Assembly: GCA_020161215.1 (NCBI GenBank) | Contig: JAIUOM010000009.1 | Span: 1-57,436, forward strand | Direction: 5' to 3' | DNA length: 57,436 nt | DNA from: Pseudomonadota bacterium | GTDB lineage: Bacteria > Pseudomonadota > Gammaproteobacteria > Burkholderiales > Burkholderiaceae_C | Part shown: positions 1 through 57,436 of the stretch, in pieces | How positions within the stretch are numbered: the first letter of the stretch is position 1 | How the letters are laid out: the number at the start of each line of letters is the position of its first letter | Notes under the pieces: model-generated | What the model saw: only the letters and a program-made list of their open reading frames with translations | Told to the model about the DNA's origin: nothing | Database searches by the model: none | Translations under genes and position numbers: made by a program

Positions 1-45
1 GTCGTCAGTCAATGCCAATTCTGCCTTCGGTCTGCCTGTTCTCAT
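1..45 (-). CDS. IS630 family transposase, N-terminus only (partial)
   Basis: Only 15 codons are present (MRTGRPKAELALTDD), and the gene continues beyond base 1. This N-terminus is typical of IS630-family transposases, where it precedes a helix-turn-helix domain and a DDE catalytic domain that are not visible here. An AAGGGAG ribosome-binding site at 54-60 supports the start. That site lies in the loop of an 8-bp hairpin (47-54 with 66-73), which could modulate transposase translation. The family call rests on recognising a short sequence. Confidence 0.7.
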   Translation of the reverse strand, partial: MRTGRPKAELALTDD

Positions 46-117
46 CGCGGTATCTCCCTTCTAAAGATACCGCATTGGTATGCAAAATTAATGACAGTTA
101 TTTGCAGGACAGAACAC
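1..117 (-). mobile_element. IS630-like insertion sequence, left end (partial)
   Basis: The first bases, read on the minus strand, hold a transposase start with a ribosome-binding site and about 70 bases of non-coding IS end. The tip reads GTTCTGTCCTGCAA inward and lies next to CTAG (117-120), whose TA (118-119) fits the TA target duplicated by IS630/Tc1-type elements. The rest of the element lies outside the window. The exact boundary is inferred, because the other end cannot be seen. Confidence 0.7.
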
Positions 118-212
118 TAGCTCGCGTCAGTGGATAGCTTCACTGGCCTAATTGGCGTGCTTGCTCACCGGCTGGCTGGCGGCCCTGTCACCTAACTTGT
201 TTGTGGGTATTA

Positions 213-338
213 CGTCGCATCGGCTACCACCTGGCCACCCCAGCCACCGCTGCGCTGGCGCGAGCCGAGTCGATCTACAAGGACGTCAAGTTCTCGGACC
301 ACGCACCGATCACCATCGAGTACGCGTTCAAGGTCTGA
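213..338 (+). pseudogene. Exodeoxyribonuclease III C-terminal remnant
   Basis: The frame ending at the TGA of 336-338 reads RIGYHLATPATAALARAES, followed by a FSDHAP motif and YAFKV. This is the C-terminus of exodeoxyribonuclease III (XthA family), where the SDHAP histidine is part of the catalytic site. Upstream of about 213 the frame no longer resembles the family, and the IS630-like end lies less than 100 bases away. I read it as the 3' tail of a gene destroyed by insertion and deletion. The 120-212 stretch matches nothing I recognise. Confidence 0.72.
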
Positions 339-402
339 TGGGCTCGGGGGCGTCGGCCGGGCGGCTTGGGCGCGCCCCACCGCCGACAGCGGACAATCCG
401 CC

Positions 403-1809
403 ATGACCAAGACCGACGCATCCCCGCCCACGGCGGCTTCTTTTGTCAGCCTGGGCCTGCCCGAAGCCGCGCTGACCAACCTGACGCAGCTGGGCTACAC
501 CAGCATGACCCCGATCCAGGCCGCCAGCTTGCCGCTGGCGCTGGCAGGCCATGACCTGATCGCCCAGGCCAAGACCGGCAGCGGCAAGACCGCCGCCTTC
601 ACCCTGCCGCTGCTGGCCCGGCTGGCGCCGCGCAGCTTTGCGGTGCAGGCCCTGGTGCTGTGCCCCACCCGCGAGCTGGCCGAGCAGGTCACGCAGGAGA
701 TCCGGCGCCTGGCGCGCGCTGAGGACAACATCAAGGCGCTGACCCTGTGCGGCGGCGTGGCGCTGCGCGGGCAAATCGCCAGCCTGGCCCATGGCGCACA
801 CATCGTGGTCGGCACGCCGGGCCGCATCCTCGACCACCTGGCGCGCGAGACGCTGGCGCTGGACGCCGTCAACACCCTGGTGCTGGACGAGGCCGACCGC
901 ATGCTCGACATGGGCTTTGCCGACGACATTGCCAAGGTCATCGCCCGCTGCCCCAAAACGCGGCAGACCCTGCTGTTTTCCGCCACCTACCCCGACGGCG
1001 TGGCGCAGCTGGCCAAGCGCTTCATGCGCGAGCCCAAGGACGTCAAACTCACCGAGCGCCACGACGACAGCCAGATCCGCCAGCGCTTTTATGAGGTCGA
1101 AGACAGCCAGCGCCTGCACGCCGTCGGTCTGCTGCTTGACCATTTCAGGCCGGTCAGCACGCTGGCCTTCTGCAACACCAAGCAGCAGTGCCGCGACCTG
1201 GTCGGCGTGCTGCAGGCGCAAGGCCTGGTGGCGCTGGAGCTGCATGGCGACCTGGACCAGCGCGAGCGCGACCAGGTGCTGGTGCAGTTCGCCAACCGCA
1301 GCGCCAGCGTGCTGGTGGCGACCGACGTGGCCGCGCGCGGGCTCGACATCACCCAGCTGGCGGCGGTCATCAACGTCGACATCACGCCCGACCCCGAGGT
1401 GCACATCCATCGCATCGGCCGCACCGGTCGCGCGGGCGAGCAGGGCTGGGCCTTCAGCCTGGCCAGCATGGACGAGATGGGGCGGGTGGGCCGCATTGAC
1501 GAGATGCAGGGCCGCCCCAACCCCTGGCACCCCCTCAGCGAGCTGACGCCCGCGGCCGACACCGAGCCGCTGCGCCCGCCCATGGTCACGCTGCAGATTT
1601 TGGGCGGCCGGAAGGAGAAAATCCGCCCTGGCGACCTGCTGGGCGCGCTGACCAAGGACATGGGCATCGAAGGCGCGCGCATCGGCAAGATCAATGTCAA
1701 CGAGTTCTCGACCTACGTGGCCGTGGAACGCAGTGTGGCCGACCAGGCGCTGCGCGCGCTGAACAGCGGCAAGGTCAAGGGCAAGTCGGTCAAGGCACGG
1801 CGGCTTTGA
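403..1809 (+). CDS. dbpA: ATP-dependent RNA helicase DbpA
   Basis: This 468-residue DEAD-box helicase carries motif I AKTGSGKT (56-63), PTREL (88-92), DEAD (162-165), SAT (193-195) and a C-terminal helicase lobe with HRIGRTGR. The last 75 or so residues (from ILGGRKEKIRPGDLLGAL) match the DbpA RNA-binding domain that targets hairpin 92 of 23S rRNA, so a role in large-subunit assembly is expected. ATG 403 gives a normal family length; the upstream RBS is weak. It stands alone, with the repeat-bearing gap downstream. Confidence 0.93.
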   Translation: MTKTDASPPTAASFVSLGLPEAALTNLTQLGYTSMTPIQAASLPLALAGHDLIAQAKTGSGKTAAFTLPLLARLAPRSFAVQALVLCPTRELAEQVTQEIRRLARAEDNIKALTLCGGVALRGQIASLAHGAHIVVGTPGRILDHLARETLALDAVNTLVLDEADRMLDMGFADDIAKVIARCPKTRQTLLFSATYPDGVAQLAKRFMREPKDVKLTERHDDSQIRQRFYEVEDSQRLHAVGLLLDHFRPVSTLAFCNTKQQCRDLVGVLQAQGLVALELHGDLDQRERDQVLVQFANRSASVLVATDVAARGLDITQLAAVINVDITPDPEVHIHRIGRTGRAGEQGWAFSLASMDEMGRVGRIDEMQGRPNPWHPLSELTPAADTEPLRPPMVTLQILGGRKEKIRPGDLLGALTKDMGIEGARIGKINVNEFSTYVAVERSVADQALRALNSGKVKGKSVKARRL

Positions 1810-1871
1810 GCGGCCGGGCTCCGCGCGCGGGCACCGAGCACGCGCCCCAACCGAGTGGACGGTGTGATTGC

Positions 1872-1933
1872 TTCAAATTTGATAGCTGATGGCGATTATT
1901 CCACGCCGGCATCAGGCTGTTTTAGCTCTAAAA
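1872..1933 (+). repeat. Dispersed repeat TAGCT-N15-RYGCCG, copy A
   Basis: This is one of at least six copies in the window that share an A/T-rich left edge, GATAGCT or AATAGCT, exactly 15 bases, then ACGCCG or a close variant, then an A/T-rich right edge. It is most like copy B at 21593-21654 over its whole length. It lies in the 295-base gap between dbpA and the MBL-fold gene. Apart from the repeat, that gap shows only a possible TATAGT -10 box near 1950 and no convincing gene. Confidence 0.75.
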
Positions 1934-2104
1934 CTACTCTGGCGGTACGCTATAGTCGCCAGCTTGCCACGCACCGCCGTCGCATTGCAAGCAGGGCTCA
2001 ACGTCTCTCGGCGGACTCTGTCTGCGGGGAGAGCCCATTGCCGAGCGGGCCGTCGCCTCGACAGACGCGAGAATCAAGGGATTGCGTCAAACCCGTCAAA
2101 AACC

Positions 2105-2743
2105 ATGCTCCAGTACCGCAGCATCCCTGTTACGCCCTTCGCCCAGAACTGTTCCGTCGTCTGGTGCGACGCCACGCGCAAGGCCGCGGTCATCGACCCG
2201 GGCGGCGACCTGGCGCGCATCGAGGCGGTGGTGCGCGAGCTGGGGGTCGATCTGGAGCAGATCTGGCTCACCCACGCCCACATCGACCACGCCGGCGGCA
2301 CGGCCGAGCTGAGCCAGCGGCTGGGGCTGCCCATCGTCGGCCCGCACCAGGACGACCAGTTCTGGATCGACGGCATTGCCGAGCAGGGGCGGATGTTCGG
2401 CTTTCCGCAGGTGGACGGGTTCACGCCCACGCGCTGGCTGAACGACGGCGACACGGTGCAGATCGGTGACTGCACGCTGAACGTGCGCCACTGCCCCGGC
2501 CACACACCGGGTCACGTGGTGTTTCACTCGCCCGAGGCGCAACGCGCCTTTGTGGGCGACGTGTTGTTCAACGGCAGCATCGGCCGCACCGATTTTCCGG
2601 GTGGCAACCATGCGCAGCTCATCAGCAGCATCCGCGAGCGCCTGTGGCCCATGGGCGACGACACGGTGTTCATCCCCGGCCACGGGCCGGAAAGCACGTT
2701 GGGCGAAGAGCGTCGGCACAACCCCTTCGTGCGTGACGCCTGA
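2105..2743 (+). CDS. MBL-fold metallo-hydrolase (glyoxalase II-like, YcbL type)
   Basis: The 212-residue protein has the metallo-beta-lactamase zinc signature THAHIDH (56-62), then HCPGHTPGH, FVGDVLF and GHGPES near the C-terminus, as in the short hydroxyacylglutathione-hydrolase-like proteins. The reading frame is open upstream to 1889, but MLQYRSIPVTPFAQNC matches the family N-terminus, so I start at ATG 2105. A thioester hydrolase role is inferred from the family; the substrate is unknown. It is a single gene with dispersed repeats on both sides. Confidence 0.85.
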   Translation: MLQYRSIPVTPFAQNCSVVWCDATRKAAVIDPGGDLARIEAVVRELGVDLEQIWLTHAHIDHAGGTAELSQRLGLPIVGPHQDDQFWIDGIAEQGRMFGFPQVDGFTPTRWLNDGDTVQIGDCTLNVRHCPGHTPGHVVFHSPEAQRAFVGDVLFNGSIGRTDFPGGNHAQLISSIRERLWPMGDDTVFIPGHGPESTLGEERRHNPFVRDA

Positions 2744-2751
2744 TACTAAAA

Positions 2752-2872
2752 GGCGTTCAAAAGCATCAAACCGTTCGCATTGAGCCCTTCGACGGGCTCA
2801 GGACAGGCTTGTCGAAACGCCGCGCCGGGCTTCGACAGGCTCAGCCAGAACGGTTCTTGTAATTTGAACGCC
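2752..2872. repeat. Structured dispersed repeat with TTCGAC/CTCAGG core, copy 1
   Basis: The element is bounded by perfect 10-bp inverted ends (GGCGTTCAAA at 2752-2761 and its complement at 2863-2872). It contains nested complementary pieces, including GAGCCCTTCGACGGGCTC and CCGTTC/GAACGG. A second, diverged copy lies at 35297-35405. Repeats with the TTCGAC-GGCTCAGG core are widespread in proteobacterial intergenic DNA. It carries no gene; the small open frames across it are by-products. Confidence 0.75.
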
Positions 2873-2907
2873 AATCGGTATGAAACCGCCCCGACGGGTG
2901 GGTGCGA

Positions 2908-2922
2908 TGTGAATGGATCACA
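2908..2922. promoter_or_regulatory. Possible Crp-type operator TGTGA-N5-TCACA
   Basis: TGTGA and TCACA are separated by ATGGA about 85 bases upstream of the LuxR-type gene that starts the regulator/Crp/cyclase series. The half-sites equal those of the E. coli CRP box, but the spacer is one base short (5 instead of 6). A Crp-type regulator with cyclic-nucleotide residues is encoded 800 bases downstream, so autoregulation is conceivable. This is a motif match only. Confidence 0.35.
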
Positions 2923-3005
2923 AAACCGGTGTGCATCCGTCACTGCGCGCCGTGACGCCGGTGCCTAGACTGCCTTGCAGGATCAACTCCGAGGAGCAGG
3001 CCGTC

Positions 3006-3707
3006 ATGAACACCGTAGCCACCCACCCGACCACCCGCAAGGTCGGCTTTGCGTTTCGCGCCCTGGAGGACGAACTGCAGCCCTCGCTGGCGCTGCGCCT
3101 GCTGGACGAGATCGACTATGGCTTGGTGCTGGTCAGCTCACGCGGCAGGGTGCTGCACGCCAACCACCTGGCGCGCCACGAATTGGCCATGGGGCGCTTG
3201 GTGTTCACCGGCGACGAGGGGACCATCGCCTGCCCTGACACCGAGCAAACCGAGCAGTTGCTGGCGGCCATCGAGGGTGCGGTGCATGGGCGCCGACGCC
3301 TGCTGTACCTGACGCACGAAGAGCACCGTCTGCCCGTCGCCGCGATACCGCTGAACCATGCCCTGGCAAGTCCGACCAGCTCGGTGCTGCTGGCCATGGC
3401 GCGCCAGCGCGTGGGCGACAACCTGACCCTGCAGATGTTTGCCCTGGAGCACAACCTGACGCCGACCGAGGAATCCGTGCTGCGGGCCTTGTGCGACGGG
3501 GACGAGGTGGACGAGATTGCCGCCCGCCACGGCGTCGCCGAATCGACCGTGCGCACTCAGGTGCGTGCCTTGCGCGACAAGACCGGAGCACGAGGCATCC
3601 GCCAGTTGGTGCAACGCGTGCTGAGCTTGCCGCCGGTGGTGCCGGCGTTGCGGGCCGGCGGCTTTGTCGGGCCACGCCCGTCCAGCAGCACCTACCACTT
3701 TGTATGA
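3006..3707 (+). CDS. LuxR-family transcriptional regulator with PAS-like N-terminus
   Basis: The 233-residue protein has an N-terminal sensor-like region (about 25-140, LLDEIDYGLVLVSSRGRVLHAN, PAS-like) and a C-terminal LuxR helix-turn-helix (LTPTEESVLRALCDGDEV...VAESTVRTQVRALRDKTG, about 150-205). It lacks a receiver domain and an autoinducer-binding domain. ATG 3006 follows GAGGAGCAG, a good ribosome-binding site. The stop lies 6 bases before the Crp-type gene, so the two are very likely co-transcribed. The signal is unknown. Confidence 0.82.
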   Translation: MNTVATHPTTRKVGFAFRALEDELQPSLALRLLDEIDYGLVLVSSRGRVLHANHLARHELAMGRLVFTGDEGTIACPDTEQTEQLLAAIEGAVHGRRRLLYLTHEEHRLPVAAIPLNHALASPTSSVLLAMARQRVGDNLTLQMFALEHNLTPTEESVLRALCDGDEVDEIAARHGVAESTVRTQVRALRDKTGARGIRQLVQRVLSLPPVVPALRAGGFVGPRPSSSTYHFV

Positions 3708-3713
3708 TGGGGG

Positions 3714-4403
3714 ATGCCCCCTTCTGAGCCCGGCTCGCGACCAGAACCCGCAGCGGCCTCCGCCGCGGTGTTGCCACCGGTGCCGACCAGTTCACCGCAC
3801 GTCTCGGCCCTGGCCAGCCATGGCGTGCAGCGGCGCTACCGGCGCGGCACGCTGATCATTCAAGAGGGCGAGTTCGGCGACACCCTGTACATCGTGCTGT
3901 CGGGGCGTTTGCGCGCCTTCTTGTCGGGAGACAACGGCAAGGAGCTGACTCTGGGCATGTACGGCCCGGGCGAGTACGTCGGTGAGATGTCGCTGGACGG
4001 GGGTCCGCGCTCGGCCAACGTGGAGGCCGACGAGACCACGGTGTGTGCGCTGGTTTCGCGCGCCGCACTGCTGGGCTACATCGCCGAGCAACCCGACTTC
4101 GCGCTGGAATTGATGGGCCGCTTGATCCGCCGAGCCCGTCTGGCGACAGACAACGCCCGCGGCGTGGCCTTGACCGACGTCTACGCACGCCTGACCGTTC
4201 TGCTGGACCGCCTGGCCGGACCGCCGGACGCGCAGGGCCAGCGCATGCTGTGTGAGCGCCTGACCCACCAGCAGATAGCCAGCCATCTGGCTTGCTCGCG
4301 CGAAATGGTGAGCCGTTTGCTGAAGGATCTTGGAACCGGCGGCTATACCGCGGTGCGCGAGCGGCGGCTGGTGCTGCTCAAGAGCTTGCCTGCCCGGTGG
4401 TAG
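3714..4403 (+). CDS. Crp/Fnr-family regulator with cyclic-nucleotide-binding residues
   Basis: The 229-residue protein has a cNMP-binding barrel (about 40-150) and a winged helix (about 178-225, LTHQQIASHLACSREMVSRL). The phosphate-binding cassette reads GEMSLDGGPRSA (90-101) and keeps the Glu (E91) and Arg-Ser (R99, S100) that bind cAMP in E. coli CRP. No FNR-type cysteines are present. The first 35 residues are Pro/Ala/Ser-rich and extra to the family. A cyclase-domain protein follows directly, so cAMP is a plausible ligand. Confidence 0.85.
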   Translation: MPPSEPGSRPEPAAASAAVLPPVPTSSPHVSALASHGVQRRYRRGTLIIQEGEFGDTLYIVLSGRLRAFLSGDNGKELTLGMYGPGEYVGEMSLDGGPRSANVEADETTVCALVSRAALLGYIAEQPDFALELMGRLIRRARLATDNARGVALTDVYARLTVLLDRLAGPPDAQGQRMLCERLTHQQIASHLACSREMVSRLLKDLGTGGYTAVRERRLVLLKSLPARW

Positions 4404-4550
4404 TGCGTCCCCCGGTCTGGGGATGACGGTGGGGGTAATTTAATGTAACTAGTGATGGGGCTCTGGCTTGCATAATGAAACATGCGCTGCCAAAGCCCAG
4501 CACTCCGCTGCACGCGCCCGGCGTTCTCCGGTTCGCGCGACTGACTGAGT

Positions 4551-7500
4551 ATGGGCGCTCGATTCTGTACCCAGTGCGGGGCAAGCTGCACCGTATCGGA
4601 TCGCTTTTGCGCGGGCTGCGGCCATCCGTTGGAGGCATTGGTCGTCGAGGCGCCGTCCGCGCCCACCGACTGGGGCGAAGTCAAGCCCGTGACCATTCTG
4701 TTCGCGGACATAGCCGACTCCACCCTGCAGATCGCGGCGCTCAGCCCGGAACAGGCCATGCACCAGTTGCGGCCGGCGATTCAGGACATGGTCAGGCTGG
4801 TCGAGCGGCACGGCGGGACCGTGCTGCGCACGCTGGGCGACGGGATCATGGCGTTTTTTGGCTTGCCCGTGGTACTGGAGCATCATGCCGAAGCGGCCTG
4901 TCACGCGGCGCTGTCCCTGCAGGTGCATTTCGCCCGGCATCCGGGTGCGCTGGCGATTCGCATGGGGTTGCACTCGGGTAAGGTGGCGTCCGATCCCACC
5001 GACGTCAACGACCGTCGTGGCGGAGGTGCGCACGGCGTCGCCATCCACCTGGCCAGCCGCGTGGCGACCCTGGCGGAGCCGGGGCAAATCCTGCTGACCG
5101 AAGCGACGCGTGGCTTGTTGCGCCATGGTCATTTCACCTTGGGGTCGGAAGGGGCCTGGCACTTGAAAGGTATCGCGCAAGCGGTGTCGCTCTACAGCCT
5201 GAGCGCGGAGGTCGGGCTGGGTACGGAGCCCGCGACCGACGGCCCATTCGTCGGGCGTGAGGTCGAGATGGAGCTGCTCAAGCAGGCGTTCGAGCAGGCC
5301 CTCCAGGGCAACGGGCAGGTGTTGCGCCTGGAGGGGGAAGCCGGCATGGGCAAAAGCCGTTTGTGCGCCGAATTGGCCCAATTGGCCGTCGCCGAGGGCG
5401 TGCGTGTCACCTGGGTGCGTACCCATCCCCTGGGCGATGCGGTGCCCTTGCAGGTGGTGCGTCACATCCTGGGCGAGATGTACCTGGGGCTGGCGCCTGG
5501 CGCGGGACCTGCCTGGGCGCGCTCGCGCATCCGGGAGGCACTGATGCAGGCTGGGTGCCGGCAGGACGGCGATGACGCGTTGATGTTCGATCTCATGGGT
5601 GTGGCGGAAACGGGACCGAACCCCGAGGCGCAGACCAGACAGAATCTGCGTCAAACACGTCTGCTGGCCCTGGTCCAGGCGCTGGTCGTTCACCGGTCGC
5701 AGGTGCGGTTGCTGGTGATCGTGGACGATCTGCACTGGCTTGATCAGGCCAGCCGGCCCTTGTTGGCCGCCATGGCCGCGGCCGTTTCGGGCTGCCACAC
5801 CATGCTGCTGCTCAATCACCGGCCCGGTCCGGATCAGGAATGGCTGTGTCAGGCGCAGACCGCCCAGCTTGCCCTCGACCGGTTGCCGGCGCCAGCGCTG
5901 CGGACGTTGATCGAACACTGCCTGGCCGAGGAGCCGGCGCCGGCGGACTTGGTGCGCATGCCGGAGGAGGTGATCGAACAAGTGGCCCGCCGCAGCCAAG
6001 GCAACCCGCTGTTCGCCCAGGAACTCACGCGCCACTTGCTGCGTGCTCCGGCAAGCGCCGGACCCGTCGCCGGTTTGCCCGACAGCATCGACGCATTGAT
6101 TGGCGCGCGGATCGATAGCTTGCCCAAGCGGGAGAAGATGCTTGTTCAGGCCTGCTCGGTCGTGGGTCAGCAGGCCGAACTGGGGGTGTTGTCGCGCCTG
6201 GTTGCCCTCGGTGCGGGGGCATTTGGTGCCGCGCTGACCGGATTGCAGGTCGCCGGCCTGCTGCGCCCGACCAGCGATGCCAAGGATGGGGTACGGCTGG
6301 AGTTTCGGCACCCATTGATTCAGGAGGTGGCTTACGGCATGCAGTTGAGCTCGCATCGGCAAGCACTGCATGGGCGGCTGGCGCAAGTGCTTGAAGCGCG
6401 CATGGACAGCACCGAACCCGAAGGCGAACAGGCGGCACTCATCGCGCACCACTGGGAGCAGGCCGGTCAGCGTCTGGCGGCGGCGCGGCAGGCGGCGCGC
6501 GCGGCACGCTGCCTGCGCACCGGAGATAACCGGGAAGTCTTGCGTCGCTGGCAGAGGGTCATGGCGCTGCTGGAGGCGGAAACCGGCACCGACGAGGCGC
6601 GTGGCTTGCGCGCGTTGGCGGCCGGACGCATCGTCTACCTCGGCTGGCGCGGCGGGGTGGATTCCCGGCAACTGGCCGACTTGATCGATGAGGTGGACAG
6701 TCAGGCCGGTAGTGCCGACCCGCGTCTTCCACAGTTGCTCAAGTTGGCCCATGCGCGATTGCGGCAGGGTGCTGGCGGGTCGGCCGACGACTACGTCGCC
6801 GCCTTGCGCGGGGCACTGGCCATGCCGGACCCTCCCGGCGACGCCGGTCGACGTGCCACTCTGCACATCGCGCTGTGCCAGGCCTACGGCTGGGCCGGCC
6901 TGTTGCGCGAAGCGCTGGCGGCCAACGACGTGGCGCTGGCCGAGATTGATCGGATCAGCGTGTTCGACCGTGATTTCATCGGTTTCGGGGTGGAGCAATG
7001 GACTCTTGCTCTGCGCGCGCGCGCACTGACCCGCATGGGGCGCCTGGACGAGGCTCAGGACGTGGTGGCGCGCATGCAGACCAAGGCGCCGGAGGAGCCC
7101 GATGCGGTGATGCAGGGGATTTTCCTGACCACCGAATTCGAGTTGGCGGCGGCACGTGGAGAAGGGGATCTGGCCTGGCAGGCGGCCCGGGCGATGCCGG
7201 GAGGTGGGTCACCCGAGCACAGCTACCTGCGTGTGACCGGCGCCTACTTCTATGCCTTGGGCGCGGCGGCCGGACACCGCCACGAGATTGCCCGCTCGGC
7301 CCTGACACGGGCCCTGGCCACGGTGCGTCAGCAGCAGGTGGCGGTGGACTTCGAGGCCGAGATTTTGGCGCTTCTTGCCGAGACCTGTGCCGCCATGGCG
7401 CGCTGGCCGGAAGCCGTCGGTGTCGCAAGCGAAACCGTGGCGGTCGCGCGCCAACGCAGCAATCGCGTGGCCGAGTGCCGCGGCGCCCTGGTGATGGCCC

Positions 7501-7643
7501 AGGCCGGAGCGATGGGCGCGGACCTGGGCCTGGCGTTGCAGGATGGCAACCGCGACTGGCTGGAGGTGGCCGGCACCCTGCTGGACATCACCGGAGCGGA
7601 GTACTGGCGGCCGGTCTGGCAGGCGTTGCGCGCGAAGCCGTGA
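4551..7643 (+). CDS. Zinc-ribbon/class III nucleotide cyclase/AAA ATPase/TPR-like protein
   Basis: The 1030-residue multidomain protein starts with a zinc ribbon (C6, C9, C20, C23). A class III cyclase domain follows (about 45-215) with both metal-binding Asp (D53 in FADIADST, D97 in TLGDGIMAF). Next come a P-loop ATPase (GEAGMGKS, about 262-269; VIVDDLHWLD as Walker B) and a long helical repeat C-terminus. R170 of the transition-state pair is kept, but the Asn partner is His (H166), so activity cannot be assumed. The Crp-type gene lies 147 bases upstream. The architecture resembles other AAA-linked cyclases; the trigger is unknown. Confidence 0.85.
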   Translation: MGARFCTQCGASCTVSDRFCAGCGHPLEALVVEAPSAPTDWGEVKPVTILFADIADSTLQIAALSPEQAMHQLRPAIQDMVRLVERHGGTVLRTLGDGIMAFFGLPVVLEHHAEAACHAALSLQVHFARHPGALAIRMGLHSGKVASDPTDVNDRRGGGAHGVAIHLASRVATLAEPGQILLTEATRGLLRHGHFTLGSEGAWHLKGIAQAVSLYSLSAEVGLGTEPATDGPFVGREVEMELLKQAFEQALQGNGQVLRLEGEAGMGKSRLCAELAQLAVAEGVRVTWVRTHPLGDAVPLQVVRHILGEMYLGLAPGAGPAWARSRIREALMQAGCRQDGDDALMFDLMGVAETGPNPEAQTRQNLRQTRLLALVQALVVHRSQVRLLVIVDDLHWLDQASRPLLAAMAAAVSGCHTMLLLNHRPGPDQEWLCQAQTAQLALDRLPAPALRTLIEHCLAEEPAPADLVRMPEEVIEQVARRSQGNPLFAQELTRHLLRAPASAGPVAGLPDSIDALIGARIDSLPKREKMLVQACSVVGQQAELGVLSRLVALGAGAFGAALTGLQVAGLLRPTSDAKDGVRLEFRHPLIQEVAYGMQLSSHRQALHGRLAQVLEARMDSTEPEGEQAALIAHHWEQAGQRLAAARQAARAARCLRTGDNREVLRRWQRVMALLEAETGTDEARGLRALAAGRIVYLGWRGGVDSRQLADLIDEVDSQAGSADPRLPQLLKLAHARLRQGAGGSADDYVAALRGALAMPDPPGDAGRRATLHIALCQAYGWAGLLREALAANDVALAEIDRISVFDRDFIGFGVEQWTLALRARALTRMGRLDEAQDVVARMQTKAPEEPDAVMQGIFLTTEFELAAARGEGDLAWQAARAMPGGGSPEHSYLRVTGAYFYALGAAAGHRHEIARSALTRALATVRQQQVAVDFEAEILALLAETCAAMARWPEAVGVASETVAVARQRSNRVAECRGALVMAQAGAMGADLGLALQDGNRDWLEVAGTLLDITGAEYWRPVWQALRAKP

Positions 7644-7646
7644 CCG

Positions 7647-8153
7647 TCAGGACGAACGCATGCGCGCGGCAGCTTCTTTGGACTGCATGGGCAGGGAGAG
7701 CACCAGGTAGTCGACTTCCAGGTAGTGCACGGGCCGCCCTTTGGGCGTGATGAGCACGGGGCTTTCCTGAACCTTCTGGCCTTCCATGTCGTGCGAGGTG
7801 AAGTACACCGGCAGCACACTCGCCGCGCCAAAATTCTCGAGGATGGCGTTGACGATGGCTTGGTTGCCGTTTTCGCCAGTGCGATTGGAGGGGTGCTTGG
7901 CCAGCGCCGCGATCAGGGTCAGCCAGCGCTGCTTGACCACGTTGTTGGAGTACATCAGGTTCAATGCGCGGACACTCTGCTCCAGGGACCGGCCGGGCTT
8001 GAAAATGCCGAATTCCTTCTGGATTTCGGTCATTTCCTCGATGCCGCCCAGCAGAGCCCGATCGCCGGAGGCTTGAGCCGGTGCAAAGCGCAGATTCAAT
8101 TGGCTGAGCATGTCCGGAATGAAGATATCGGCGTTGCCCATGAAGTAACCCAT
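7647..8153 (-). CDS. Conserved-looking protein of unknown function
   Basis: The 168-residue soluble protein has no signal peptide or membrane segment and no motif I recognise. The start ATG 8153 is supported by a strong GAGGAGAGGG ribosome-binding site. It is the last gene of a minus-strand series (M48 protease, methyltransferase, this gene) and meets the cyclase gene tail to tail with only 3 bases between. The sequence is mixed alpha/beta in character, ending LEVDYLVLSLPMQSKEAAAR. I offer no function. Confidence 0.75.
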   Translation of the reverse strand: MGYFMGNADIFIPDMLSQLNLRFAPAQASGDRALLGGIEEMTEIQKEFGIFKPGRSLEQSVRALNLMYSNNVVKQRWLTLIAALAKHPSNRTGENGNQAIVNAILENFGAASVLPVYFTSHDMEGQKVQESPVLITPKGRPVHYLEVDYLVLSLPMQSKEAAARMRSS

Positions 8154-8186
8154 GGTCCCTCTCCTCAGGTGGTGGTTGAGGAATCA

Positions 8187-8885
8187 CTATGCCTCAGTTT
8201 GCCCCGGTGGAGGTTGACAAATAGGGCCCGCATATCCATCGTCCGAGGGTTGATTTTTTGCGTCGAACCGGGTCAGCAGGGTGTATTCCTGCAACCCATA
8301 GCCCTGGATCAGCTGGACATGCCCGCCTTGTGCCTGAAGATGCGTGAGCCATCGCTCCGGCGCCGGCCGGTAAAGCTGGGGTGGACTGACGCGCTTGTCG
8401 GCGGCGGGCAGGACGAAGTTGATGGCGTAGCCCAGGCGACTGTGGTGCTGGAGCTGGTCCAGGCACCGAGCGACCTGATCTTCCCAGTCTGCGTCCGGAC
8501 AATCGAGCTTGACGTTGAAAATTCCACTGGCCACGCTGTAATCGGCCACCCGTTCGGCGTTGACCGCGACTTCGAAGCGGCAGTCACCGCGGTGGCGCCA
8601 ACGCCGTCTGGCGACGGCGACCATGGCCTCGGAGATGTCGGTGCCGACGTAGTCGATCCGCGCGAGCGGGTACCGGCGGCTCAGAAACGCGCGCAGTGCG
8701 CCGTAGCCGCAGCCGACGTCGTTGAGGCTGCGTGGCATGGAGAACTCGCACAGCTTGAGCAACTGCACCCAGCGCAGCTCTTGACCCGGACGGTGCGGCC
8801 AGTCCACCCCGGCCGGGGTGGCGCCATGGCGTTGCAGGCGGGCGCTGTAATAGGCCGCCACGGCTTCCAGCGCCGACTCGTGCAT
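8187..8885 (-). CDS. Class I SAM-dependent methyltransferase
   Basis: The 232-residue protein has SAM-binding motif I NDVGCGYGAL (about 55-64), an acidic residue at the end of strand 2 (VGTDIS), and the later FNVKLDCPDADW and YAINFVLP segments of the Rossmann-like methyltransferase fold. The acceptor substrate cannot be read from the sequence. It starts 12 bases after the M48 protease stop and ends 33 bases before the unknown 168-residue gene, so the three probably form an operon. Confidence 0.8.
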   Translation of the reverse strand: MHESALEAVAAYYSARLQRHGATPAGVDWPHRPGQELRWVQLLKLCEFSMPRSLNDVGCGYGALRAFLSRRYPLARIDYVGTDISEAMVAVARRRWRHRGDCRFEVAVNAERVADYSVASGIFNVKLDCPDADWEDQVARCLDQLQHHSRLGYAINFVLPAADKRVSPPQLYRPAPERWLTHLQAQGGHVQLIQGYGLQEYTLLTRFDAKNQPSDDGYAGPICQPPPGQTEA

Positions 8886-8897
8886 GTCAGCACGTGC

Positions 8898-9866
8898 TCA
8901 GCGGGCCCCCAGTGGTTGGCCCACGGGTGTCGAAAATGGCGGCCTGGCGCCCGACGGTCCGGGATCGCGCGCGACGGGTGCGGTGGACGCTTGACCACGG
9001 CGCGCCTGCTCATACAAGCCCTGCACCCGGTCGACGTTGACTTCGAGCGCACGGATGCGCTCGGGCCCGCTCGGGTGGCTGGACAAGAAGCTGTTGCCGC
9101 CCTGGCTTGAGCTGGCTTGCATCATTTTTTTCCACAGGCTGATGCTGGCACGCGGATCGAAACCGGCACGGGCGGCGATCTCGAGCCCGACCAAGTCGGC
9201 CTCGGTTTCGTCGTCGCGGCTGTACTTCAGCGTGAGCAGTTGCGTGCCCAGACGCGCGCCCACGTCGCCCAGCTGACCTAGGCCGAACAGCGAGGCCGCC
9301 ACCGACAGCCCAAGGCCGGTGGCCTGTGTCTTGGCGATGCGCTCGCGTGCGTGCTCGCGCAGGGCGTGGGCCATTTCATGTCCCATGATCATGGCGACTT
9401 CGTCGTCGCTCAGCTTGAGCTGGTCCAGGATCCCGGTATAAAAGGCGATCTTGCCGCCTGGCATGCACCAGGCGTTCAGTTGCTTGCTGCCGATCAGGTT
9501 CACTTCCCAACGCCACTGACGGGCGCGCGGATTCCACTGGGCGGCATACGGAATCAGCCGATTGGCGATGGCGCGCAGGCGTATCAGCTGCGGATGGTTG
9601 TCAGGAGCCAATGCCCGCTGAGCCCGTGCCTTGGCCAGGACTTCGGTGTACTGCTGGCCGGCGGCTTGCTCCAGGGATTCGGCGGGCACCAGGTTGCGCA
9701 GCGAGGAGGCTTCGCCGACATTGACCTGCGCATCGGCCGGCGTCACCGCCGCCGCGCCGACGGCCAATAAGAAAGCACGGCGCGGCGCCCACGGCGAAGC
9801 GCGGGACGGCATGGGGGCGGTGTCCGGCGGGGCAGAAGCGGTCTTGGCGTCACAGATCCAGCACAT
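8898..9866 (-). CDS. M48-family zinc metalloprotease, exported
   Basis: The protein contains the zinc-protease motif GHEMAHAL (H163, E164, H167 from the first Met) and the downstream ETEADLVGLE helix that supplies the third zinc ligand. A signal-like segment (RRAFLLAVGAAAVTPADA, about 29-46) indicates export, so it is probably a periplasmic or lipid-facing protease of the BepA/LoiP kind. The start may be the first Met or Met19 (base 9812); the latter gives a more normal signal peptide. It diverges from the ampG-like gene 67 bases away. Confidence 0.87.
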   Translation of the reverse strand: MCWICDAKTASAPPDTAPMPSRASPWAPRRAFLLAVGAAAVTPADAQVNVGEASSLRNLVPAESLEQAAGQQYTEVLAKARAQRALAPDNHPQLIRLRAIANRLIPYAAQWNPRARQWRWEVNLIGSKQLNAWCMPGGKIAFYTGILDQLKLSDDEVAMIMGHEMAHALREHARERIAKTQATGLGLSVAASLFGLGQLGDVGARLGTQLLTLKYSRDDETEADLVGLEIAARAGFDPRASISLWKKMMQASSSQGGNSFLSSHPSGPERIRALEVNVDRVQGLYEQARRGQASTAPVARDPGPSGARPPFSTPVGQPLGAR

Positions 9867-9933
9867 ACGGCGTCAATAATAGAGGCAATGTCGAATCGCA
9901 CGCTACCGCCGCTTCGCGGCCCGGTCTCAGGGG

Positions 9934-11343
9934 ATGCTGTGTCATCGGACCTCGCCCTTGACTGAACCAGCTGGCCCCGGCGCAGCCCCACCCAGCACCA
10001 GCTGGCGCGGTAGCCTGCGCGTCTACCTGGCCCCGGAAAGCCTGCGCATGCTGTCGCTGGGCTTTGCCGCCGGGCTGCCGCTGCTGCTGGTGCTGGGCAC
10101 GCTTTCGTTTCGTCTGCGCGAGGCGGGGGTGGACCGCTCCACCATCGGGCACCTGAGCTGGGTGGGCTTGGCCTACGGCTTCAAGTGGGCCTGGGCGCCC
10201 CTGGTCGACCGGGTACCACTGCCGGGGCTGACGCGTTGGCTGGGTCGGCGCCGCGCCTGGCTGCTGCTGTCTCAGCTGGCGGTGGCGGCGGGGCTGGTGG
10301 GCATGGCCTTGACCGATCCGCGTGTGGCGCTGGCGCCGCTGGTGTGGTGCGCGCTGGCGGTGGCATTGGCCTCGGCCACGCAGGACATCGCCCTGGATGC
10401 CTACCGCATCGAGTCGGCCCCCACCGAGGCGCAGCCGGCACTGGCCGCCACCTACCAGACTGGGTACCGGCTGGCCATGATCTGGGCTGGTGCCGGCGTG
10501 CTGTGGCTGGCCGCGCGCGCGCAGGCCGGCGCGCCGGGCTACGACAACCCGGCCTGGCGCATGGCCTACCTGGTCATGGCCGCGTCGATGGTGGTCGGCG
10601 TGATCACGGTGCTGTGCGCGCCCGAACCCAAGGCCCAACCCGTGGCGCCGGCACGCGGCGCCGGGGAGTGGCTGCGCGGCGCGCTCCTGGAGCCGTTCGC
10701 AGATTTCCTGCGCCGCTACCGTTGGCATGCCGCGCTGATCCTGGGGCTGATCGCGGTCTACCGCATCAGCGACGTGGTGATGGGCATCATGGCCAACCCG
10801 TTCTATGTGGACATGGGCTACACCAAGGACGAGGTCGCGGCCGTGACCAAGATCTACGGCGTGGTGATGACCCTGGTCGGCGCTTTCGTGGGGGGCGCCC
10901 TGGCCCTGCGGCTGGGCGTGATGCGGGTGCTGATGCTGGGTGCCGTGCTGTCGGCCCTGACCAATTTGCTGTTCGCGTGGCTGGCCGGGAGCGGCCACAG
11001 CGTGCCGGCGCTGATCGCGGTGGTGTCGGCCGACAACCTGGCCTCGGGCATCGCCTCGGCGGCGTTCGTGGGCTATCTGAGCAGTCTGACCAACATCAGC
11101 TACTCGGCCACGCAGTACGCTTTGTTTTCCTCGTTGATGCTGCTGCTACCCAAGTTTGTGGCCGGCTTCTCGGGGGACTACGTCAATGCCTTTGGCTACC
11201 CGGTCTTTTTCATCAGCACCGCGGTGCTCGGGCTGCCGGTGCTGTTGCTGGTGGCCCTGGCCGCACGGGCGCACATTTCAGTGCCCCAGGCCGCGCTCCG
11301 ACCGGGGGAGGCGGTGGTGGGGCGCGAGTCGACCTTATCGTGA
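9934..11343 (+). CDS. ampG: AmpG-like muropeptide permease (MFS)
   Basis: The 469-residue, strongly hydrophobic protein has about 12 predicted membrane segments. It matches AmpG in segments such as YGFKWAWAPLVDR, ATQDIALDAYRIE and the final VNAFGYPVFFISTAVLGLP. AmpG imports GlcNAc-anhydro-muropeptides for cell-wall recycling and can influence AmpC induction. The first 30 or so residues are Pro/Ser-rich and may be untranslated if a later start is used. It precedes the two-component system by 150 bases. Confidence 0.85.
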   Translation: MLCHRTSPLTEPAGPGAAPPSTSWRGSLRVYLAPESLRMLSLGFAAGLPLLLVLGTLSFRLREAGVDRSTIGHLSWVGLAYGFKWAWAPLVDRVPLPGLTRWLGRRRAWLLLSQLAVAAGLVGMALTDPRVALAPLVWCALAVALASATQDIALDAYRIESAPTEAQPALAATYQTGYRLAMIWAGAGVLWLAARAQAGAPGYDNPAWRMAYLVMAASMVVGVITVLCAPEPKAQPVAPARGAGEWLRGALLEPFADFLRRYRWHAALILGLIAVYRISDVVMGIMANPFYVDMGYTKDEVAAVTKIYGVVMTLVGAFVGGALALRLGVMRVLMLGAVLSALTNLLFAWLAGSGHSVPALIAVVSADNLASGIASAAFVGYLSSLTNISYSATQYALFSSLMLLLPKFVAGFSGDYVNAFGYPVFFISTAVLGLPVLLLVALAARAHISVPQAALRPGEAVVGRESTLS

Positions 11344-11391
11344 TAGCCGGCCAGATCGGACAGAGGCCGTGCCCTTGCCGAAGTCCAGGGG

Positions 11392-11406
11392 TTTACGTAT
11401 CTTTAC
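11392..11406 (+). promoter_or_regulatory. Tandem direct repeat TTTAC-N5-TTTAC, possible OmpR-family box
   Basis: Two TTTAC half-sites start exactly 10 bases apart (11392 and 11402), about 90 bases upstream of the response-regulator start. OmpR/PhoB-family regulators usually bind direct repeats with one-turn spacing. The placement suggests autoregulation of the two-component operon by its own regulator. This is inferred from pattern and position only. Confidence 0.45.
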
Positions 11407-11496
11407 CCTGACTTCAAGCGCGACGCGCAAGAGCCGGTCAAGATCGTTTCGGGCGGCGCGGGTGTGTCGCGCAAGTCGGTGGAACGAAAGAATGGC

Positions 11497-12207
11497 ATGA
11501 ACAACCAGCACCTGCTGATGATCGAGGACGATGCGCGCTTGGCGCGCATGGTGGGGGAGTACCTGTCGCAATCAGGCTTCCTGGTTTCACACGCTGGGGA
11601 CGCCACCACCGGCTTGGCCATGGTGCAGGAAAAACCGGTTGATCTGGTGATCCTGGACCTGATGTTGCCCGATCTGGACGGACTGGAGGTGTGCCGCCGC
11701 ATCCGCGCGTTGCCCTCCGATGTGGCCAGGGTGCCGGTGCTGATGCTCACCGCTAAGGGCGATCCCATGGACCGCATCGTCGGTTTGGAGCTGGGTGCCG
11801 ACGACTACCTGCCCAAACCTTTCGAGCCGCGCGAACTGCTGGCGCGCATTCGCGCCGTACTGCGCCGCCAACAGCCCGGTGCCGCGCATGAGCACAAGGC
11901 CGTGCTGCGCTTTGGTGCCTTGGAGATCGACCGCGACGCACGCACCGTGCGCGTCGGCGACAAGCCGGCCGACTTGACCAGCTACCAGTTTGACCTGCTG
12001 GTCACATTGGCCGAACGGGCCGGCCGGGTGCTGACGCGCGACCAGATCATGGAGGCGGTGCGTGGCCGCGAGCTGGAGGCGTTCGAGCGCTCCATCGACG
12101 TGCACATGGGCCGCATCCGCGCCGCCATCGAGGCGGACGTGAAGAACCCCAAGCGCATCGTCACGGTGCGCGGCGTCGGTTACGTGTTCGCCAAGCAGCA
12201 GGATTGA
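11497..12207 (+). CDS. OmpR-family response regulator
   Basis: The 236-residue protein has a receiver domain with the acidic pair (E10/D11/D12), phospho-acceptor D54 in LVILDLMLPD, and the conserved Lys in DYLPKPF. A winged-helix DNA-binding domain follows (about 140-232, ending RIVTVRGVGYVFAKQ). The frame is open from 11464, but MNNQHLLMIEDD at ATG 11497 is the natural receiver start. The sensor kinase follows 31 bases later. The sequence is RstA/CpxR-like; the stimulus is unknown. Confidence 0.92.
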   Translation: MNNQHLLMIEDDARLARMVGEYLSQSGFLVSHAGDATTGLAMVQEKPVDLVILDLMLPDLDGLEVCRRIRALPSDVARVPVLMLTAKGDPMDRIVGLELGADDYLPKPFEPRELLARIRAVLRRQQPGAAHEHKAVLRFGALEIDRDARTVRVGDKPADLTSYQFDLLVTLAERAGRVLTRDQIMEAVRGRELEAFERSIDVHMGRIRAAIEADVKNPKRIVTVRGVGYVFAKQQD

Positions 12208-12238
12208 GCGCGCGTTCACGCACTCCAGGGACAAGAGC

Positions 12239-13501
12239 ATGACCGGCAATCCCTTCGCCCGCAAGCTGTACTTTCGCATCTGGCTGGCGGTGGCTGGCAG
12301 CGTGGCCGTGCTCAGCCTGCTGGTGGGCTGGGCCTGGCAGTTGGCCGAAGACCAGCGCGAGCGCGACCGCCAGCCCTTGCAGCCGCGCGAGGTGATCGTG
12401 CGCGACGCGATGGGTGCCACCTTGGGGTCGGGCCAGATGCAGGCACGCCGGGCGCCGGGACATGCCTGGGAAATGGAGCTGACCCTGCAGGACGGACGGG
12501 TGTTGAACCTGCAGGTCCCCCCGCGCGACCGAGGCGGTGGCCCGGGCGGCGCGGGGCGCCGCGGAGACTCGATGCTGGCCTGGCTGCGGCCGCCGTACGG
12601 TTTTCTCTGGATGCTGGGCTTGGCCGGCGTGGTGGTGATGATCGGGGTGTTTCCCGTGGCGCGTCGTCTCACGCAGCGTCTGGAGGCCTTGCAGCGCGGT
12701 GTCCAGCGCTGGGGCGACGGCGATCTGGCGGCGCGCCTGCCCGAGGCCGGCCAGGACGAAGTGGCCGATCTGTCGCGCCGCTTCAACGCCGCCGCGGGTC
12801 GGATCGAAGTCCTGATGTCCTCGCAAGCGGCCTTGCTGCAGTCGCAGAAATCCTTGCTGGCCAACGCCTCGCATGAGCTGCGCTCACCCCTGGCCCGCAT
12901 TCGCATGGCCATCGAGCTGTTCGGCGAAGCCGGTACGTCCGCGCGGGCTGAAGCCCAGGCCGAGATCAACCGCAACATCGCCGAACTGGACCTGCTGATC
13001 GACGAAATCCTGCTCGCCAGCCGACTCGGCGAGGCCGAAGCCAGCATGGGCAGCATCGAGTCGGTGGATTTGATTGGCCTGTTGGCCGAGGAATGTGCCC
13101 GCCTGGGCGCCAGCTTGGAGCTCTCCGACGGCACATCGGAGATCGGGGTGCCCGGCGTGGCCAAGTTGCTGCGACGGGCCGTGCGCAACCTGCTCGAGAA
13201 CGCGGTGCGCCACGGTGACCGCCACGGCCGTGCCGACGAAGTGCGGGCCGAACTGGGGCAGGAGGGGCAGCTGGCTGTGTTGTCGGTGGAAGACCGGGGA
13301 CCGGGTGTGCCGGTCGATCAGCGTGAGCGGATTTTCGAGCCTTTCTACCGCCTGCCTGGCGCCAGCGAGCGTGACGGTGGCGTGGGCCTGGGCCTGTCCC
13401 TGGTTCGGTCCATTGTCCGCCGCCATGGTGGTGAGGTCAGTTGCATCGCACGCGAGGGTGGCGGGGCTCGTTTTGTGCTTCGACTGCCCCTGAATTCTTG
13501 A
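12239..13501 (+). CDS. Membrane sensor histidine kinase
   Basis: The 420-residue protein has a membrane segment near 18-38, a short Gly/Arg-rich periplasmic region and a second membrane segment near 120-145. A HAMP-like linker, the DHp box ASHELRSPLARI with phospho-acceptor H212, and an HATPase domain (N box LLENAVRHGD, DRGPGVP, GVGLGLSLV) follow. The periplasmic domain of about 80 residues is small and resembles the RstB/CpxA type. It is the cognate partner of the upstream response regulator. Confidence 0.92.
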   Translation: MTGNPFARKLYFRIWLAVAGSVAVLSLLVGWAWQLAEDQRERDRQPLQPREVIVRDAMGATLGSGQMQARRAPGHAWEMELTLQDGRVLNLQVPPRDRGGGPGGAGRRGDSMLAWLRPPYGFLWMLGLAGVVVMIGVFPVARRLTQRLEALQRGVQRWGDGDLAARLPEAGQDEVADLSRRFNAAAGRIEVLMSSQAALLQSQKSLLANASHELRSPLARIRMAIELFGEAGTSARAEAQAEINRNIAELDLLIDEILLASRLGEAEASMGSIESVDLIGLLAEECARLGASLELSDGTSEIGVPGVAKLLRRAVRNLLENAVRHGDRHGRADEVRAELGQEGQLAVLSVEDRGPGVPVDQRERIFEPFYRLPGASERDGGVGLGLSLVRSIVRRHGGEVSCIAREGGGARFVLRLPLNS

Positions 13502-13691
13502 TGTGGGGCAGAACAAAGGTACGAGTCAGTGGAAACCCGATTGCAAAACCAAAAGAAAATCAATGCCCCCTTGAATGAGGGATGTCGCGTAACGCACCAC
13601 TCGGTATAGTGCTAACCATCGCTGTCACGCTGATGTTTGGGTAGGTAAATTACGATAAGAAGCTTTTCGAATAATTCAAGGGAGTGATAAG

Positions 13692-13714
13692 CCGCCGACA
13701 GGCGGTTTTTTTTT
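13692..13714 (+). terminator. Rho-independent terminator
   Basis: CCGCC-GACA-GGCGG is followed by nine T residues, a textbook terminator on the plus strand. It lies 190 bases beyond the histidine-kinase stop, so it either ends a long 3' untranslated region or closes a small RNA from the 13502-13714 gap. No protein-coding frame of note lies in that gap. Confidence 0.85.
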
Positions 13715-13717
13715 GCC

Positions 13718-14992
13718 TCACTGCCCTTCTGGAGGGAGCGTTCTGGGTTGGGTGGCTTGCAGGGCGCCCAGCACCAGAATCACCAGATCCAGATAGATCA
13801 CCACGCCGTTGTAGTGGGCGAAGAAGACCTGGGTCAGCCCGAAACCCATGAAACTGAGCGGCACCAAGACACCAATAAGGCGCAGGCAGGTGTCGTTTTC
13901 ATGCAGCTCGCCCGGATCGGCTATGTTCGGCCGCACGCGTCGGCGCGGCCAGAACAGGGCCAGCGGCACCAGGTAGAGCACCAGAAGGCCGCCCACGCCA
14001 ACGAGCCCCCGTTTCACGAACTGATCCAGCAGTTCGTTGTGGGTGTGGCCATACGCCAGGATGGCCGGGTGGGCCTGGCCCAGCGCGACGCGCCGCGCCT
14101 TCTCGGTGGCGTAGCCGGCCTCACCCCAGCCCAGCAACGGCTTGGCGAGCCCCATGTGCCAGGCCAACTGCCAGTGATCGAGGCGTTGTCCGACCGAGGT
14201 GCTGGCCTGCCCGGCCGCCTGGTACTCCGTCACTTCGTCGTAAGCCCATTGGACACGCTCCTCGATCTTGTGACGCTGGTGCCAGCCCAGCGGCGCCAGG
14301 ATCAGCGCGAGCAGCAGGGCTCCGATCACGGCCCGCCCCGAAGACACCCGGCGCGCCAGCAGCCAGCCCAGCACCAGTCCGCTCAGGGCCAGGGCCAGCC
14401 AGCCGCCGCGCGTTTGAGACAGCAGCGAGCCCAGCAGGCCCAACAGGCAACACAGGGCCAGCAGCAGGCGCATCGGCCAGCGCCAGCGCGGCCAGTAGAC
14501 CATCAGCGGGATCCAGCACATCAGGCCGAACAATCCGCTCAAATTGCCGAGCTGGATGGCGTTGCTGGTGTCGTGCTCGGTGATCCAGGGGCGCTCCAGG
14601 CCCAGCACCTGTGTGTCGTAGAGGGCGCGCAGGCCGCCCATGCAGGCCCCCACGGCGATGCCGGCCAGCAGCCAGTCGCGCCGCGGAGGAAAGCGCAGCA
14701 CGTAGAACAGGCAAGGCAGCATCAACAGGTAGCGCAGTGGCTTGTTCAGCGCACTGGCGCCCTTGGACCAATCGCCGCCATACAGCCACACCAGGGCCAT
14801 CAGCGCGATCGCCAGCACCAGCCAGCGCGCCTCGGGCGGCTGCACCGGCCGTCCCCACCAGTCGCGCACGGCCAACATGGCCCCCACCACCAACAGGGCC
14901 GTGCCGTAGGCGTACCCGGAAGGCAGCCACAGACTCAGCGCCGGCACCAGGAAGGCGGCCAGGTTGCTGATGCGATGGTGGGGCAGGTGCAT
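13718..14992 (-). CDS. O-antigen ligase-family membrane protein
   Basis: The protein has about 424 residues from Met MHLPHHRISNL (base 14992; the frame is open to 15019). It has roughly 11-12 hydrophobic segments and a large loop carrying the Wzy_C motif GHTHNELLDQFVKRG. This family includes WaaL O-antigen ligase and related glycan polymerases, which act in the inner membrane on lipid-linked sugars. The upstream glycosyltransferase on the same strand supports a role in surface polysaccharide or LPS. WaaL and another glycosyl polymerase cannot be told apart here. Confidence 0.8.
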   Translation of the reverse strand: MHLPHHRISNLAAFLVPALSLWLPSGYAYGTALLVVGAMLAVRDWWGRPVQPPEARWLVLAIALMALVWLYGGDWSKGASALNKPLRYLLMLPCLFYVLRFPPRRDWLLAGIAVGACMGGLRALYDTQVLGLERPWITEHDTSNAIQLGNLSGLFGLMCWIPLMVYWPRWRWPMRLLLALCCLLGLLGSLLSQTRGGWLALALSGLVLGWLLARRVSSGRAVIGALLLALILAPLGWHQRHKIEERVQWAYDEVTEYQAAGQASTSVGQRLDHWQLAWHMGLAKPLLGWGEAGYATEKARRVALGQAHPAILAYGHTHNELLDQFVKRGLVGVGGLLVLYLVPLALFWPRRRVRPNIADPGELHENDTCLRLIGVLVPLSFMGFGLTQVFFAHYNGVVIYLDLVILVLGALQATQPRTLPPEGQ

Positions 14993-15079
14993 GGGAGAGT
15001 GCGGGCAGGACAACAACATACCCTCCGCCGTGTCCGACTGGGGACGGCGGGCGGGGCACGCCGCGACGGCGCGGCAGGC

Positions 15080-15289
15080 TCAGTGGCCTGCGTGTTCCAG
15101 GTGTTCGCCCGGGCGCAACTGGTAGACCGTGCCGCAGTAGGGGCAGGTGGCTGCGCCGTCGTGGCCCACGTCCAGATAGACACGGGGGTGCGAACTCCAC
15201 AGTTGCATGCCGGCCTGCGGGTTGGGGCAGAAGACGCCCCCCTGGGGATTCAGGTCCTTAGCCAGAAGTTCGACGATGCGGTTGTTCAT
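15080..15289 (-). CDS. Zinc-finger (NDUFS6-like) domain protein
   Basis: The 69-residue protein MNNRIVELLAKDLN... has FCPNPQAGMQLWSSHPRVYLDV and CPYCGTVYQL, the Cys/His zinc-ribbon pattern of the small proteins often found near ilvE in betaproteobacteria. These resemble mitochondrial NDUFS6; their bacterial role is not settled. The frame runs upstream without a stop into the glycosyltransferase (see 15290-16435), so it may be made separately from ATG 15289 or as the tail of a fusion. Confidence 0.75.
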   Translation of the reverse strand: MNNRIVELLAKDLNPQGGVFCPNPQAGMQLWSSHPRVYLDVGHDGAATCPYCGTVYQLRPGEHLEHAGH

Positions 15290-16435
15290 TGATGCGATTC
15301 CATGGATGGAGGGGCGGTGTGCGCGCAAGCTCTCGTGGGGGCTGCAGGCACTTTCCTCTGGATTGTCCGCCTTTTCACGTCGCCGCCGCCGGTCGGCTGG
15401 CGAGTGGCCCGCACCCCCAGAGAAGGGGGTGCCCAGCGCTGTCAGTTCGTGCTCGTAGAAGGTATCAAACTGATCCAGGCGCGCCGCCAGGTCGTAGCCC
15501 GCCATGGCGTACTCGCGCCGAACCGGCCGCCGCCGCGCGATATCGCGCAAGGCCTGGGTCATGGCGGCGACGTCGTCGATCGGCAGCAGCGTGGGTTGCA
15601 TGGTCTCGGCCAGGTGCAGTGTGCCCTGGCTGCGCGTGGCCAGGATCGGCAAGCCGGCCTGCATGGCTTCCAGCAGCACCAGGCCAAAGGGTTCGCTGCG
15701 CGCCGAGCTGACAAAGCCATCGAAAGCCGCCAGCCAGTCCTGCGGCGTGCTGGAAAAGCCGGGAAAGATCACGCGGGGTCCGGCGCGGCGGCGCAACCCG
15801 TCCAGCGCCCCGCCTTCCCCCACGATGACCAGATAGGCGTCCGGCAAGGCGGCCTGCTCGAAGGCCTGCACCAGCACATCGAATCCCTTGCTGGACTCGA
15901 TCCGCCCCAGCGCGCCGAACACCCAGGCGTGCTCCGGGATGTCGTGTTGCTGGCGCAGCCGCGCACGGGCATTGGCGGCCGGCGGATGCGGCTGGGTCCA
16001 GTTGTCGATCTGCGCCGTGTGGGCGCGCAGGGGGGCGGGAATATCGTTCAGCTGCCAGGGCGCGATGGCCACCAGCGCATCGAGTCCGGCGTGCTGATGG
16101 GCCTTGTAGCGGATGTGCAGCGTGCCCACGCGCAGGCACAGGCCTTCCAGGCCGTGCAGGCTCTTGCAGCCCACGCTCAGATGGGCGTGGGCCACATCTG
16201 GTCGCAACCGGCGCAACACGCGCCGGGCTTGCCAGCGCGCCAGCCAATCGTTGACCAGAATCACGCGCACGCCAGGGTCCACGTACGGCAGCAACGCGCC
16301 AGGGTGCGAACCGACGGCGCCACGCCGCAAGATCAGCGATACCTGGTGGCGCGCGACCTGCGCGTTGGCCAGCTCAATGGCGTAACGCTCGCTGCCGGCC
16401 AGGCGTTCGGTGAGGATCAGGTGCGCAACGTGCAT
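15290..16435 (-). CDS. Glycosyltransferase family 4, open into the zinc-ribbon gene
   Basis: From ATG 16435 (MHVAHLILTERLAGSERYA) the protein follows the GT-B fold of family 4. It has FGALGRIESSKGFDVL at the start of the C-terminal Rossmann domain and the nucleotide-sugar motif SSARSEPFGLVLLEAMQAGLP. The GT part ends near residue 343. The frame then has no stop for about 40 low-complexity residues and continues into the zinc-ribbon protein, giving a possible 451-residue product that ends at 15080. The linker holds an inverted repeat (15411-15432), as intergenic DNA would. The sugar substrate is unknown. Confidence 0.75.
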
Positions 16436-16480
16436 GGCGCGCGGGCGCTCCTGCCTGCGGGTGTGTGGGCGCGGCGGCGT

Positions 16481-17419
16481 TCAGACCTGGCTGAGCCAGC
16501 TTGCGTACTTGGCGTTGCGGCCGCCCACGATGTCGAAGAAGGCGCTCTGGATTTTCTCCGTCACCGGGCCGCGTTCGCCGATGCCGATCTGCACGCGGTC
16601 GAGTTCGCGAATTGGCGTGACCTCGGCCGCCGTGCCGGTGAAGAACATTTCGTCGGCGATGTAGCACTCGTCGCGCGTGATGCGCTTTTGCACCACCTCG
16701 AGCCCCAGATCCTTGGCGATGTGCAGCACGGTGTTGCGCGTGATGCCGTTCAGAGCGCCGGCCGACAGGTCTGGCGTGTAGATGACGCCGTCCTTGATGA
16801 GGAACACGTTCTCGCCAGCGCCCTCGCTCACGAAGCCGGTCGAATCCAGCAGCAACGCCTCGTCGTAGCCGTCGTCCAGGGCTTCCATGTTGGCCAGGAT
16901 CGAATTGCTGTAGTTGCTCACGGCCTTGGCCTGCGTCATGGTGATGTTGACGTGGTGGCGCGTGTAGCTGCTGGTCTTGACCCGGATGCCCTTTTTAAGG
17001 CCTTCGTCGCCCAGGTAGGCGCCCCAGGCCCAGGCGGCCACCATCACATGGATGGTGTTGCCCTTAGGGCTGACGCCCAGCTTCTCGGAGCCGATCCACA
17101 CCAGCGGCCGGATATAGCAGCTCTTGAGCTGGTTGGCGCGCACCACTTCCTTCTGCGCCTCGTTCACCTGTTCGTGGGTGAACGGCATCTTCATGCGCAG
17201 GATCTTGGCGCTGTTGAACAGGCGCTGGGTGTGCTCGGTCAGGCGGAAAATGGCGGTGCCGTTCACCGTGTCGTAGGCGCGCACGCCCTCGAAGGCGCCG
17301 CAGCCGTAGTGCAGGGTGTGGCTCAGCACGTGGATCTTGGCGTCGCGCCATTCGACCAGCTGGCCGTCGAACCAGATCTTGCCGTCGCGGTCGCTCAGGG
17401 GCGTCAGGGGGGTGCTCAT
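16481..17419 (-). CDS. ilvE: Branched-chain amino acid aminotransferase
   Basis: The 312-residue class IV PLP aminotransferase has HYGCGAFEGVRAY, the Schiff-base lysine K165 in TMTQAKAVSNY, and STGFVSEGAGENVF. It performs the last step in Val, Leu and Ile synthesis, or the first step in their breakdown. The frame is open to 17479, but MSTPLTPLSDRDGKIWFDG at 17419 is the family start. The downstream zinc-ribbon neighbour, separated here by the glycosyltransferase, is a common companion in this family of bacteria. Confidence 0.95.
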   Translation of the reverse strand: MSTPLTPLSDRDGKIWFDGQLVEWRDAKIHVLSHTLHYGCGAFEGVRAYDTVNGTAIFRLTEHTQRLFNSAKILRMKMPFTHEQVNEAQKEVVRANQLKSCYIRPLVWIGSEKLGVSPKGNTIHVMVAAWAWGAYLGDEGLKKGIRVKTSSYTRHHVNITMTQAKAVSNYSNSILANMEALDDGYDEALLLDSTGFVSEGAGENVFLIKDGVIYTPDLSAGALNGITRNTVLHIAKDLGLEVVQKRITRDECYIADEMFFTGTAAEVTPIRELDRVQIGIGERGPVTEKIQSAFFDIVGGRNAKYASWLSQV

Positions 17420-17497
17420 CGGTGTTGTCCTTCCTCGGGGCGCAGGTATGGGGAGGGTTGCGGGCGCGCCGGGCGCCACGCGCCAAGGCGCAGAATT

Positions 17498-17944
17498 TTA
17501 CGCCCCGTGCGGGGACGCGGCCGCCGTCTCGGCGGAGGCCGTGGTTTCCGGCTCGGTCGGCGGGCGCACCATGTTCCAGCGTGCCACACGGCCGTTTTCA
17601 AACTCCACCGTGACGTGCGATTCGCCCGCATCGCTCCAGCGGTAGATTTCGGGTTCGGCGCCGACCTCCGACAGGCGCTCGCCGATGGAGCGCGTCAGCG
17701 CGATGACGTGCATCAGGCTCAGGCGCGGGCGCAGCTTGGCGTTGAGCATGACGGCGCTGTCCACGTAGCCGAGAGGGCGCTCGGCGGCGCGGTGCATGAT
17801 GGTGACCAGGCGTGTGTAGTACAGCAGCACCCACAACACCAACCCGCTGCCCAGAAAGGCCAGCCCCATCCACCCGCCCGCGCGCCAGGCGCCCGCGCCC
17901 AGGGCCACGGTGGCCGCCAGAAAAAGAATACGTTGCCAGATCAT
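17498..17944 (-). CDS. Small membrane protein of unknown function
   Basis: The 148-residue protein has two hydrophobic segments (about 5-20 and 25-43), then a soluble part (MLNAKLRPRLSLMHVIALTRSIG...EIYRWSDAGESHVTVEFENGRVARW). The pattern is that of a conserved betaproteobacterial family that databases sometimes label glycerate kinase by error; no kinase motif is present. It lies between alkB and ilvE on the same strand. The Ala/Thr/Glu-rich tail is probably disordered. Confidence 0.75.
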   Translation of the reverse strand: MIWQRILFLAATVALGAGAWRAGGWMGLAFLGSGLVLWVLLYYTRLVTIMHRAAERPLGYVDSAVMLNAKLRPRLSLMHVIALTRSIGERLSEVGAEPEIYRWSDAGESHVTVEFENGRVARWNMVRPPTEPETTASAETAAASPHGA

Positions 17945-17978
17945 CGGCCGATTGTCGCAGCCATGCGGCGGTGCCCCT

Positions 17979-18635
17979 TCAGCAGGCGCGGCGCACGGTC
18001 AGATTCAGGCGTTGCGGGCCGAGCAGGGCGTGGTGCCCGTCGGGCAGCGCTGCCACGCCATGGAAGTTCAGGCGCTGGGCGCCGCCCCAGACCGCCACGT
18101 CGCCGTGGAACAGGGGCACCCGTTCGGTGGGGGCCTCGCGTCGCGCGCCGCCCCACAGGAACAGCGCGGGAATGCCCAGCGACACCGAGACGATGGGCGC
18201 GTCCAGGCGGCGTTCGTTGCGGTCCTGGTGCAGGCCCATGCGGTCACCGGGCCGGTAGCGGTTGACCAGGCAGGCGTCGGGGACGAAGTCGGCAAAGCCG
18301 GCCGCCGCCGCCGCTTCGCGGCCGAGTTGGGCCAGCACCTCGGGCAGGGCTGGCCAGGGCTGGCCGTTGACCGGGTCGGTGGGGCTGTAGCGGTAGCCCG
18401 CCGCGTCGCTGATCCAGCCGACCGCGCCGCAGTTGGTGGTGCGCACCGACATGCGGCCCCCGCGGGCAGTGTGCATGTGGCGCAGCGGAGCCTGGGCGAT
18501 GACCACGCGCAGCGCCGCCAGCAGCGCCGGCACCTGGGACAGGGCGAAGCCGCGCAGCACGCAGGCCTGGGGCGCCAGCCAGCGCACTTCGCCGGGCGGC
18601 GCCTCGGGGGCTTCGAACAGCGCGCCGGTGTGCAT
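17979..18635 (-). CDS. alkB: AlkB-type alpha-ketoglutarate-dependent DNA repair dioxygenase
   Basis: The 218-residue Fe(II)/2-oxoglutarate dioxygenase carries iron ligands H136 and D138 (GLHQDRNE) and H192 (NFHGV), and 2-oxoglutarate-binding Arg near the end (R209, R215 in RLNLTVRRA). VNRYRPGDRMGLHQD and VSLGIPALFLWGG are typical of AlkB. It reverses alkylation damage such as 1-methyladenine in DNA or RNA. It starts 30 bases after the htpG stop; no ada-like gene is visible nearby. Confidence 0.92.
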   Translation of the reverse strand: MHTGALFEAPEAPPGEVRWLAPQACVLRGFALSQVPALLAALRVVIAQAPLRHMHTARGGRMSVRTTNCGAVGWISDAAGYRYSPTDPVNGQPWPALPEVLAQLGREAAAAAGFADFVPDACLVNRYRPGDRMGLHQDRNERRLDAPIVSVSLGIPALFLWGGARREAPTERVPLFHGDVAVWGGAQRLNFHGVAALPDGHHALLGPQRLNLTVRRAC

Positions 18636-18665
18636 GGGGCCGGGGCCGGCGCGCGGGGCGGGTTG

Positions 18666-20624
18666 TTACACCAACAGGGCGTTGACGCGGCGCACGTAGG
18701 CGGCCGGGTCTTCGGGCAGGCCGCCCTCGGCCAGCAGGGCCTGGTCGTACAGCACATGGGCCAGGTCGTCGAACCGCGGGTGGCCGTCCAGCTTCTTGAC
18801 CAGCGGATGCTCGGCGTTGATTTCCAGCACCGGCTTGGTGTCGGGCAGTTTCTGGCCGGCCTGCTTGAGCATGCGCGCCAGCTGCAGGCTCATGCCGGCG
18901 TCCTTCACCACCAGACAGGCCGGTGAATCGACCAGGCGGGTGGTCACGCGCACGTCTTCCACCTCGTCCTTCAGGGCTTGCTTGAGCTGCTCCAGCAGCG
19001 GTTTGACCGACTCGGCGGCTTCCTCGGCGGCTTTTTTCTCGGCCTCGTCCTGCAGATCGCCCAGATCCACCGCGCCCTTGGCCACCGATTGCAGTGGCGT
19101 GCCGTCGAATTCCTGCAGGTACGACAGCGCCCACTCGTCCACGCGGTCGCTCATCAGCAGCACTTCCAGGCCTTTCTTGCGGAACACCTCGATCTGTGGG
19201 CTGTTGCGCGCGGCGGCCAGGGAGTCGGCGGTGATGTAGTAGATGGCCTTCTGGCCTTCCTTCATGCGCGCCTTGTAGTCGGCCAGCGACACGCTGACGC
19301 TGTCGGTGGTGGTGGAGGCGTAGCGCAGCAGTTTGGCGATGCGCTCGCGGTGGGTCAGGTCCTCGCCCAGGCCTTCCTTCAGCACCGCGCCGAATTCGCG
19401 CCAGAAGGTGGCGTATTTGTCCTCGGCCAGGGTGGCGGGCGCGTTCTTGTCGGTCACGTCGGTCACGTCCGCAGCCGTCTCCGGGGCGGCGGCGGGGGCA
19501 TCGGCCTTGGCCAGCTCTTCCAGCAGGCCCAGCACGCGGCGCGTGTTGCCCTCGCGGATGGCTTTCACGTCGCGGCTTTCCTGCAGCAGCTCGCGGCTGA
19601 CGTTCAGCGGCAGATCGGCCGAATCGACCACGCCCTTGACGAAGCGCAGGTAGCGCGGCAGCAGCTGCTCGGCGTCGTCCATGATGAACACCCGGCGCAC
19701 GTACAGCTTGACGCCGCGCGCCTTGTCGCGGTCCCACAGGTCCATCGGCGCGTGGCTGGGCACATACAGCAGCTGCGTGTATTCGGTGCTGCCTTCCACG
19801 CGGTTGTGCGACCAGGTCAGTGGCGGCTGCCAGTCGTGCGCCAGCTGCTCGTAGAACTGGGTGTACTGCTCGTCGGTGATGTCCTTCTTGGGCCGGGTCC
19901 ACAGCGCCGTGGCCTGGTTGACGGTTTCCCACTCGCCGGTCTTGACCATCTGGCCGGGCTGGCCTTCCTCCTTGCCTTCTTCCCAGGTTTCGCCTTCCAT
20001 CTTGATGGGCAGGGCGATGTGGTCGGAATACTTGCCGACCAGCTCCTTCAGGCGCCAGGGGTCGGCGAACTCCAGCGCGTCCTCGCGCAGGTGCAGGGTC
20101 ACGCTGGTGCCGCGGGCCTCGCGGGTGAGGGGCTCGACCTCGAATTCGCCGGCGCCGGTGCTGGACCAGCGCACGCCCTGTTCCGGTGGCAGGCCGGCCC
20201 GCCGCGACTCGACGGTGATGCGGTCGGCGACGATGAAGCCGGAGTAAAACCCCACGCCGAACTGGCCGATCAGCTGGGCATCGGATTTCTGGTCGCCCGA
20301 CAGCTTGCCCATGAACTCACGCGTGCCGCTCTTGGCGATGGTGCCCAGGTGGGCGATCGCCTCGGCCTCGCTCATGCCGATGCCGGTGTCGGTCACCGTC
20401 ACGGTGCGGGCGCCCTTGTCGGTGCCGATGCGCACTTCCAGACCCGGCTGGTCGCCGTACAGCGCCGGGTCGGCGATGGCCTCGAAGCGCAGCTTGTCGC
20501 AGGCGTCGGAGGCGTTGGAGATCAGCTCGCGCAGAAAGATCTCGGGGTTGGAGTACAGCGAATGGGTGACCAGGTGCAGCAGCTGGGCCACCTCGGCCTG
20601 GAAGGCATGGGAGTGTTTGCTCAT
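18666..20624 (-). CDS. htpG: Molecular chaperone HtpG (Hsp90)
   Basis: The 652-residue protein is full length for bacterial Hsp90. The N-terminal ATPase domain has [25 protein letters not shown] and [11 protein letters not shown]; the middle and C-terminal dimerisation domains follow. It lacks a eukaryotic MEEVD end. A stretch between the middle and C-terminal parts (about 400-425, [15 protein letters not shown]) is an Ala/Thr-rich insertion. A sigma-32-type promoter lies 60 bases upstream (20689-20716), as expected for a heat-shock gene. Confidence 0.97.
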
Positions 20625-20688
20625 GGTGGGGAGTGAGTTGTCAGATCGGAAAAAGAAGGACGCGCCGGGCCGGCGCCTCGCGCGCTAC

Positions 20689-20716
20689 ACCTGGGGATGA
20701 GGGGGCTGTTTTCAAG
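20689..20716 (-). promoter_or_regulatory. Sigma-32 (heat-shock) promoter of htpG
   Basis: On the minus strand CTTGAAA (20710-20716) is followed after exactly 13 bases by CCCCAGGT (20689-20696). The RpoH consensus is CTTGAAA, 11-15 bases, CCCCATNT, so only two -10 positions differ. It points into htpG, with a leader of about 55 bases. Position and gene both fit heat-shock control. Confidence 0.8.
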
Positions 20717-20740
20717 TTCTTTCGAGGGCGCGCGCCGGGC

Positions 20741-21574
20741 TCAGAACCGCTCCTGCGCACCCAGGTAGCGCCACTGCCCGGCCGGCAGCTGGCCCAGGGT
20801 GATGCGGCCGATACGGATGCGCTTCAGGCCCGTCACCGTCAGGCCCACGGCCTCGCACATGCGGCGGATCTGGCGTTTTTTGCCTTCGTGCAGCACGAAG
20901 CGCAATTGCTCGGGGTTTTGCCAGTCCACCTGCGCCGGCTTCAGCGCCTGGCCGTCCAGCGCCAGGCCATGGCGCAGCCGCGCCAGCTGGGCGACGGGGA
21001 AGGCGGCCTGCACGTTCTGCTGCACCTCGCCGTAGGCCACGCGCACCAGGTATTCCTTGTCGACCTGCGAGTCCTCGCCGATCAACTGGCGCGCCACGCG
21101 GCCGTCTTGTGTCAGCACCAGCAGGCCCACCGAATCGATGTCCAGCCGCCCCGCCGGCGCCAGCCCGCGCAGTTGCGTGGGCGCAAAGCGCGTGCGGCTG
21201 GCGTCGCCGCGCCAGTGGCTGCGGCTGTTGATCAGCGTCACGGCGGGCTGGTGACCGTCCTCGGCCTGGCCGCTGACGTAGCCCATGGGCTTGTGCAGCA
21301 AGATGGTCACGCGCTGGGCCTGGGCGGCGTCGGCCTGGCGGTCCACGCTGACCTGGTCTTGCGGGCCGACCTTGAGCCCCATCGGCGCGATCTGCCCGTT
21401 CACCCGCACCCAGCCGCGCTCGATCCACTCGTCGGCTTCGCGGCGCGAACACAGCCCCAGGTCGGCCAGGCGCTTGTTCAGGCGCACGCCGACGGCTTCC
21501 GCGGCCGCCGAGGCGGCGCCGGGGAGGGCGTCCTGCGGCCGCGGCGCGCGACGAAAACGGGGTTGGTCGGTCAT
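20741..21574 (-). CDS. rluF: 23S rRNA pseudouridine synthase, RluF-like
   Basis: The 277-residue protein has an S4 RNA-binding domain (about 30-75, RLNKRLADLGLCSRREADEWI) and an RsuA/RluB/E/F catalytic domain with the nucleophile D145 in GRLDIDSVGLLVL. The C-terminal HEGKKRQIRRMCEAVGLTV and LGQLPAGQWRYL resemble RluF, which modifies U2604 of 23S rRNA, more than RluB. Subfamily assignment by eye is moderate. It is the first gene of the minus-strand run that continues with htpG. Confidence 0.82.
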   Translation of the reverse strand: MTDQPRFRRAPRPQDALPGAASAAAEAVGVRLNKRLADLGLCSRREADEWIERGWVRVNGQIAPMGLKVGPQDQVSVDRQADAAQAQRVTILLHKPMGYVSGQAEDGHQPAVTLINSRSHWRGDASRTRFAPTQLRGLAPAGRLDIDSVGLLVLTQDGRVARQLIGEDSQVDKEYLVRVAYGEVQQNVQAAFPVAQLARLRHGLALDGQALKPAQVDWQNPEQLRFVLHEGKKRQIRRMCEAVGLTVTGLKRIRIGRITLGQLPAGQWRYLGAQERF

Positions 21575-21592
21575 GGCAGGATTATGAAATAG

Positions 21593-21654
21593 TTCAAAAA
21601 TGATAGCTGATCTGGCTTATTGGGCGCCGACCAATGGCAGATTTTGCTCAAAAT
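21593..21654 (+). repeat. Dispersed repeat TAGCT-N15-RYGCCG, copy B
   Basis: This copy fills the gap between the Crp/Fnr gene and rluF. It aligns with copy A over about 60 bases, sharing TTCAAA, TGATAGCTGAT, TTATT, GCCG and TTTTGCTC-like segments. TAGCT and GCGCCG are again separated by exactly 15 bases. Confidence 0.75.
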
Positions 21655-21660
21655 ACCGGT

Positions 21661-22377
21661 TCAGAAGCGCCGGCTGCGCAGCGCCGCCACGTCCAGGATG
21701 CGCAGGCCGCCGTACTCGATGCGCACCACGCCCTGGGCGCTGAGCGCGCGCAGCGCCTCGTTCACGCGCTGGCGCGACAGGCCCACCAGGTAGGCCAACT
21801 CTTGCTGGGTGATGCGCAGCACCTCCCCGACACCGGGAAACAGCACCGGATTGACCAGCGTCGCCAGGTTGCGCGCCACGCGCTGTTCCGGGCTGGGTTG
21901 GCGGTCGGCCTCCAGGGCGCTGATGAACTGGGCGATGCGCTCGTTGAGGTGGTTCATCACGAAGCGGTTGAAGCCGATGGAATGGTCCAGCAGCCAGTGG
22001 AAGGTGTCCACCGGCAGCCCGGCCACCGTGCTGCGCCGCAGCGCCGCGATGCTGTAGCGGTAGGGCTCGCGCTTGAGCGCCGTGCCCTCGCCGAACCAGC
22101 CACCGGAAGTCAGGCCCGAATAGGTGATGGACTGGCCTTCGGGGGTTTCCGCGCTCATCTTCAGCAGGCCGTCCAGCACCCCGAACCAGTAGGTCGGCGC
22201 CCGGCCGATGCGGCAAATCACGTCGCCGGGCTCGGCATCGCCCACGCGGAGCACTTGCACGGCCCGTTCGTACTCGGCCGGCAGCAGCACGCGCAGCCAC
22301 GGGATCCCGGTCAACTCCTCGCGCGTGGCGGGCCGGCGCCGCTGGTGCAGGGCGGAATGGGGCGGGTGATGGACCAT
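21661..22377 (-). CDS. Crp/Fnr-family regulator of the adjacent transport cluster
   Basis: The 238-residue protein has a cNMP-like barrel (about 30-150) and a C-terminal winged helix (ITQQELAYLVGLSRQRVNEAL, about 188-208). In the phosphate cassette region it reads GEGTALKREPYRYSI (96-110), lacking the Arg-Ser pair, so cAMP binding is unlikely. No FNR cysteines are visible. It diverges from the ABC transporter cluster that starts at 22517, which suggests local control by an unknown ligand. Confidence 0.82.
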   Translation of the reverse strand: MVHHPPHSALHQRRRPATREELTGIPWLRVLLPAEYERAVQVLRVGDAEPGDVICRIGRAPTYWFGVLDGLLKMSAETPEGQSITYSGLTSGGWFGEGTALKREPYRYSIAALRRSTVAGLPVDTFHWLLDHSIGFNRFVMNHLNERIAQFISALEADRQPSPEQRVARNLATLVNPVLFPGVGEVLRITQQELAYLVGLSRQRVNEALRALSAQGVVRIEYGGLRILDVAALRSRRF

Positions 22378-22464
22378 GGCGACGGCTTTTTGACGTTGCC
22401 CGGGCGCGTCGCGCGGGCGGCGATTGCTCAGGATTTACCCGCAAATTGTCGTCGCAAAGACATC

Positions 22465-22474
22465 TTGACGTCAA
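22465..22474. promoter_or_regulatory. Palindrome TTGACGTCAA in a divergent promoter region
   Basis: A perfect 10-bp palindrome lies between the divergent Crp/Fnr gene (start 22377) and the binding-protein gene (start 22517). It could be an operator for the adjacent regulator, or TTGACG could serve as a -35 element. Neither is confirmed, as no obvious -10 box sits at the correct distance. Confidence 0.35.
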
Positions 22475-22516
22475 AGTGAGGTGCACATTACGCCCAGTTA
22501 CCAAGGGAGAACCGAT

Positions 22517-23752
22517 GTGACGCCCCCGCCGGACAGGCGGTCGAGTCACCCAGCCACAGGACACCACCACGTGCGTACCTTCACTTCATCCGCTTTCCCC
22601 GCCACGCGCCCTGCGCGCCCCAATGGCACACGCCGGCAACTCGTGCTGGGCACGCTGGCCTCGGCCGCCTGCATGCCAGGGGCCGTGCGGGCGCAGAGCG
22701 GTGAGCCGATTCGGCTGGGGCAGTCCACCGCCATGTCGGGGGCCCTGGGCGACCTGGGGCGCGCCACCCACGACGGCGCCAAGGCCGCGTTTGCCGCGCT
22801 GAACGCCGCCGGGGGCGTGAACGGACGCCGGATCGAGCTGATCACGCACGACGACGCCTACGATGCCAAGAAGGCCCTGGCCAACGTCGAGAGCTTGCTG
22901 GCCGACCGCACCATCTTCATGCTGTTCAACTGCTTCGGCACGCCGGCCATCGAGGCCATGCTGCCCAAGGTGGTCGAGCACGGCATGCCCTTCTTCGCGC
23001 CCTACACCGGCGCCAGCGCCGCGCGTGTCAAGGCGCGCAACGTGTTCAACATCCGCGCCAGCTACGCCGAGGAGGCCGAGGAGATCGTGCGCCACCTGGG
23101 CACCATCGGCCTCAAGCGCGTGGCGGTGGCGTGGCAGAACAACGCCTTCGGCAAGGAAGTCGAGGGCGGCGCCAGCCGGGCCATGTCGCGCCACGGCTTG
23201 GCGCAGGCGGCCTCGGTGCCGGTCGAGGGCGACAGCAGCAACGTCGACGCGGCGGCGGCCCAGCTGGCCTCCTCGGGCGCCAAGGCGGTGGTGCTGGGCC
23301 TGGCCGGCAAGCCGGCGCTGGACATGGTCAAGGCCTTGCGTGCCAAGGACAAGGGCCTGACGCTGTACGGTCTGTCGGTGCTGGGGGCCGCCACCACGCT
23401 CAAGGCCATGGGCGAGGACGGTGTGGGCGTGGCCATCTCCCAGGTCGTGCCCTCGCCGTTGAGCCAGTCCGTGCCGGTCAGCCGGGCTTTTCAGCGCGAC
23501 TGGAAAGCCGCCGGCCTGAACGAGGAGCCGTCCTTCGTGGCGATGGAAGGCTACATCAACGCGCGCGTGCTCGCCGAGGCGCTGCGCCGCGCCGGCGCGC
23601 AGCTGTCCACGCAGAACTTCATCGACAGCACCTGGGCCTTGAAGAACCTGGACCTGGGCGGGTTTCGGGTCAATTTCAGCGCGCCGGGGGCCAACGCCTC
23701 CTCGCTGGTCGAGCTGACCATGATCGGCAAGAACGGCCGCTTCATCCGCTGA
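22517..23752 (+). CDS. ABC transporter substrate-binding protein (Liv type), first copy
   Basis: The 411-residue periplasmic protein belongs to the leucine/amide-type binding family: IRLGQSTAMSGALGDLGRATHDGAKAAF near the mature N-terminus, then the two-lobed fold with FMLFNCFGTPAIEAMLP. I start at GTG 22517 because AAGGGAGA (22503-22510) lies six bases before it; GTG 22571 is an alternative with a neater signal (RRQLVLGTLASAACMPGAVRA). It lies 41 bases before the acyl-CoA synthetase and is one of two binding proteins in the cluster. Confidence 0.85.
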   Translation: MTPPPDRRSSHPATGHHHVRTFTSSAFPATRPARPNGTRRQLVLGTLASAACMPGAVRAQSGEPIRLGQSTAMSGALGDLGRATHDGAKAAFAALNAAGGVNGRRIELITHDDAYDAKKALANVESLLADRTIFMLFNCFGTPAIEAMLPKVVEHGMPFFAPYTGASAARVKARNVFNIRASYAEEAEEIVRHLGTIGLKRVAVAWQNNAFGKEVEGGASRAMSRHGLAQAASVPVEGDSSNVDAAAAQLASSGAKAVVLGLAGKPALDMVKALRAKDKGLTLYGLSVLGAATTLKAMGEDGVGVAISQVVPSPLSQSVPVSRAFQRDWKAAGLNEEPSFVAMEGYINARVLAEALRRAGAQLSTQNFIDSTWALKNLDLGGFRVNFSAPGANASSLVELTMIGKNGRFIR

Positions 23753-23793
23753 ACCGGCCATTTCCCTCCATTTTTCTTCCCACGACGAACCGG

Positions 23794-25728
23794 ATGAACA
23801 CCACCTTTCCCCACCTGCTGATCCAGCACGCGCGCAGCCGTCCCGAAGACCCGGCCCTGCGCGAGAAAGAGTACGGCATCTGGCAGAGCTGGAGCTGGAA
23901 GCGCGCCCTGGACGAGGTGCGCTGGCTGGCCGCCGGCCTGGCCTCGCTCGGCTTCGCGCCTGGCCACAACCTGGCCATCGTGGGCGACAACCGCCCGCAC
24001 CTGTACCTGATGTTCCTGGCCGTGCAGTCGCTGCGCGGGGTGCCCGTGCCCATGTACCAGGACGCCGTGGCCGCCGAAATGGCCTTCGTGCTGCAGGACG
24101 CCGAAGTCAATTACGTGTTCGCCGAGAACCAGGAGCAGGTCGACAAGATGCTGGAGCTGCGCGCCAGCGTGCCGGGCCTGACCCACATCATCTACGACGA
24201 CCCGCGCGGCATGCGCAACTACACCGATCCGGGCCTGATCAGCGTCGACGAGCTGATGGCCCTGGGTCGCAAGCACGATGAGCTGCACCCGCAGCTGTTC
24301 GAGCAGCGCGTGGCGCAGGGCCGGCCCGACGACGTGGCCGTCATCCTCTACACCTCCGGCACCACCGGGCGTCCGAAGGGCGTGTGCCAGACCCATGCCA
24401 GCTTCATCGGCGCGGCCCAGGGCGGCGTGCAGACCGACGGGCTGAGTGACAGCGACAACGTGCTGTCCTACCTGCCGCCGGCCTGGGTGGGCGACTTTCT
24501 GTTTTCCACCGCGCAATGGATGGTGGCGGGCTTCACCATCAACTGCCCGGAATCGGCCGAAACCGTGGCCATCGACATGCGCGAGATCGGCCCCACGTAC
24601 TACTTCGCGCCGCCGCGCGTGTTCGAGGGCATGCTGACCTCGGTCTCCATTCGCATGGAGGACGCCGCCCGGTCCAAGCAGTGGCTGCACCACAAGTTCA
24701 TGGCCGTGGCGCAGCGCGTCGGCGCCGACATCCTGGACGGCAAGCCCGTGCCCCTGGGCGACCGCCTGATGTACGGCCTGGGCAAGCTGCTGGTCTACGG
24801 CCCCTTGAAGAACGCCATGGGCCTGTCGCGCATCCGCGTGGCCTACACGGCGGGTGCGGCCATCGGGCCGGATCTGTTCAAGTTCTTCCGCTCCATCGGC
24901 GTCAACCTGAAGCAGTTGTACGGCCAGACCGAGACCTGCGCCTACGTGTGCATTCAGCAAAACGGCCACGTCAAGCTGAGCAGCGTGGGCCAGGCCGCGC
25001 CAGGCATTGAGCTGAAGATCGCCGACAACGGCGAGGTGCTGGTGCGTGGCGTGTCGGTGCTCAAGGAGTACTACAAGCGCCCCGACGCCACCGCCGAGGT
25101 GATGGACGCCGAGGGCTTCTTTCACACCGGCGACGCCGGCGTGCTGGACCACGACGGCCACCTGCGCATCATCGACCGCGCCAAGGACGTGGGCAAGATG
25201 GCCGGCGGCGCCATGTTCGCGCCCAACTACATCGAGAACAAGCTCAAGTTCTTCCCGCAGATCAAGGAAGCCGTGTGCTTTGGTCACGAGAAGGACAAGG
25301 TCTGCGCCTTCGTCAACATCGACTTCGAGGCCGTCGGCAACTGGGCCGAGCGCCAGGGCCTGCCCTACGCCGGCTACGTCGACCTGGCGGCCAAGCCCGA
25401 GGTGCTGAAGATGATGGCCGAATGCGTCGAGAAGGTGAACGCCGACCTGGCCAGTGAAGAGGGCATGGAAGACACGCAGGTGGCGCGCTTTCTGGTGCTG
25501 CACAAGGAGCTGGACCCGGACGACGACGAGCTGACCCGCACGCGCAAGGTGCGCCGCGGCTTCATCGCCGAGAAGTACGGCGTGCTGATCGAGGCGCTGT
25601 ACGACGGCCGCACCGAGCAGTTCATCGAAACGGCGGTGAAATTCGAGGACGGGCGCACCGGCAAGGTCAGTGCCCAGTTGAAGATCCTCGAAGCCAAGAC
25701 CTTCCCGCCCGTCAGGAGCGCCGCATGA
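23794..25728 (+). CDS. AMP-binding acyl-CoA synthetase
   Basis: The 644-residue adenylate-forming enzyme carries the P-loop-like YTSGTTGRPKG, the acyl-adenylate motif YGQTE and the hinge region TGDAGVLDHDGHLRIIDRAKD. It resembles long-chain fatty acid/aromatic acyl-CoA synthetases that activate acids in two steps through an AMP intermediate. The reading frame extends far upstream as a shadow, but MNTTFPHLLIQHARSRPEDPA is the true start. Its stop overlaps the ATPase gene start by four bases, so activation appears coupled to import. The substrate is unknown. Confidence 0.87.
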   Translation: MNTTFPHLLIQHARSRPEDPALREKEYGIWQSWSWKRALDEVRWLAAGLASLGFAPGHNLAIVGDNRPHLYLMFLAVQSLRGVPVPMYQDAVAAEMAFVLQDAEVNYVFAENQEQVDKMLELRASVPGLTHIIYDDPRGMRNYTDPGLISVDELMALGRKHDELHPQLFEQRVAQGRPDDVAVILYTSGTTGRPKGVCQTHASFIGAAQGGVQTDGLSDSDNVLSYLPPAWVGDFLFSTAQWMVAGFTINCPESAETVAIDMREIGPTYYFAPPRVFEGMLTSVSIRMEDAARSKQWLHHKFMAVAQRVGADILDGKPVPLGDRLMYGLGKLLVYGPLKNAMGLSRIRVAYTAGAAIGPDLFKFFRSIGVNLKQLYGQTETCAYVCIQQNGHVKLSSVGQAAPGIELKIADNGEVLVRGVSVLKEYYKRPDATAEVMDAEGFFHTGDAGVLDHDGHLRIIDRAKDVGKMAGGAMFAPNYIENKLKFFPQIKEAVCFGHEKDKVCAFVNIDFEAVGNWAERQGLPYAGYVDLAAKPEVLKMMAECVEKVNADLASEEGMEDTQVARFLVLHKELDPDDDELTRTRKVRRGFIAEKYGVLIEALYDGRTEQFIETAVKFEDGRTGKVSAQLKILEAKTFPPVRSAA

Positions 25729-26576
25729 ACGCCGCGACGACCACAGAAAATGCCGCCGCCATGGCCGATTCGGCGCTGGCCGAGGCCCCATTGAGCACCA
25801 AGAGCATTGGCGAGGTGATTCTGGACGTCCAGAACATCAGCCTGCGCTTTGGCGGCGTCAAGGCCCTGACCGACATCAGTTTCGACGTGCGCGAGCACGA
25901 GATCCGCTCCATCATCGGTCCCAATGGTGCCGGCAAGAGCTCGATGCTCAACTGCATCAACGGGGTGTACACGCCCAGCGAAGGCTCGATCACCTTCCGC
26001 GGCAAGACCTTCAGCCACATGAACTCGCGCCAGGTGGCCGAGATGGGCGTGGCCCGTACCTTCCAGAACCTGGCCTTGTTCAAGGGCATGAGCGTGCTCG
26101 ACAACATCATGTCCGGGCGCAACCTCAAGATCAAAAGCAACCTGTTTTTGCAGGCGCTGCGCTGGGGACCGGCCGAGCGCGAGGAAATCCGCCACCGCGA
26201 GTTCGTCGAACGCATCATCGACTTCCTGGAAATCCAGGCGCACCGCAAGACGCCCGTGGGCCAGTTGCCCTACGGCCTGCAAAAGCGCGTGGATTTGGGC
26301 CGCGCGCTGGCCATGGAGCCGCAGGTGCTGCTGCTGGACGAACCCATGGCCGGCATGAACGTCGAGGAAAAGCAGGACATGAGCCGCTTCATCCTGGACG
26401 TCAACGACGAGTTCGGCGCCACCATCGTGCTGATCGAGCACGACATGGGCGTGGTGATGGACATCTCGGACCGCGTGGTCGTGCTCGACTACGGCAGGAA
26501 GATCGGCGACGGCACGCCGGATGAAGTGCGCAACAACGAGGACGTGATCAGCGCGTACCTCGGCACCAGCCATTGA
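25725..26576 (+). CDS. ABC transporter ATP-binding protein, LivG type
   Basis: The 283-residue ATPase has Walker A GPNGAGKSS, Q-loop region ARTFQNLALF, signature-like LPYGLQKRVDLGRAL, Walker B VLLLDEPMAGM and switch His in LIEHDMGVVM. This is the LivG/BraF class of branched-chain or aromatic acid importers. The first 30 residues are an Ala-rich extension. It is translationally coupled to the synthetase (ATGA overlap) and followed after 13 bases by the first permease. Confidence 0.92.
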   Translation: MNAATTTENAAAMADSALAEAPLSTKSIGEVILDVQNISLRFGGVKALTDISFDVREHEIRSIIGPNGAGKSSMLNCINGVYTPSEGSITFRGKTFSHMNSRQVAEMGVARTFQNLALFKGMSVLDNIMSGRNLKIKSNLFLQALRWGPAEREEIRHREFVERIIDFLEIQAHRKTPVGQLPYGLQKRVDLGRALAMEPQVLLLDEPMAGMNVEEKQDMSRFILDVNDEFGATIVLIEHDMGVVMDISDRVVVLDYGRKIGDGTPDEVRNNEDVISAYLGTSH

Positions 26577-26589
26577 GGAGACACGGGAC

Positions 26590-27519
26590 ATGGCCTTTTT
26601 TCTCGAAACCCTCCTCGGCGGCCTGATGACGGGCATGCTGTATTCGCTGGTGGCGCTCGGCTTCGTGCTGATCTTCAAGGCCTCCGGCGTGTTCAACTTC
26701 GCGCAGGGCGCCATGGTGCTGTTCGCCGCCCTGGCGATGGCGCGTTTTTCCGAATGGATTCCCGGCTGGCTGGGCCTGGACAGCAAGGTGCTGGCCAACG
26801 TGCTGGCCTTCATCGTGGCCGGCGCGCTGATGTTCGTGGTGGCCTGGCTGATCGAGTTCCTGGTGCTGCGCCACCTGGTCAACCAGGAAGGCGCCACCTT
26901 GCTGATGGCCACCCTGGGCATCACCTACTTTCTGGAAGGCGTGGGCCAGTCGCTGTTCGGCAGCGACATCTACAAGATCGACATCGGCATGCCCAAGGAC
27001 CCGATGTTCCTGCTGGAGGGCATGTTCCAGGGCGGCGTACTGGTCAACCAGGAAGACCTGATCGCCGCGCTGATCGCCGCCGGCCTGGTGGCGGGGCTGT
27101 CGCTGTTCTTCCAGAAGACCAAGACCGGACGCGCCCTGCGCGCGGTGGCCGATGACCACCAGGCCGCGCAGTCCATCGGCATTCCGCTCTCGCGCATCTG
27201 GGTCATCGTCTGGACGGTGGCCGGCGTGGTGGCCCTGGTGGCCGGGATGATCTGGGGCAGCAAGCTGGGCGTGCAGTTCTCGCTGACCACGGTGGCGCTG
27301 CGCGCGCTGCCGGTGGTGATCCTGGGGGGGCTGACCAGCGTGCCCGGCGCCATCATCGGCGGGCTGATCATCGGCGTGGGCGAGAAGCTGTCCGAGGTGT
27401 ACCTCGGGCCCTTTGTCGGCGGTGGCATCGAGATCTGGTTTGCCTACGTGCTGGCGCTGGTGTTCCTGCTGTTCCGGCCGCAAGGCCTGTTCGGCGAAAA
27501 AATTATCGACCGTGTCTGA
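26590..27519 (+). CDS. ABC transporter permease, LivH type
   Basis: The 309-residue inner-membrane protein has about eight hydrophobic segments and LivH landmarks such as GFVLIFKASGVFNFAQGAM, TGRALRAVADDHQAAQSIGI (the cytoplasmic coupling loop) and GGLTSVPGAIIGG. It forms the channel with the LivM-type permease encoded downstream. A dispersed repeat (copy C) separates the two permease genes. Confidence 0.93.
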   Translation: MAFFLETLLGGLMTGMLYSLVALGFVLIFKASGVFNFAQGAMVLFAALAMARFSEWIPGWLGLDSKVLANVLAFIVAGALMFVVAWLIEFLVLRHLVNQEGATLLMATLGITYFLEGVGQSLFGSDIYKIDIGMPKDPMFLLEGMFQGGVLVNQEDLIAALIAAGLVAGLSLFFQKTKTGRALRAVADDHQAAQSIGIPLSRIWVIVWTVAGVVALVAGMIWGSKLGVQFSLTTVALRALPVVILGGLTSVPGAIIGGLIIGVGEKLSEVYLGPFVGGGIEIWFAYVLALVFLLFRPQGLFGEKIIDRV

Positions 27520-27527
27520 TGCTACGT

Positions 27528-27584
27528 CTTTGATAGCTATTCAGGAAGTATCCACGCCGACAACGCACTAAAAGAGCAGGAAAA
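27528..27584 (+). repeat. Dispersed repeat TAGCT-N15-RYGCCG, copy C
   Basis: This copy lies in the 67-base gap between the two permease genes of one operon. TAGCT and ACGCCG are 15 bases apart, and the internal ATTCAGGA is shared with copy D inside the acyl-CoA dehydrogenase. Its right edge (AAAGAGCAGG) sits where the ribosome-binding site of the next gene should be. Confidence 0.75.
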
Positions 27585-27586
27585 CC

Positions 27587-28663
27587 ATGTTTTACCGAGA
27601 AAACGGCCAGTTCAAGACCAGCTACCAAGCCGACCAGCAGATTTTCCCCATCGCGCAGGACCGCTGGGCGGTGCTGCTGCTGCTGGCCTTCGCGTTCCTG
27701 GTGGTGCCGTTTATTGCCAGCGAGTACCTGTTCTTTTCGATCCTGATCCCCTTCCTCATCATGGCGCTGGCCGCGCTGGGGGTGAATGTGCTGGTCGGCT
27801 ACTGCGGTCAGATCACGCTGGGCTCGGGCGCCTTCATGGCCGTGGGTGCCTACGGCGCCTACAACTTCTTCGTGCGCTTTCCGGGCATGCCGCTGGTGCC
27901 GGCCGTCCTGTTGGGCGGGCTGTGCGCGACCGCGTTCGGCGTGCTGTTCGGCCTGCCCAGCCTGCGCGTCAAGGGCTTGTACCTGGCGGTGGCTACGCTG
28001 GCCGCGCAGTTCTTCTCGGACTGGATGTTCCTGCGTATCAAGTGGCTGACCAACGACTCGGCGTCGGGTTCGGTGTCGGTGGCCAACCTGCAGGTGTTCG
28101 GCCTGCCGATCCAGAGCCCGGAAGCCAAGTACCTGTTCTGCCTGGCCTTCCTGGTGGTCATGGCGCTGCTGGTCAAGAACCTGGTGCGCAGCGCCATCGG
28201 CCGCGAGTGGATGGCGATCCGCGACATGGACGTGGCCGCCGCCGTGATCGGCATCCGCCCGATGTACGCCAAGCTCACGGCCTTTGCCGTCAGCAGCTTC
28301 ATCGTCGGCGTGGCCGGCGCGCTGTGGGCTTTTGTCTACCTGGGCGCCTGGGAGCCGAGCGCCTTCAACGTCGATCTGTCCTTCAAGCTGCTGTTCATGG
28401 TGATCATCGGCGGCCTGGGCTCGGTGATGGGCAGCATGTTCGGCGCCGCCTTCATCGTCGTGCTGCCGATCTTCCTGAACCAGTTCCTGCCCTGGCTGGG
28501 CGGCTTGTTCGGCATGAGCTTTTCCACCGCCACCGCCTCGCACGTTGAGTTGATGATCTTCGGCGCGCTGATCGTGTGGTTCCTGATCGTCGAGCCGCAC
28601 GGCCTGGCCAAGCTGTGGTCGGTGGGCAAACAGAAGTTGCGTTTGTGGCCGTTCCCGCATTGA
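27587..28663 (+). CDS. ABC transporter permease, LivM type
   Basis: The 358-residue membrane protein has LivM landmarks: ALGVNVLVGYCGQITLGSGAFMAVGAY, LRVKGLYLAVATLAAQFF and REWMAIRDMDVAAAVIGI. About nine hydrophobic segments follow a hydrophilic N-terminus of some 25 residues. It pairs with the LivH-type permease. The second binding-protein gene follows after a 171-base gap that carries a repeat. Confidence 0.93.
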   Translation: MFYRENGQFKTSYQADQQIFPIAQDRWAVLLLLAFAFLVVPFIASEYLFFSILIPFLIMALAALGVNVLVGYCGQITLGSGAFMAVGAYGAYNFFVRFPGMPLVPAVLLGGLCATAFGVLFGLPSLRVKGLYLAVATLAAQFFSDWMFLRIKWLTNDSASGSVSVANLQVFGLPIQSPEAKYLFCLAFLVVMALLVKNLVRSAIGREWMAIRDMDVAAAVIGIRPMYAKLTAFAVSSFIVGVAGALWAFVYLGAWEPSAFNVDLSFKLLFMVIIGGLGSVMGSMFGAAFIVVLPIFLNQFLPWLGGLFGMSFSTATASHVELMIFGALIVWFLIVEPHGLAKLWSVGKQKLRLWPFPH

Positions 28664-28674
28664 ATATGGAACAC

Positions 28675-28785
28675 CCCCCTGAGTCGCTGACGCGCCTTCC
28701 CCCCTCTCGTACCGGAGGGGGGACAACGCCGGTGGGCGGGCCTAGCCCTTCCACGGCGTTCGCTGGACTGGTCTGCTCCGCGACC
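28675..28785 (+). repeat. GC-rich dispersed repeat with CCCCCCTC hairpin, copy 1
   Basis: This stretch runs from CCCCCTGAGTCGC to CTGCTCCGCG and contains the stem CCCCCCTC/GAGGGGGG. A second copy with the same order of blocks lies at 40853-40965. It sits between the LivM-type permease and the second binding-protein gene and has no T run, so it is not a classical terminator. Confidence 0.75.
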
Positions 28786-28834
28786 GTTTGAGTTCTCGTT
28801 TTTCTCGTCGCTTCAACCACCAAAGGAGACTTGC

Positions 28835-30154
28835 ATGAAGCTATCCCGTACCCTGATCGCCGCCGCCATCGTCGCGGCATCTTCGGTGGCCACCAGCGCC
28901 TTCGCGCAGGCCGAGCAGTTCTTTCCGCTGCTGTCGTACCGCACTGGGCCGTACGCGCCCAACGGCACGCCCTGGGCCAATGGCAAGCAGGATTACCTGA
29001 AAATGGTCAACGCGCGCGACGGCGGCATCAACGGCGTCAAGCTGACGTTCGAGGAATGCGAAACCGGCTACGCCACCGACCGCGGGGTGGAGTGCTACGA
29101 GCGCCTGAAGAGCCGCCCCGGCGTGGCGCTGTTTGATCCGCAGTCCACCGGGATCACCTTCGCGCTGACCGAGAAGGCGCCCAACGACAAGATTGCGCTG
29201 ATGACGCTGGGCTACGGCCTGTCGGTGTCGCAGGACGGCATGGCCTTCAAGTGGAACTTTCCGCTCATGGGCAGCTACTGGACCGGCGCCGACATCCTGA
29301 TCCAGGACATCGCCAAGTCGCTGGGCGGGGCCGACAAGCTCAAGGGCAAGAAGATCGCCCTGGTCTACCACGACAGCCCGTTCGGCAAGGAGCCGATCCC
29401 GCTGGTGCAAGAGCGCGCCAAGATGCACGGCTTTGATCTGACCCTGCTGCCCGTGACGGCGCCCGGCGTCGAGCAGAAAGCCACCTGGCTGCAGGTGCGT
29501 CAGCTGCGCCCTGATTACGTGATGCTGTGGGGCTGGGGCGTGATGAACTCCACCGCGCTGAAGGAAGCCCAGGCCACCGGCTACCCGCGCGAGAAGATGT
29601 ACGGCGTGTGGTGGGCCGGCGCCGAGCCGGACGTGCGCGACGTGGGCGCGGGTGCCAAGGGCTACCACGCGCTGGCGCTGAACGGCTCGGGCATGCAGTC
29701 CAAGGTGATGCAGGACATCGTCAAGTTCGTGCACGACAAGGGTCAGGGCACGGGGCCGAAAGACGAGGTCGGTCAGGTGCTGTACACGCGCGGCGCCATC
29801 ATCCAGATGCTCAGCATCGAGGCGGTGCGCAAGGCCCAGGAGCGCTTTGGCAAGGGCAAGGTCATGACCCCCGAGCAGGTGCGTTGGGGCCTGGAAAACC
29901 TCAGCCTCGACCAGAAGCGCCTGGATGCGCTGGGCTTCGGTGGCCTGATGCGGCCGCTGCAGACCACCTGCGCCGACCACATGGGTTCCACCTGGGCGCG
30001 TGTGCAGACCTGGGACGGCGCCAAGTGGAATATCGGCGAGACGTGGTACCAAGCCGACGAAGCCATCCTCAAGCCGATGGTCAAGAGCGGCGCCGCCAAG
30101 TACCTGGCCGACAAGAAGCTGCAACCGCGCGCCGCGGGCGACTGCAACTCTTGA
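28835..30154 (+). CDS. ABC transporter substrate-binding protein (Liv type), second copy
   Basis: The 439-residue exported protein has signal peptide MKLSRTLIAAAIVAASSVATSAFA and a mature part of the type I periplasmic binding fold (QFFPLLSYRTGPYAPNGTPWANGKQDYL...). This subfamily (LSYRTGPYAPNG) is common in clusters for aromatic or organic acid uptake in betaproteobacteria. It follows the permeases and precedes the second ATPase. It is unlike the first binding protein, so the importer may use two receptors. Confidence 0.9.
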   Translation: MKLSRTLIAAAIVAASSVATSAFAQAEQFFPLLSYRTGPYAPNGTPWANGKQDYLKMVNARDGGINGVKLTFEECETGYATDRGVECYERLKSRPGVALFDPQSTGITFALTEKAPNDKIALMTLGYGLSVSQDGMAFKWNFPLMGSYWTGADILIQDIAKSLGGADKLKGKKIALVYHDSPFGKEPIPLVQERAKMHGFDLTLLPVTAPGVEQKATWLQVRQLRPDYVMLWGWGVMNSTALKEAQATGYPREKMYGVWWAGAEPDVRDVGAGAKGYHALALNGSGMQSKVMQDIVKFVHDKGQGTGPKDEVGQVLYTRGAIIQMLSIEAVRKAQERFGKGKVMTPEQVRWGLENLSLDQKRLDALGFGGLMRPLQTTCADHMGSTWARVQTWDGAKWNIGETWYQADEAILKPMVKSGAAKYLADKKLQPRAAGDCNS

Positions 30155-30186
30155 TCTCCCGCGGGCTTCACGCGCTTCGCGCTGTT

Positions 30187-30242
30187 GCGCCCCCTTTCCG
30201 GGGGCGCCCGCTGTGGCCGGGGTTTTCCCGGCCACAGCGGGC
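30187..30242 (+). repeat. Two successive perfect hairpins between operon genes
   Basis: The first hairpin is GCGCCCCC, five bases, GGGGGCGC (30187-30207). The second has perfect 16-bp arms, GCCCGCTGTGGCCGGG and its complement, with a GTTTT loop (30206-30242). They overlap by two bases, so only one can form fully. There is no T run after them. They could stabilise the 3' end of the binding-protein message or lower expression of the ATPase gene downstream. Confidence 0.75.
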
Positions 30243-30278
30243 CTTGAATTTGTTCAGCCCCCTGGAGGCTTGTGGTCC

Positions 30279-31097
30279 ATGAGCACTGACGCATCCGCCA
30301 AAACCATCCTCACCGTCAACGGCATCGAGGTCATCTACAACCACGTGATCCTGGTGCTCAAGGGCGTGTCGCTGACGGTGCCCGAAGGCGGCATCGTGGC
30401 CATCCTGGGCGGCAACGGGGCGGGCAAGACCACCACCTTGCGCGCCGTCTCCAACCTGCTCAAGGGCGAGCGCGGCGAGGTCACCAAGGGCTCCATCGAG
30501 TTGCGCGGCGAGCGCATCGAGAACCTGAGCCCGGCCGATCTGGTCAAGCGTGGCGTGGTGCAGGTGATGGAAGGGCGCCACTGCTTCGCGCACCTGACCA
30601 TCGAGGAAAACCTGCTCACCGGCTCCTACACCCGCAAGGACAAGGCCGAGATCGCGCGCAACCTCGACAAGGTCTACACCTATTTTCCGCGCCTGAAAAC
30701 GCGCCGAAGCTCGCAGGCGGCCTACACCTCCGGCGGCGAGCAGCAGATGTGCGCCATTGGCCGCGCGCTGATGTGCAACCCCAACATGGTGCTGCTGGAC
30801 GAGCCCTCGATGGGCCTGGCGCCGCAGATCGTGGAAGAGGTGTTTAACATCGTCAAGGACTTGAACAGCAAGGAGAAAGTCACCTTCCTGCTGGCCGAGC
30901 AGAACACCAACATGGCCCTGAAGTACGCCGACTACGGCTACATCATGGAAAGCGGCCGCGTGGTGATGGACGGCCAGGCCAGCGACCTGGCCAGCAACGA
31001 GGACGTCAAGGAGTTCTACCTGGGCGTGGGCGGTGGCGAGCGCAAGAGCTTCAAGGACGTGAAGAGCTACAAGCGGCGCAAACGTTGGCTGGCCTGA
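30279..31097 (+). CDS. ABC transporter ATP-binding protein, LivF type
   Basis: The 272-residue ATPase has Walker A GGNGAGKTT, signature TSGGEQQMCAIGRAL and Walker B MVLLDEPSMGLAP, the LivF/BraG class. The C-terminus has a Lys/Arg-rich tail (KSFKDVKSYKRRKRWLA) longer than usual. The frame is open further upstream, but MSTDASAKTILTVNGIEVIYNHV is the family start. It pairs with the LivG-type ATPase encoded five genes earlier. Confidence 0.92.
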   Translation: MSTDASAKTILTVNGIEVIYNHVILVLKGVSLTVPEGGIVAILGGNGAGKTTTLRAVSNLLKGERGEVTKGSIELRGERIENLSPADLVKRGVVQVMEGRHCFAHLTIEENLLTGSYTRKDKAEIARNLDKVYTYFPRLKTRRSSQAAYTSGGEQQMCAIGRALMCNPNMVLLDEPSMGLAPQIVEEVFNIVKDLNSKEKVTFLLAEQNTNMALKYADYGYIMESGRVVMDGQASDLASNEDVKEFYLGVGGGERKSFKDVKSYKRRKRWLA

Positions 31098-31137
31098 GCC
31101 CATCGTCGGCGGCGGCGCGATGGGGTACGGGCATGAC

Positions 31138-31196
31138 GGTTTTATGCTTTTTTGACGGAATGCCGGCATGGGCATTGCCAGAACAGCTATCAAAAA
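31138..31196 (-). repeat. Dispersed repeat TAGCT-N15-RYGCCG, copy F (inverted)
   Basis: Read on the minus strand, TTTTGATAGCT is followed by 15 bases and ATGCCG, then by an A/T-rich edge, matching copies A-D. It lies between the LivF-type ATPase and the PaaK-like ligase. It is the only clear copy in reverse orientation. Confidence 0.7.
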
Positions 31197-31219
31197 AATA
31201 GTAAATCGAGGCGACTGAG

Positions 31220-32470
31220 ATGAGTGAATTCTTCGATGCCCTGGAAACGCGCGCACCGGCAGAGCGCGAAGCGGCGCTGATGGCGGCACTGCCCGGGCAG
31301 ATCGCGCGGGCCCAGGCCGCCAGCGCCGCCATGGGCGAGATCCTGGCCGGGGTGGCCGCGTCGGCGATCGACTCGCGCGCCGCGCTGGCGCGCCTGCCGG
31401 TCACGCGCAAGGGCGAGTTGCTGGCGCGCCAGCAGGCCAGCCGCGCCGCCGGGCGCGATGCCTTTGGCGGCTTCTCGGCCCTGCGCTACGGCCCGGCCAT
31501 GCCGCACCTGTTTGCCAGCCCCGGCCCCATCTACGAACCCGAGGGCACGGCGCGCGACTATTGGCGCGCCGCGCGCGCGCTGTACGCGGCTGGCTTTCGG
31601 GCCGGCGATTTGGCGCACAACGCCTTCAGCTACCACATGACGCCCGGCGCCTTCATCATGGAAAGCGGCGCGCACGCCATTGGCTGCACGGTGTTTCCCG
31701 CCGGCACCGGCCAGACCGAGCAGCAGCTGCAGGCCATCGCCGAGCTGAAACCCCAGGCCTACATCGGCACGCCCAGCTTTCTGCGCATCCTGCTCGAGAA
31801 GGCGCACGAGGCCGGCGGCGACATCGCCAGCTTCACCAAGGGCCTGGTCGGGGGCGAAGCCTTTCCGCCCAGCCTGCGCGACTGGTTCGCCGAGCGAGGC
31901 ATGGCCGTCTACCAGAGCTACGCCACGGCGGACGTGGGCCTGATCGCCTACGAAACCGCCTCGCGCGAGGGCCTGGTGCTGGACGAGCAGGTCGTCGTCG
32001 AGATCGTGCGCCCCGGCACCGGGGACCCGGTGGCCGAGGGCGAGGTGGGCGAGGTGGTGGTCACCGTGCTGAACCCGGACTACCCGCTGGTGCGTTTTGG
32101 CACCGGCGATCTGTCGGCCGTGCTGCCCGGCACCTGCCCCACGGGCCGCACCAACACCCGCATCAAGGGCTGGCTGGGCCGCGCCGACCAGACCACCAAG
32201 ATCCGCGGCATGTTCGTGCATCCCGGCCAGGTGGCCGAGATCGTCAAGCGCTTTCCTGAAATCGCGCGCGCGCGCCTGGTGGTCAGCGGCGAGATGGCCA
32301 ACGACCAGCTGACGCTGCGCGTCGAGGCCCCCGCCGCGCCCGATCTTGGCGCACGCGTGGCCGAGGTGGTGCGCGATGTGACCAAGCTGCGCGGCGACGT
32401 CGAGGTGGTCGCGCCAGGCACCCTGCCCAACGACGGCAAGGTGATCGAGGACGCCCGCAGCTACAAATAA
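31220..32470 (+). CDS. Phenylacetate-CoA ligase family (PaaK-like) protein
   Basis: The 416-residue adenylate-forming enzyme is close to PaaK in length and order of motifs: QSYATADVGLIAYE in place of the usual YGxTE region, VRFGTGDLS and the C-terminal DQTTKIRGMFVHPGQVAEI. It lacks a clear SGTTG P-loop in the N-terminal half, as some PaaK-like proteins do. It would convert an aromatic or related acid to its CoA thioester. Its place after the importer suggests activation on entry; the substrate is not proven. Confidence 0.82.
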   Translation: MSEFFDALETRAPAEREAALMAALPGQIARAQAASAAMGEILAGVAASAIDSRAALARLPVTRKGELLARQQASRAAGRDAFGGFSALRYGPAMPHLFASPGPIYEPEGTARDYWRAARALYAAGFRAGDLAHNAFSYHMTPGAFIMESGAHAIGCTVFPAGTGQTEQQLQAIAELKPQAYIGTPSFLRILLEKAHEAGGDIASFTKGLVGGEAFPPSLRDWFAERGMAVYQSYATADVGLIAYETASREGLVLDEQVVVEIVRPGTGDPVAEGEVGEVVVTVLNPDYPLVRFGTGDLSAVLPGTCPTGRTNTRIKGWLGRADQTTKIRGMFVHPGQVAEIVKRFPEIARARLVVSGEMANDQLTLRVEAPAAPDLGARVAEVVRDVTKLRGDVEVVAPGTLPNDGKVIEDARSYK

Positions 32471-32626
32471 ATGACCGAGATCCACTGCCGGGCTCGGGGT
32501 TTTCCCTTGATTTGCGCGAAAACCCTGGATTCAAGAGTGCACCGGCGGATGGTCAAGGGCGTTCTCTACGGATACGATTTGATGTTTCGAGACGTTTCAC
32601 CTAAGGCAATAAAGGAGTTGAAGTAC

Positions 32627-33613
32627 ATGAACCTCACGCTCAGGCTGACAGTCGCCGCTGGCGCAAGCTTGCTGGCCCTTGGCGCGCACGCCCAGGCCTT
32701 TCCGGCTGGCAAGCCCATCAACATCGTCGTGCCCTTTTCCGCAGGCGGCCCCACCGACAAGGTGGCGCGCGATCTGGCCGAGGCGCTGCGCAAGCCGCTG
32801 GGCGGCGTGGCCGTCGTGATCGACAACGCGGCCGGCGCCGGCAGCACCATCGGCACGGCCAAGGCCTTCCGCGCGCAGCCCGACGGCTACACGCTGCTGG
32901 TCACCCACATCGGCATGGCCACCACGCCCGCGCTGTACCGCAGTCTGCCCTACAAGGTCGAGGACTTTGAGTACCTGGGCCTGATCAACGAAGTGCCCAT
33001 GGTGGTGGTCGGCAAGCCCGCGCTGGCCGCCAACACCTGGAAGGAGTTGACCGACTGGATCGGCCAGAACAAGGGCAAGATCAACATGGCCAACGCCGGT
33101 CTGGGTTCGGCCTCGCACCTGTGCGGGCTGATGCTGCAGAACGCGCTCAAGACCGAGATGACCACCGTGCCGTACAAGGGCACGGCGCCCGCCATGACCG
33201 ACCTGATGGGCGGCCAGGTCGACTTCATGTGCGACCAGACCACCAACACCACCAGCCAGGTCGAGGGCAAGAAGATCAAGGCCTACGCCGTGACCACGCC
33301 CAAGCGCCTGTCCATCCCGGCGGTCTACAAAGACCTGCCCACCCTGGAAGAGGCCGGCATGAAGGGCTTCAACGTGTCGATCTGGCACGGTCTGTACGCC
33401 CCCAAGGGCACGCCGCCTGCCGTGCTCAAGACGCTCAACGACGCGCTCAAGGTGGCCCTCAAGGACCCCGAGTTCGTGAAGAAGCAGGAGGGCCTGGGGG
33501 CCATCGTGGTCAACGACGCCCGCTCCAATCCGGCCGATCACAAGAAGTTCGTGCTGGCTGAAGTGGCCAAGTGGGGCCCGGTGATCAAGGCGGCCGGCCA
33601 GTACGCCGACTGA
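32627..33613 (+). CDS. Bug-type tripartite tricarboxylate transporter binding protein
   Basis: The 328-residue exported protein has signal peptide MNLTLRLTVAAGASLLALGAHAQA and Bug landmarks INIVVPFSAGGPTDKVARDLAE and GYTLLVTHIGMATTPALY. The start at ATG 32627 has AAAGGAG (32611-32617) ahead of it, although the frame is open from 32471. Bug proteins bind carboxylates in the periplasm for TctAB-type carriers, which are not in this window; orphan Bug proteins may also act as sensors. A terminator follows the gene. Confidence 0.9.
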   Translation: MNLTLRLTVAAGASLLALGAHAQAFPAGKPINIVVPFSAGGPTDKVARDLAEALRKPLGGVAVVIDNAAGAGSTIGTAKAFRAQPDGYTLLVTHIGMATTPALYRSLPYKVEDFEYLGLINEVPMVVVGKPALAANTWKELTDWIGQNKGKINMANAGLGSASHLCGLMLQNALKTEMTTVPYKGTAPAMTDLMGGQVDFMCDQTTNTTSQVEGKKIKAYAVTTPKRLSIPAVYKDLPTLEEAGMKGFNVSIWHGLYAPKGTPPAVLKTLNDALKVALKDPEFVKKQEGLGAIVVNDARSNPADHKKFVLAEVAKWGPVIKAAGQYAD

Positions 33614-33638
33614 CCGTTCTCCAGCATCCCACCGACGT

Positions 33639-33675
33639 GCCGCGCCGAAGCCAGGGGCTTCGCGCGGCCGTTTTT
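33639..33675 (+). terminator. Rho-independent terminator after the transport cluster
   Basis: GCCGCGCCGAAGCC pairs, with one bulged C, with GGCTTCGCGCGGC across an AGG loop and is followed by TTTTT (33671-33675). It lies 25 bases after the Bug gene and probably ends the 22517-33613 transcription unit. Confidence 0.75.
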
Positions 33676-33686
33676 GCATCCGAGCC

Positions 33687-34106
33687 ATGAACGTAGCCCT
33701 GCGCGTGGTCGATTCCATCACCGAACTGCGCCCGCACGACGCGGGGTGCATTGCCGTGAGCGGCTCGCACGGGGGCATCAGCTCGGCGCACTACGCCCAG
33801 GCGGCGCGGCCACTTATCGCGGTGTTCAACGACGCCGGGGTCGGCAAGGACCAGGCCGGCCTGGCCGCGCTGCCCTGGTTGCAGGGCCACGGCATCGCGG
33901 CCTGCACGGTGGCGCACACCAGCGCCCGCATCGGCGAGGCGCGCAGCACCCTCGACGAGGGTCTGGTGAGCCACTGCAACGCCCTGGCGCTGGCCCTGGG
34001 CCTGGCCCCCGGTCAGCGCTGCGCCGACTTCGTCCGGCGGCTGCGGACGCCGGCCCCTGTTTCATCACCCCCAGCACCCTCTCAAGGAGACTCTCATGCG
34101 TCGTGA
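33687..34106 (+). CDS. Small protein of unknown function
   Basis: The 139-residue protein has no signal peptide. It shows [18 protein letters not shown], an internal [17 protein letters not shown] and HTSARIGEA, which look like conserved active-site or binding segments. I recognise no family. It begins 11 bases after the terminator and its 3' end overlaps the next Bug gene by 11 bases, so the two are coupled. It may act on the compound that the Bug protein binds. Confidence 0.75.
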
Positions 34107-35112
34107 CCCATCCTTTCCACGCCGGTTGGCCTTGGCCGGCACGGCGCTGCTGGCGGCGCTGTGGGCCACCCCGGCGGCCTGGGCGCAGTCCGGCTGGCCG
34201 ACCAAGCCGGTGAAGATCGTCGTGCCCTTCGCGGCCGGTGGCACCACCGACATCCTGGCGCGCGCGATCGCCCCGGAACTCTCCAAGGCCTTCGGCCAGC
34301 AGTTCATCGTCGACAACCGCGCCGGCGCGGGTGGCAACGTCGGTGCCGACATCGTGGGTCATTCGGCGCCCGACGGCTACACCTTGCTGATGGGCACCGT
34401 GGGCACGCACGGCATCAACCGCGCCCTGTACCCCAAACTGCCCTACGACCCGATCAAGGACTTCGTGCCCATCACCCTGGTGGCCGCCGTGCCGAACGTG
34501 ATGGAGATGAACGCCGAGCGCGCCAAGCAGCTGGGCATCACCGACGTGCAGAGCTTCATCAAGTACGCCAAGGCCCATCCCGGCAAGCTGAACATGGCTT
34601 CCAGCGGCAACGGCACCTCGATCCACCTGGCCGGCGAGCTGTTCAAGTCCATGACCGGCGTGTTCATGACCCACGTGCCCTACCGCGGCTCGGGCCCGGC
34701 GCTGATGGACATGGTGGCCGGCAACATGGACGTGATGTTCGACAACCTGCCCTCGTCGATGCAGCAGATCAAAGGCGGCAAGCTGCTGCCGCTGGCGGTG
34801 ACCAGCGCCAAGCGCTCGCGTGCCTTGCCCAACGTGCCGACGGTGGAGGAGGCGGGGGGCGCCGCGCTCAAGGGCTACGAAGCCAGCAGCTGGTTCGGCC
34901 TGCTGGCGCCGGCCGGCACGCCCGCCGACATCGTGACCCGCGTGCAGCAGGAAACCGCCAAGGCCCTGGCGTCCCCGGCCGTGAAGGAAAAACTCGAAGC
35001 CCAGGGCGCCGAGCCCGGCGGCATCACCTCGGCCGAGTTCGCCAAGATGATTGACGCCGAGCACCTCAAGTGGGCCAAGGTGGTGAAGGCGTCTGGGGCC
35101 AAGGTGGATTGA
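34096..35112 (+). CDS. Bug-type tripartite tricarboxylate transporter binding protein
   Basis: The 338-residue protein has signal peptide [23 protein letters not shown], then [51 protein letters not shown] and later [15 protein letters not shown], all typical of the Bug family. AGGAGA at 34085-34090 precedes ATG 34096, inside the upstream gene. No TctA or TctB membrane partner is encoded nearby. The ligand is unknown, probably a carboxylate. Confidence 0.92.
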
Positions 35113-35296
35113 TCGCACCCCCGCGGCGTTTGGCACGGCGGTGGCTCATGCGCCGCGCGCTACCGGAGAGGTGCCTCCGGGGGCCGCGGAGCAGACCATG
35201 CGAAAAGCCGCTGCGCCCGGCCGCCAGACGCGGCCGATTTGTCCCCCAGTGGGCGCGCGCCGCAGGCGTAACGGGGGCGTCCGTCTCCCACCCAAA

Positions 35297-35405
35297 GGCG
35301 TTCAAAAATACCAAACCGTTCGGGTTGAACCCTTCGATGGGCTCAGGGCAGATTTGTCGAAACGCTAAGCCGGGCTGCGACAAGCTCCGCCTGACCGGTT
35401 TTATA
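35297..35405. repeat. Structured dispersed repeat with TTCGAC/CTCAGG core, copy 2
   Basis: It shares with copy 1 (2752-2872) the left end GGCGTTCAAA, then ACCAAACCGTTCG, CCCTTCGA-GGGCTCAGG, TTGTCGAAACGC and GCCGGGC. The right inverted end is missing or diverged. The rest of the 35113-35411 gap is GC-rich and holds nothing I can name. Confidence 0.7.
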
Positions 35406-35411
35406 GCGGCA

Positions 35412-35744
35412 TCACACCCCCCAGACCACGTCCTTGCCGGCGGCGGTGCTGCGCTCCAGCAGGTCGATGAACGGGGCCGCGCGCTGGCGCAGGGAAATCG
35501 GTTCGTCGACCGCCCGGCTCTGTTCTTCTTCCTTGCCGTTCTCGACCGAGGCGGCCTGGCCCTGACCTTGGGCCTCGCGCTGCTGGATGGCGGCCTGCAA
35601 GGCGGCGATGGCCGCCGGGGCTTGCGCGGCCGTGATGATGCCCTGGGCGCCCGGCGCCTTGCCGATGAGTTTGAGCAGCTCCTCCGCGCTGGGTTGCAGC
35701 ATGATGACTTCGGCGGCGACCTGGGATTTGAACTTGTACAGCAT
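35412..35744 (-). CDS. DUF1840 domain-containing protein
   Basis: The 110-residue protein starts MLYKFKSQVAAEVIMLQPSAEELLKLIGK and contains GIITAAQAPAAIAALQAAI, matching the betaproteobacterial DUF1840 family. The tail FIDLLERSTAAGKDVVWGV is also typical of it. The start at 35744 is chosen from the family; the frame remains open upstream. The function is unknown. It diverges from the anthranilate operon, with about 200 bases between. Confidence 0.85.
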   Translation of the reverse strand: MLYKFKSQVAAEVIMLQPSAEELLKLIGKAPGAQGIITAAQAPAAIAALQAAIQQREAQGQGQAASVENGKEEEQSRAVDEPISLRQRAAPFIDLLERSTAAGKDVVWGV

Positions 35745-35949
35745 CTGAATACCTCCAATGGACCTCGGCGCTGCCCATCGGGGGCACGCCGTCTGTCGGA
35801 CTGACGACGCCGCTATTGTGCGCCGGAGCGCATCGCCCGGGCGCCGCAAGGGGCAGGCCCCGGCAAGCCAGGGCGGCCAACGCCGGAAACGACCGGGATT
35901 GGTGAAAACCCGATTGATGTTAAATAGTTGACACTTAAAATATTCAATC

Positions 35950-38313
35950 ATGAAAATCGTCTGCATCGGCGGCGGCCCGGCCGGCCTGTACTTCGCGCTG
36001 CTCATGAAGCAGCACAACCCGGCCCACGACATCACGGTGGTCGAGCGCAACCAGCCTTACGACACCTTCGGCTGGGGCGTGGTGTTCTCCGACGCCACCA
36101 TGGACCACATGCGCCAATGGGACACCGTCACCGCCGGTGAGATCCAGCAGGCCTTCAACCACTGGGACGACATCGAGCTGCATTTCAAGGACGAGGTGAT
36201 TCGCTCCGGCGGCCACGGCTTCGTCGGCATCGGGCGCAAGAAATTGCTCAACATCCTGCAGGCGCGCTGCGAGCAGCTGGGTGTGAAACTGGTGTTCGAA
36301 ACCGACGTCGATTCCGACGCCGAATTCCCCGACGCCGACCTGATCCTCGCCAGCGACGGGATCAACTCCAAGATTCGGACCCTGCACCAAGATCGGTTTC
36401 AGCCCGAGCTGATCGTGCGCCCCAACCGCTACATCTGGCTGGGCACGCACAAGCAGTACGACGCGTTCACCTTTTTGTTCGAAAAGACCGAGCACGGCTG
36501 GTTTCAGGCCCACATCTACAAATTCGACGAGAACACCACCACCTTCATCGTCGAGTGCCCCGAGCAGGTGTGGCTGGCGCACGGACTGGACAAGGCCGAT
36601 CAGCAGCAGTCCATCGCCTTTTGCGAGCAGCTGTTCGCGGGCAACCTGCAGGGCGCCAAGCTGATGTCCAACGCGCGGCATCTGCGCGGTTCGGCCTGGC
36701 TGAACTTCACGCGGGTGAAGTGCGAGCACTGGTGGCTGAAGAACGCCCACGGCAGCCACGTGGTGCTGATGGGCGACGCGGTGCACACGGCGCACTTTGC
36801 CATCGGCTCGGGCACCAAGCTGGCGTTGGAGGACGCGATCGAGCTGACGCGCCTGTTCCAGGAGATGGGCGACGCGCCCGAGACGGTGGGCGAAGTGCTC
36901 ACGCGCTACCAGGAACTGCGCAGCGTGGAAGCGCTCAAGCTGCAGAACGCGGCCTGGAACGCCATGGAGTGGTTCGAGGTGTGCGGCCAGCGCTACTGCG
37001 ACACGCTGGAGCCGCCGCAGTTCATGTACAGCATGCTGACGCGCAGCCAGCGCATCAGCCACGAGAACCTGCGCCTGCGCGACGCCGCCTGGCTGGACGA
37101 CTACGAGCGCTGGTTTGCCGGCGTCGGCGCCACCGCGCAGACCGGCGCGGTCGATACGCCACCGCCCATGCTCACGCCCTATACCGTACGCGGGCTTCGG
37201 CTGAAAAACCGCATCGTCGTGTCGCCCATGGCCCAGTACAAGGCGCGCGACGGCGTGGTCGGCGACTGGCACCTGGCGCACCTGGGCGCGCGCGCCGTGG
37301 GCGGCGCCGCCCTGGTGATGGTGGAGATGACTTCGCCCACCCTGGCCCAGGGCTACGACGGGCGCATCACCCCTGGCTGCCCGGCACTGGAAAACGACGC
37401 CCAGCAGGCGGCCTTTGCGCGCATCGTCGATTTCGTGCACCAGCAGAGCGACGCCAAGATCGGCCTGCAGCTGGGCCACAGCGGTCCCAAGGGCTCGACC
37501 CAGCTGGGCTGGCAAGCCATGGACGAACCGCTGGCCAGCGGCAACTGGCCCTTGGTGGCCGCCAGCGCGCTGCCCTATGGCGCGCAGAACCAGACCCCCA
37601 GTGCGCTCACGCGGGCCGACATGGACGTGTTGCGCGACGCCTTTGTCGCCGCCACCCGCCGCGCCGACGCGGCCGGTTTCGACTGGCTGGAGCTGCACTG
37701 CGCGCACGGCTACCTGCTGTCGTCCTTCATCAGCCCGCTGACCAATGTGCGCGGCGACGACTACGGTGGCCCACTGGAAAAGCGCTGCCGCTACCCGCTG
37801 GAGGTGTTTGGCGCCATGCGCGCCGCCTGGCCGGCCGGCAAGCCCATGAGCGTGCGCCTCTCCGCGCACGACTGGGCGCCCGGCGGCATCACCCCGGCCG
37901 ACGCGCTGGAGGTCGCCAGGCTGTTCAAGGCCGCCGGCTGCGACGTGATCGACGTGTCCTCGGGTCAAACCACGCGCGCCGCCCGCCCGGTCTACGGGCG
38001 CATGTACCAGACGCCGTTTGCCGACCGCATCCGCAACGAAGCCGGCATCGCCACCATGGCCGTGGGCGCCATCAGCGAGGCCGACCACGCCAACAGCATC
38101 ATCGCCGCCGGCCGCGCCGACCTGTGCGCCGTGGGCCGCCCGCACCTGGCCAACCCGGCCTGGACCCTGCACGAGGCCGCCAAGCTGCACAGCCAGGCTG
38201 TGACCTGGCCGCTGCCTTACCTGAGCGGGCGCGACCAGCTGTACCGCGAAGTCGAGCGCCAGCAGGCTCAGCAGGCGTTGCTGGCAACGGCGCCATCGGC
38301 CGCGGCCGTGTAG
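35950..38313 (+). CDS. 2-aminobenzoyl-CoA monooxygenase/reductase-like fusion
   Basis: The 787-residue flavoprotein joins two enzymes. Residues 1 to about 390 are an FAD monooxygenase ([33 protein letters not shown]). Residues from about 400 are an Old Yellow Enzyme-type reductase ([56 protein letters not shown]). This arrangement is that of Azoarcus evansii 2-aminobenzoyl-CoA monooxygenase/reductase, which hydroxylates and then reduces the ring of anthraniloyl-CoA. Salicylyl-CoA 5-hydroxylase is the main alternative, but it lacks the second half. It leads a tight operon with a matching CoA ligase. Confidence 0.87.
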
Positions 38314-38316
38314 GCC

Positions 38317-38781
38317 ATGGACCTGGAAGCCCGCGCCCACGCCGAGCATCCCGACGAGCTGCGCCTGTGGCTGCGCCTGCTGACCTGCACCCAGCTCATC
38401 GAGCGGCAGATCCGCACCGACCTGCGCGAGCAGTGGAGCACCACCTTGCCGCGCTTCGACCTGATGGCGCAGCTGGAGCGCGCGCCCGAGGGCATGCGCA
38501 TGAACGAGCTCTCGCGCCGCCTGATGGTGACCGGGGGCAATGTCACCGGCATCACCGACCAGTTGCAGTCGGAAGGCCTGGTCGAGCGCGCCGAGGTCGA
38601 GGGCGACCGGCGCGTGTACCTGGTGCGCCTGACGCCCAAGGGCCGGCGCCAGTTCAACGCCATGGCGCGTGCCCACGAGGCCTGGATCGTCGAAGCCTTT
38701 CAGGCCCTCGACGCACGCGAAATCGACACCTTGCACCGCCTGCTGGGCAAGGTGAAGGCACATTTTCAGGAACACGCATGA
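38317..38781 (+). CDS. MarR-family regulator of the anthranilate operon
   Basis: The 154-residue winged-helix protein has recognition region [22 protein letters not shown] and wing [18 protein letters not shown]. It begins 3 bases after the monooxygenase/reductase stop and overlaps the hydratase start by four bases (ATGA). MarR proteins in CoA-dependent aromatic pathways usually respond to the aryl-CoA, so repression relieved by 2-aminobenzoyl-CoA is a reasonable guess. An A/T-rich candidate operator lies just before the operon (35918-35936). Confidence 0.87.
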
Positions 38782-39635
38782 AGCACTACATCGGACCGTC
38801 CAACCCCATGCGGGCGCAGTACACGCCTCGCGCTGCGCACCAGGCGGCGCACTTTGCCTGGCACTGCGATGACGACGGCGTGGCCACCGTGACCCTGAAC
38901 CGGCCCGAGCGCAAGAACCCGCTCACCTTCGACAGCTACGCCGAGCTGCGCGATCTGTTCCACGGCCTGCGTCAGGCCACCGACGTGAAGGTGGTGGTGC
39001 TGGCGGGCGAGGGTGGCAATTTCTGCTCGGGCGGCGACGTGCACGACATCATCGGCCCGTTGACCAAGATGACGATGCCGGAGCTGCTGGAGTTCACCCG
39101 CATGACGGGCGACCTGGTCAAGGCCATGCGCGGCTGCCCGCAGCCCATCGTCGGCGCCATCGACGGCGTGTGCGCCGGTGCCGGCGCCATGATGGCCCTG
39201 GCCTGCGACATGCGCTACGGCAGCGCCGCCACCAAGACCGCCTTTCTGTTCACCCGCGTCGGCCTGGCCGGCGCCGACATGGGCGCCTGCGCGCTGCTGC
39301 CGCGCGTGATCGGCCAGGGCCGGGCCAGCGAGCTGTTGTTCACCGGCCGCGCCATGACGGCCCAGGAAGGCCTGGCCTGGGGCTTCTTCAATGCCTTGCA
39401 CGACAGCGCCGAGCTGCTGCCGAACGCCCTGGCCCTGGCGCGCGAGCTGGCCAGCGGCCCGGGTTTTGCCCAGGGCATGACCAAGACCATGCTCAGCCAG
39501 GAATGGGCCATGACCATCGAGCAGGCCATCGAGGCCGAGGCCCAGGCCCAGGCCATCTGCATGCAGACGCAGGACTTCCGCCGCGCCTACGAGGCCTTTG
39601 CCGCCAAGAAGAAACCTGTGTTTGGGGGCGACTGA
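38778..39635 (+). CDS. Enoyl-CoA hydratase/isomerase family protein
   Basis: The 285-residue crotonase-fold protein has [17 protein letters not shown], the oxyanion-hole segment [12 protein letters not shown] and [23 protein letters not shown]. The usual first catalytic Glu position in helix 4 (after [12 protein letters not shown]) appears altered, as in several aromatic-pathway members. It would hydrate an enoyl-CoA, or act otherwise on the ring, after the monooxygenase/reductase step. The start ATG overlaps the MarR stop. Confidence 0.87.
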
Positions 39636-39636
39636 C

Positions 39637-40852
<1,216 letters not shown>

Positions 40853-40860
<8 letters not shown>

Positions 40861-40965
40861 GTCGCCTGCGGCGCCTTCCCCCCTCTCTCCTCGGGAGGGG
40901 GGACGACGCCAGTGGCCGGCGCAGGTCCGGCCACGGCGTTCGCTGGCCTGGCCTGCTCCGCGGCC
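40853..40965 (+). repeat. GC-rich dispersed repeat with CCCCCCTC hairpin, copy 2
   Basis: The block order equals that of copy 1 (28675-28785): CCCCCTGAGTCGC, CCTTCCCCCCTCTC, GAGGGGGGAC, CACGGCGTTCGCTGG, CTGCTCCGCG. It starts inside the last codons of the acyl-CoA dehydrogenase and supplies its TGA stop. It fills the gap to the CoA ligase. Confidence 0.75.
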
Positions 40966-40999
40966 TTTCGAAGTTCATCCAAATCCGGGAGACATAGGT

Positions 41000-42625
41000 A
41001 TGACCGCACCCAGCGCCCAGACCGACCGCTTCGTGCACGACCGCCTGCCGCCACGGGAGCAATGGCCCGAGCTGCGCTACGACCTGCCGGAGCTGCTCAT
41101 CCCCGATCAGATCAATCTGGTGGCGGAGCTGCTCGACGGCGCCGCCGCGCGCGGCTGGGCCGACCGCCCGCTGCTGCGCTCGCCGCAGACCGCCTTCACC
41201 TATGCGCAGGTGCGCGAGCGCGTCGACCGCATCGCCAATTACCTGATCCACGAGCTGAAGCTGGAGCCCGGCAACCGCGTGCTGCTGCGCGGCGGCAACT
41301 CCATCGGGCTGGCCTTGTGCTGGCTGGCGGTGGTCAAGGCCGGTCTGGTGGCCGTGGCCACCATGCCGCTGTTTCGTGCCACCGAGCTCGGCAAGGTGAT
41401 CGACCGGGTGCAACCGGTGGTCGCCCTCTGCGACGCCCAACTGCTGGACGAGCTGGACAAGGCCAGCGCCCAGCATCCCGGCGTGCTGCGCCAGGTGCTG
41501 CGCTTTGGCGCCGCCGATGATCCGCAAGACCTGGGCGCCCTGGTGGCCCAGCAGCCCGGCCACTTCACGGCCTGCCCCACGGCGGCCGACGACATCGCGC
41601 TGCTGGCCTTCACCAGCGGCACCACCGGGCAGCCCAAGGTGGCGGTGCACAGCCACCGCGACGTGCTGGCCGCCTGCGCGGCCTGGCCGCGCCACGTGCT
41701 GCGGGCCACGCCGCAAGACGTGGTCACCGGTTCGCCGCCGCTGGCTTTCACCTTCGGCCTGGGCGGCTTGCTGCTGTTTCCCATGGCCGCGGGGGCCAGC
41801 ATCTACTACCCCGACGGGCCGTACAAGCCCGAGACCATGGTGCGGCAGATGCGCACGGCCGGCGTCACCATCTGCTACACCGCGCCCACCTTCTACCGGC
41901 AGATGGCGCCGCACGCGAAGGCGATCGGCATCCCCAGCCTGCGCATCAGCGCCAGCGCCGGCGAGGCCCTGCCCGACGCCACGCGCCAGCTCTGGAAGGA
42001 CGCCACCGGCATCGAGATGCTGGACGGCATCGGCGCCACCGAGATGTTCCACATCTTCATTTCCTCGGCCGGCGAGCAGGTGCGCCGCGGCGCCATCGGC
42101 CAGGTGGTGCCCGGCTACCAGGCCAAGGTGGTGGACGACGACGGGCTGGAAGTGCCGCGCGGCACCATCGGCAAGCTGGCCGTCATCGGCCCCACCGGCT
42201 GCCGCTACATGGACGACGAACGCCAGAGCAGCTACGTGCGGCACGGCTGGAACCACCCGGGCGATGCCTTCACGCAGGACGAGGATGGCTACTTTCATTA
42301 CCAGGCGCGCGACGACGATATGATCATCACCGCCGGCTACAACGTCGGTGGCCCCGAGGTGGAAGACTGCCTGCTGACCCACCCGGCGGTGGCCGAATGT
42401 GGCGTGATCGGCAAGCCCGACGAGGCGCGCGGCATGCTCATCCAGGCCTTCGTGGTGCTGAAACCCGGTCAGACCGGCGACGCGGCCCTGGTCAAGGCCC
42501 TGCAGGAGCACGTCAAACAAGCCATCGCGCCCTACAAATACCCGCGCGAAATCGAATTCGTCACCGCGCTGCCGCGCACCGAGACCGGCAAGCTGCAGCG
42601 CTTCAAGCTGAGGCAGCTGGCATGA
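41000..42625 (+). CDS. abmG: 2-aminobenzoate-CoA ligase-like (benzoate-CoA ligase family)
   Basis: The 541-residue adenylate-forming enzyme has LLAFTSGTTGQPKVAVHSH, the benzoate-CoA ligase-type DGIGATEMFHIFIS and the C-terminal hinge with YITAGYN-like IITAGYNVGGPEVED and catalytic Lys in TETGKLQRF. The N-terminus RLPPREQWPELRYDLPEL is typical of the 2-aminobenzoate ligase branch. It starts the pathway by making anthraniloyl-CoA. ATG 41000 follows CGGGAGA; the frame is open upstream into the repeat. It overlaps the RidA gene by four bases. Confidence 0.87.
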   Translation: MTAPSAQTDRFVHDRLPPREQWPELRYDLPELLIPDQINLVAELLDGAAARGWADRPLLRSPQTAFTYAQVRERVDRIANYLIHELKLEPGNRVLLRGGNSIGLALCWLAVVKAGLVAVATMPLFRATELGKVIDRVQPVVALCDAQLLDELDKASAQHPGVLRQVLRFGAADDPQDLGALVAQQPGHFTACPTAADDIALLAFTSGTTGQPKVAVHSHRDVLAACAAWPRHVLRATPQDVVTGSPPLAFTFGLGGLLLFPMAAGASIYYPDGPYKPETMVRQMRTAGVTICYTAPTFYRQMAPHAKAIGIPSLRISASAGEALPDATRQLWKDATGIEMLDGIGATEMFHIFISSAGEQVRRGAIGQVVPGYQAKVVDDDGLEVPRGTIGKLAVIGPTGCRYMDDERQSSYVRHGWNHPGDAFTQDEDGYFHYQARDDDMIITAGYNVGGPEVEDCLLTHPAVAECGVIGKPDEARGMLIQAFVVLKPGQTGDAALVKALQEHVKQAIAPYKYPREIEFVTALPRTETGKLQRFKLRQLA

Positions 42626-43020
42626 GAAAAGTGTTGCAACCCCCCGACTGGGCCGCGCCCAAGGGCTACGCCAACGGCATCCTGGCGCGCGGTGCCCTGC
42701 TCTTCGTTGGCGGCCAGATCGGCTGGAACGCCCAACAGCAGTTCGACAGCGACGACTTCATCGCCCAGTGCCGTCAGGCCTTGATCAACGTGGTGGCGGT
42801 GCTGCAAGCCGGCGGCGCCGGCCCCGAGCACATGGTGCGCATGACCTGGTACGTGGTCAGCCGGGACGAATACAACGCGCGCCTGAAGGAGCTGGGCGCG
42901 GTGTACCGCGAGGTGATTGGCCGCAACTTCCCGGCCATGACCTGCGTGGAAGTGTCGGCGCTGATGGAGGCGCGCGCCCAGATCGAGATCGAGGTGACGG
43001 CGGTGCTGCCGGACACCTGA
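42622..43020 (+). CDS. RidA/YjgF family (enamine/imine deaminase) protein
   Basis: The 132-residue protein has the RidA fold, with FVGGQIGWNAQQQF, RMTWYVVSRDEYNARL and FPAMTCVEVSAL. In true RidA the conserved Arg of the last segment binds carboxylate; here it reads AMTCVEVSALMEARAQIEIE, so the match is to a pathway-specific branch. RidA proteins hydrolyse reactive enamines and imines. Reduced 2-aminobenzoyl-CoA products are enamines, so it may release the amino group as ammonia. It is coupled to the ligase by ATGA. Confidence 0.83.
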   Translation: MRKVLQPPDWAAPKGYANGILARGALLFVGGQIGWNAQQQFDSDDFIAQCRQALINVVAVLQAGGAGPEHMVRMTWYVVSRDEYNARLKELGAVYREVIGRNFPAMTCVEVSALMEARAQIEIEVTAVLPDT

Positions 43021-43028
43021 TTTGCTGC

Positions 43029-43080
43029 GTTTTTAATAGCTAAAAACTAAGATTTGACGCCGATATTCGGCGGTTTTCTT
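43029..43080 (+). repeat. Dispersed repeat TAGCT-N15-RYGCCG, copy E
   Basis: TTTTTAATAGCT is followed by 15 bases and ACGCCG. In this copy the ACGCCG part forms one arm of the operon terminator (43058-43080), so the repeat seems to act as, or has become, a transcription stop. Confidence 0.6.
43058..43080 (+). terminator. Terminator of the anthranilate operon
   Basis: CGCCGA-TAT-TCGGCG is followed by GTTTTCTTT. The stem of six pairs and the T-rich tail sit 38 bases after the RidA gene stop and face the minus-strand BCCT gene. Confidence 0.75.
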
Positions 43081-43135
43081 TGATTTTTCTCGGTTGGAGC
43101 CGAACCGCCGGGCGCCGAGGCCCGGGTCGGGTAGA

Positions 43136-44653
43136 TCAGTTTTCGCGCAGCCGCTCGACCTTGCGCAGCAGTTCGCGCTCGTGGCGCTGCTCGGCTTCCC
43201 AGTCGTCGCGGATGGCGCGCACCAGGGCGATGGCCATCAGCACCACCACCGCCGAGAACGGCAGCGCGAACACGATGGTCGCCGTTTGCACCGACTTCAG
43301 TCCGCCCGCCAGCATCAGCGCGATGGCGATGCCCGCCACCAGCACGCCCCAGATCACCTTGCTGCGGTTGGGCGGCATCGGGTTGCCGTCGTGGCTCATG
43401 GTGGCCAGCACCAGCGTGGCCGAGTCGCCCGAGGTGACGAAGAACACCAGCACCAGCACCGTGGCCAGCACCGAGGTGATGGTGGCCAGTGGCAGCTGCT
43501 GCAGCAGCGCGAACAGCGCCAGTGAGGGGTCCTTGGAGGCCACGTCGGCCAGGTGCGCGCTCTGGAAGATCTCCATCGACAGTGCCGAACCGCCGAACAC
43601 CGCGAACCACGCGAAACCCACCAGCGTCGGCGCGATCACCACACCGAGCAGGAACTCGCGGATGGTGCGCCCGCGCGACACGCGGGCGATGAACATGCCC
43701 ACAAAGGGCGACCAGGCCAGCCACCAGGCCCAGTAGAAGATCGTCCAGCCACCGACCCAGCCGGATTCGCGGAACGGCGTCAGGCGCAGGCTCATGCGCG
43801 CGAACTCGGTCAGGTAATTGCCCAGCGCGGTGCTGAAGGTGTCCAGAATGGCCACCGTGGGACCGAAGGTGAACACCACCAGCGCCAATAGGCCCGCGGC
43901 GACCAGGTTGGTCTGCGACAGCCATTTCACGCCGCGCTCCACGCCGGTGACGGCCGAACCGATGAACAACACCGTCACCACCATGATGATGCCGACCTGC
44001 CACGCCGTGCCCTGGGGCATGCCGAACACCGTGTGCAAGCCGCTGTTGATCTGCGCGGCGCCGGTGCCGAGCGAGGCCGCCACGCCAAAGGCCGTGGCCA
44101 CCACCGCCATGACGTTGAACACCGGCGAGAGCTTGCGCGCCCAGGCCCAGGGCAGGGTTTCGGTGGCCGAGCTGACCAGCGCCTTGCTGCCGCGCCGGAA
44201 CTGGAAGTAGGCGATGGACAGCGCCACGATGCCGTAAATGGCCCAGGGGTGCAGACCCCAGTGGAAGAAGGCGTAGCGCATGGCGGCGTTGGCCGCCTCG
44301 GGCGTGTGCGGCGTGATGCCCGGCGGCGGCGCGCCGTAGTGCGACAGCGGCTCGGCCACGCCAAAGTAGACCAGGCCTATGCCCATGCCGGCGGCGAACA
44401 GCATGGCGAACCAGGCGGTGTTCGAGAACTCCGGCTCCTCGTCCGGCTGGCCCAGTTTCAGGTCGCCATAGCGGCTGAAGGCCAGCACCAGGGCCAGCAC
44501 GACCAGACCCAGCACGATCCACAGGTAGAGCCAGCCAAAGCTGCGCGTGACCTCGGCCAGGGCGGCGTCGAACACCGTGCCCAGCGAGGCCGGCGCGAGC
44601 AGACCCCAGAGCACGATCAGGGCGATCACGCCCGCGGAAACCATCATTTGCAT
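43136..44653 (-). CDS. BCCT-family osmoprotectant transporter
   Basis: The 505-residue membrane protein has 12 or so hydrophobic segments and BCCT landmarks: GMGIGLVYFGVAEPLSHY, the aromatic box region FHWGLHPWAIY and WTIFYWAWWLAWSPFVGMFIARVSRGRTIREF. BCCT carriers import betaine, choline or carnitine with sodium or protons. The C-terminus is charged (EAEQRHERELLRKVERLREN), as in osmosensing members. I start at Met MQMMVSAGVIALI (44653), which has GGAGG upstream. The specific substrate is not readable. Confidence 0.9.
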   Translation of the reverse strand: MQMMVSAGVIALIVLWGLLAPASLGTVFDAALAEVTRSFGWLYLWIVLGLVVLALVLAFSRYGDLKLGQPDEEPEFSNTAWFAMLFAAGMGIGLVYFGVAEPLSHYGAPPPGITPHTPEAANAAMRYAFFHWGLHPWAIYGIVALSIAYFQFRRGSKALVSSATETLPWAWARKLSPVFNVMAVVATAFGVAASLGTGAAQINSGLHTVFGMPQGTAWQVGIIMVVTVLFIGSAVTGVERGVKWLSQTNLVAAGLLALVVFTFGPTVAILDTFSTALGNYLTEFARMSLRLTPFRESGWVGGWTIFYWAWWLAWSPFVGMFIARVSRGRTIREFLLGVVIAPTLVGFAWFAVFGGSALSMEIFQSAHLADVASKDPSLALFALLQQLPLATITSVLATVLVLVFFVTSGDSATLVLATMSHDGNPMPPNRSKVIWGVLVAGIAIALMLAGGLKSVQTATIVFALPFSAVVVLMAIALVRAIRDDWEAEQRHERELLRKVERLREN

Positions 44654-44871
44654 GGCGTTGAATTCCTCCGGATAAAGACACCTTACCCCCGGGCGCCTCG
44701 GCGCCATGGGAGTGGGGTACTGCTTTGAGTTAGGGATGCCGTGGGCGGCGGCGCTTCACCCGAAGGTTTGGCTCGCGGTGGTCGCCAGGACCAGGGCCGC
44801 GTCACCCAGGACCGACCGGGCCCTGGGGCGCTGGCTGGTGTGGCGAAGCCGGCTTGCGCGGCTTCTTATGC

Positions 44872-44899
44872 GAAATTCATTATAACAAAAATGAATTTC
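44872..44899. promoter_or_regulatory. 28-bp inverted repeat, possible operator upstream of the BCCT gene
   Basis: GAAATTCATT and its complement AATGAATTTC form perfect 10-bp arms around ATAACAAA. It is the only strongly A/T-rich patch in the 44654-45071 gap and lies 220 bases before the BCCT start, where a promoter is expected. The rest of this gap is GC-rich and shows nothing else I can name. The binding protein is unknown. Confidence 0.5.
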
Positions 44900-45071
44900 A
44901 TGATTCAAAATAACAACGCCGGGACGGTGACGGGTCCGCCGGGCAGGGGATGTTGACGGAGGTTGGGCGGCGGATCAAGCGGCGCCGGTGGGCTGTCGCC
45001 GCCAGGAAGCTGTCCGGCCCGGCCCTACGCCGCCGCGCCTGTGCCGGGCCGGCGGCAGGGCCCGTGCCGAT

Positions 45072-46088
45072 TCAGTGGACGGCCGCCTTGGCGTCGGCGA
45101 CCCACTTGTCGAAGCGGGCCTGGTGCGCCCGGATCCAGCCGTTGACATGCTTTTCGATGTCCGCCGGCTTGTTGGCGCCGTCGTGCATGGCCTTGTTCTG
45201 GGCGTTGATGTCGGCCACCGGCAGCTTCATGCTCTGAAACAGCTTCTTGGCCGCGGGGTTCTTTTCGATGAACTGCTGGTTGGCCAGAATGCGCTGGGTG
45301 TTCACCACGAAGCCGTAATTCTGGCCATTGGGCAGCTTGGTGTCGGTGCCGGCGCGCGATCCTGGCAGCGCCGAAAACGGCACCTGCAGCCACACCACGT
45401 CCTGGCCCGGCTTCAGCACGTTGCTGACCCAGTACGGCGTCCAGGTGTAGTAGAAGATCGGCTGGCCCTGCTTGTGGCGCGCGATGGTGTCGGCGATCAG
45501 CGCCGAGTAGTTGCCCTGGACATGGCTCACGTGGTCGCGCAGCTGGTAGGCGTCCAGCTGGTGCTCGATCACTTTCTCGCAGCCCCAGCCCGGATTGCAG
45601 CCGGTCAGGTTGGCCTTGCCGTCGCCGTCGTTGTCGAACAGCTTGGCGATCTTCGGATCCTTCATCTGGTCGATGTGGGTGATCTTGTACTTGCTGGCCG
45701 TGGCCTTGTCGATCAGATAGCCTTGCAGCGCGCCGGTCGAATAGCTGTTGCCGCGCCACAGCTTGGCCGCGCCGCCGCTGTTCTTGAAATAGTCGTCGTG
45801 CAGCGGTTCCCAGTGATCGGCCATGAAGGTGGCGTCCCCGTTGGCGATGGCCAGGTGCGCGGCGGGGTAGTCGACTTCCTTGATCGGCTTGACGTCGTAA
45901 CCCAGCTGTTGCAGCGCACGCGACACCAGCAGGGTCTGAAAGGTCTCTTCGGCGATGGTGCTCTGCACCGGCTGCACCACGATGCCCTTGCCGGGCAGAT
46001 CGGCCGCCAGCGCCGGGGCCGCGCTGGCCGCGAGTGCCAGGCCGCCGGCCGCCAGCAGCGCGCGCAGGGGTGAGGTGGAAAATTTCAT
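45072..46088 (-). CDS. proX: Glycine betaine/proline ABC transporter binding protein ProX
   Basis: The 338-residue exported protein has signal peptide [28 protein letters not shown] and ProX segments: [38 protein letters not shown] (with the aromatic betaine-binding Trp) and [20 protein letters not shown] lies just before ATG 46088. It delivers glycine betaine or proline betaine to ProWV. It is the third gene of the proVWX operon. Confidence 0.94.
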
Positions 46089-46168
46089 GAAGGCCTCCAG
46101 TTGGCGAGGGATCGGAAGACTGTGGGTCCGGCCGCGGCCAGGGCCCACGCGGAAAGAAGAGGTGCGGA

Positions 46169-47326
46169 TCAGGCCGCGGCGGGGTCGGCGGCGCCGGCCA
46201 CCGGCTGCGCGGCCGGCCGACGCGCCCGCCACAGCAGGCCCACGGGCCCGCGCATGTACCAGCGCAGGCTCTGATCGCGCTTGGGCTGGCCCATGGTCTG
46301 GGTCACGCGGTCGAGGATGATGGCCAGGATCACGATGCCCAGGCCGCCTACCGTGGCCAGGCCCATGTCCAGCCGGCCGATGCCGCGCAGCACCATCAGG
46401 CCCAGGCCGCCGACAGCGATCATCGAGGCGATGACCACCATCGACAGGCTCAGCATCAGCGACTGGTTGACGCCGGCCATGATCGAGGGCATGGCCAACG
46501 GCAGCTGCACCTTGGTCAGCAATTGCCAGGGTGAGGCGCCATAGGCCTTGGCCGCCTCCACCAAATCGGGGCGCACCTGGCGGATGCCCAGGTTCGTCAG
46601 GCGCACCAGCGGGGGCAGGGCAAAGATGATGGTGACGATCACGCCCGGCACGTTGCCGATACCGAACAACATCACCACCGGCACCAGGTAGACGAAGGCC
46701 GGCGTGGTCTGCATGGCGTCCAGCACCGGACGCACCATGCGCTGGACGCGGTCGCTGCGCGCCAGCAAAATGCCCAGTGGCAGCCCAATCAGCACGCAAA
46801 ATGCCAGCGAGGTCAGCACCAGCGACAAGGTCACCATGGCGTCGGGCCATATGCCCAGCATGGCGATCACCAGCAGCGACAGCAGCGTGGCGACGGCCAG
46901 GGCGCCGCCGGCCAGTTGCCAGGCCAGCAACGACAGCAGGCCGATCATCACCAGCGTGGGCGGGTACTGCATGGCCGCCTCGACGCCGCCCAGCAGCGAA
47001 TCGACCGGCCCGCGCACGGCCAGAAAGAACGGGCGCAGGTGCGCCACCGCCCAGTCCAGTCCCTGGTTGATCCAGTCCTGCACCGGCAGGCTGCCGTCCC
47101 AGAGCTGGTGCAGGGCAAAGCCCGGTTCGCCCGCGGAAGCCGGGGCCTCGATGAAACTGCTGGCGGCCTCGCCGGTGACCCAGGCGTCGCTGCCCTCGGG
47201 CGGCGGCGCGGCGGCGTAAGGGTTGGCCGGTGTGCTGGTGGCGGCGGTGTCGGTCGCCCAGGGATTGGCGGCGTCGGGGGCGGCCGCGGAGGCACTGCTC
47301 CAGGGATCGTTGGCGGTATCGGCCAT
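46169..47326 (-). CDS. proW: Glycine betaine/proline ABC transporter permease ProW
   Basis: The 385-residue membrane protein has a hydrophilic Ala/Pro-rich N-terminal region of about 95 residues, as ProW proteins do. About seven hydrophobic segments and the permease motif [35 protein letters not shown] follow. The C-terminus carries an Ala/Pro tail. It lies between proV and proX on the same strand. Confidence 0.94.
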
Positions 47327-47349
47327 GGCGGGGTTTCCTTTCGCCTAGC

Positions 47350-48603
47350 TCAGGCGGCCGCTTCGGCGGCGGTGGGTGTGGTGCTGGGCAGCGGCCGACC
47401 TTCGGCATCGGTGCTGCGGTCGAGAAACTTGAGCAGCGTGTTCTTGCTGATGGTGCCCAGCAGCTTGCCCTGGTCGGTCACCACCGGCAGCGGCGCGCTG
47501 ATTTGCGCCACCAGGCCAATCAGCTCGTGAATCGGCGTGGCCGCCGGCACCGGGGCGATGCCGGGCACGAAGGCGTGCGCCAGGCCCAGCGGCCCCTCGT
47601 GCCCGTGCAGCGCCGCGCGCAGCGAGTCGCCCGACACCGTGCCCAGGTACTGGTGGTCCAGGCCGACCACGTAACCCCAGTCGCGGTCCTGGTCCTGCAG
47701 GCGCTTCAAGGCCGGGCGGCAGCCGCGCGTGGGCGCTTCCGACACTTCCACCTGGGTCTTGCGGGCGATGTCGCCGGCCTTGAACACGGCGGCCGCGTCC
47801 ACCCCGCGGATGAAGTTGCGCACATAGTCGTCGGCCGGCCGGCGCAGGATTTCCTCTGGCGTGCCGACCTGTACCACCTGGCCGTCCTTCATGATCGCGA
47901 TGCGGTCGCCGATGCGCATGGCCTCGTCCAAGTCGTGCGAGATGAAGACGATGGTGCGGCGCTTTTCCTGCTGCAGGCGCAGCAACTCGTCCTGCATGTC
48001 GGTGCGGATGATCGGGTCGAGCGCCGAGAACGCCTCGTCCATCAACAAAATCGCCGGATCGGCCGCCAGCGCCCGCGCCAGGCCCACGCGTTGTTGCATG
48101 CCGCCCGAGAGCTCGTCCGGGTACGCCTTGGCCCAAATCTCCAGCCCGACCTGGGCCAAGGCGGCGCGTGCCTGCGCCAGACGGGTGGGCTTGTCCACCC
48201 CGGCCAGTTCCAGGCCAAAGGCGGTGTTGTCCAGCACCGTCAGGTGCGGCAGCAGGGCGAACGACTGGAACACCATGCTGATGTCCCTGCGGCGGAATTC
48301 GCGCAGCCGCGCATCGTTGAAGTCGTTGATGTTCTGGCCGTCGACCAGAATGCGCCCGGCCGTCGGCTCGATCAGGCGGTTGAGCAGGCGCACCAGGGTC
48401 GACTTGCCCGAGCCCGACAGGCCCATGACGACGAAGATCTCGCCGGCCTCGATGGTGAAGCTGGCGTCGAACACGCCGATCGACTGCCCGGTCTGGGCCA
48501 CGATGTCCTGCTTGCTCCAGCCTTCGCTGGCCAGCGCCAGCGCGCGCTCGGGCGTGTCTCCAAACACCTTGAAGACATGCTCGATTCGAATGGTTTTGGC
48601 CAT
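47350..48603 (-). CDS. proV: Glycine betaine/proline ABC transporter ATPase ProV
   Basis: The 417-residue ATPase has Walker [10 protein letters not shown], signature [15 protein letters not shown], Walker [13 protein letters not shown] and a C-terminal CBS-domain pair (about 280-400) that in this family senses ionic strength. The start [15 protein letters not shown] fits the family. It is the first gene of proVWX, with a long leader after the likely promoter at 48869. Confidence 0.95.
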
Positions 48604-48868
48604 GCGCTCCTCTCAGTTGGCGGATGCCGCATGCCATGCCGAACCCGAACGGGCGCGGCACGCACACAGTGCGACAAAAAAGTTGAAGAGGCCGGGCGAT
48701 CGGACGCGCGACCCAGAGGGCGGGCGATGTGGAACGCGGACGGTTCCAGCAAGTCCTTGACGGTCTGTCCGTTGCCGACGCAGTCAGCGGTTTGCGGCAG
48801 ACCGCCCACCGGCTGCACGCAGCCGAGAGGGAAGGCTGCGGGCCCATGCCGCACAGCCAAGATCTGGC

Positions 48869-48874
48869 ATTATA
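48869..48874 (-). promoter_or_regulatory. TATAAT -10 element upstream of proV
   Basis: On the minus strand a perfect TATAAT lies at 48869-48874, about 265 bases before proV, with no good TTGACA 17 bases upstream. ATATC and GATAT (48872-48887) form an inverted repeat over it. The stretch 48604-49070 holds no convincing gene; besides this promoter it shows only GC-rich leader sequence. A weak -35 would fit osmotic or activator-dependent control. Confidence 0.45.
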
Positions 48875-49070
48875 TCTTGTTGGATATGAGCGATTTGTTT
48901 TGTGATATCGATAGGTTATGAGCGCGTCGGTTCCCGCACCCACGCGCGGGCCCCGAATTTTTGCTCACACCCCCTGTTCACCAGCACCATCGCCTTGTTC
49001 GCGCGGTCGACCGCGTGGATCGCGGCCTTCGAACCCCCTGGGTTGGAGGCAGGGCGCCGGAAAGGCCCGG

Positions 49071-49367
49071 TCAAGCGGGGGGATAGGCGTAGCGGCGCGT
49101 GACCTCGGCCACCTCGACCCGGTAGCTGGCGTACCAGCGCTCGCGCCCCATCTGCTGCGCCATCAGGTGGTCGGCCTGTTGCTTCCAGGCGCGGATGCTG
49201 GCCTCGTTGGGCCAGTAGCTGAGCGCGATTTCCTGGTCGCCTTCGGTCACGGCGGTGAACTCCAGGCAGCCAAATTCTTTCAGCGCCAGCTCGCGCATCT
49301 GCGCCGCGGTGGCGCTGTAAGCCGCGTCCAGCTGACGGGCGTTGGCGCGGAAGATGACGACGAACAT
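49071..49367 (-). CDS. Antibiotic-biosynthesis-monooxygenase (ABM) domain protein
   Basis: The 98-residue protein MFVVIFRANARQLD...YSATAAQMRELALKEFGCLEFTAVTEGDQEIALSYW is a single ABM-fold domain (ferredoxin-like, dimeric). Members include quinol monooxygenases, haem-degrading enzymes and proteins of unknown activity. The Trp in ALSYWPNEASIRAWKQQADHL is characteristic. It lies at the end of the minus-strand catabolic-looking series, 60 bases after the membrane-protein gene. Confidence 0.8.
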   Translation of the reverse strand: MFVVIFRANARQLDAAYSATAAQMRELALKEFGCLEFTAVTEGDQEIALSYWPNEASIRAWKQQADHLMAQQMGRERWYASYRVEVAEVTRRYAYPPA

Positions 49368-49393
49368 GGCTTCAGGCTCCAGCGGGGCGATTT

Positions 49394-49450
49394 GCTAGAA
49401 AATTAATAGCTTCTTGGGTTGATCGTTCTAACGCTTGACGGGCTTTTGAT
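49394..49450 (+). repeat. Weak member of the TAGCT repeat family, copy G
   Basis: AATTAATAGCT and the A/T-rich edge resemble copies D and E, and ACGCTTGACGGGCTTTTGA resembles their right half. The ACGCCG block is not at the usual 15-base spacing, so membership is uncertain. It overlaps the 3' end of the membrane-protein gene. Confidence 0.4.
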
Positions 49451-50063
49451 GCCAGGCGGCCAGCGCTTCGCCCAAGGTGTGCGCCTGGGGGGCGTGTTGT
49501 TGCAACTGGGCTGCGGCCCAAACCAGCAGCGCCGCCATCAGCAAGGCCGGCAGCCAAGTGCGGCGCAGCAGCACCTGCCACCAGCGGCCCACGGCAAAGC
49601 TGGGGTGCAGCGCGCGGCGCACCAGGACGCCGGCAAAGGCGACTTCAAACGCAACTTCCAGCAGCACGGCAAAACCGCCGAATGCCGCGACCAGGCCGGC
49701 GGCCAAAAAACCCAATGCGACCACCGCCAGCGCGATCAGGCAGCCCTCGCCGTCGGCAGGCACGTCGCCCAAATCGCCCCAACTGGAGCTGCCTCGGTGC
49801 TCAGTCTGCAAGGGCCGTTGGTGGTCCGCCCACACCCGGATCGCTGGAAAGAACGCCGCGTACGCGACCGCCGTGCTGAGGGCGTAACGCAGTGGCATGG
49901 ACGCCATGCCCAGCACGCGCCACAGAACGACACTGCAGGCCCAGCCCGCGAGCAGGGTGGCAATGAACACCAGCGCCACACCGCTGATGGAGGTGCGTTG
50001 GCGCCGCGCCTCGACGAAGTCGCGGCGCTGCTTCAGGTAGTCGCGCCAGCTCCAGTCGCTCAA
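49428..50063 (-). CDS. Membrane protein of unknown function
   Basis: The 211-residue protein has about four or five hydrophobic segments (near 28-50, 56-75, 107-130, 133-150 and 165-185) after a charged N-terminus MSDWSWRDYLKQRRDFVEARRQR. I recognise no family. Its start ATG overlaps the stop of the nitronate monooxygenase gene, so it is co-translated with it. The 3' end lies in weak repeat copy G. Confidence 0.7.
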   Translation of the reverse strand: MSDWSWRDYLKQRRDFVEARRQRTSISGVALVFIATLLAGWACSVVLWRVLGMASMPLRYALSTAVAYAAFFPAIRVWADHQRPLQTEHRGSSSWGDLGDVPADGEGCLIALAVVALGFLAAGLVAAFGGFAVLLEVAFEVAFAGVLVRRALHPSFAVGRWWQVLLRRTWLPALLMAALLVWAAAQLQQHAPQAHTLGEALAAWHQKPVKR

Positions 50064-51121
50064 GCGCGGCGCTCCGCCTCAAAACCCTGCGCCAGCGCCG
50101 CCACGATCTCTGCCGCCGGCGCGCTGCGGCAGCCGCTGGCGTTCTGGCCGCTCCAGAGCGAGGTGAAATCGGTGCTGCCCTTTTTCTCGGCCGCCGCGCG
50201 CAGCGCCGCCACGGTGGCGGTGGCGCCGGGGAAGGCGGGCGCCACGGGGCTGATCGGACCCTGCTCGCGCATCAGGCGGTTGACGATGCCGCGCGCGGGC
50301 CGGCCGGTGAAGCAGTTGGTCACCTGGGTGTGGCGTGCTGCCTCGCTTTGCAGCGCGGCACGGTGCAGTGGGCCTGTCAATGCCTCGTCACAGCACAAAA
50401 AGGCGGTGCCCACCTGCACGGCGGCGGCGCCCAGTTGCAGGGCGGCGCGCACGCCCGTGGCGTCGGCGATGCCGCCGGCGGCGATCACCGGCACCTTCAA
50501 GGCCGCCACCAGCTGCGGCACCAGGGCGAAGGTGCCCAGCTGCTCGGTCAAATCGTCGCTCAAGAAGTGGCCGCGGTGGCCGCCGGCCTCCAACCCTTGA
50601 GCGATCACGGCGTCCGCGCCATGCTCCTGAAGCCATAGCGCCTCAGGCAAGGTGGTCGCCGACGAAAGCACGAAAGCGCCCCAAACCTTGACCTGGGCCA
50701 GCAGCTCGGGCGTGGGCAGGCCGAAGTGAAAGCTGACCACCGGCGGCTTGAACTCGGCCAGCAACTCAGCCGCCTCGGCGCTGAAGGGCACGCGACCGGG
50801 GCCAGCGGGCACGGCGTCAATGTCCAGACCCAGCTCGGTGTAATAAGGCTTGAGCGCGGCGCGCCAGGCCGCTTCGCGCGCCGCATCGGGCGCAGGCGGG
50901 GTGTGGCAGAAGTAGTTGACGTTGTAGGGCAGGCCGCTGGCCTGCAGCACCGTCAACTCGGCCCGCAGCGCCTCGGGCGCCAGCATGGCCGCCGGCAGCG
51001 CCCCCAGCCCGCCTGCGCGGCCGACGGCCAGTGCCAGCGCACTGCCCTGCGCGCCGGCCATGGGGGCCTGGAGGAGGGGGAGGCGCGTAGGGAAAGGCAG
51101 GGTAGGGCGTGGCGTGGACAT
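50060..51121 (-). CDS. Nitronate monooxygenase (2-nitropropane dioxygenase-like)
   Basis: The 353-residue FMN protein with a TIM barrel has LLQAPMAGAQGSALALAVGRAGGLG at the N-terminus, the class I segment AVIAQGLEAGGHRGHF (catalytic His) and VPVIAAGGIADATGVRAAL near the phosphate site. The family oxidises alkyl nitronates such as propionate 3-nitronate. It is on the same strand as the amidohydrolase, with 55 bases between. Some homologues have other flavin roles, so the substrate is uncertain. Confidence 0.88.
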   Translation of the reverse strand: MSTPRPTLPFPTRLPLLQAPMAGAQGSALALAVGRAGGLGALPAAMLAPEALRAELTVLQASGLPYNVNYFCHTPPAPDAAREAAWRAALKPYYTELGLDIDAVPAGPGRVPFSAEAAELLAEFKPPVVSFHFGLPTPELLAQVKVWGAFVLSSATTLPEALWLQEHGADAVIAQGLEAGGHRGHFLSDDLTEQLGTFALVPQLVAALKVPVIAAGGIADATGVRAALQLGAAAVQVGTAFLCCDEALTGPLHRAALQSEAARHTQVTNCFTGRPARGIVNRLMREQGPISPVAPAFPGATATVAALRAAAEKKGSTDFTSLWSGQNASGCRSAPAAEIVAALAQGFEAERRA

Positions 51122-51173
51122 GCCGCAACGATAAGCCCAAATGCCCGCCCCGTCATCCGTACCTCCAAAGGCT

Positions 51174-52076
51174 TCAGGTTGCGGCGGGGAAACGGTAAAG
51201 CGCTTGGGGGTTGTGCATGAGCAAACGTTCCAACAACTCGGTGGTCGGTGCGATCCGTGCGAGGGCGTTCACCAATTCGCCGTCGTCGGGCACATGGGTG
51301 TGGTTGGGGTGGGGCCAGTCCAGGCCCCACACGCAACGGTCGGGGAAGTTCTGCACCAACTGCCTGGCCAGCTCGACGCCCTGGGGGTAGCCGCTGCCCG
51401 CGCGGGCGCTCGCCTCGATGCGGTCGACGCCGCTGACCTTGACGTGCATGCGGGGGGCATCCAGCAGCCGCATCAAAGCCTGAAAGTCGGCGTGGTCCGC
51501 GCCGAGAGTGGCGTCGACGCGGCCCATGTGATCGATCACCACCGGCACCGCGCTTTGGCGCAAGGCCTGGCCGACGGTGTGCACCAGCTCGCTCTCGAAA
51601 TGGACCTGCAAATGCATGCCGACGTCGGCCAGCTGCGGGGTGAGGCGCAGCACCTCTTCGACCTGGTAGCCGCCGCTGAGGTGTTGCATGAAGTGAAAGC
51701 GCACGGCGCGGAACCCGCGCGATGCCAAGCGCGTCAGCTCGGCGAGCGATACATCCACGGGCACCAGCGCCACGCCCAGGTAACGACCGCCACCGGCGTC
51801 GATGGCGTCTTCGACCACGCGGTTGTCCATGCCGTGGGTGACGGACTGCACGATCACGCAGCGCGAAATGCCCAGGCGCTGGTGCAGCGCGAACAGCTTT
51901 TCCTTGGGCGCCTCGGCCGGCGTGCTGCGCAGGCCGGGCGCGTAGGGAAACTGGTCGCGCGGTCCAAAAATATGGACATGGCTGTCGCACGCACCAGCCG
52001 GCAGACGGATGCGGACCGGACTGGGCACGTCGCGGTAGGTCTGGATGACCTGTTCAGGGGAGGTGGTTTCGCTCAT
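51174..52076 (-). CDS. Amidohydrolase-family (COG3618) metal-dependent lactonase-like protein
   Basis: The 300-residue protein has metal-binding CDSHVHIFGP (H-x-H), VRFHFMQHLSGGY, PVVIDHMGRVD and WGLDWPHPN, the layout of the amidohydrolase family containing 2-pyrone-4,6-dicarboxylate lactonase and 4-sulfomuconolactone hydrolase. A cyclic ester or lactone from aromatic breakdown is the likely substrate class. The start MSETTSPEQVIQTYRDV at 52076 overlaps the upstream stop by four bases (ATGA). Confidence 0.83.
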   Translation of the reverse strand: MSETTSPEQVIQTYRDVPSPVRIRLPAGACDSHVHIFGPRDQFPYAPGLRSTPAEAPKEKLFALHQRLGISRCVIVQSVTHGMDNRVVEDAIDAGGGRYLGVALVPVDVSLAELTRLASRGFRAVRFHFMQHLSGGYQVEEVLRLTPQLADVGMHLQVHFESELVHTVGQALRQSAVPVVIDHMGRVDATLGADHADFQALMRLLDAPRMHVKVSGVDRIEASARAGSGYPQGVELARQLVQNFPDRCVWGLDWPHPNHTHVPDDGELVNALARIAPTTELLERLLMHNPQALYRFPAAT

Positions 52077-52579
52077 GTCAATGCGGGTGGGACGCGGGCG
52101 TGCATCAGCCGCCGCGTGTTGAGAAACAAGGGCCGAACGCGTGCGCTCCAGGGCGTATGCCGAATGGCGAGCCATTCGGGGCGCTCCAGCACCTCAGGGG
52201 CCTGGATGTCGTAGCAGGCGATGTAGCGCGGGCCGCCGGTGTCGCGTCGGTAGCGGCGCGCCAGCACGGTGCCGGGCACGCGTGCCAGGCCGGGCAGGTG
52301 TTCGGTGTCGTACCAGGCGTTGAAGTCGGCCTCGGCATGCGGCGGAATGTCGGTCTCCACCACGTAATGGAACGCCGCCGCCTCGCTTGGGCTGGCGCCC
52401 TCGATGCGGTTGAGTGGGGTCAAGGCGGTCCACCCAGGGCCGGGGGAAGCCAGGGCACCGGCGTAGGCGCGCCACTGCTGGCTTTGCACGTCGCGCCACC
52501 AGCTTGGGCCGTGGTTGCCGTCCATCGTCGGCGGGGTGGGGGAATCAAACAGCCCCAGGAATTCGGTCATGGCTGGCAC
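52073..52579 (-). CDS. EthD/DUF4286-like dimeric alpha-beta barrel protein
   Basis: The 168-residue protein has ADFNAWYDTEHLPGLARVPGTVLARRYRRD and RYIACYDIQAPEVLERPEW, a pattern seen in EthD/DUF4286-type ferredoxin-like proteins. These often accompany aromatic and polyketide catabolic enzymes without a proven role. GTG 52579 has GAGG six bases upstream, which decides the start; ATG 52570 is an alternative. Its stop overlaps the amidohydrolase start. Confidence 0.7.
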   Translation of the reverse strand: MPAMTEFLGLFDSPTPPTMDGNHGPSWWRDVQSQQWRAYAGALASPGPGWTALTPLNRIEGASPSEAAAFHYVVETDIPPHAEADFNAWYDTEHLPGLARVPGTVLARRYRRDTGGPRYIACYDIQAPEVLERPEWLAIRHTPWSARVRPLFLNTRRLMHARVPPALT

Positions 52580-52587
52580 GACCGGCC

Positions 52588-53115
52588 TCAGTGGGCAATG
52601 TGCAGCGCCACCAGAAAGCGCGACACCATGTTGTAAGCCGCCACGGTGGCCACCAGTTCAACCACCACGCCCGGCGCGTACCGGTCCGTGACCTGACGCA
52701 TCAGATCGTCCGGCACCTCGATGTCGCGCGTCATATGGTCGGTCATCTGCAGCAACAGCCGCTCTTCAGCGCTGAACGCGTTCGACAGCTCGCTCTCACG
52801 GATGGCCTCGATTTTGTCCTGCGACACGCCCGCCTTCAGCGCGATGGGCGCGTGGGCGTCGTACTCGAACTGGGCGCGGTTCAGCACGGCGACGCGCAGG
52901 ATGATCAACTCGCGCAGCTCGGCCGGCACCTGCGTGCGGTTGCGCACCGCGGTGAGCATCGCTTCCCAGCCCTGCGCGATGGCGGGGCTGTTGAGCAGCG
53001 CCTGGTAGAGCAGCGAAATGCGACCGCGTTCTTTCAGAATGCCGGCTTCGACCGCCTGAAGCTCGGGGCGGGTGCCCGGCACGACCAAGGGCACGCGCGT
53101 GTGGGGTGTGCTCAT
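52588..53115 (-). CDS. Carboxymuconolactone decarboxylase (CMD) family protein
   Basis: The 175-residue helical protein has the CMD/AhpD core RELIILRVAVLNRAQFEYDAHAPIALKAGV, keeping the conserved Glu and His. The AhpD CXXC cysteines are absent, so it is not a typical peroxidase. Decarboxylation or isomerisation of a lactone is plausible next to the amidohydrolase. The start at 53115 overlaps the Bug stop by four bases. Confidence 0.83.
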   Translation of the reverse strand: MSTPHTRVPLVVPGTRPELQAVEAGILKERGRISLLYQALLNSPAIAQGWEAMLTAVRNRTQVPAELRELIILRVAVLNRAQFEYDAHAPIALKAGVSQDKIEAIRESELSNAFSAEERLLLQMTDHMTRDIEVPDDLMRQVTDRYAPGVVVELVATVAAYNMVSRFLVALHIAH

Positions 53116-54086
53116 TCGTCCCCCGTGATGTTGCGCGACTTGATCAGCTTGGTCCACTTGTCGGCATCGGCCTTCAGCAACGCGCCCATTTCCTCAGGCG
53201 AGGACGACTTCGGCTCAGCGCCCGACTCGGTGATGCGTGCGCTGGCCGCCGGGTCGGCCACTGCCTGGCGTACCGCCTGATTCAGGCTCTTGATCGTCTC
53301 GGGCGGGGTCTTGGAGGAGACGAACAGTGCGTACCAGTTGTTGGTGTCTACCGCTTTGAAACCCTGCTCCTCGAAGGTCTTGACGTCAGGAAGCAGAGGG
53401 TGGCGGGTCTTGGAGGCAATGCCCAGCGCCTTGAGCTTGCCGGACTTGACGTAGCCCATCACCGCCGGCACATCGGCGAACACGCCAGCCACCTGGCCGC
53501 CCAGCACGTTGGTGAGCGCGGGCGCCATGCCGTTGTAGGGCACATGCAGAAGATCGACGCCGGCCGCCTGTTGCAGCTGCAACAGCGCCAGGTGCGGAAT
53601 GCTGCCCTTGCCCGACGAGGCGATGGGCTGCGAATCCTTCTTGGTCTTGGCGGTGGCCACGAACTCGGCCGCGTCCTTGGCCGGGGAGTTGGCGTTGACC
53701 ACGAACAGCTCGACGTTGTTGGCCACCAGCGAGACCGGGGCGAAGTCCTTTTGCATGTTGTAGGACAGCTTGGGGTAGATCGCCTGGTTGATCGCCGCGG
53801 CCCCGACGCTGGTGAGCCACATCACGCTGCCATCCGCGTCCGAACGCAGCACATCGTTGGCGCCAATCGCGCCGTTGGCGCCGGGCTTGTTGTCCACGAT
53901 CACGGTGCGGCCCAAGGCCTTGGCCAGGGGGTCTGCAATCGTGCGCGCCATGGTGTCCACCGGCCCGCCGGGCGCGAAGGTCACCACGATACGGACCGGC
54001 TTGCCGCTGGACTGGGCCAGCGTGGGTGTGGTCGCGGTCAGTGCCAGGCTCAGCAGCAGCAGCAACTTGCTTTTTTTCATCATCAT
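53112..54086 (-). CDS. Bug-type binding protein of the LysR-linked operon
   Basis: The 324-residue exported protein has MMMKKSKLLLLLSLALTATTPTLAQ as signal peptide, then KPVRIVVTFAPGGPVDTMARTIADPL and VPYNGMAPALTNVLGGQVAGVF. Three ATG codons in a row begin the frame (54086, 54083, 54080), and GGAG precedes the first. It would capture the operon's substrate outside the cell; no TctAB partner is nearby. It lies 28 bases after the SDR. Confidence 0.9.
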   Translation of the reverse strand: MMMKKSKLLLLLSLALTATTPTLAQSSGKPVRIVVTFAPGGPVDTMARTIADPLAKALGRTVIVDNKPGANGAIGANDVLRSDADGSVMWLTSVGAAAINQAIYPKLSYNMQKDFAPVSLVANNVELFVVNANSPAKDAAEFVATAKTKKDSQPIASSGKGSIPHLALLQLQQAAGVDLLHVPYNGMAPALTNVLGGQVAGVFADVPAVMGYVKSGKLKALGIASKTRHPLLPDVKTFEEQGFKAVDTNNWYALFVSSKTPPETIKSLNQAVRQAVADPAASARITESGAEPKSSSPEEMGALLKADADKWTKLIKSRNITGDE

Positions 54087-54114
54087 GTGTCTCCAGAAAG
54101 GTTGAACGTGGGTA

Positions 54115-54912
54115 TCAATCGCAGCGAGCGACCATGCCGCCATCCACCACCAGCTCGGTGCCGGTGATGAAGCGTGCCTCGTCGCTGGCCAGGAACAGGG
54201 CCGCGCGGGCGGTGTCTCGGCCGTCGCCCATGAAGCCGAGCGGGATGCGTTTGACGCGTGTGGCCAGCAAGGCCTCGACGTCGCCGCCAGAGCGTTGGCC
54301 GGCCAGACGTGCCTCGACCATGGGCGTGTGCAGCTGGCCGGGTACGACGGTGTTTGCGCGCACGCCGCTGGCGGCGTGCTGCACCGCCACCACGCGCGAC
54401 AGCTGGATCACGCCGGCCTTGGCGGCGGCGTAGGCCACCTGGGCGCTGCCGGTCCAGCGCAAGCCGGACGTCGACGCCACGTTGACGATGGCGCCGCTCT
54501 TCTTGGCGATCAGCGTGGGCAGCACGTGCTTGCAGGTCAGAAACACGCTTTTCAGGTTCACATTGATCTGCATGTCCCAGGCTTGCTCGCTCAGCTCGAC
54601 GGGGCCGCCCGCGGCCGAACCGCCGACGTTGTTGATCAGCACGTCGATGGTGCCGTGCCGGGCGAGGCAGTGCTCGACCATGGCGCGCACGCTGTCGGTG
54701 CTGGTGACGTCGCAGGCGAAGGTGTCGATGGCGTCGCGCGCGGCACCGGCGCGCTCCAGCGTTTCGGCCAGGCGCTCGGGATCGCGGTCCACCGCCAGCA
54801 CCCGGGCGCCTTCCTCGGCCAACTGCACGGCCATCGCCCGGCCATTGCCCCAGCCGGCGCCGACGCAGCCGGCACCGGTGACGATGGCCACCTTGGATTC
54901 AAATCGCTTCAT
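54115..54912 (-). CDS. Short-chain dehydrogenase/reductase (SDR)
   Basis: The 265-residue protein has VAIVTGAGCVGAGWGNGRAMA (cofactor-binding loop with a three-residue insertion), DVLINNVGG, catalytic Ser in VASTSGLRW and YAAAK (Tyr and Lys), then the C-terminal TGTELVVDGGMV. Binding of NAD(H) is suggested by the acidic AVDRD after strand 2. It begins the minus-strand catabolic operon, opposite the LysR gene. The substrate is unknown. Confidence 0.9.
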   Translation of the reverse strand: MKRFESKVAIVTGAGCVGAGWGNGRAMAVQLAEEGARVLAVDRDPERLAETLERAGAARDAIDTFACDVTSTDSVRAMVEHCLARHGTIDVLINNVGGSAAGGPVELSEQAWDMQINVNLKSVFLTCKHVLPTLIAKKSGAIVNVASTSGLRWTGSAQVAYAAAKAGVIQLSRVVAVQHAASGVRANTVVPGQLHTPMVEARLAGQRSGGDVEALLATRVKRIPLGFMGDGRDTARAALFLASDEARFITGTELVVDGGMVARCD

Positions 54913-54981
54913 GCTGGGTCTCGTATGTGGATGGGAATGACCCAAGTTTCCCGGACTATCGGCACACGCTAAACTGCTTTT

Positions 54982-55000
54982 CACCTATATCAGCTATGTG
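54982..55000. promoter_or_regulatory. Imperfect palindrome in the SDR/LysR divergent promoter
   Basis: CACCTATATCAGCTATGTG has matching outer ends (CAC.TA and TA.GTG) and lies 9 bases before the LysR start and 70 bases before the SDR start. LysR proteins bind such interrupted dyads between divergent genes. The match to the T-N11-A rule is not exact. Confidence 0.4.
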
Positions 55001-55008
55001 TTTGAGCT

Positions 55009-55908
55009 ATGGATCTGAAGCAGCTGGAATATTTTGTCTCGGTCGCCGAATGCGGCAGCTTCAGCCGCGCGGCGGTGGTTCACAACCTGGCCCAACCCAG
55101 TTTGAGCCGCCAGGTCGCCCTGCTCGAGGAGGAGTTGGGCCAGCGCCTGTTCGAGCGCACAGGCCGGGGCGTGACGCAGACGGACGCTGGACGGGCGATG
55201 CTGGAGCATGCGAAGTTGATGCTGAACACCGCGGCGCGGGCGCGTTTCCAGTTGCGCGAGATGCATGCGACGCCGCGTGGGCGGCTGGTCGTGGGGCTGC
55301 CGCACCGGGTGGCGATCGCCATGAGCGTGCCGTTGATCGGGCGTTTTCGCGAGCGCTTTCCGGATGCGTTGATCACCATCGTCGAAGGCCTGAGCCTGTC
55401 CTTGCGCGACGCGCTGATCGCCGGCCGCATCGACGTGGGCCTGTTGTTCGACCCGGCGCCGACACCGCTGCTCAAGTTTGAATCGCTGCTGCGCGAGCGC
55501 CTGATGCTGGTGGCTCCGGCCGGCTCTCGCTTGCCCGAACAGGTGGGTCTGGCGGCGCTCACGGGCTTCGAGATGGTGCTGCCCAGCACCCCCAACCCGA
55601 TTCGCACCCTGGTCGACAGCGTGCTGCAACCGCGCCAGATCGAACTGCGCGTGATCGCCGAGGTGGGGGGTGTGCACACCGCCTTGTCGGTGGTCGAGCG
55701 GGGCCTGGCTTGTTCCATCCTGCCGGAAAGCGCCCTGAACATCGCCGCCCATCCCGAGCGGCTGACGTGGGCTCCCATTGGTCCTCCCGCGACGTGGAAT
55801 CACCTGAAACTGGCTATTCCAGCTTCGCGCTCCATCGGCGCCCTGGCCCGGGAAACCCTGCGCATCCTGCGCCAGCTCGACTACCGCCATCCCCGCTCCG
55901 AACTCTGA
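55009..55908 (+). CDS. LysR-family transcriptional regulator
   Basis: The 299-residue regulator has an N-terminal winged helix (MDLKQLEYFVSVAECGSFSRAA...QPSLSRQVALLEEELGQRLFERTGRG, residues 1-60). A two-lobed effector domain similar to the CbbR/NahR-type fold makes up the rest. It diverges from the SDR/Bug/CMD/EthD/amidohydrolase operon and most likely controls it in response to a substrate or intermediate of that route. Confidence 0.92.
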   Translation: MDLKQLEYFVSVAECGSFSRAAVVHNLAQPSLSRQVALLEEELGQRLFERTGRGVTQTDAGRAMLEHAKLMLNTAARARFQLREMHATPRGRLVVGLPHRVAIAMSVPLIGRFRERFPDALITIVEGLSLSLRDALIAGRIDVGLLFDPAPTPLLKFESLLRERLMLVAPAGSRLPEQVGLAALTGFEMVLPSTPNPIRTLVDSVLQPRQIELRVIAEVGGVHTALSVVERGLACSILPESALNIAAHPERLTWAPIGPPATWNHLKLAIPASRSIGALARETLRILRQLDYRHPRSEL

Positions 55909-55961
55909 CTTCGGGTAATCCCTAGGGTGTCCTTGCGCAGATCAGGGCTTGCATCGGGCGC

Positions 55962-55985
55962 ATTTATTTAATACATTAAATAAAT
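55962..55985. promoter_or_regulatory. HpaR operator over the hpaR start codon
   Basis: ATTTATTTAAT and ATTAAATAAAT form perfect 11-bp arms around AC. The right arm overlaps the first two bases of the hpaR start (55984). MarR-type HpaR repressors bind such A/T-rich dyads, so this is a strong candidate for autorepression and for control of the hpa genes. Confidence 0.75.
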
Positions 55986-56499
55986 GCCGAACCAGACCCC
56001 ATTCGCCCACCGCAATTTGCCGCTGCTGCTGCTGAAAGCGCGCGAGGCGGTGATGCAGCACCGGCGCCCTGCGCTGCGTGCGCATGGTCTGTCGGACCAA
56101 CAGTGGCGCGTGCTGCGCGTGCTGGCTGAGCCGGCGCATGCCCAAGGCTTGGACACCGGCCGTTTGGCGCGCGAGGCGCACCTGCTGGGCCCCAGCCTGA
56201 CGGGGGTGCTGACACGCATGGAGCGTGATGGCCTGATCCGCCGCGCGCGCCGCGAGGACGATGCGCGCCGCAGCGTGGTGCAGGCGACACAAGGTGGCCT
56301 GGCCTTGGTCGAGTCGCTGTCGCCCACGATCGGCGCGCATTACGACGACATCGAAGCCCACATGGGCCAGAACAAGATGGCCCAGCTGTATGCGCTGCTG
56401 GACGAGTTGATCGCCCTGCAGCAAAGTGACCTTCCCGAGGAGACCAACGACATGGGCGAACACGCCACCACCACCTTGCTGACGGAGGCCGCAGCATGA
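55984..56499 (+). CDS. hpaR: HpaR, MarR-family repressor of homoprotocatechuate degradation
   Basis: The 171-residue winged-helix protein has LPLLLLKAREAVMQHRRPALRAHGLSDQQWRVLRVL and GPSLTGVLTRMERDGLIRRARREDDARRS, matching the HpaR branch of MarR. The last four bases overlap the first HpaG gene, consistent with the known hpaR-hpaG linkage. It is expected to respond to 4-hydroxyphenylacetate or homoprotocatechuate. The start lies within the dyad at 55962-55985, so the message may be nearly leaderless. Confidence 0.83.
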   Translation: MPNQTPFAHRNLPLLLLKAREAVMQHRRPALRAHGLSDQQWRVLRVLAEPAHAQGLDTGRLAREAHLLGPSLTGVLTRMERDGLIRRARREDDARRSVVQATQGGLALVESLSPTIGAHYDDIEAHMGQNKMAQLYALLDELIALQQSDLPEETNDMGEHATTTLLTEAAA

Positions 56500-57179
56500 G
56501 CACGCCGCAGCCATTCCACCCCAACCAGCGCCGCTGGCTGCCCGAGGGCACCGTCTACGGCACGCTGCTCAACTTCAACCGCGAGTTCGATCTGTGGGCG
56601 CCCAAGATGACCGAGGCGCCTTACAAGGCCGCCGCCAAGGCGCCGGTGCTCTACGTCAAGACCGCCAACACCTTTGCGCCTTGCGGGGCCGAGGTGCCGG
56701 TGCAGGGCGAAGTCGAGGTGGGCGCCTCCGTGGGCCTGGTCATCGGGCGCGCCGACGAAGCGGTCAAAGGCTGGCCCGCCCCGGTTGTCGGCGCCGTGCT
56801 GCTGTCCGACCTGAGCCTGCCGCACGACAGCTACTACCGCCCCGCCATCCGCTTTCGCAACCGCGACCGTTTTCTGGTCTGCGGCGCCACGCCGCGCACG
56901 CTCGCGACGCCGGCCGATGTGGCCAAGCTGAAACTGACGTTGCGCGTCAACGACATGGACGCGCAGACCGTCGATCTGTCCACCCTGGTGCGCGATGCTG
57001 CGACGCTGCTGCGCGACGTGGGCGAATTCATGACCCTTCAGCCCGGCGACGTGCTGATGCTGGGCACCGATTCGCTGGCCGACGGCACGCGCCCGCGCGT
57101 CAAGGCCGGTGACCGCGTGGAGATCAGCGCGCCGGGCTTCGAGCCGCTCACGCACACGATGACGAAGGAGGCCCCATGA
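56496..57179 (+). CDS. HpaG N-terminal-type isomerase/decarboxylase subunit (FAH family)
   Basis: The 227-residue fumarylacetoacetate-hydrolase-fold protein has GTVYGTLLNFNREFDLWAPKM and a later LSLPHDSYYRPAIRFRNRDRFL and FMTLQPGDVLMLGT. It matches the first half of the HpaG fusion (4-hydroxyphenylacetate pathway isomerase/decarboxylase), which is split in many bacteria. It overlaps hpaR and the next gene by four bases each. It acts after meta-cleavage of homoprotocatechuate. Confidence 0.83.
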   Translation: MSTPQPFHPNQRRWLPEGTVYGTLLNFNREFDLWAPKMTEAPYKAAAKAPVLYVKTANTFAPCGAEVPVQGEVEVGASVGLVIGRADEAVKGWPAPVVGAVLLSDLSLPHDSYYRPAIRFRNRDRFLVCGATPRTLATPADVAKLKLTLRVNDMDAQTVDLSTLVRDAATLLRDVGEFMTLQPGDVLMLGTDSLADGTRPRVKAGDRVEISAPGFEPLTHTMTKEAP

Positions 57180-57436
57180 AACACGCCCGCATCGCCTGGG
57201 CCGGCGCCGTGCACGATGCTGTCGAGCGTGACGGCCAGCTCGAATTGCTCACCCCCGCCTACCGCGGTCGCCGCGTCGGTTTTGACGACGTGGTGTGGCT
57301 GCCGCCGCTGGCGCCCACGCCGCCCAATCGGCCGCGTACCGTGTTGGCGCTGGGCCTGAACTACGCCGACCACGCCAAGGAGCTGGCCTTCAAGCCGCCC
57401 GAGGAGCCGCTGGCCTTTGCCAAGGGCGCCGCATCG
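57176..57436 (+). CDS. HpaG C-terminal-type isomerase/decarboxylase subunit (partial)
   Basis: The first 87 codons are present and the gene leaves the window. MKHARIAWAGAVHDAVERDG and RTVLALGLNYADHAKELAFKPPEEPL are typical of the second HpaG half, with the FAH-fold GLNYADHA motif. The start overlaps the stop of the first subunit gene by four bases, so the pair is co-translated. The remaining hpa genes are expected to follow. Confidence 0.85.
   Translation, partial: MKHARIAWAGAVHDAVERDGQLELLTPAYRGRRVGFDDVVWLPPLAPTPPNRPRTVLALGLNYADHAKELAFKPPEEPLAFAKGAAS

What the first reader, a model, noticed from the sequence alone, without database searches (positions are those of the whole stretch)
1872..43080. 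Dispersed repeat family TAGCT-N15-RYGCCG with at least six copies
Copies at 1872, 21593, 27528, 31138 (inverted), 40094 and 43029 all have TAGCT followed by exactly 15 bases and ACGCCG or a one- or two-base variant, with A/T-rich edges in otherwise GC-rich DNA. Several sit inside operons. This is far from chance and suggests a small mobile or structured RNA element.
Basis: partly seen in the sequence, partly recalled or inferred. Interest (0 to 1): 0.7.

Follow-up and report, generated by a model that had tools for sequence, protein, structure and literature searches.

The report
Dispersed DNA repeat with private dialect
The six look-alike stretches belong to a family of several hundred copies of a roughly 65-letter DNA element; copies tend to stay at the same places in related bacteria, but in this species the middle of nearly all examined copies has been rewritten to a shared new version, which looks more like a genome-wide set of recognition sites than an RNA.

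Summary
Six exact TAGCT-N15-RYGCCG sites lie in the window (0.16 expected) and 93 of a slightly longer motif in the genome (0 in the control). They are parts of a sharp-edged, ~62-68 bp element with AT-rich edges, extrapolated to ~670 copies per genome. About three quarters are intergenic; the rest lie in called genes, in either orientation (one in the window's acyl-CoA dehydrogenase). Genus-mates and other Comamonadaceae carry the same family with another core. At colinear sites the element mostly stays in place (19 of 23 in relative G013, 17 in the same orientation; element-free gaps 1 of 18), yet 114 of 118 own copies fit the own core best and 197 of 202 G013 copies the G013 core. Edges and flanks keep site-specific similarity; the core does not. 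No maintained stem was found, so 'structured RNA' is not supported. Mobility is plausible in origin, but no recent copying is seen in own copies. Best explanation: a mostly inherited set of double-stranded DNA recognition sites whose core evolves in concert; the reader protein is unknown. A RAYT-driven REP-like element and an uptake-signal-like system remain rivals. In passing: part of Pfam DUF1010 is the antisense translation of this element.

The parts
1866..1936 (+). element copy between dbpA-like RNA helicase gene 403-1809 (+) and metallo-beta-lactamase-fold gene 2105-2743 (+)
   Evidence: R1 57.1 bits; genes
21587..21657 (+). element copy between rRNA pseudouridine synthase gene 20741-21574 (-) and Crp-type regulator gene 21661-22377 (-), ending 4 bases from the stop of the latter
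   Evidence: R1 54.3 bits
27519..27587 (+). element copy that fills the gap between two Liv-type transporter permease genes, 26590-27519 (+) and 27587-28663 (+); holds the ribosome-binding-like AGGAAAACC before the ATG
   Evidence: R1 47.3 bits
31137..31206 (-). element copy between LivF-like gene 30279-31097 (+) and PaaK-like ligase gene 31220-32470 (+); same site and orientation in G003, G013, G025 with the relatives' core
   Evidence: R1 44.9 bits
40084..40154 (+). element copy inside the open frame of acyl-CoA dehydrogenase gene 39637-40860 (+), read in frame
   Evidence: R1 52.2 bits
43020..43081 (+). weakest copy, starting at the stop codon of a Rid-family gene 42622-43020 (+); next gene is a BCCT transporter 43136-44707 (-)
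   Evidence: R1 33.8 bits

Best explanation
A dispersed element of Comamonadaceae, ~62-68 bp, that spread long ago (some copies as in-frame inserts) and is now mostly inherited in place. It works as double-stranded DNA: a set of recognition sites with AT edges and a conserved AGCT, in which A-tracts are accepted on either strand, flanking a ~28-bp core that carries the specificity. The core is kept alike across the hundreds of sites of one genome by concerted evolution, i.e. selection for one DNA-binding protein and/or frequent short-tract conversion between copies. In the lineage of this genome the core changed from the relatives' TGCTNGCGCTTG..CAAGCGCTAG to NTCAGGATT..CGCCGGCCTA at nearly all examined sites, forming a private dialect. 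Shown: the family, its edges, positional orthology, dialect homogeneity, loss of site memory in the core, absence of a maintained stem within detection. Inferred: a protein reader, selection, the conversion process.
For: Sharp edges. Colinear sites: 19 of 23 own elements face a G013 element, 17 in the same orientation; reciprocal 20 of 31, 19 in the same orientation; own element-free gaps 1 of 18; random gene-internal points 0 of 82. Dialect: 114 of 118 own and 197 of 202 G013 copies fit their own profile best. Site memory: excess ortholog identity +0.117 to +0.173 in flanks, +0.137 and +0.070 in the edges, +0.018 and +0.008 in the core halves (23 pairs); between relatives that share a core, the core excess is also the smallest (0.045-0.087 against 0.207-0.314 in flanks, 23 pairs). 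No stem covariation. AA/TT replace each other with mixed steps depleted at -8..-4 and +36..+39. No near-identical own copies.
Against: No reader protein was identified. The information in the element is far more than a binding site at this density needs (inference). G013 does show an excess of near-identical pairs (20 of 37401 at 80% or more, about 4 simulated) and of long shared right-edge runs (20, about 7 simulated), so some recent copying may occur there. Core haplotypes are only slightly more shared than simulated (own 39 vs 30 with sd 9; G013 1358 vs 1049 with sd 173), so conversion is not directly seen. Neighbour-dependent mutation could also give the dinucleotide pattern. Over 12 relatives only 34 of 60 colinear places hold a same-orientation element, so sites are also gained or lost.
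Confidence: 0.5

Rival explanations
1. REP/REPIN-like non-autonomous element moved and homogenised in trans by a RAYT (REP-associated tyrosine transposase); the dialect follows the resident RAYT.
For: The own genome has a RAYT-type gene at G000:C137:6068-6904 (NCBIfam NF047646, 80.3 bits, cut-off 80) with an own-dialect element 5 bases beyond its 3' end; an element lies at the RAYT 3' end in 6 of 22 loci examined, one of them weak. Homologs in 23 of 29 genus genomes. Intergenic bias and avoidance of divergent gaps. The G013 consensus is an imperfect palindrome. Some near-identical pairs in G013.
Against: Palindrome absent in the own dialect and not co-varying in G013. A GTAG/CTAC tag is present in 16 of 112 own and 31 of 274 G013 copies at the left edge or right edge as CTAC (30 and 1), GTAG 5. 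Element-rich genomes G015, G016 and G020 lack a close RAYT homolog (none, 38%, 40%), while G004, G011, G012 and G028 have one (62-66%) and 0-1 canonical elements; G015 and G020 are incomplete. No recent own copies.
Confidence: 0.25
2. A DNA-uptake-signal-like system (DUS/USS kind): the motif is spread and kept by biased uptake, and dialects follow the uptake receptor.
For: Hundreds of sites, genome-specific dialects, copies inside genes and in both orientations, AT segments beside a core. The resemblance to DUS/USS is recalled.
Against: The unit is ~65 bp and partly arises as inserts of 30-51 nt, unlike 9-12 bp signals (recalled). Competence genes were not examined.
Confidence: 0.15
3. A transcribed structured RNA element or intrinsic terminator at gene ends.
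For: Many copies abut stop codons; T-runs are the commoner state on the right edge; copies are over-represented in convergent gaps (20 of 82 copies, 37 of 281 gaps).
Against: No consensus structure, no Rfam family at gathering score, no stem covariation, A-run and T-run interchange, 29 of 114 copies inside called genes in both orientations.
Confidence: 0.05

Closest known systems
REP / REPIN with RAYT
   Same: Short, abundant, mostly intergenic, avoids promoters; a RAYT-type gene is in the genome.
   Different: Longer single unit, no constant GTAG/CGTC tag, no maintained palindrome in the own dialect, copies diverse, about a quarter of examined copies inside genes.
Beta-proteobacterial repeat element BRE (PMC3110155)
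   Same: Dispersed repeat in Comamonadaceae and Bordetella, mostly intergenic, some copies in coding sequence.
   Different: BRE is ~75-91 bp, 69% GC and often in tandem (paper); this element is 35-46% GC in the window and single. The sequences were not compared letter by letter.
Rickettsia palindromic elements (RPE)
   Same: Repeat copies kept in frame inside unrelated genes.
   Different: RPEs are ~150 bp palindromes of Rickettsia (PMC10969869 passage); here most copies are intergenic and the core changes in concert.
DNA uptake sequences (DUS/USS), recalled
   Same: Many genome-wide sites with lineage dialects.
   Different: Much longer unit, partly inserted, no link to uptake shown.
Pfam PF06231 DUF1010
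   Same: About the first 22 of its 66 positions are the antisense translation of this element in the relatives' dialect.
   Different: Annotated as a protein; in the examined plasmid its tail reads through an attC-like site of an integron cassette.

Membership tests
REP/REPIN | palindromic, hairpin-forming unit | tested here: not met
   Own arms pair 0.28, as shuffled; G013 0.72, as shuffled.
REP/REPIN | GTAG or CGTC tag at one end | tested here: not met
   CTAC (GTAG read backwards) in the left edge in 16 of 112 own and 30 of 274 G013 copies; GTAG, CGTC and GACG 0-5 each. The tag as a definition is taken from the title and abstract start of PMC3733652.
REP/REPIN | linked RAYT gene | tested here: inconclusive
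   a RAYT is present in own, but co-distribution is weak.
MITE | terminal inverted repeats and target-site duplication | tested here: inconclusive
   Six colinear G013 sites without a same-orientation copy were aligned; none gives a clean duplication, one holds a relic.
structured RNA (Rfam families) | conserved secondary structure, match to a family model | tested here: not met
BRE (PMC3110155) | ~75-91 bp, GC about 69%, tandem arrays | tested here: not met
   35-46% GC for the six window copies, single copies; section 14 of the paper.
RPE-like protein-coding repeats | in-frame copies inside unrelated genes | tested here: met
   29 of 114 copies in called genes; two genes checked against shorter orthologs.
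RPE-like protein-coding repeats | ~150-bp palindrome of Rickettsia | tested here: not met
   62-68 bp unit, Comamonadaceae.
DUS/USS | preferential DNA uptake | not testable with these tools
   needs an uptake assay

The most novel reading that the evidence does not exclude
Comamonadaceae genomes carry hundreds to about a thousand chromosome-wide recognition elements whose core is continually rewritten in concert, by an unknown reader protein and/or templated exchange between short copies at fixed loci, so that a lineage can replace its whole site dialect while keeping site positions and edges. This genome has made such a switch: a strict own-dialect pattern that occurs 10 times in 0.7 Mb of own DNA has no hit in an 84,980-species collection, from which the own genome or a very near one may be left out.
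Probability: 0.35. Interest if true: 0.82.

Novelty: new variant of a known kind. Interest (0 to 1): 0.62.

Why it matters
Short bacterial repeats are usually seen either as hairpin transposon remnants or as short signal motifs. This family fits neither well: many site positions are old and shared, yet the core has been rewritten at nearly every examined site in one lineage. That makes concerted evolution of hundreds of dispersed short sites testable in culturable Comamonadaceae, points to an unknown genome-wide DNA reader, and shows a route by which repeats add peptide linkers to enzymes. It also suggests that part of a Pfam family (DUF1010), reported as a common integron cassette, is a translated DNA element.

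Tried and rejected

Literature: searches of the held PMC library showed me no paper that describes this element; listings were cut (20 of 577, 12 of 62) and other print was not searched. Papers: PMC3110155 abstract, passages and section 14; PMC3116915 abstract and outline; PMC2817692 one passage; PMC10969869 and PMC11616780 passages; PMC3733652 search listing and a term search without occurrences; others listings only. DUS/USS facts and the family placement of genera are recalled.

Weak points: the gene caller is my own and simple. Copies in L034-L052 were fetched because they hold the motif. Profiles score their own training copies well (hence reversed and simulated controls). Context counts use the best 114 of 124 matches. 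Column statistics use only copies with AT before AGC (112 own, 274 G013). Permutation tests have 17, 23 and 23 pairs, one per element, with unanchored or repeated ones dropped. In one search, 101 of 215 colinear pairs between relatives held a same-orientation element.
Full report
CHECK. Six sites in the window match TAGCT-N15-RYGCCG exactly; 0.16 are expected and none of 100 shuffles reached six. With two mismatches the motif is at chance (88 vs 79). The whole genome (G000, 4.52 Mb, 250 contigs; the window is contig C17) has 93 exact hits to TGATAGCT-N15-RYGCCG and none for the reversed pattern. Of 60 genomes searched with it, own included, 15 have a hit; the largest count outside own is 12.

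ANATOMY. Aligning 30 copies shows a unit bounded at about -14 and +54 around the T of TGATAGCT, with next to no information outside. A trained profile finds 112 copies at E below 1e-4 in 604 kb and none in reversed sequence. In 538 kb of the window plus 25 stretches there are 80 copies (74 found by the own profile, 6 only by the relatives' profile), which extrapolates to about 670 per genome (contigs not drawn at random). Own consensus: TGCTcCTaAaTTGATAGCTgctCAGGATtTaTcgACGCCGGCCtAtGGCcgATTTtgCtCaAA.

PLACE. Of the best 114 of 124 matches in 600 kb, 85 are intergenic, although called genes cover 90% of the DNA. Of the 82 with genes on both sides, 37 have their left end towards a gene start and right end towards a gene end, 20 lie between two gene ends, 19 the other way round, and 6 between two starts. 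Gaps of 50 bp or more in the same DNA are 183 tandem, 37 convergent and 61 divergent, so divergent gaps are avoided. The other 29 lie inside called genes, 15 opposite to and 14 along the gene.

INSIDE GENES. In the window's acyl-CoA dehydrogenase (39637-40860) the element is read in frame. Orthologs in G011 and G004 are 10 residues shorter there. Those in G013, G023, G009, G007 and G019 hold an insert with the relatives' core, and those in G003, G025, G017 and G016 have a loop of similar length whose core is degenerate or unclear. Solved homologs 5jsc and 5idu are 9 residues shorter. In a flavin-oxidoreductase fusion (ortholog of 35950-38313), G003, G023, G013 and G009 carry an element on the opposite strand and are 17 residues longer than own, G025, G019, G017 and G016; G011 and G004 are shorter still, and G007 is not covered.

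RELATIVES. Stretches of 12 genus-mates (381 kb, length recounted) hold 78 copies at E below 1e-3 with another core. G013 consensus: GCTATtaaTTTaATAGCTGCTtGCGCTTGaCaGgCAAGCGCtAGcGGCcatTTTGACttaAA, 196 copies at E below 1e-4 in 860 kb. The canonical core pattern (up to one mismatch) was searched in 100 genomes including own; 35 have a match. Own has 9. Fifteen genus-mates have 75-631 and the other 13 have 0-11. Among 31 genomes of other genera of the family, G031, G032, G062 and G074 have 93-331, the others 0-27. The 40 genomes of other families of the order have 0-1 each; the reversed control gives at most 2 in a genome. Named genomes with a longer canonical pattern (61 stretches, many from one Ottowia MAG) carry Ottowia, Acidovorax, Paenacidovorax, Simplicispira, Extensimonas, Comamonas or Comamonadaceae in the title, except one titled only Pseudomonadota bacterium. 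G003's contig length, 4008472, equals that of Ottowia beijingensis GCS-AN-3, so the genus is probably Ottowia (inference). A strict own-dialect pattern occurs 10 times in 0.7 Mb of own DNA and has no hit in the named species collection, from which the own genome or one very near may be left out.

SAME PLACES, OTHER WORDS. With 1.65 Mb of G013 in hand, 23 of 134 distinct own elements have both flanks colinear there; 19 of these places hold a G013 element, 17 in the same orientation. From the other side 31 G013 elements are colinear in own DNA, 20 occupied, 19 in the same orientation. Own element-free gaps: 18 of 182 colinear, 1 occupied. Random gene-internal points: 82 of 394 colinear, 0 occupied. 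Over all fetched relatives, including two that lack most elements, 34 of 60 colinear places hold a same-orientation element. Dialect is nearly uniform within a genome: 114 of 118 own and 197 of 202 G013 elements score best with their own profile.

MEMORY TEST. For 23 own-relative ortholog pairs, identity above that of non-ortholog pairs is +0.117 to +0.173 in flanks, +0.137 in the left edge and +0.070 in the right edge (P 0.01), but +0.018 and +0.008 in the two core halves (P 0.20 and 0.39) and +0.022 in the low-information core columns (P 0.20) (a first run with 17 pairs, agrees). In 23 pairs between relatives that share the canonical core, the excess is 0.207-0.314 in flanks, 0.227 and 0.156 in the edges, and 0.045-0.087 in the core, there significant. 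So the core turns over faster than its surroundings, and in the own lineage it has lost site memory within detection.

MECHANISM. Most likely a set of mostly inherited dsDNA recognition sites with concerted evolution of the core (0.5). Retained sites amid eroded flanks argue for selection or constant renewal (inference). A RAYT-driven REP-like element is the main rival (0.25): the own genome has a RAYT-type gene at G000:C137:6068-6904 with an element at its 3' end, but homologs and element numbers do not match well across 29 genomes.

SIDE RESULT. DUF1010 profile hits (E up to 0.01) number 15 in G013, none above Pfam's cut-off, 17 in G003, 18 in G010, 34 in G018 and 0 in own, with 150 candidates scored at most per genome. 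All 5 of the 15 G013 hits that fall in fetched DNA overlap an element on the opposite strand. In a Salmonella plasmid integron the annotated DUF1010 gene (L328:2851-3096, minus) consists of the element's antisense reading (2989-3048) followed by an attC-like site (2849-2908); 25 plasmid records match one G013 copy. A study of blaGES-5 integrons counts the DUF1010 cassette 42 of 195 times, as often as the commonest other (PMC11616780, passage). DUF1010 may therefore be, at least in part, a translated DNA element.

Noticed in passing
L328:2849-3096; G013 hits: About the first third of Pfam PF06231 (DUF1010) is the antisense translation of this element; in a plasmid integron the annotated gene runs from the element into an attC-like site.
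   Followed up: partly
L329:2362-4007 (plasmid pYKBP039): Six element copies about 320 bp apart between integron resistance genes; my simple attC pattern found no attC in this stretch.
   Followed up: partly
L330 and L331 (G010:C1:2174500-2182500 and 623000-631000): Clusters of elements and DUF1010-like readings near attC-like sites, perhaps chromosomal cassette arrays; no integrase was looked for.
   Followed up: partly
window 28714-28791 and 40894-40971: A GC-rich 78-bp direct repeat, 81% alike, in intergenic gaps; possibly of the BRE kind (PMC3110155), not compared.
   Followed up: no
window 2749-2855 and 35294-35400: A 107-bp repeat, 83% alike, with CTTCGAC/GTCGAAA arms; a second dispersed repeat type.
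   Followed up: no
window 49390-49418 and 133-157: Two weak partial matches to parts of the element (E 0.08 and 0.16), perhaps decayed copies.
   Followed up: no
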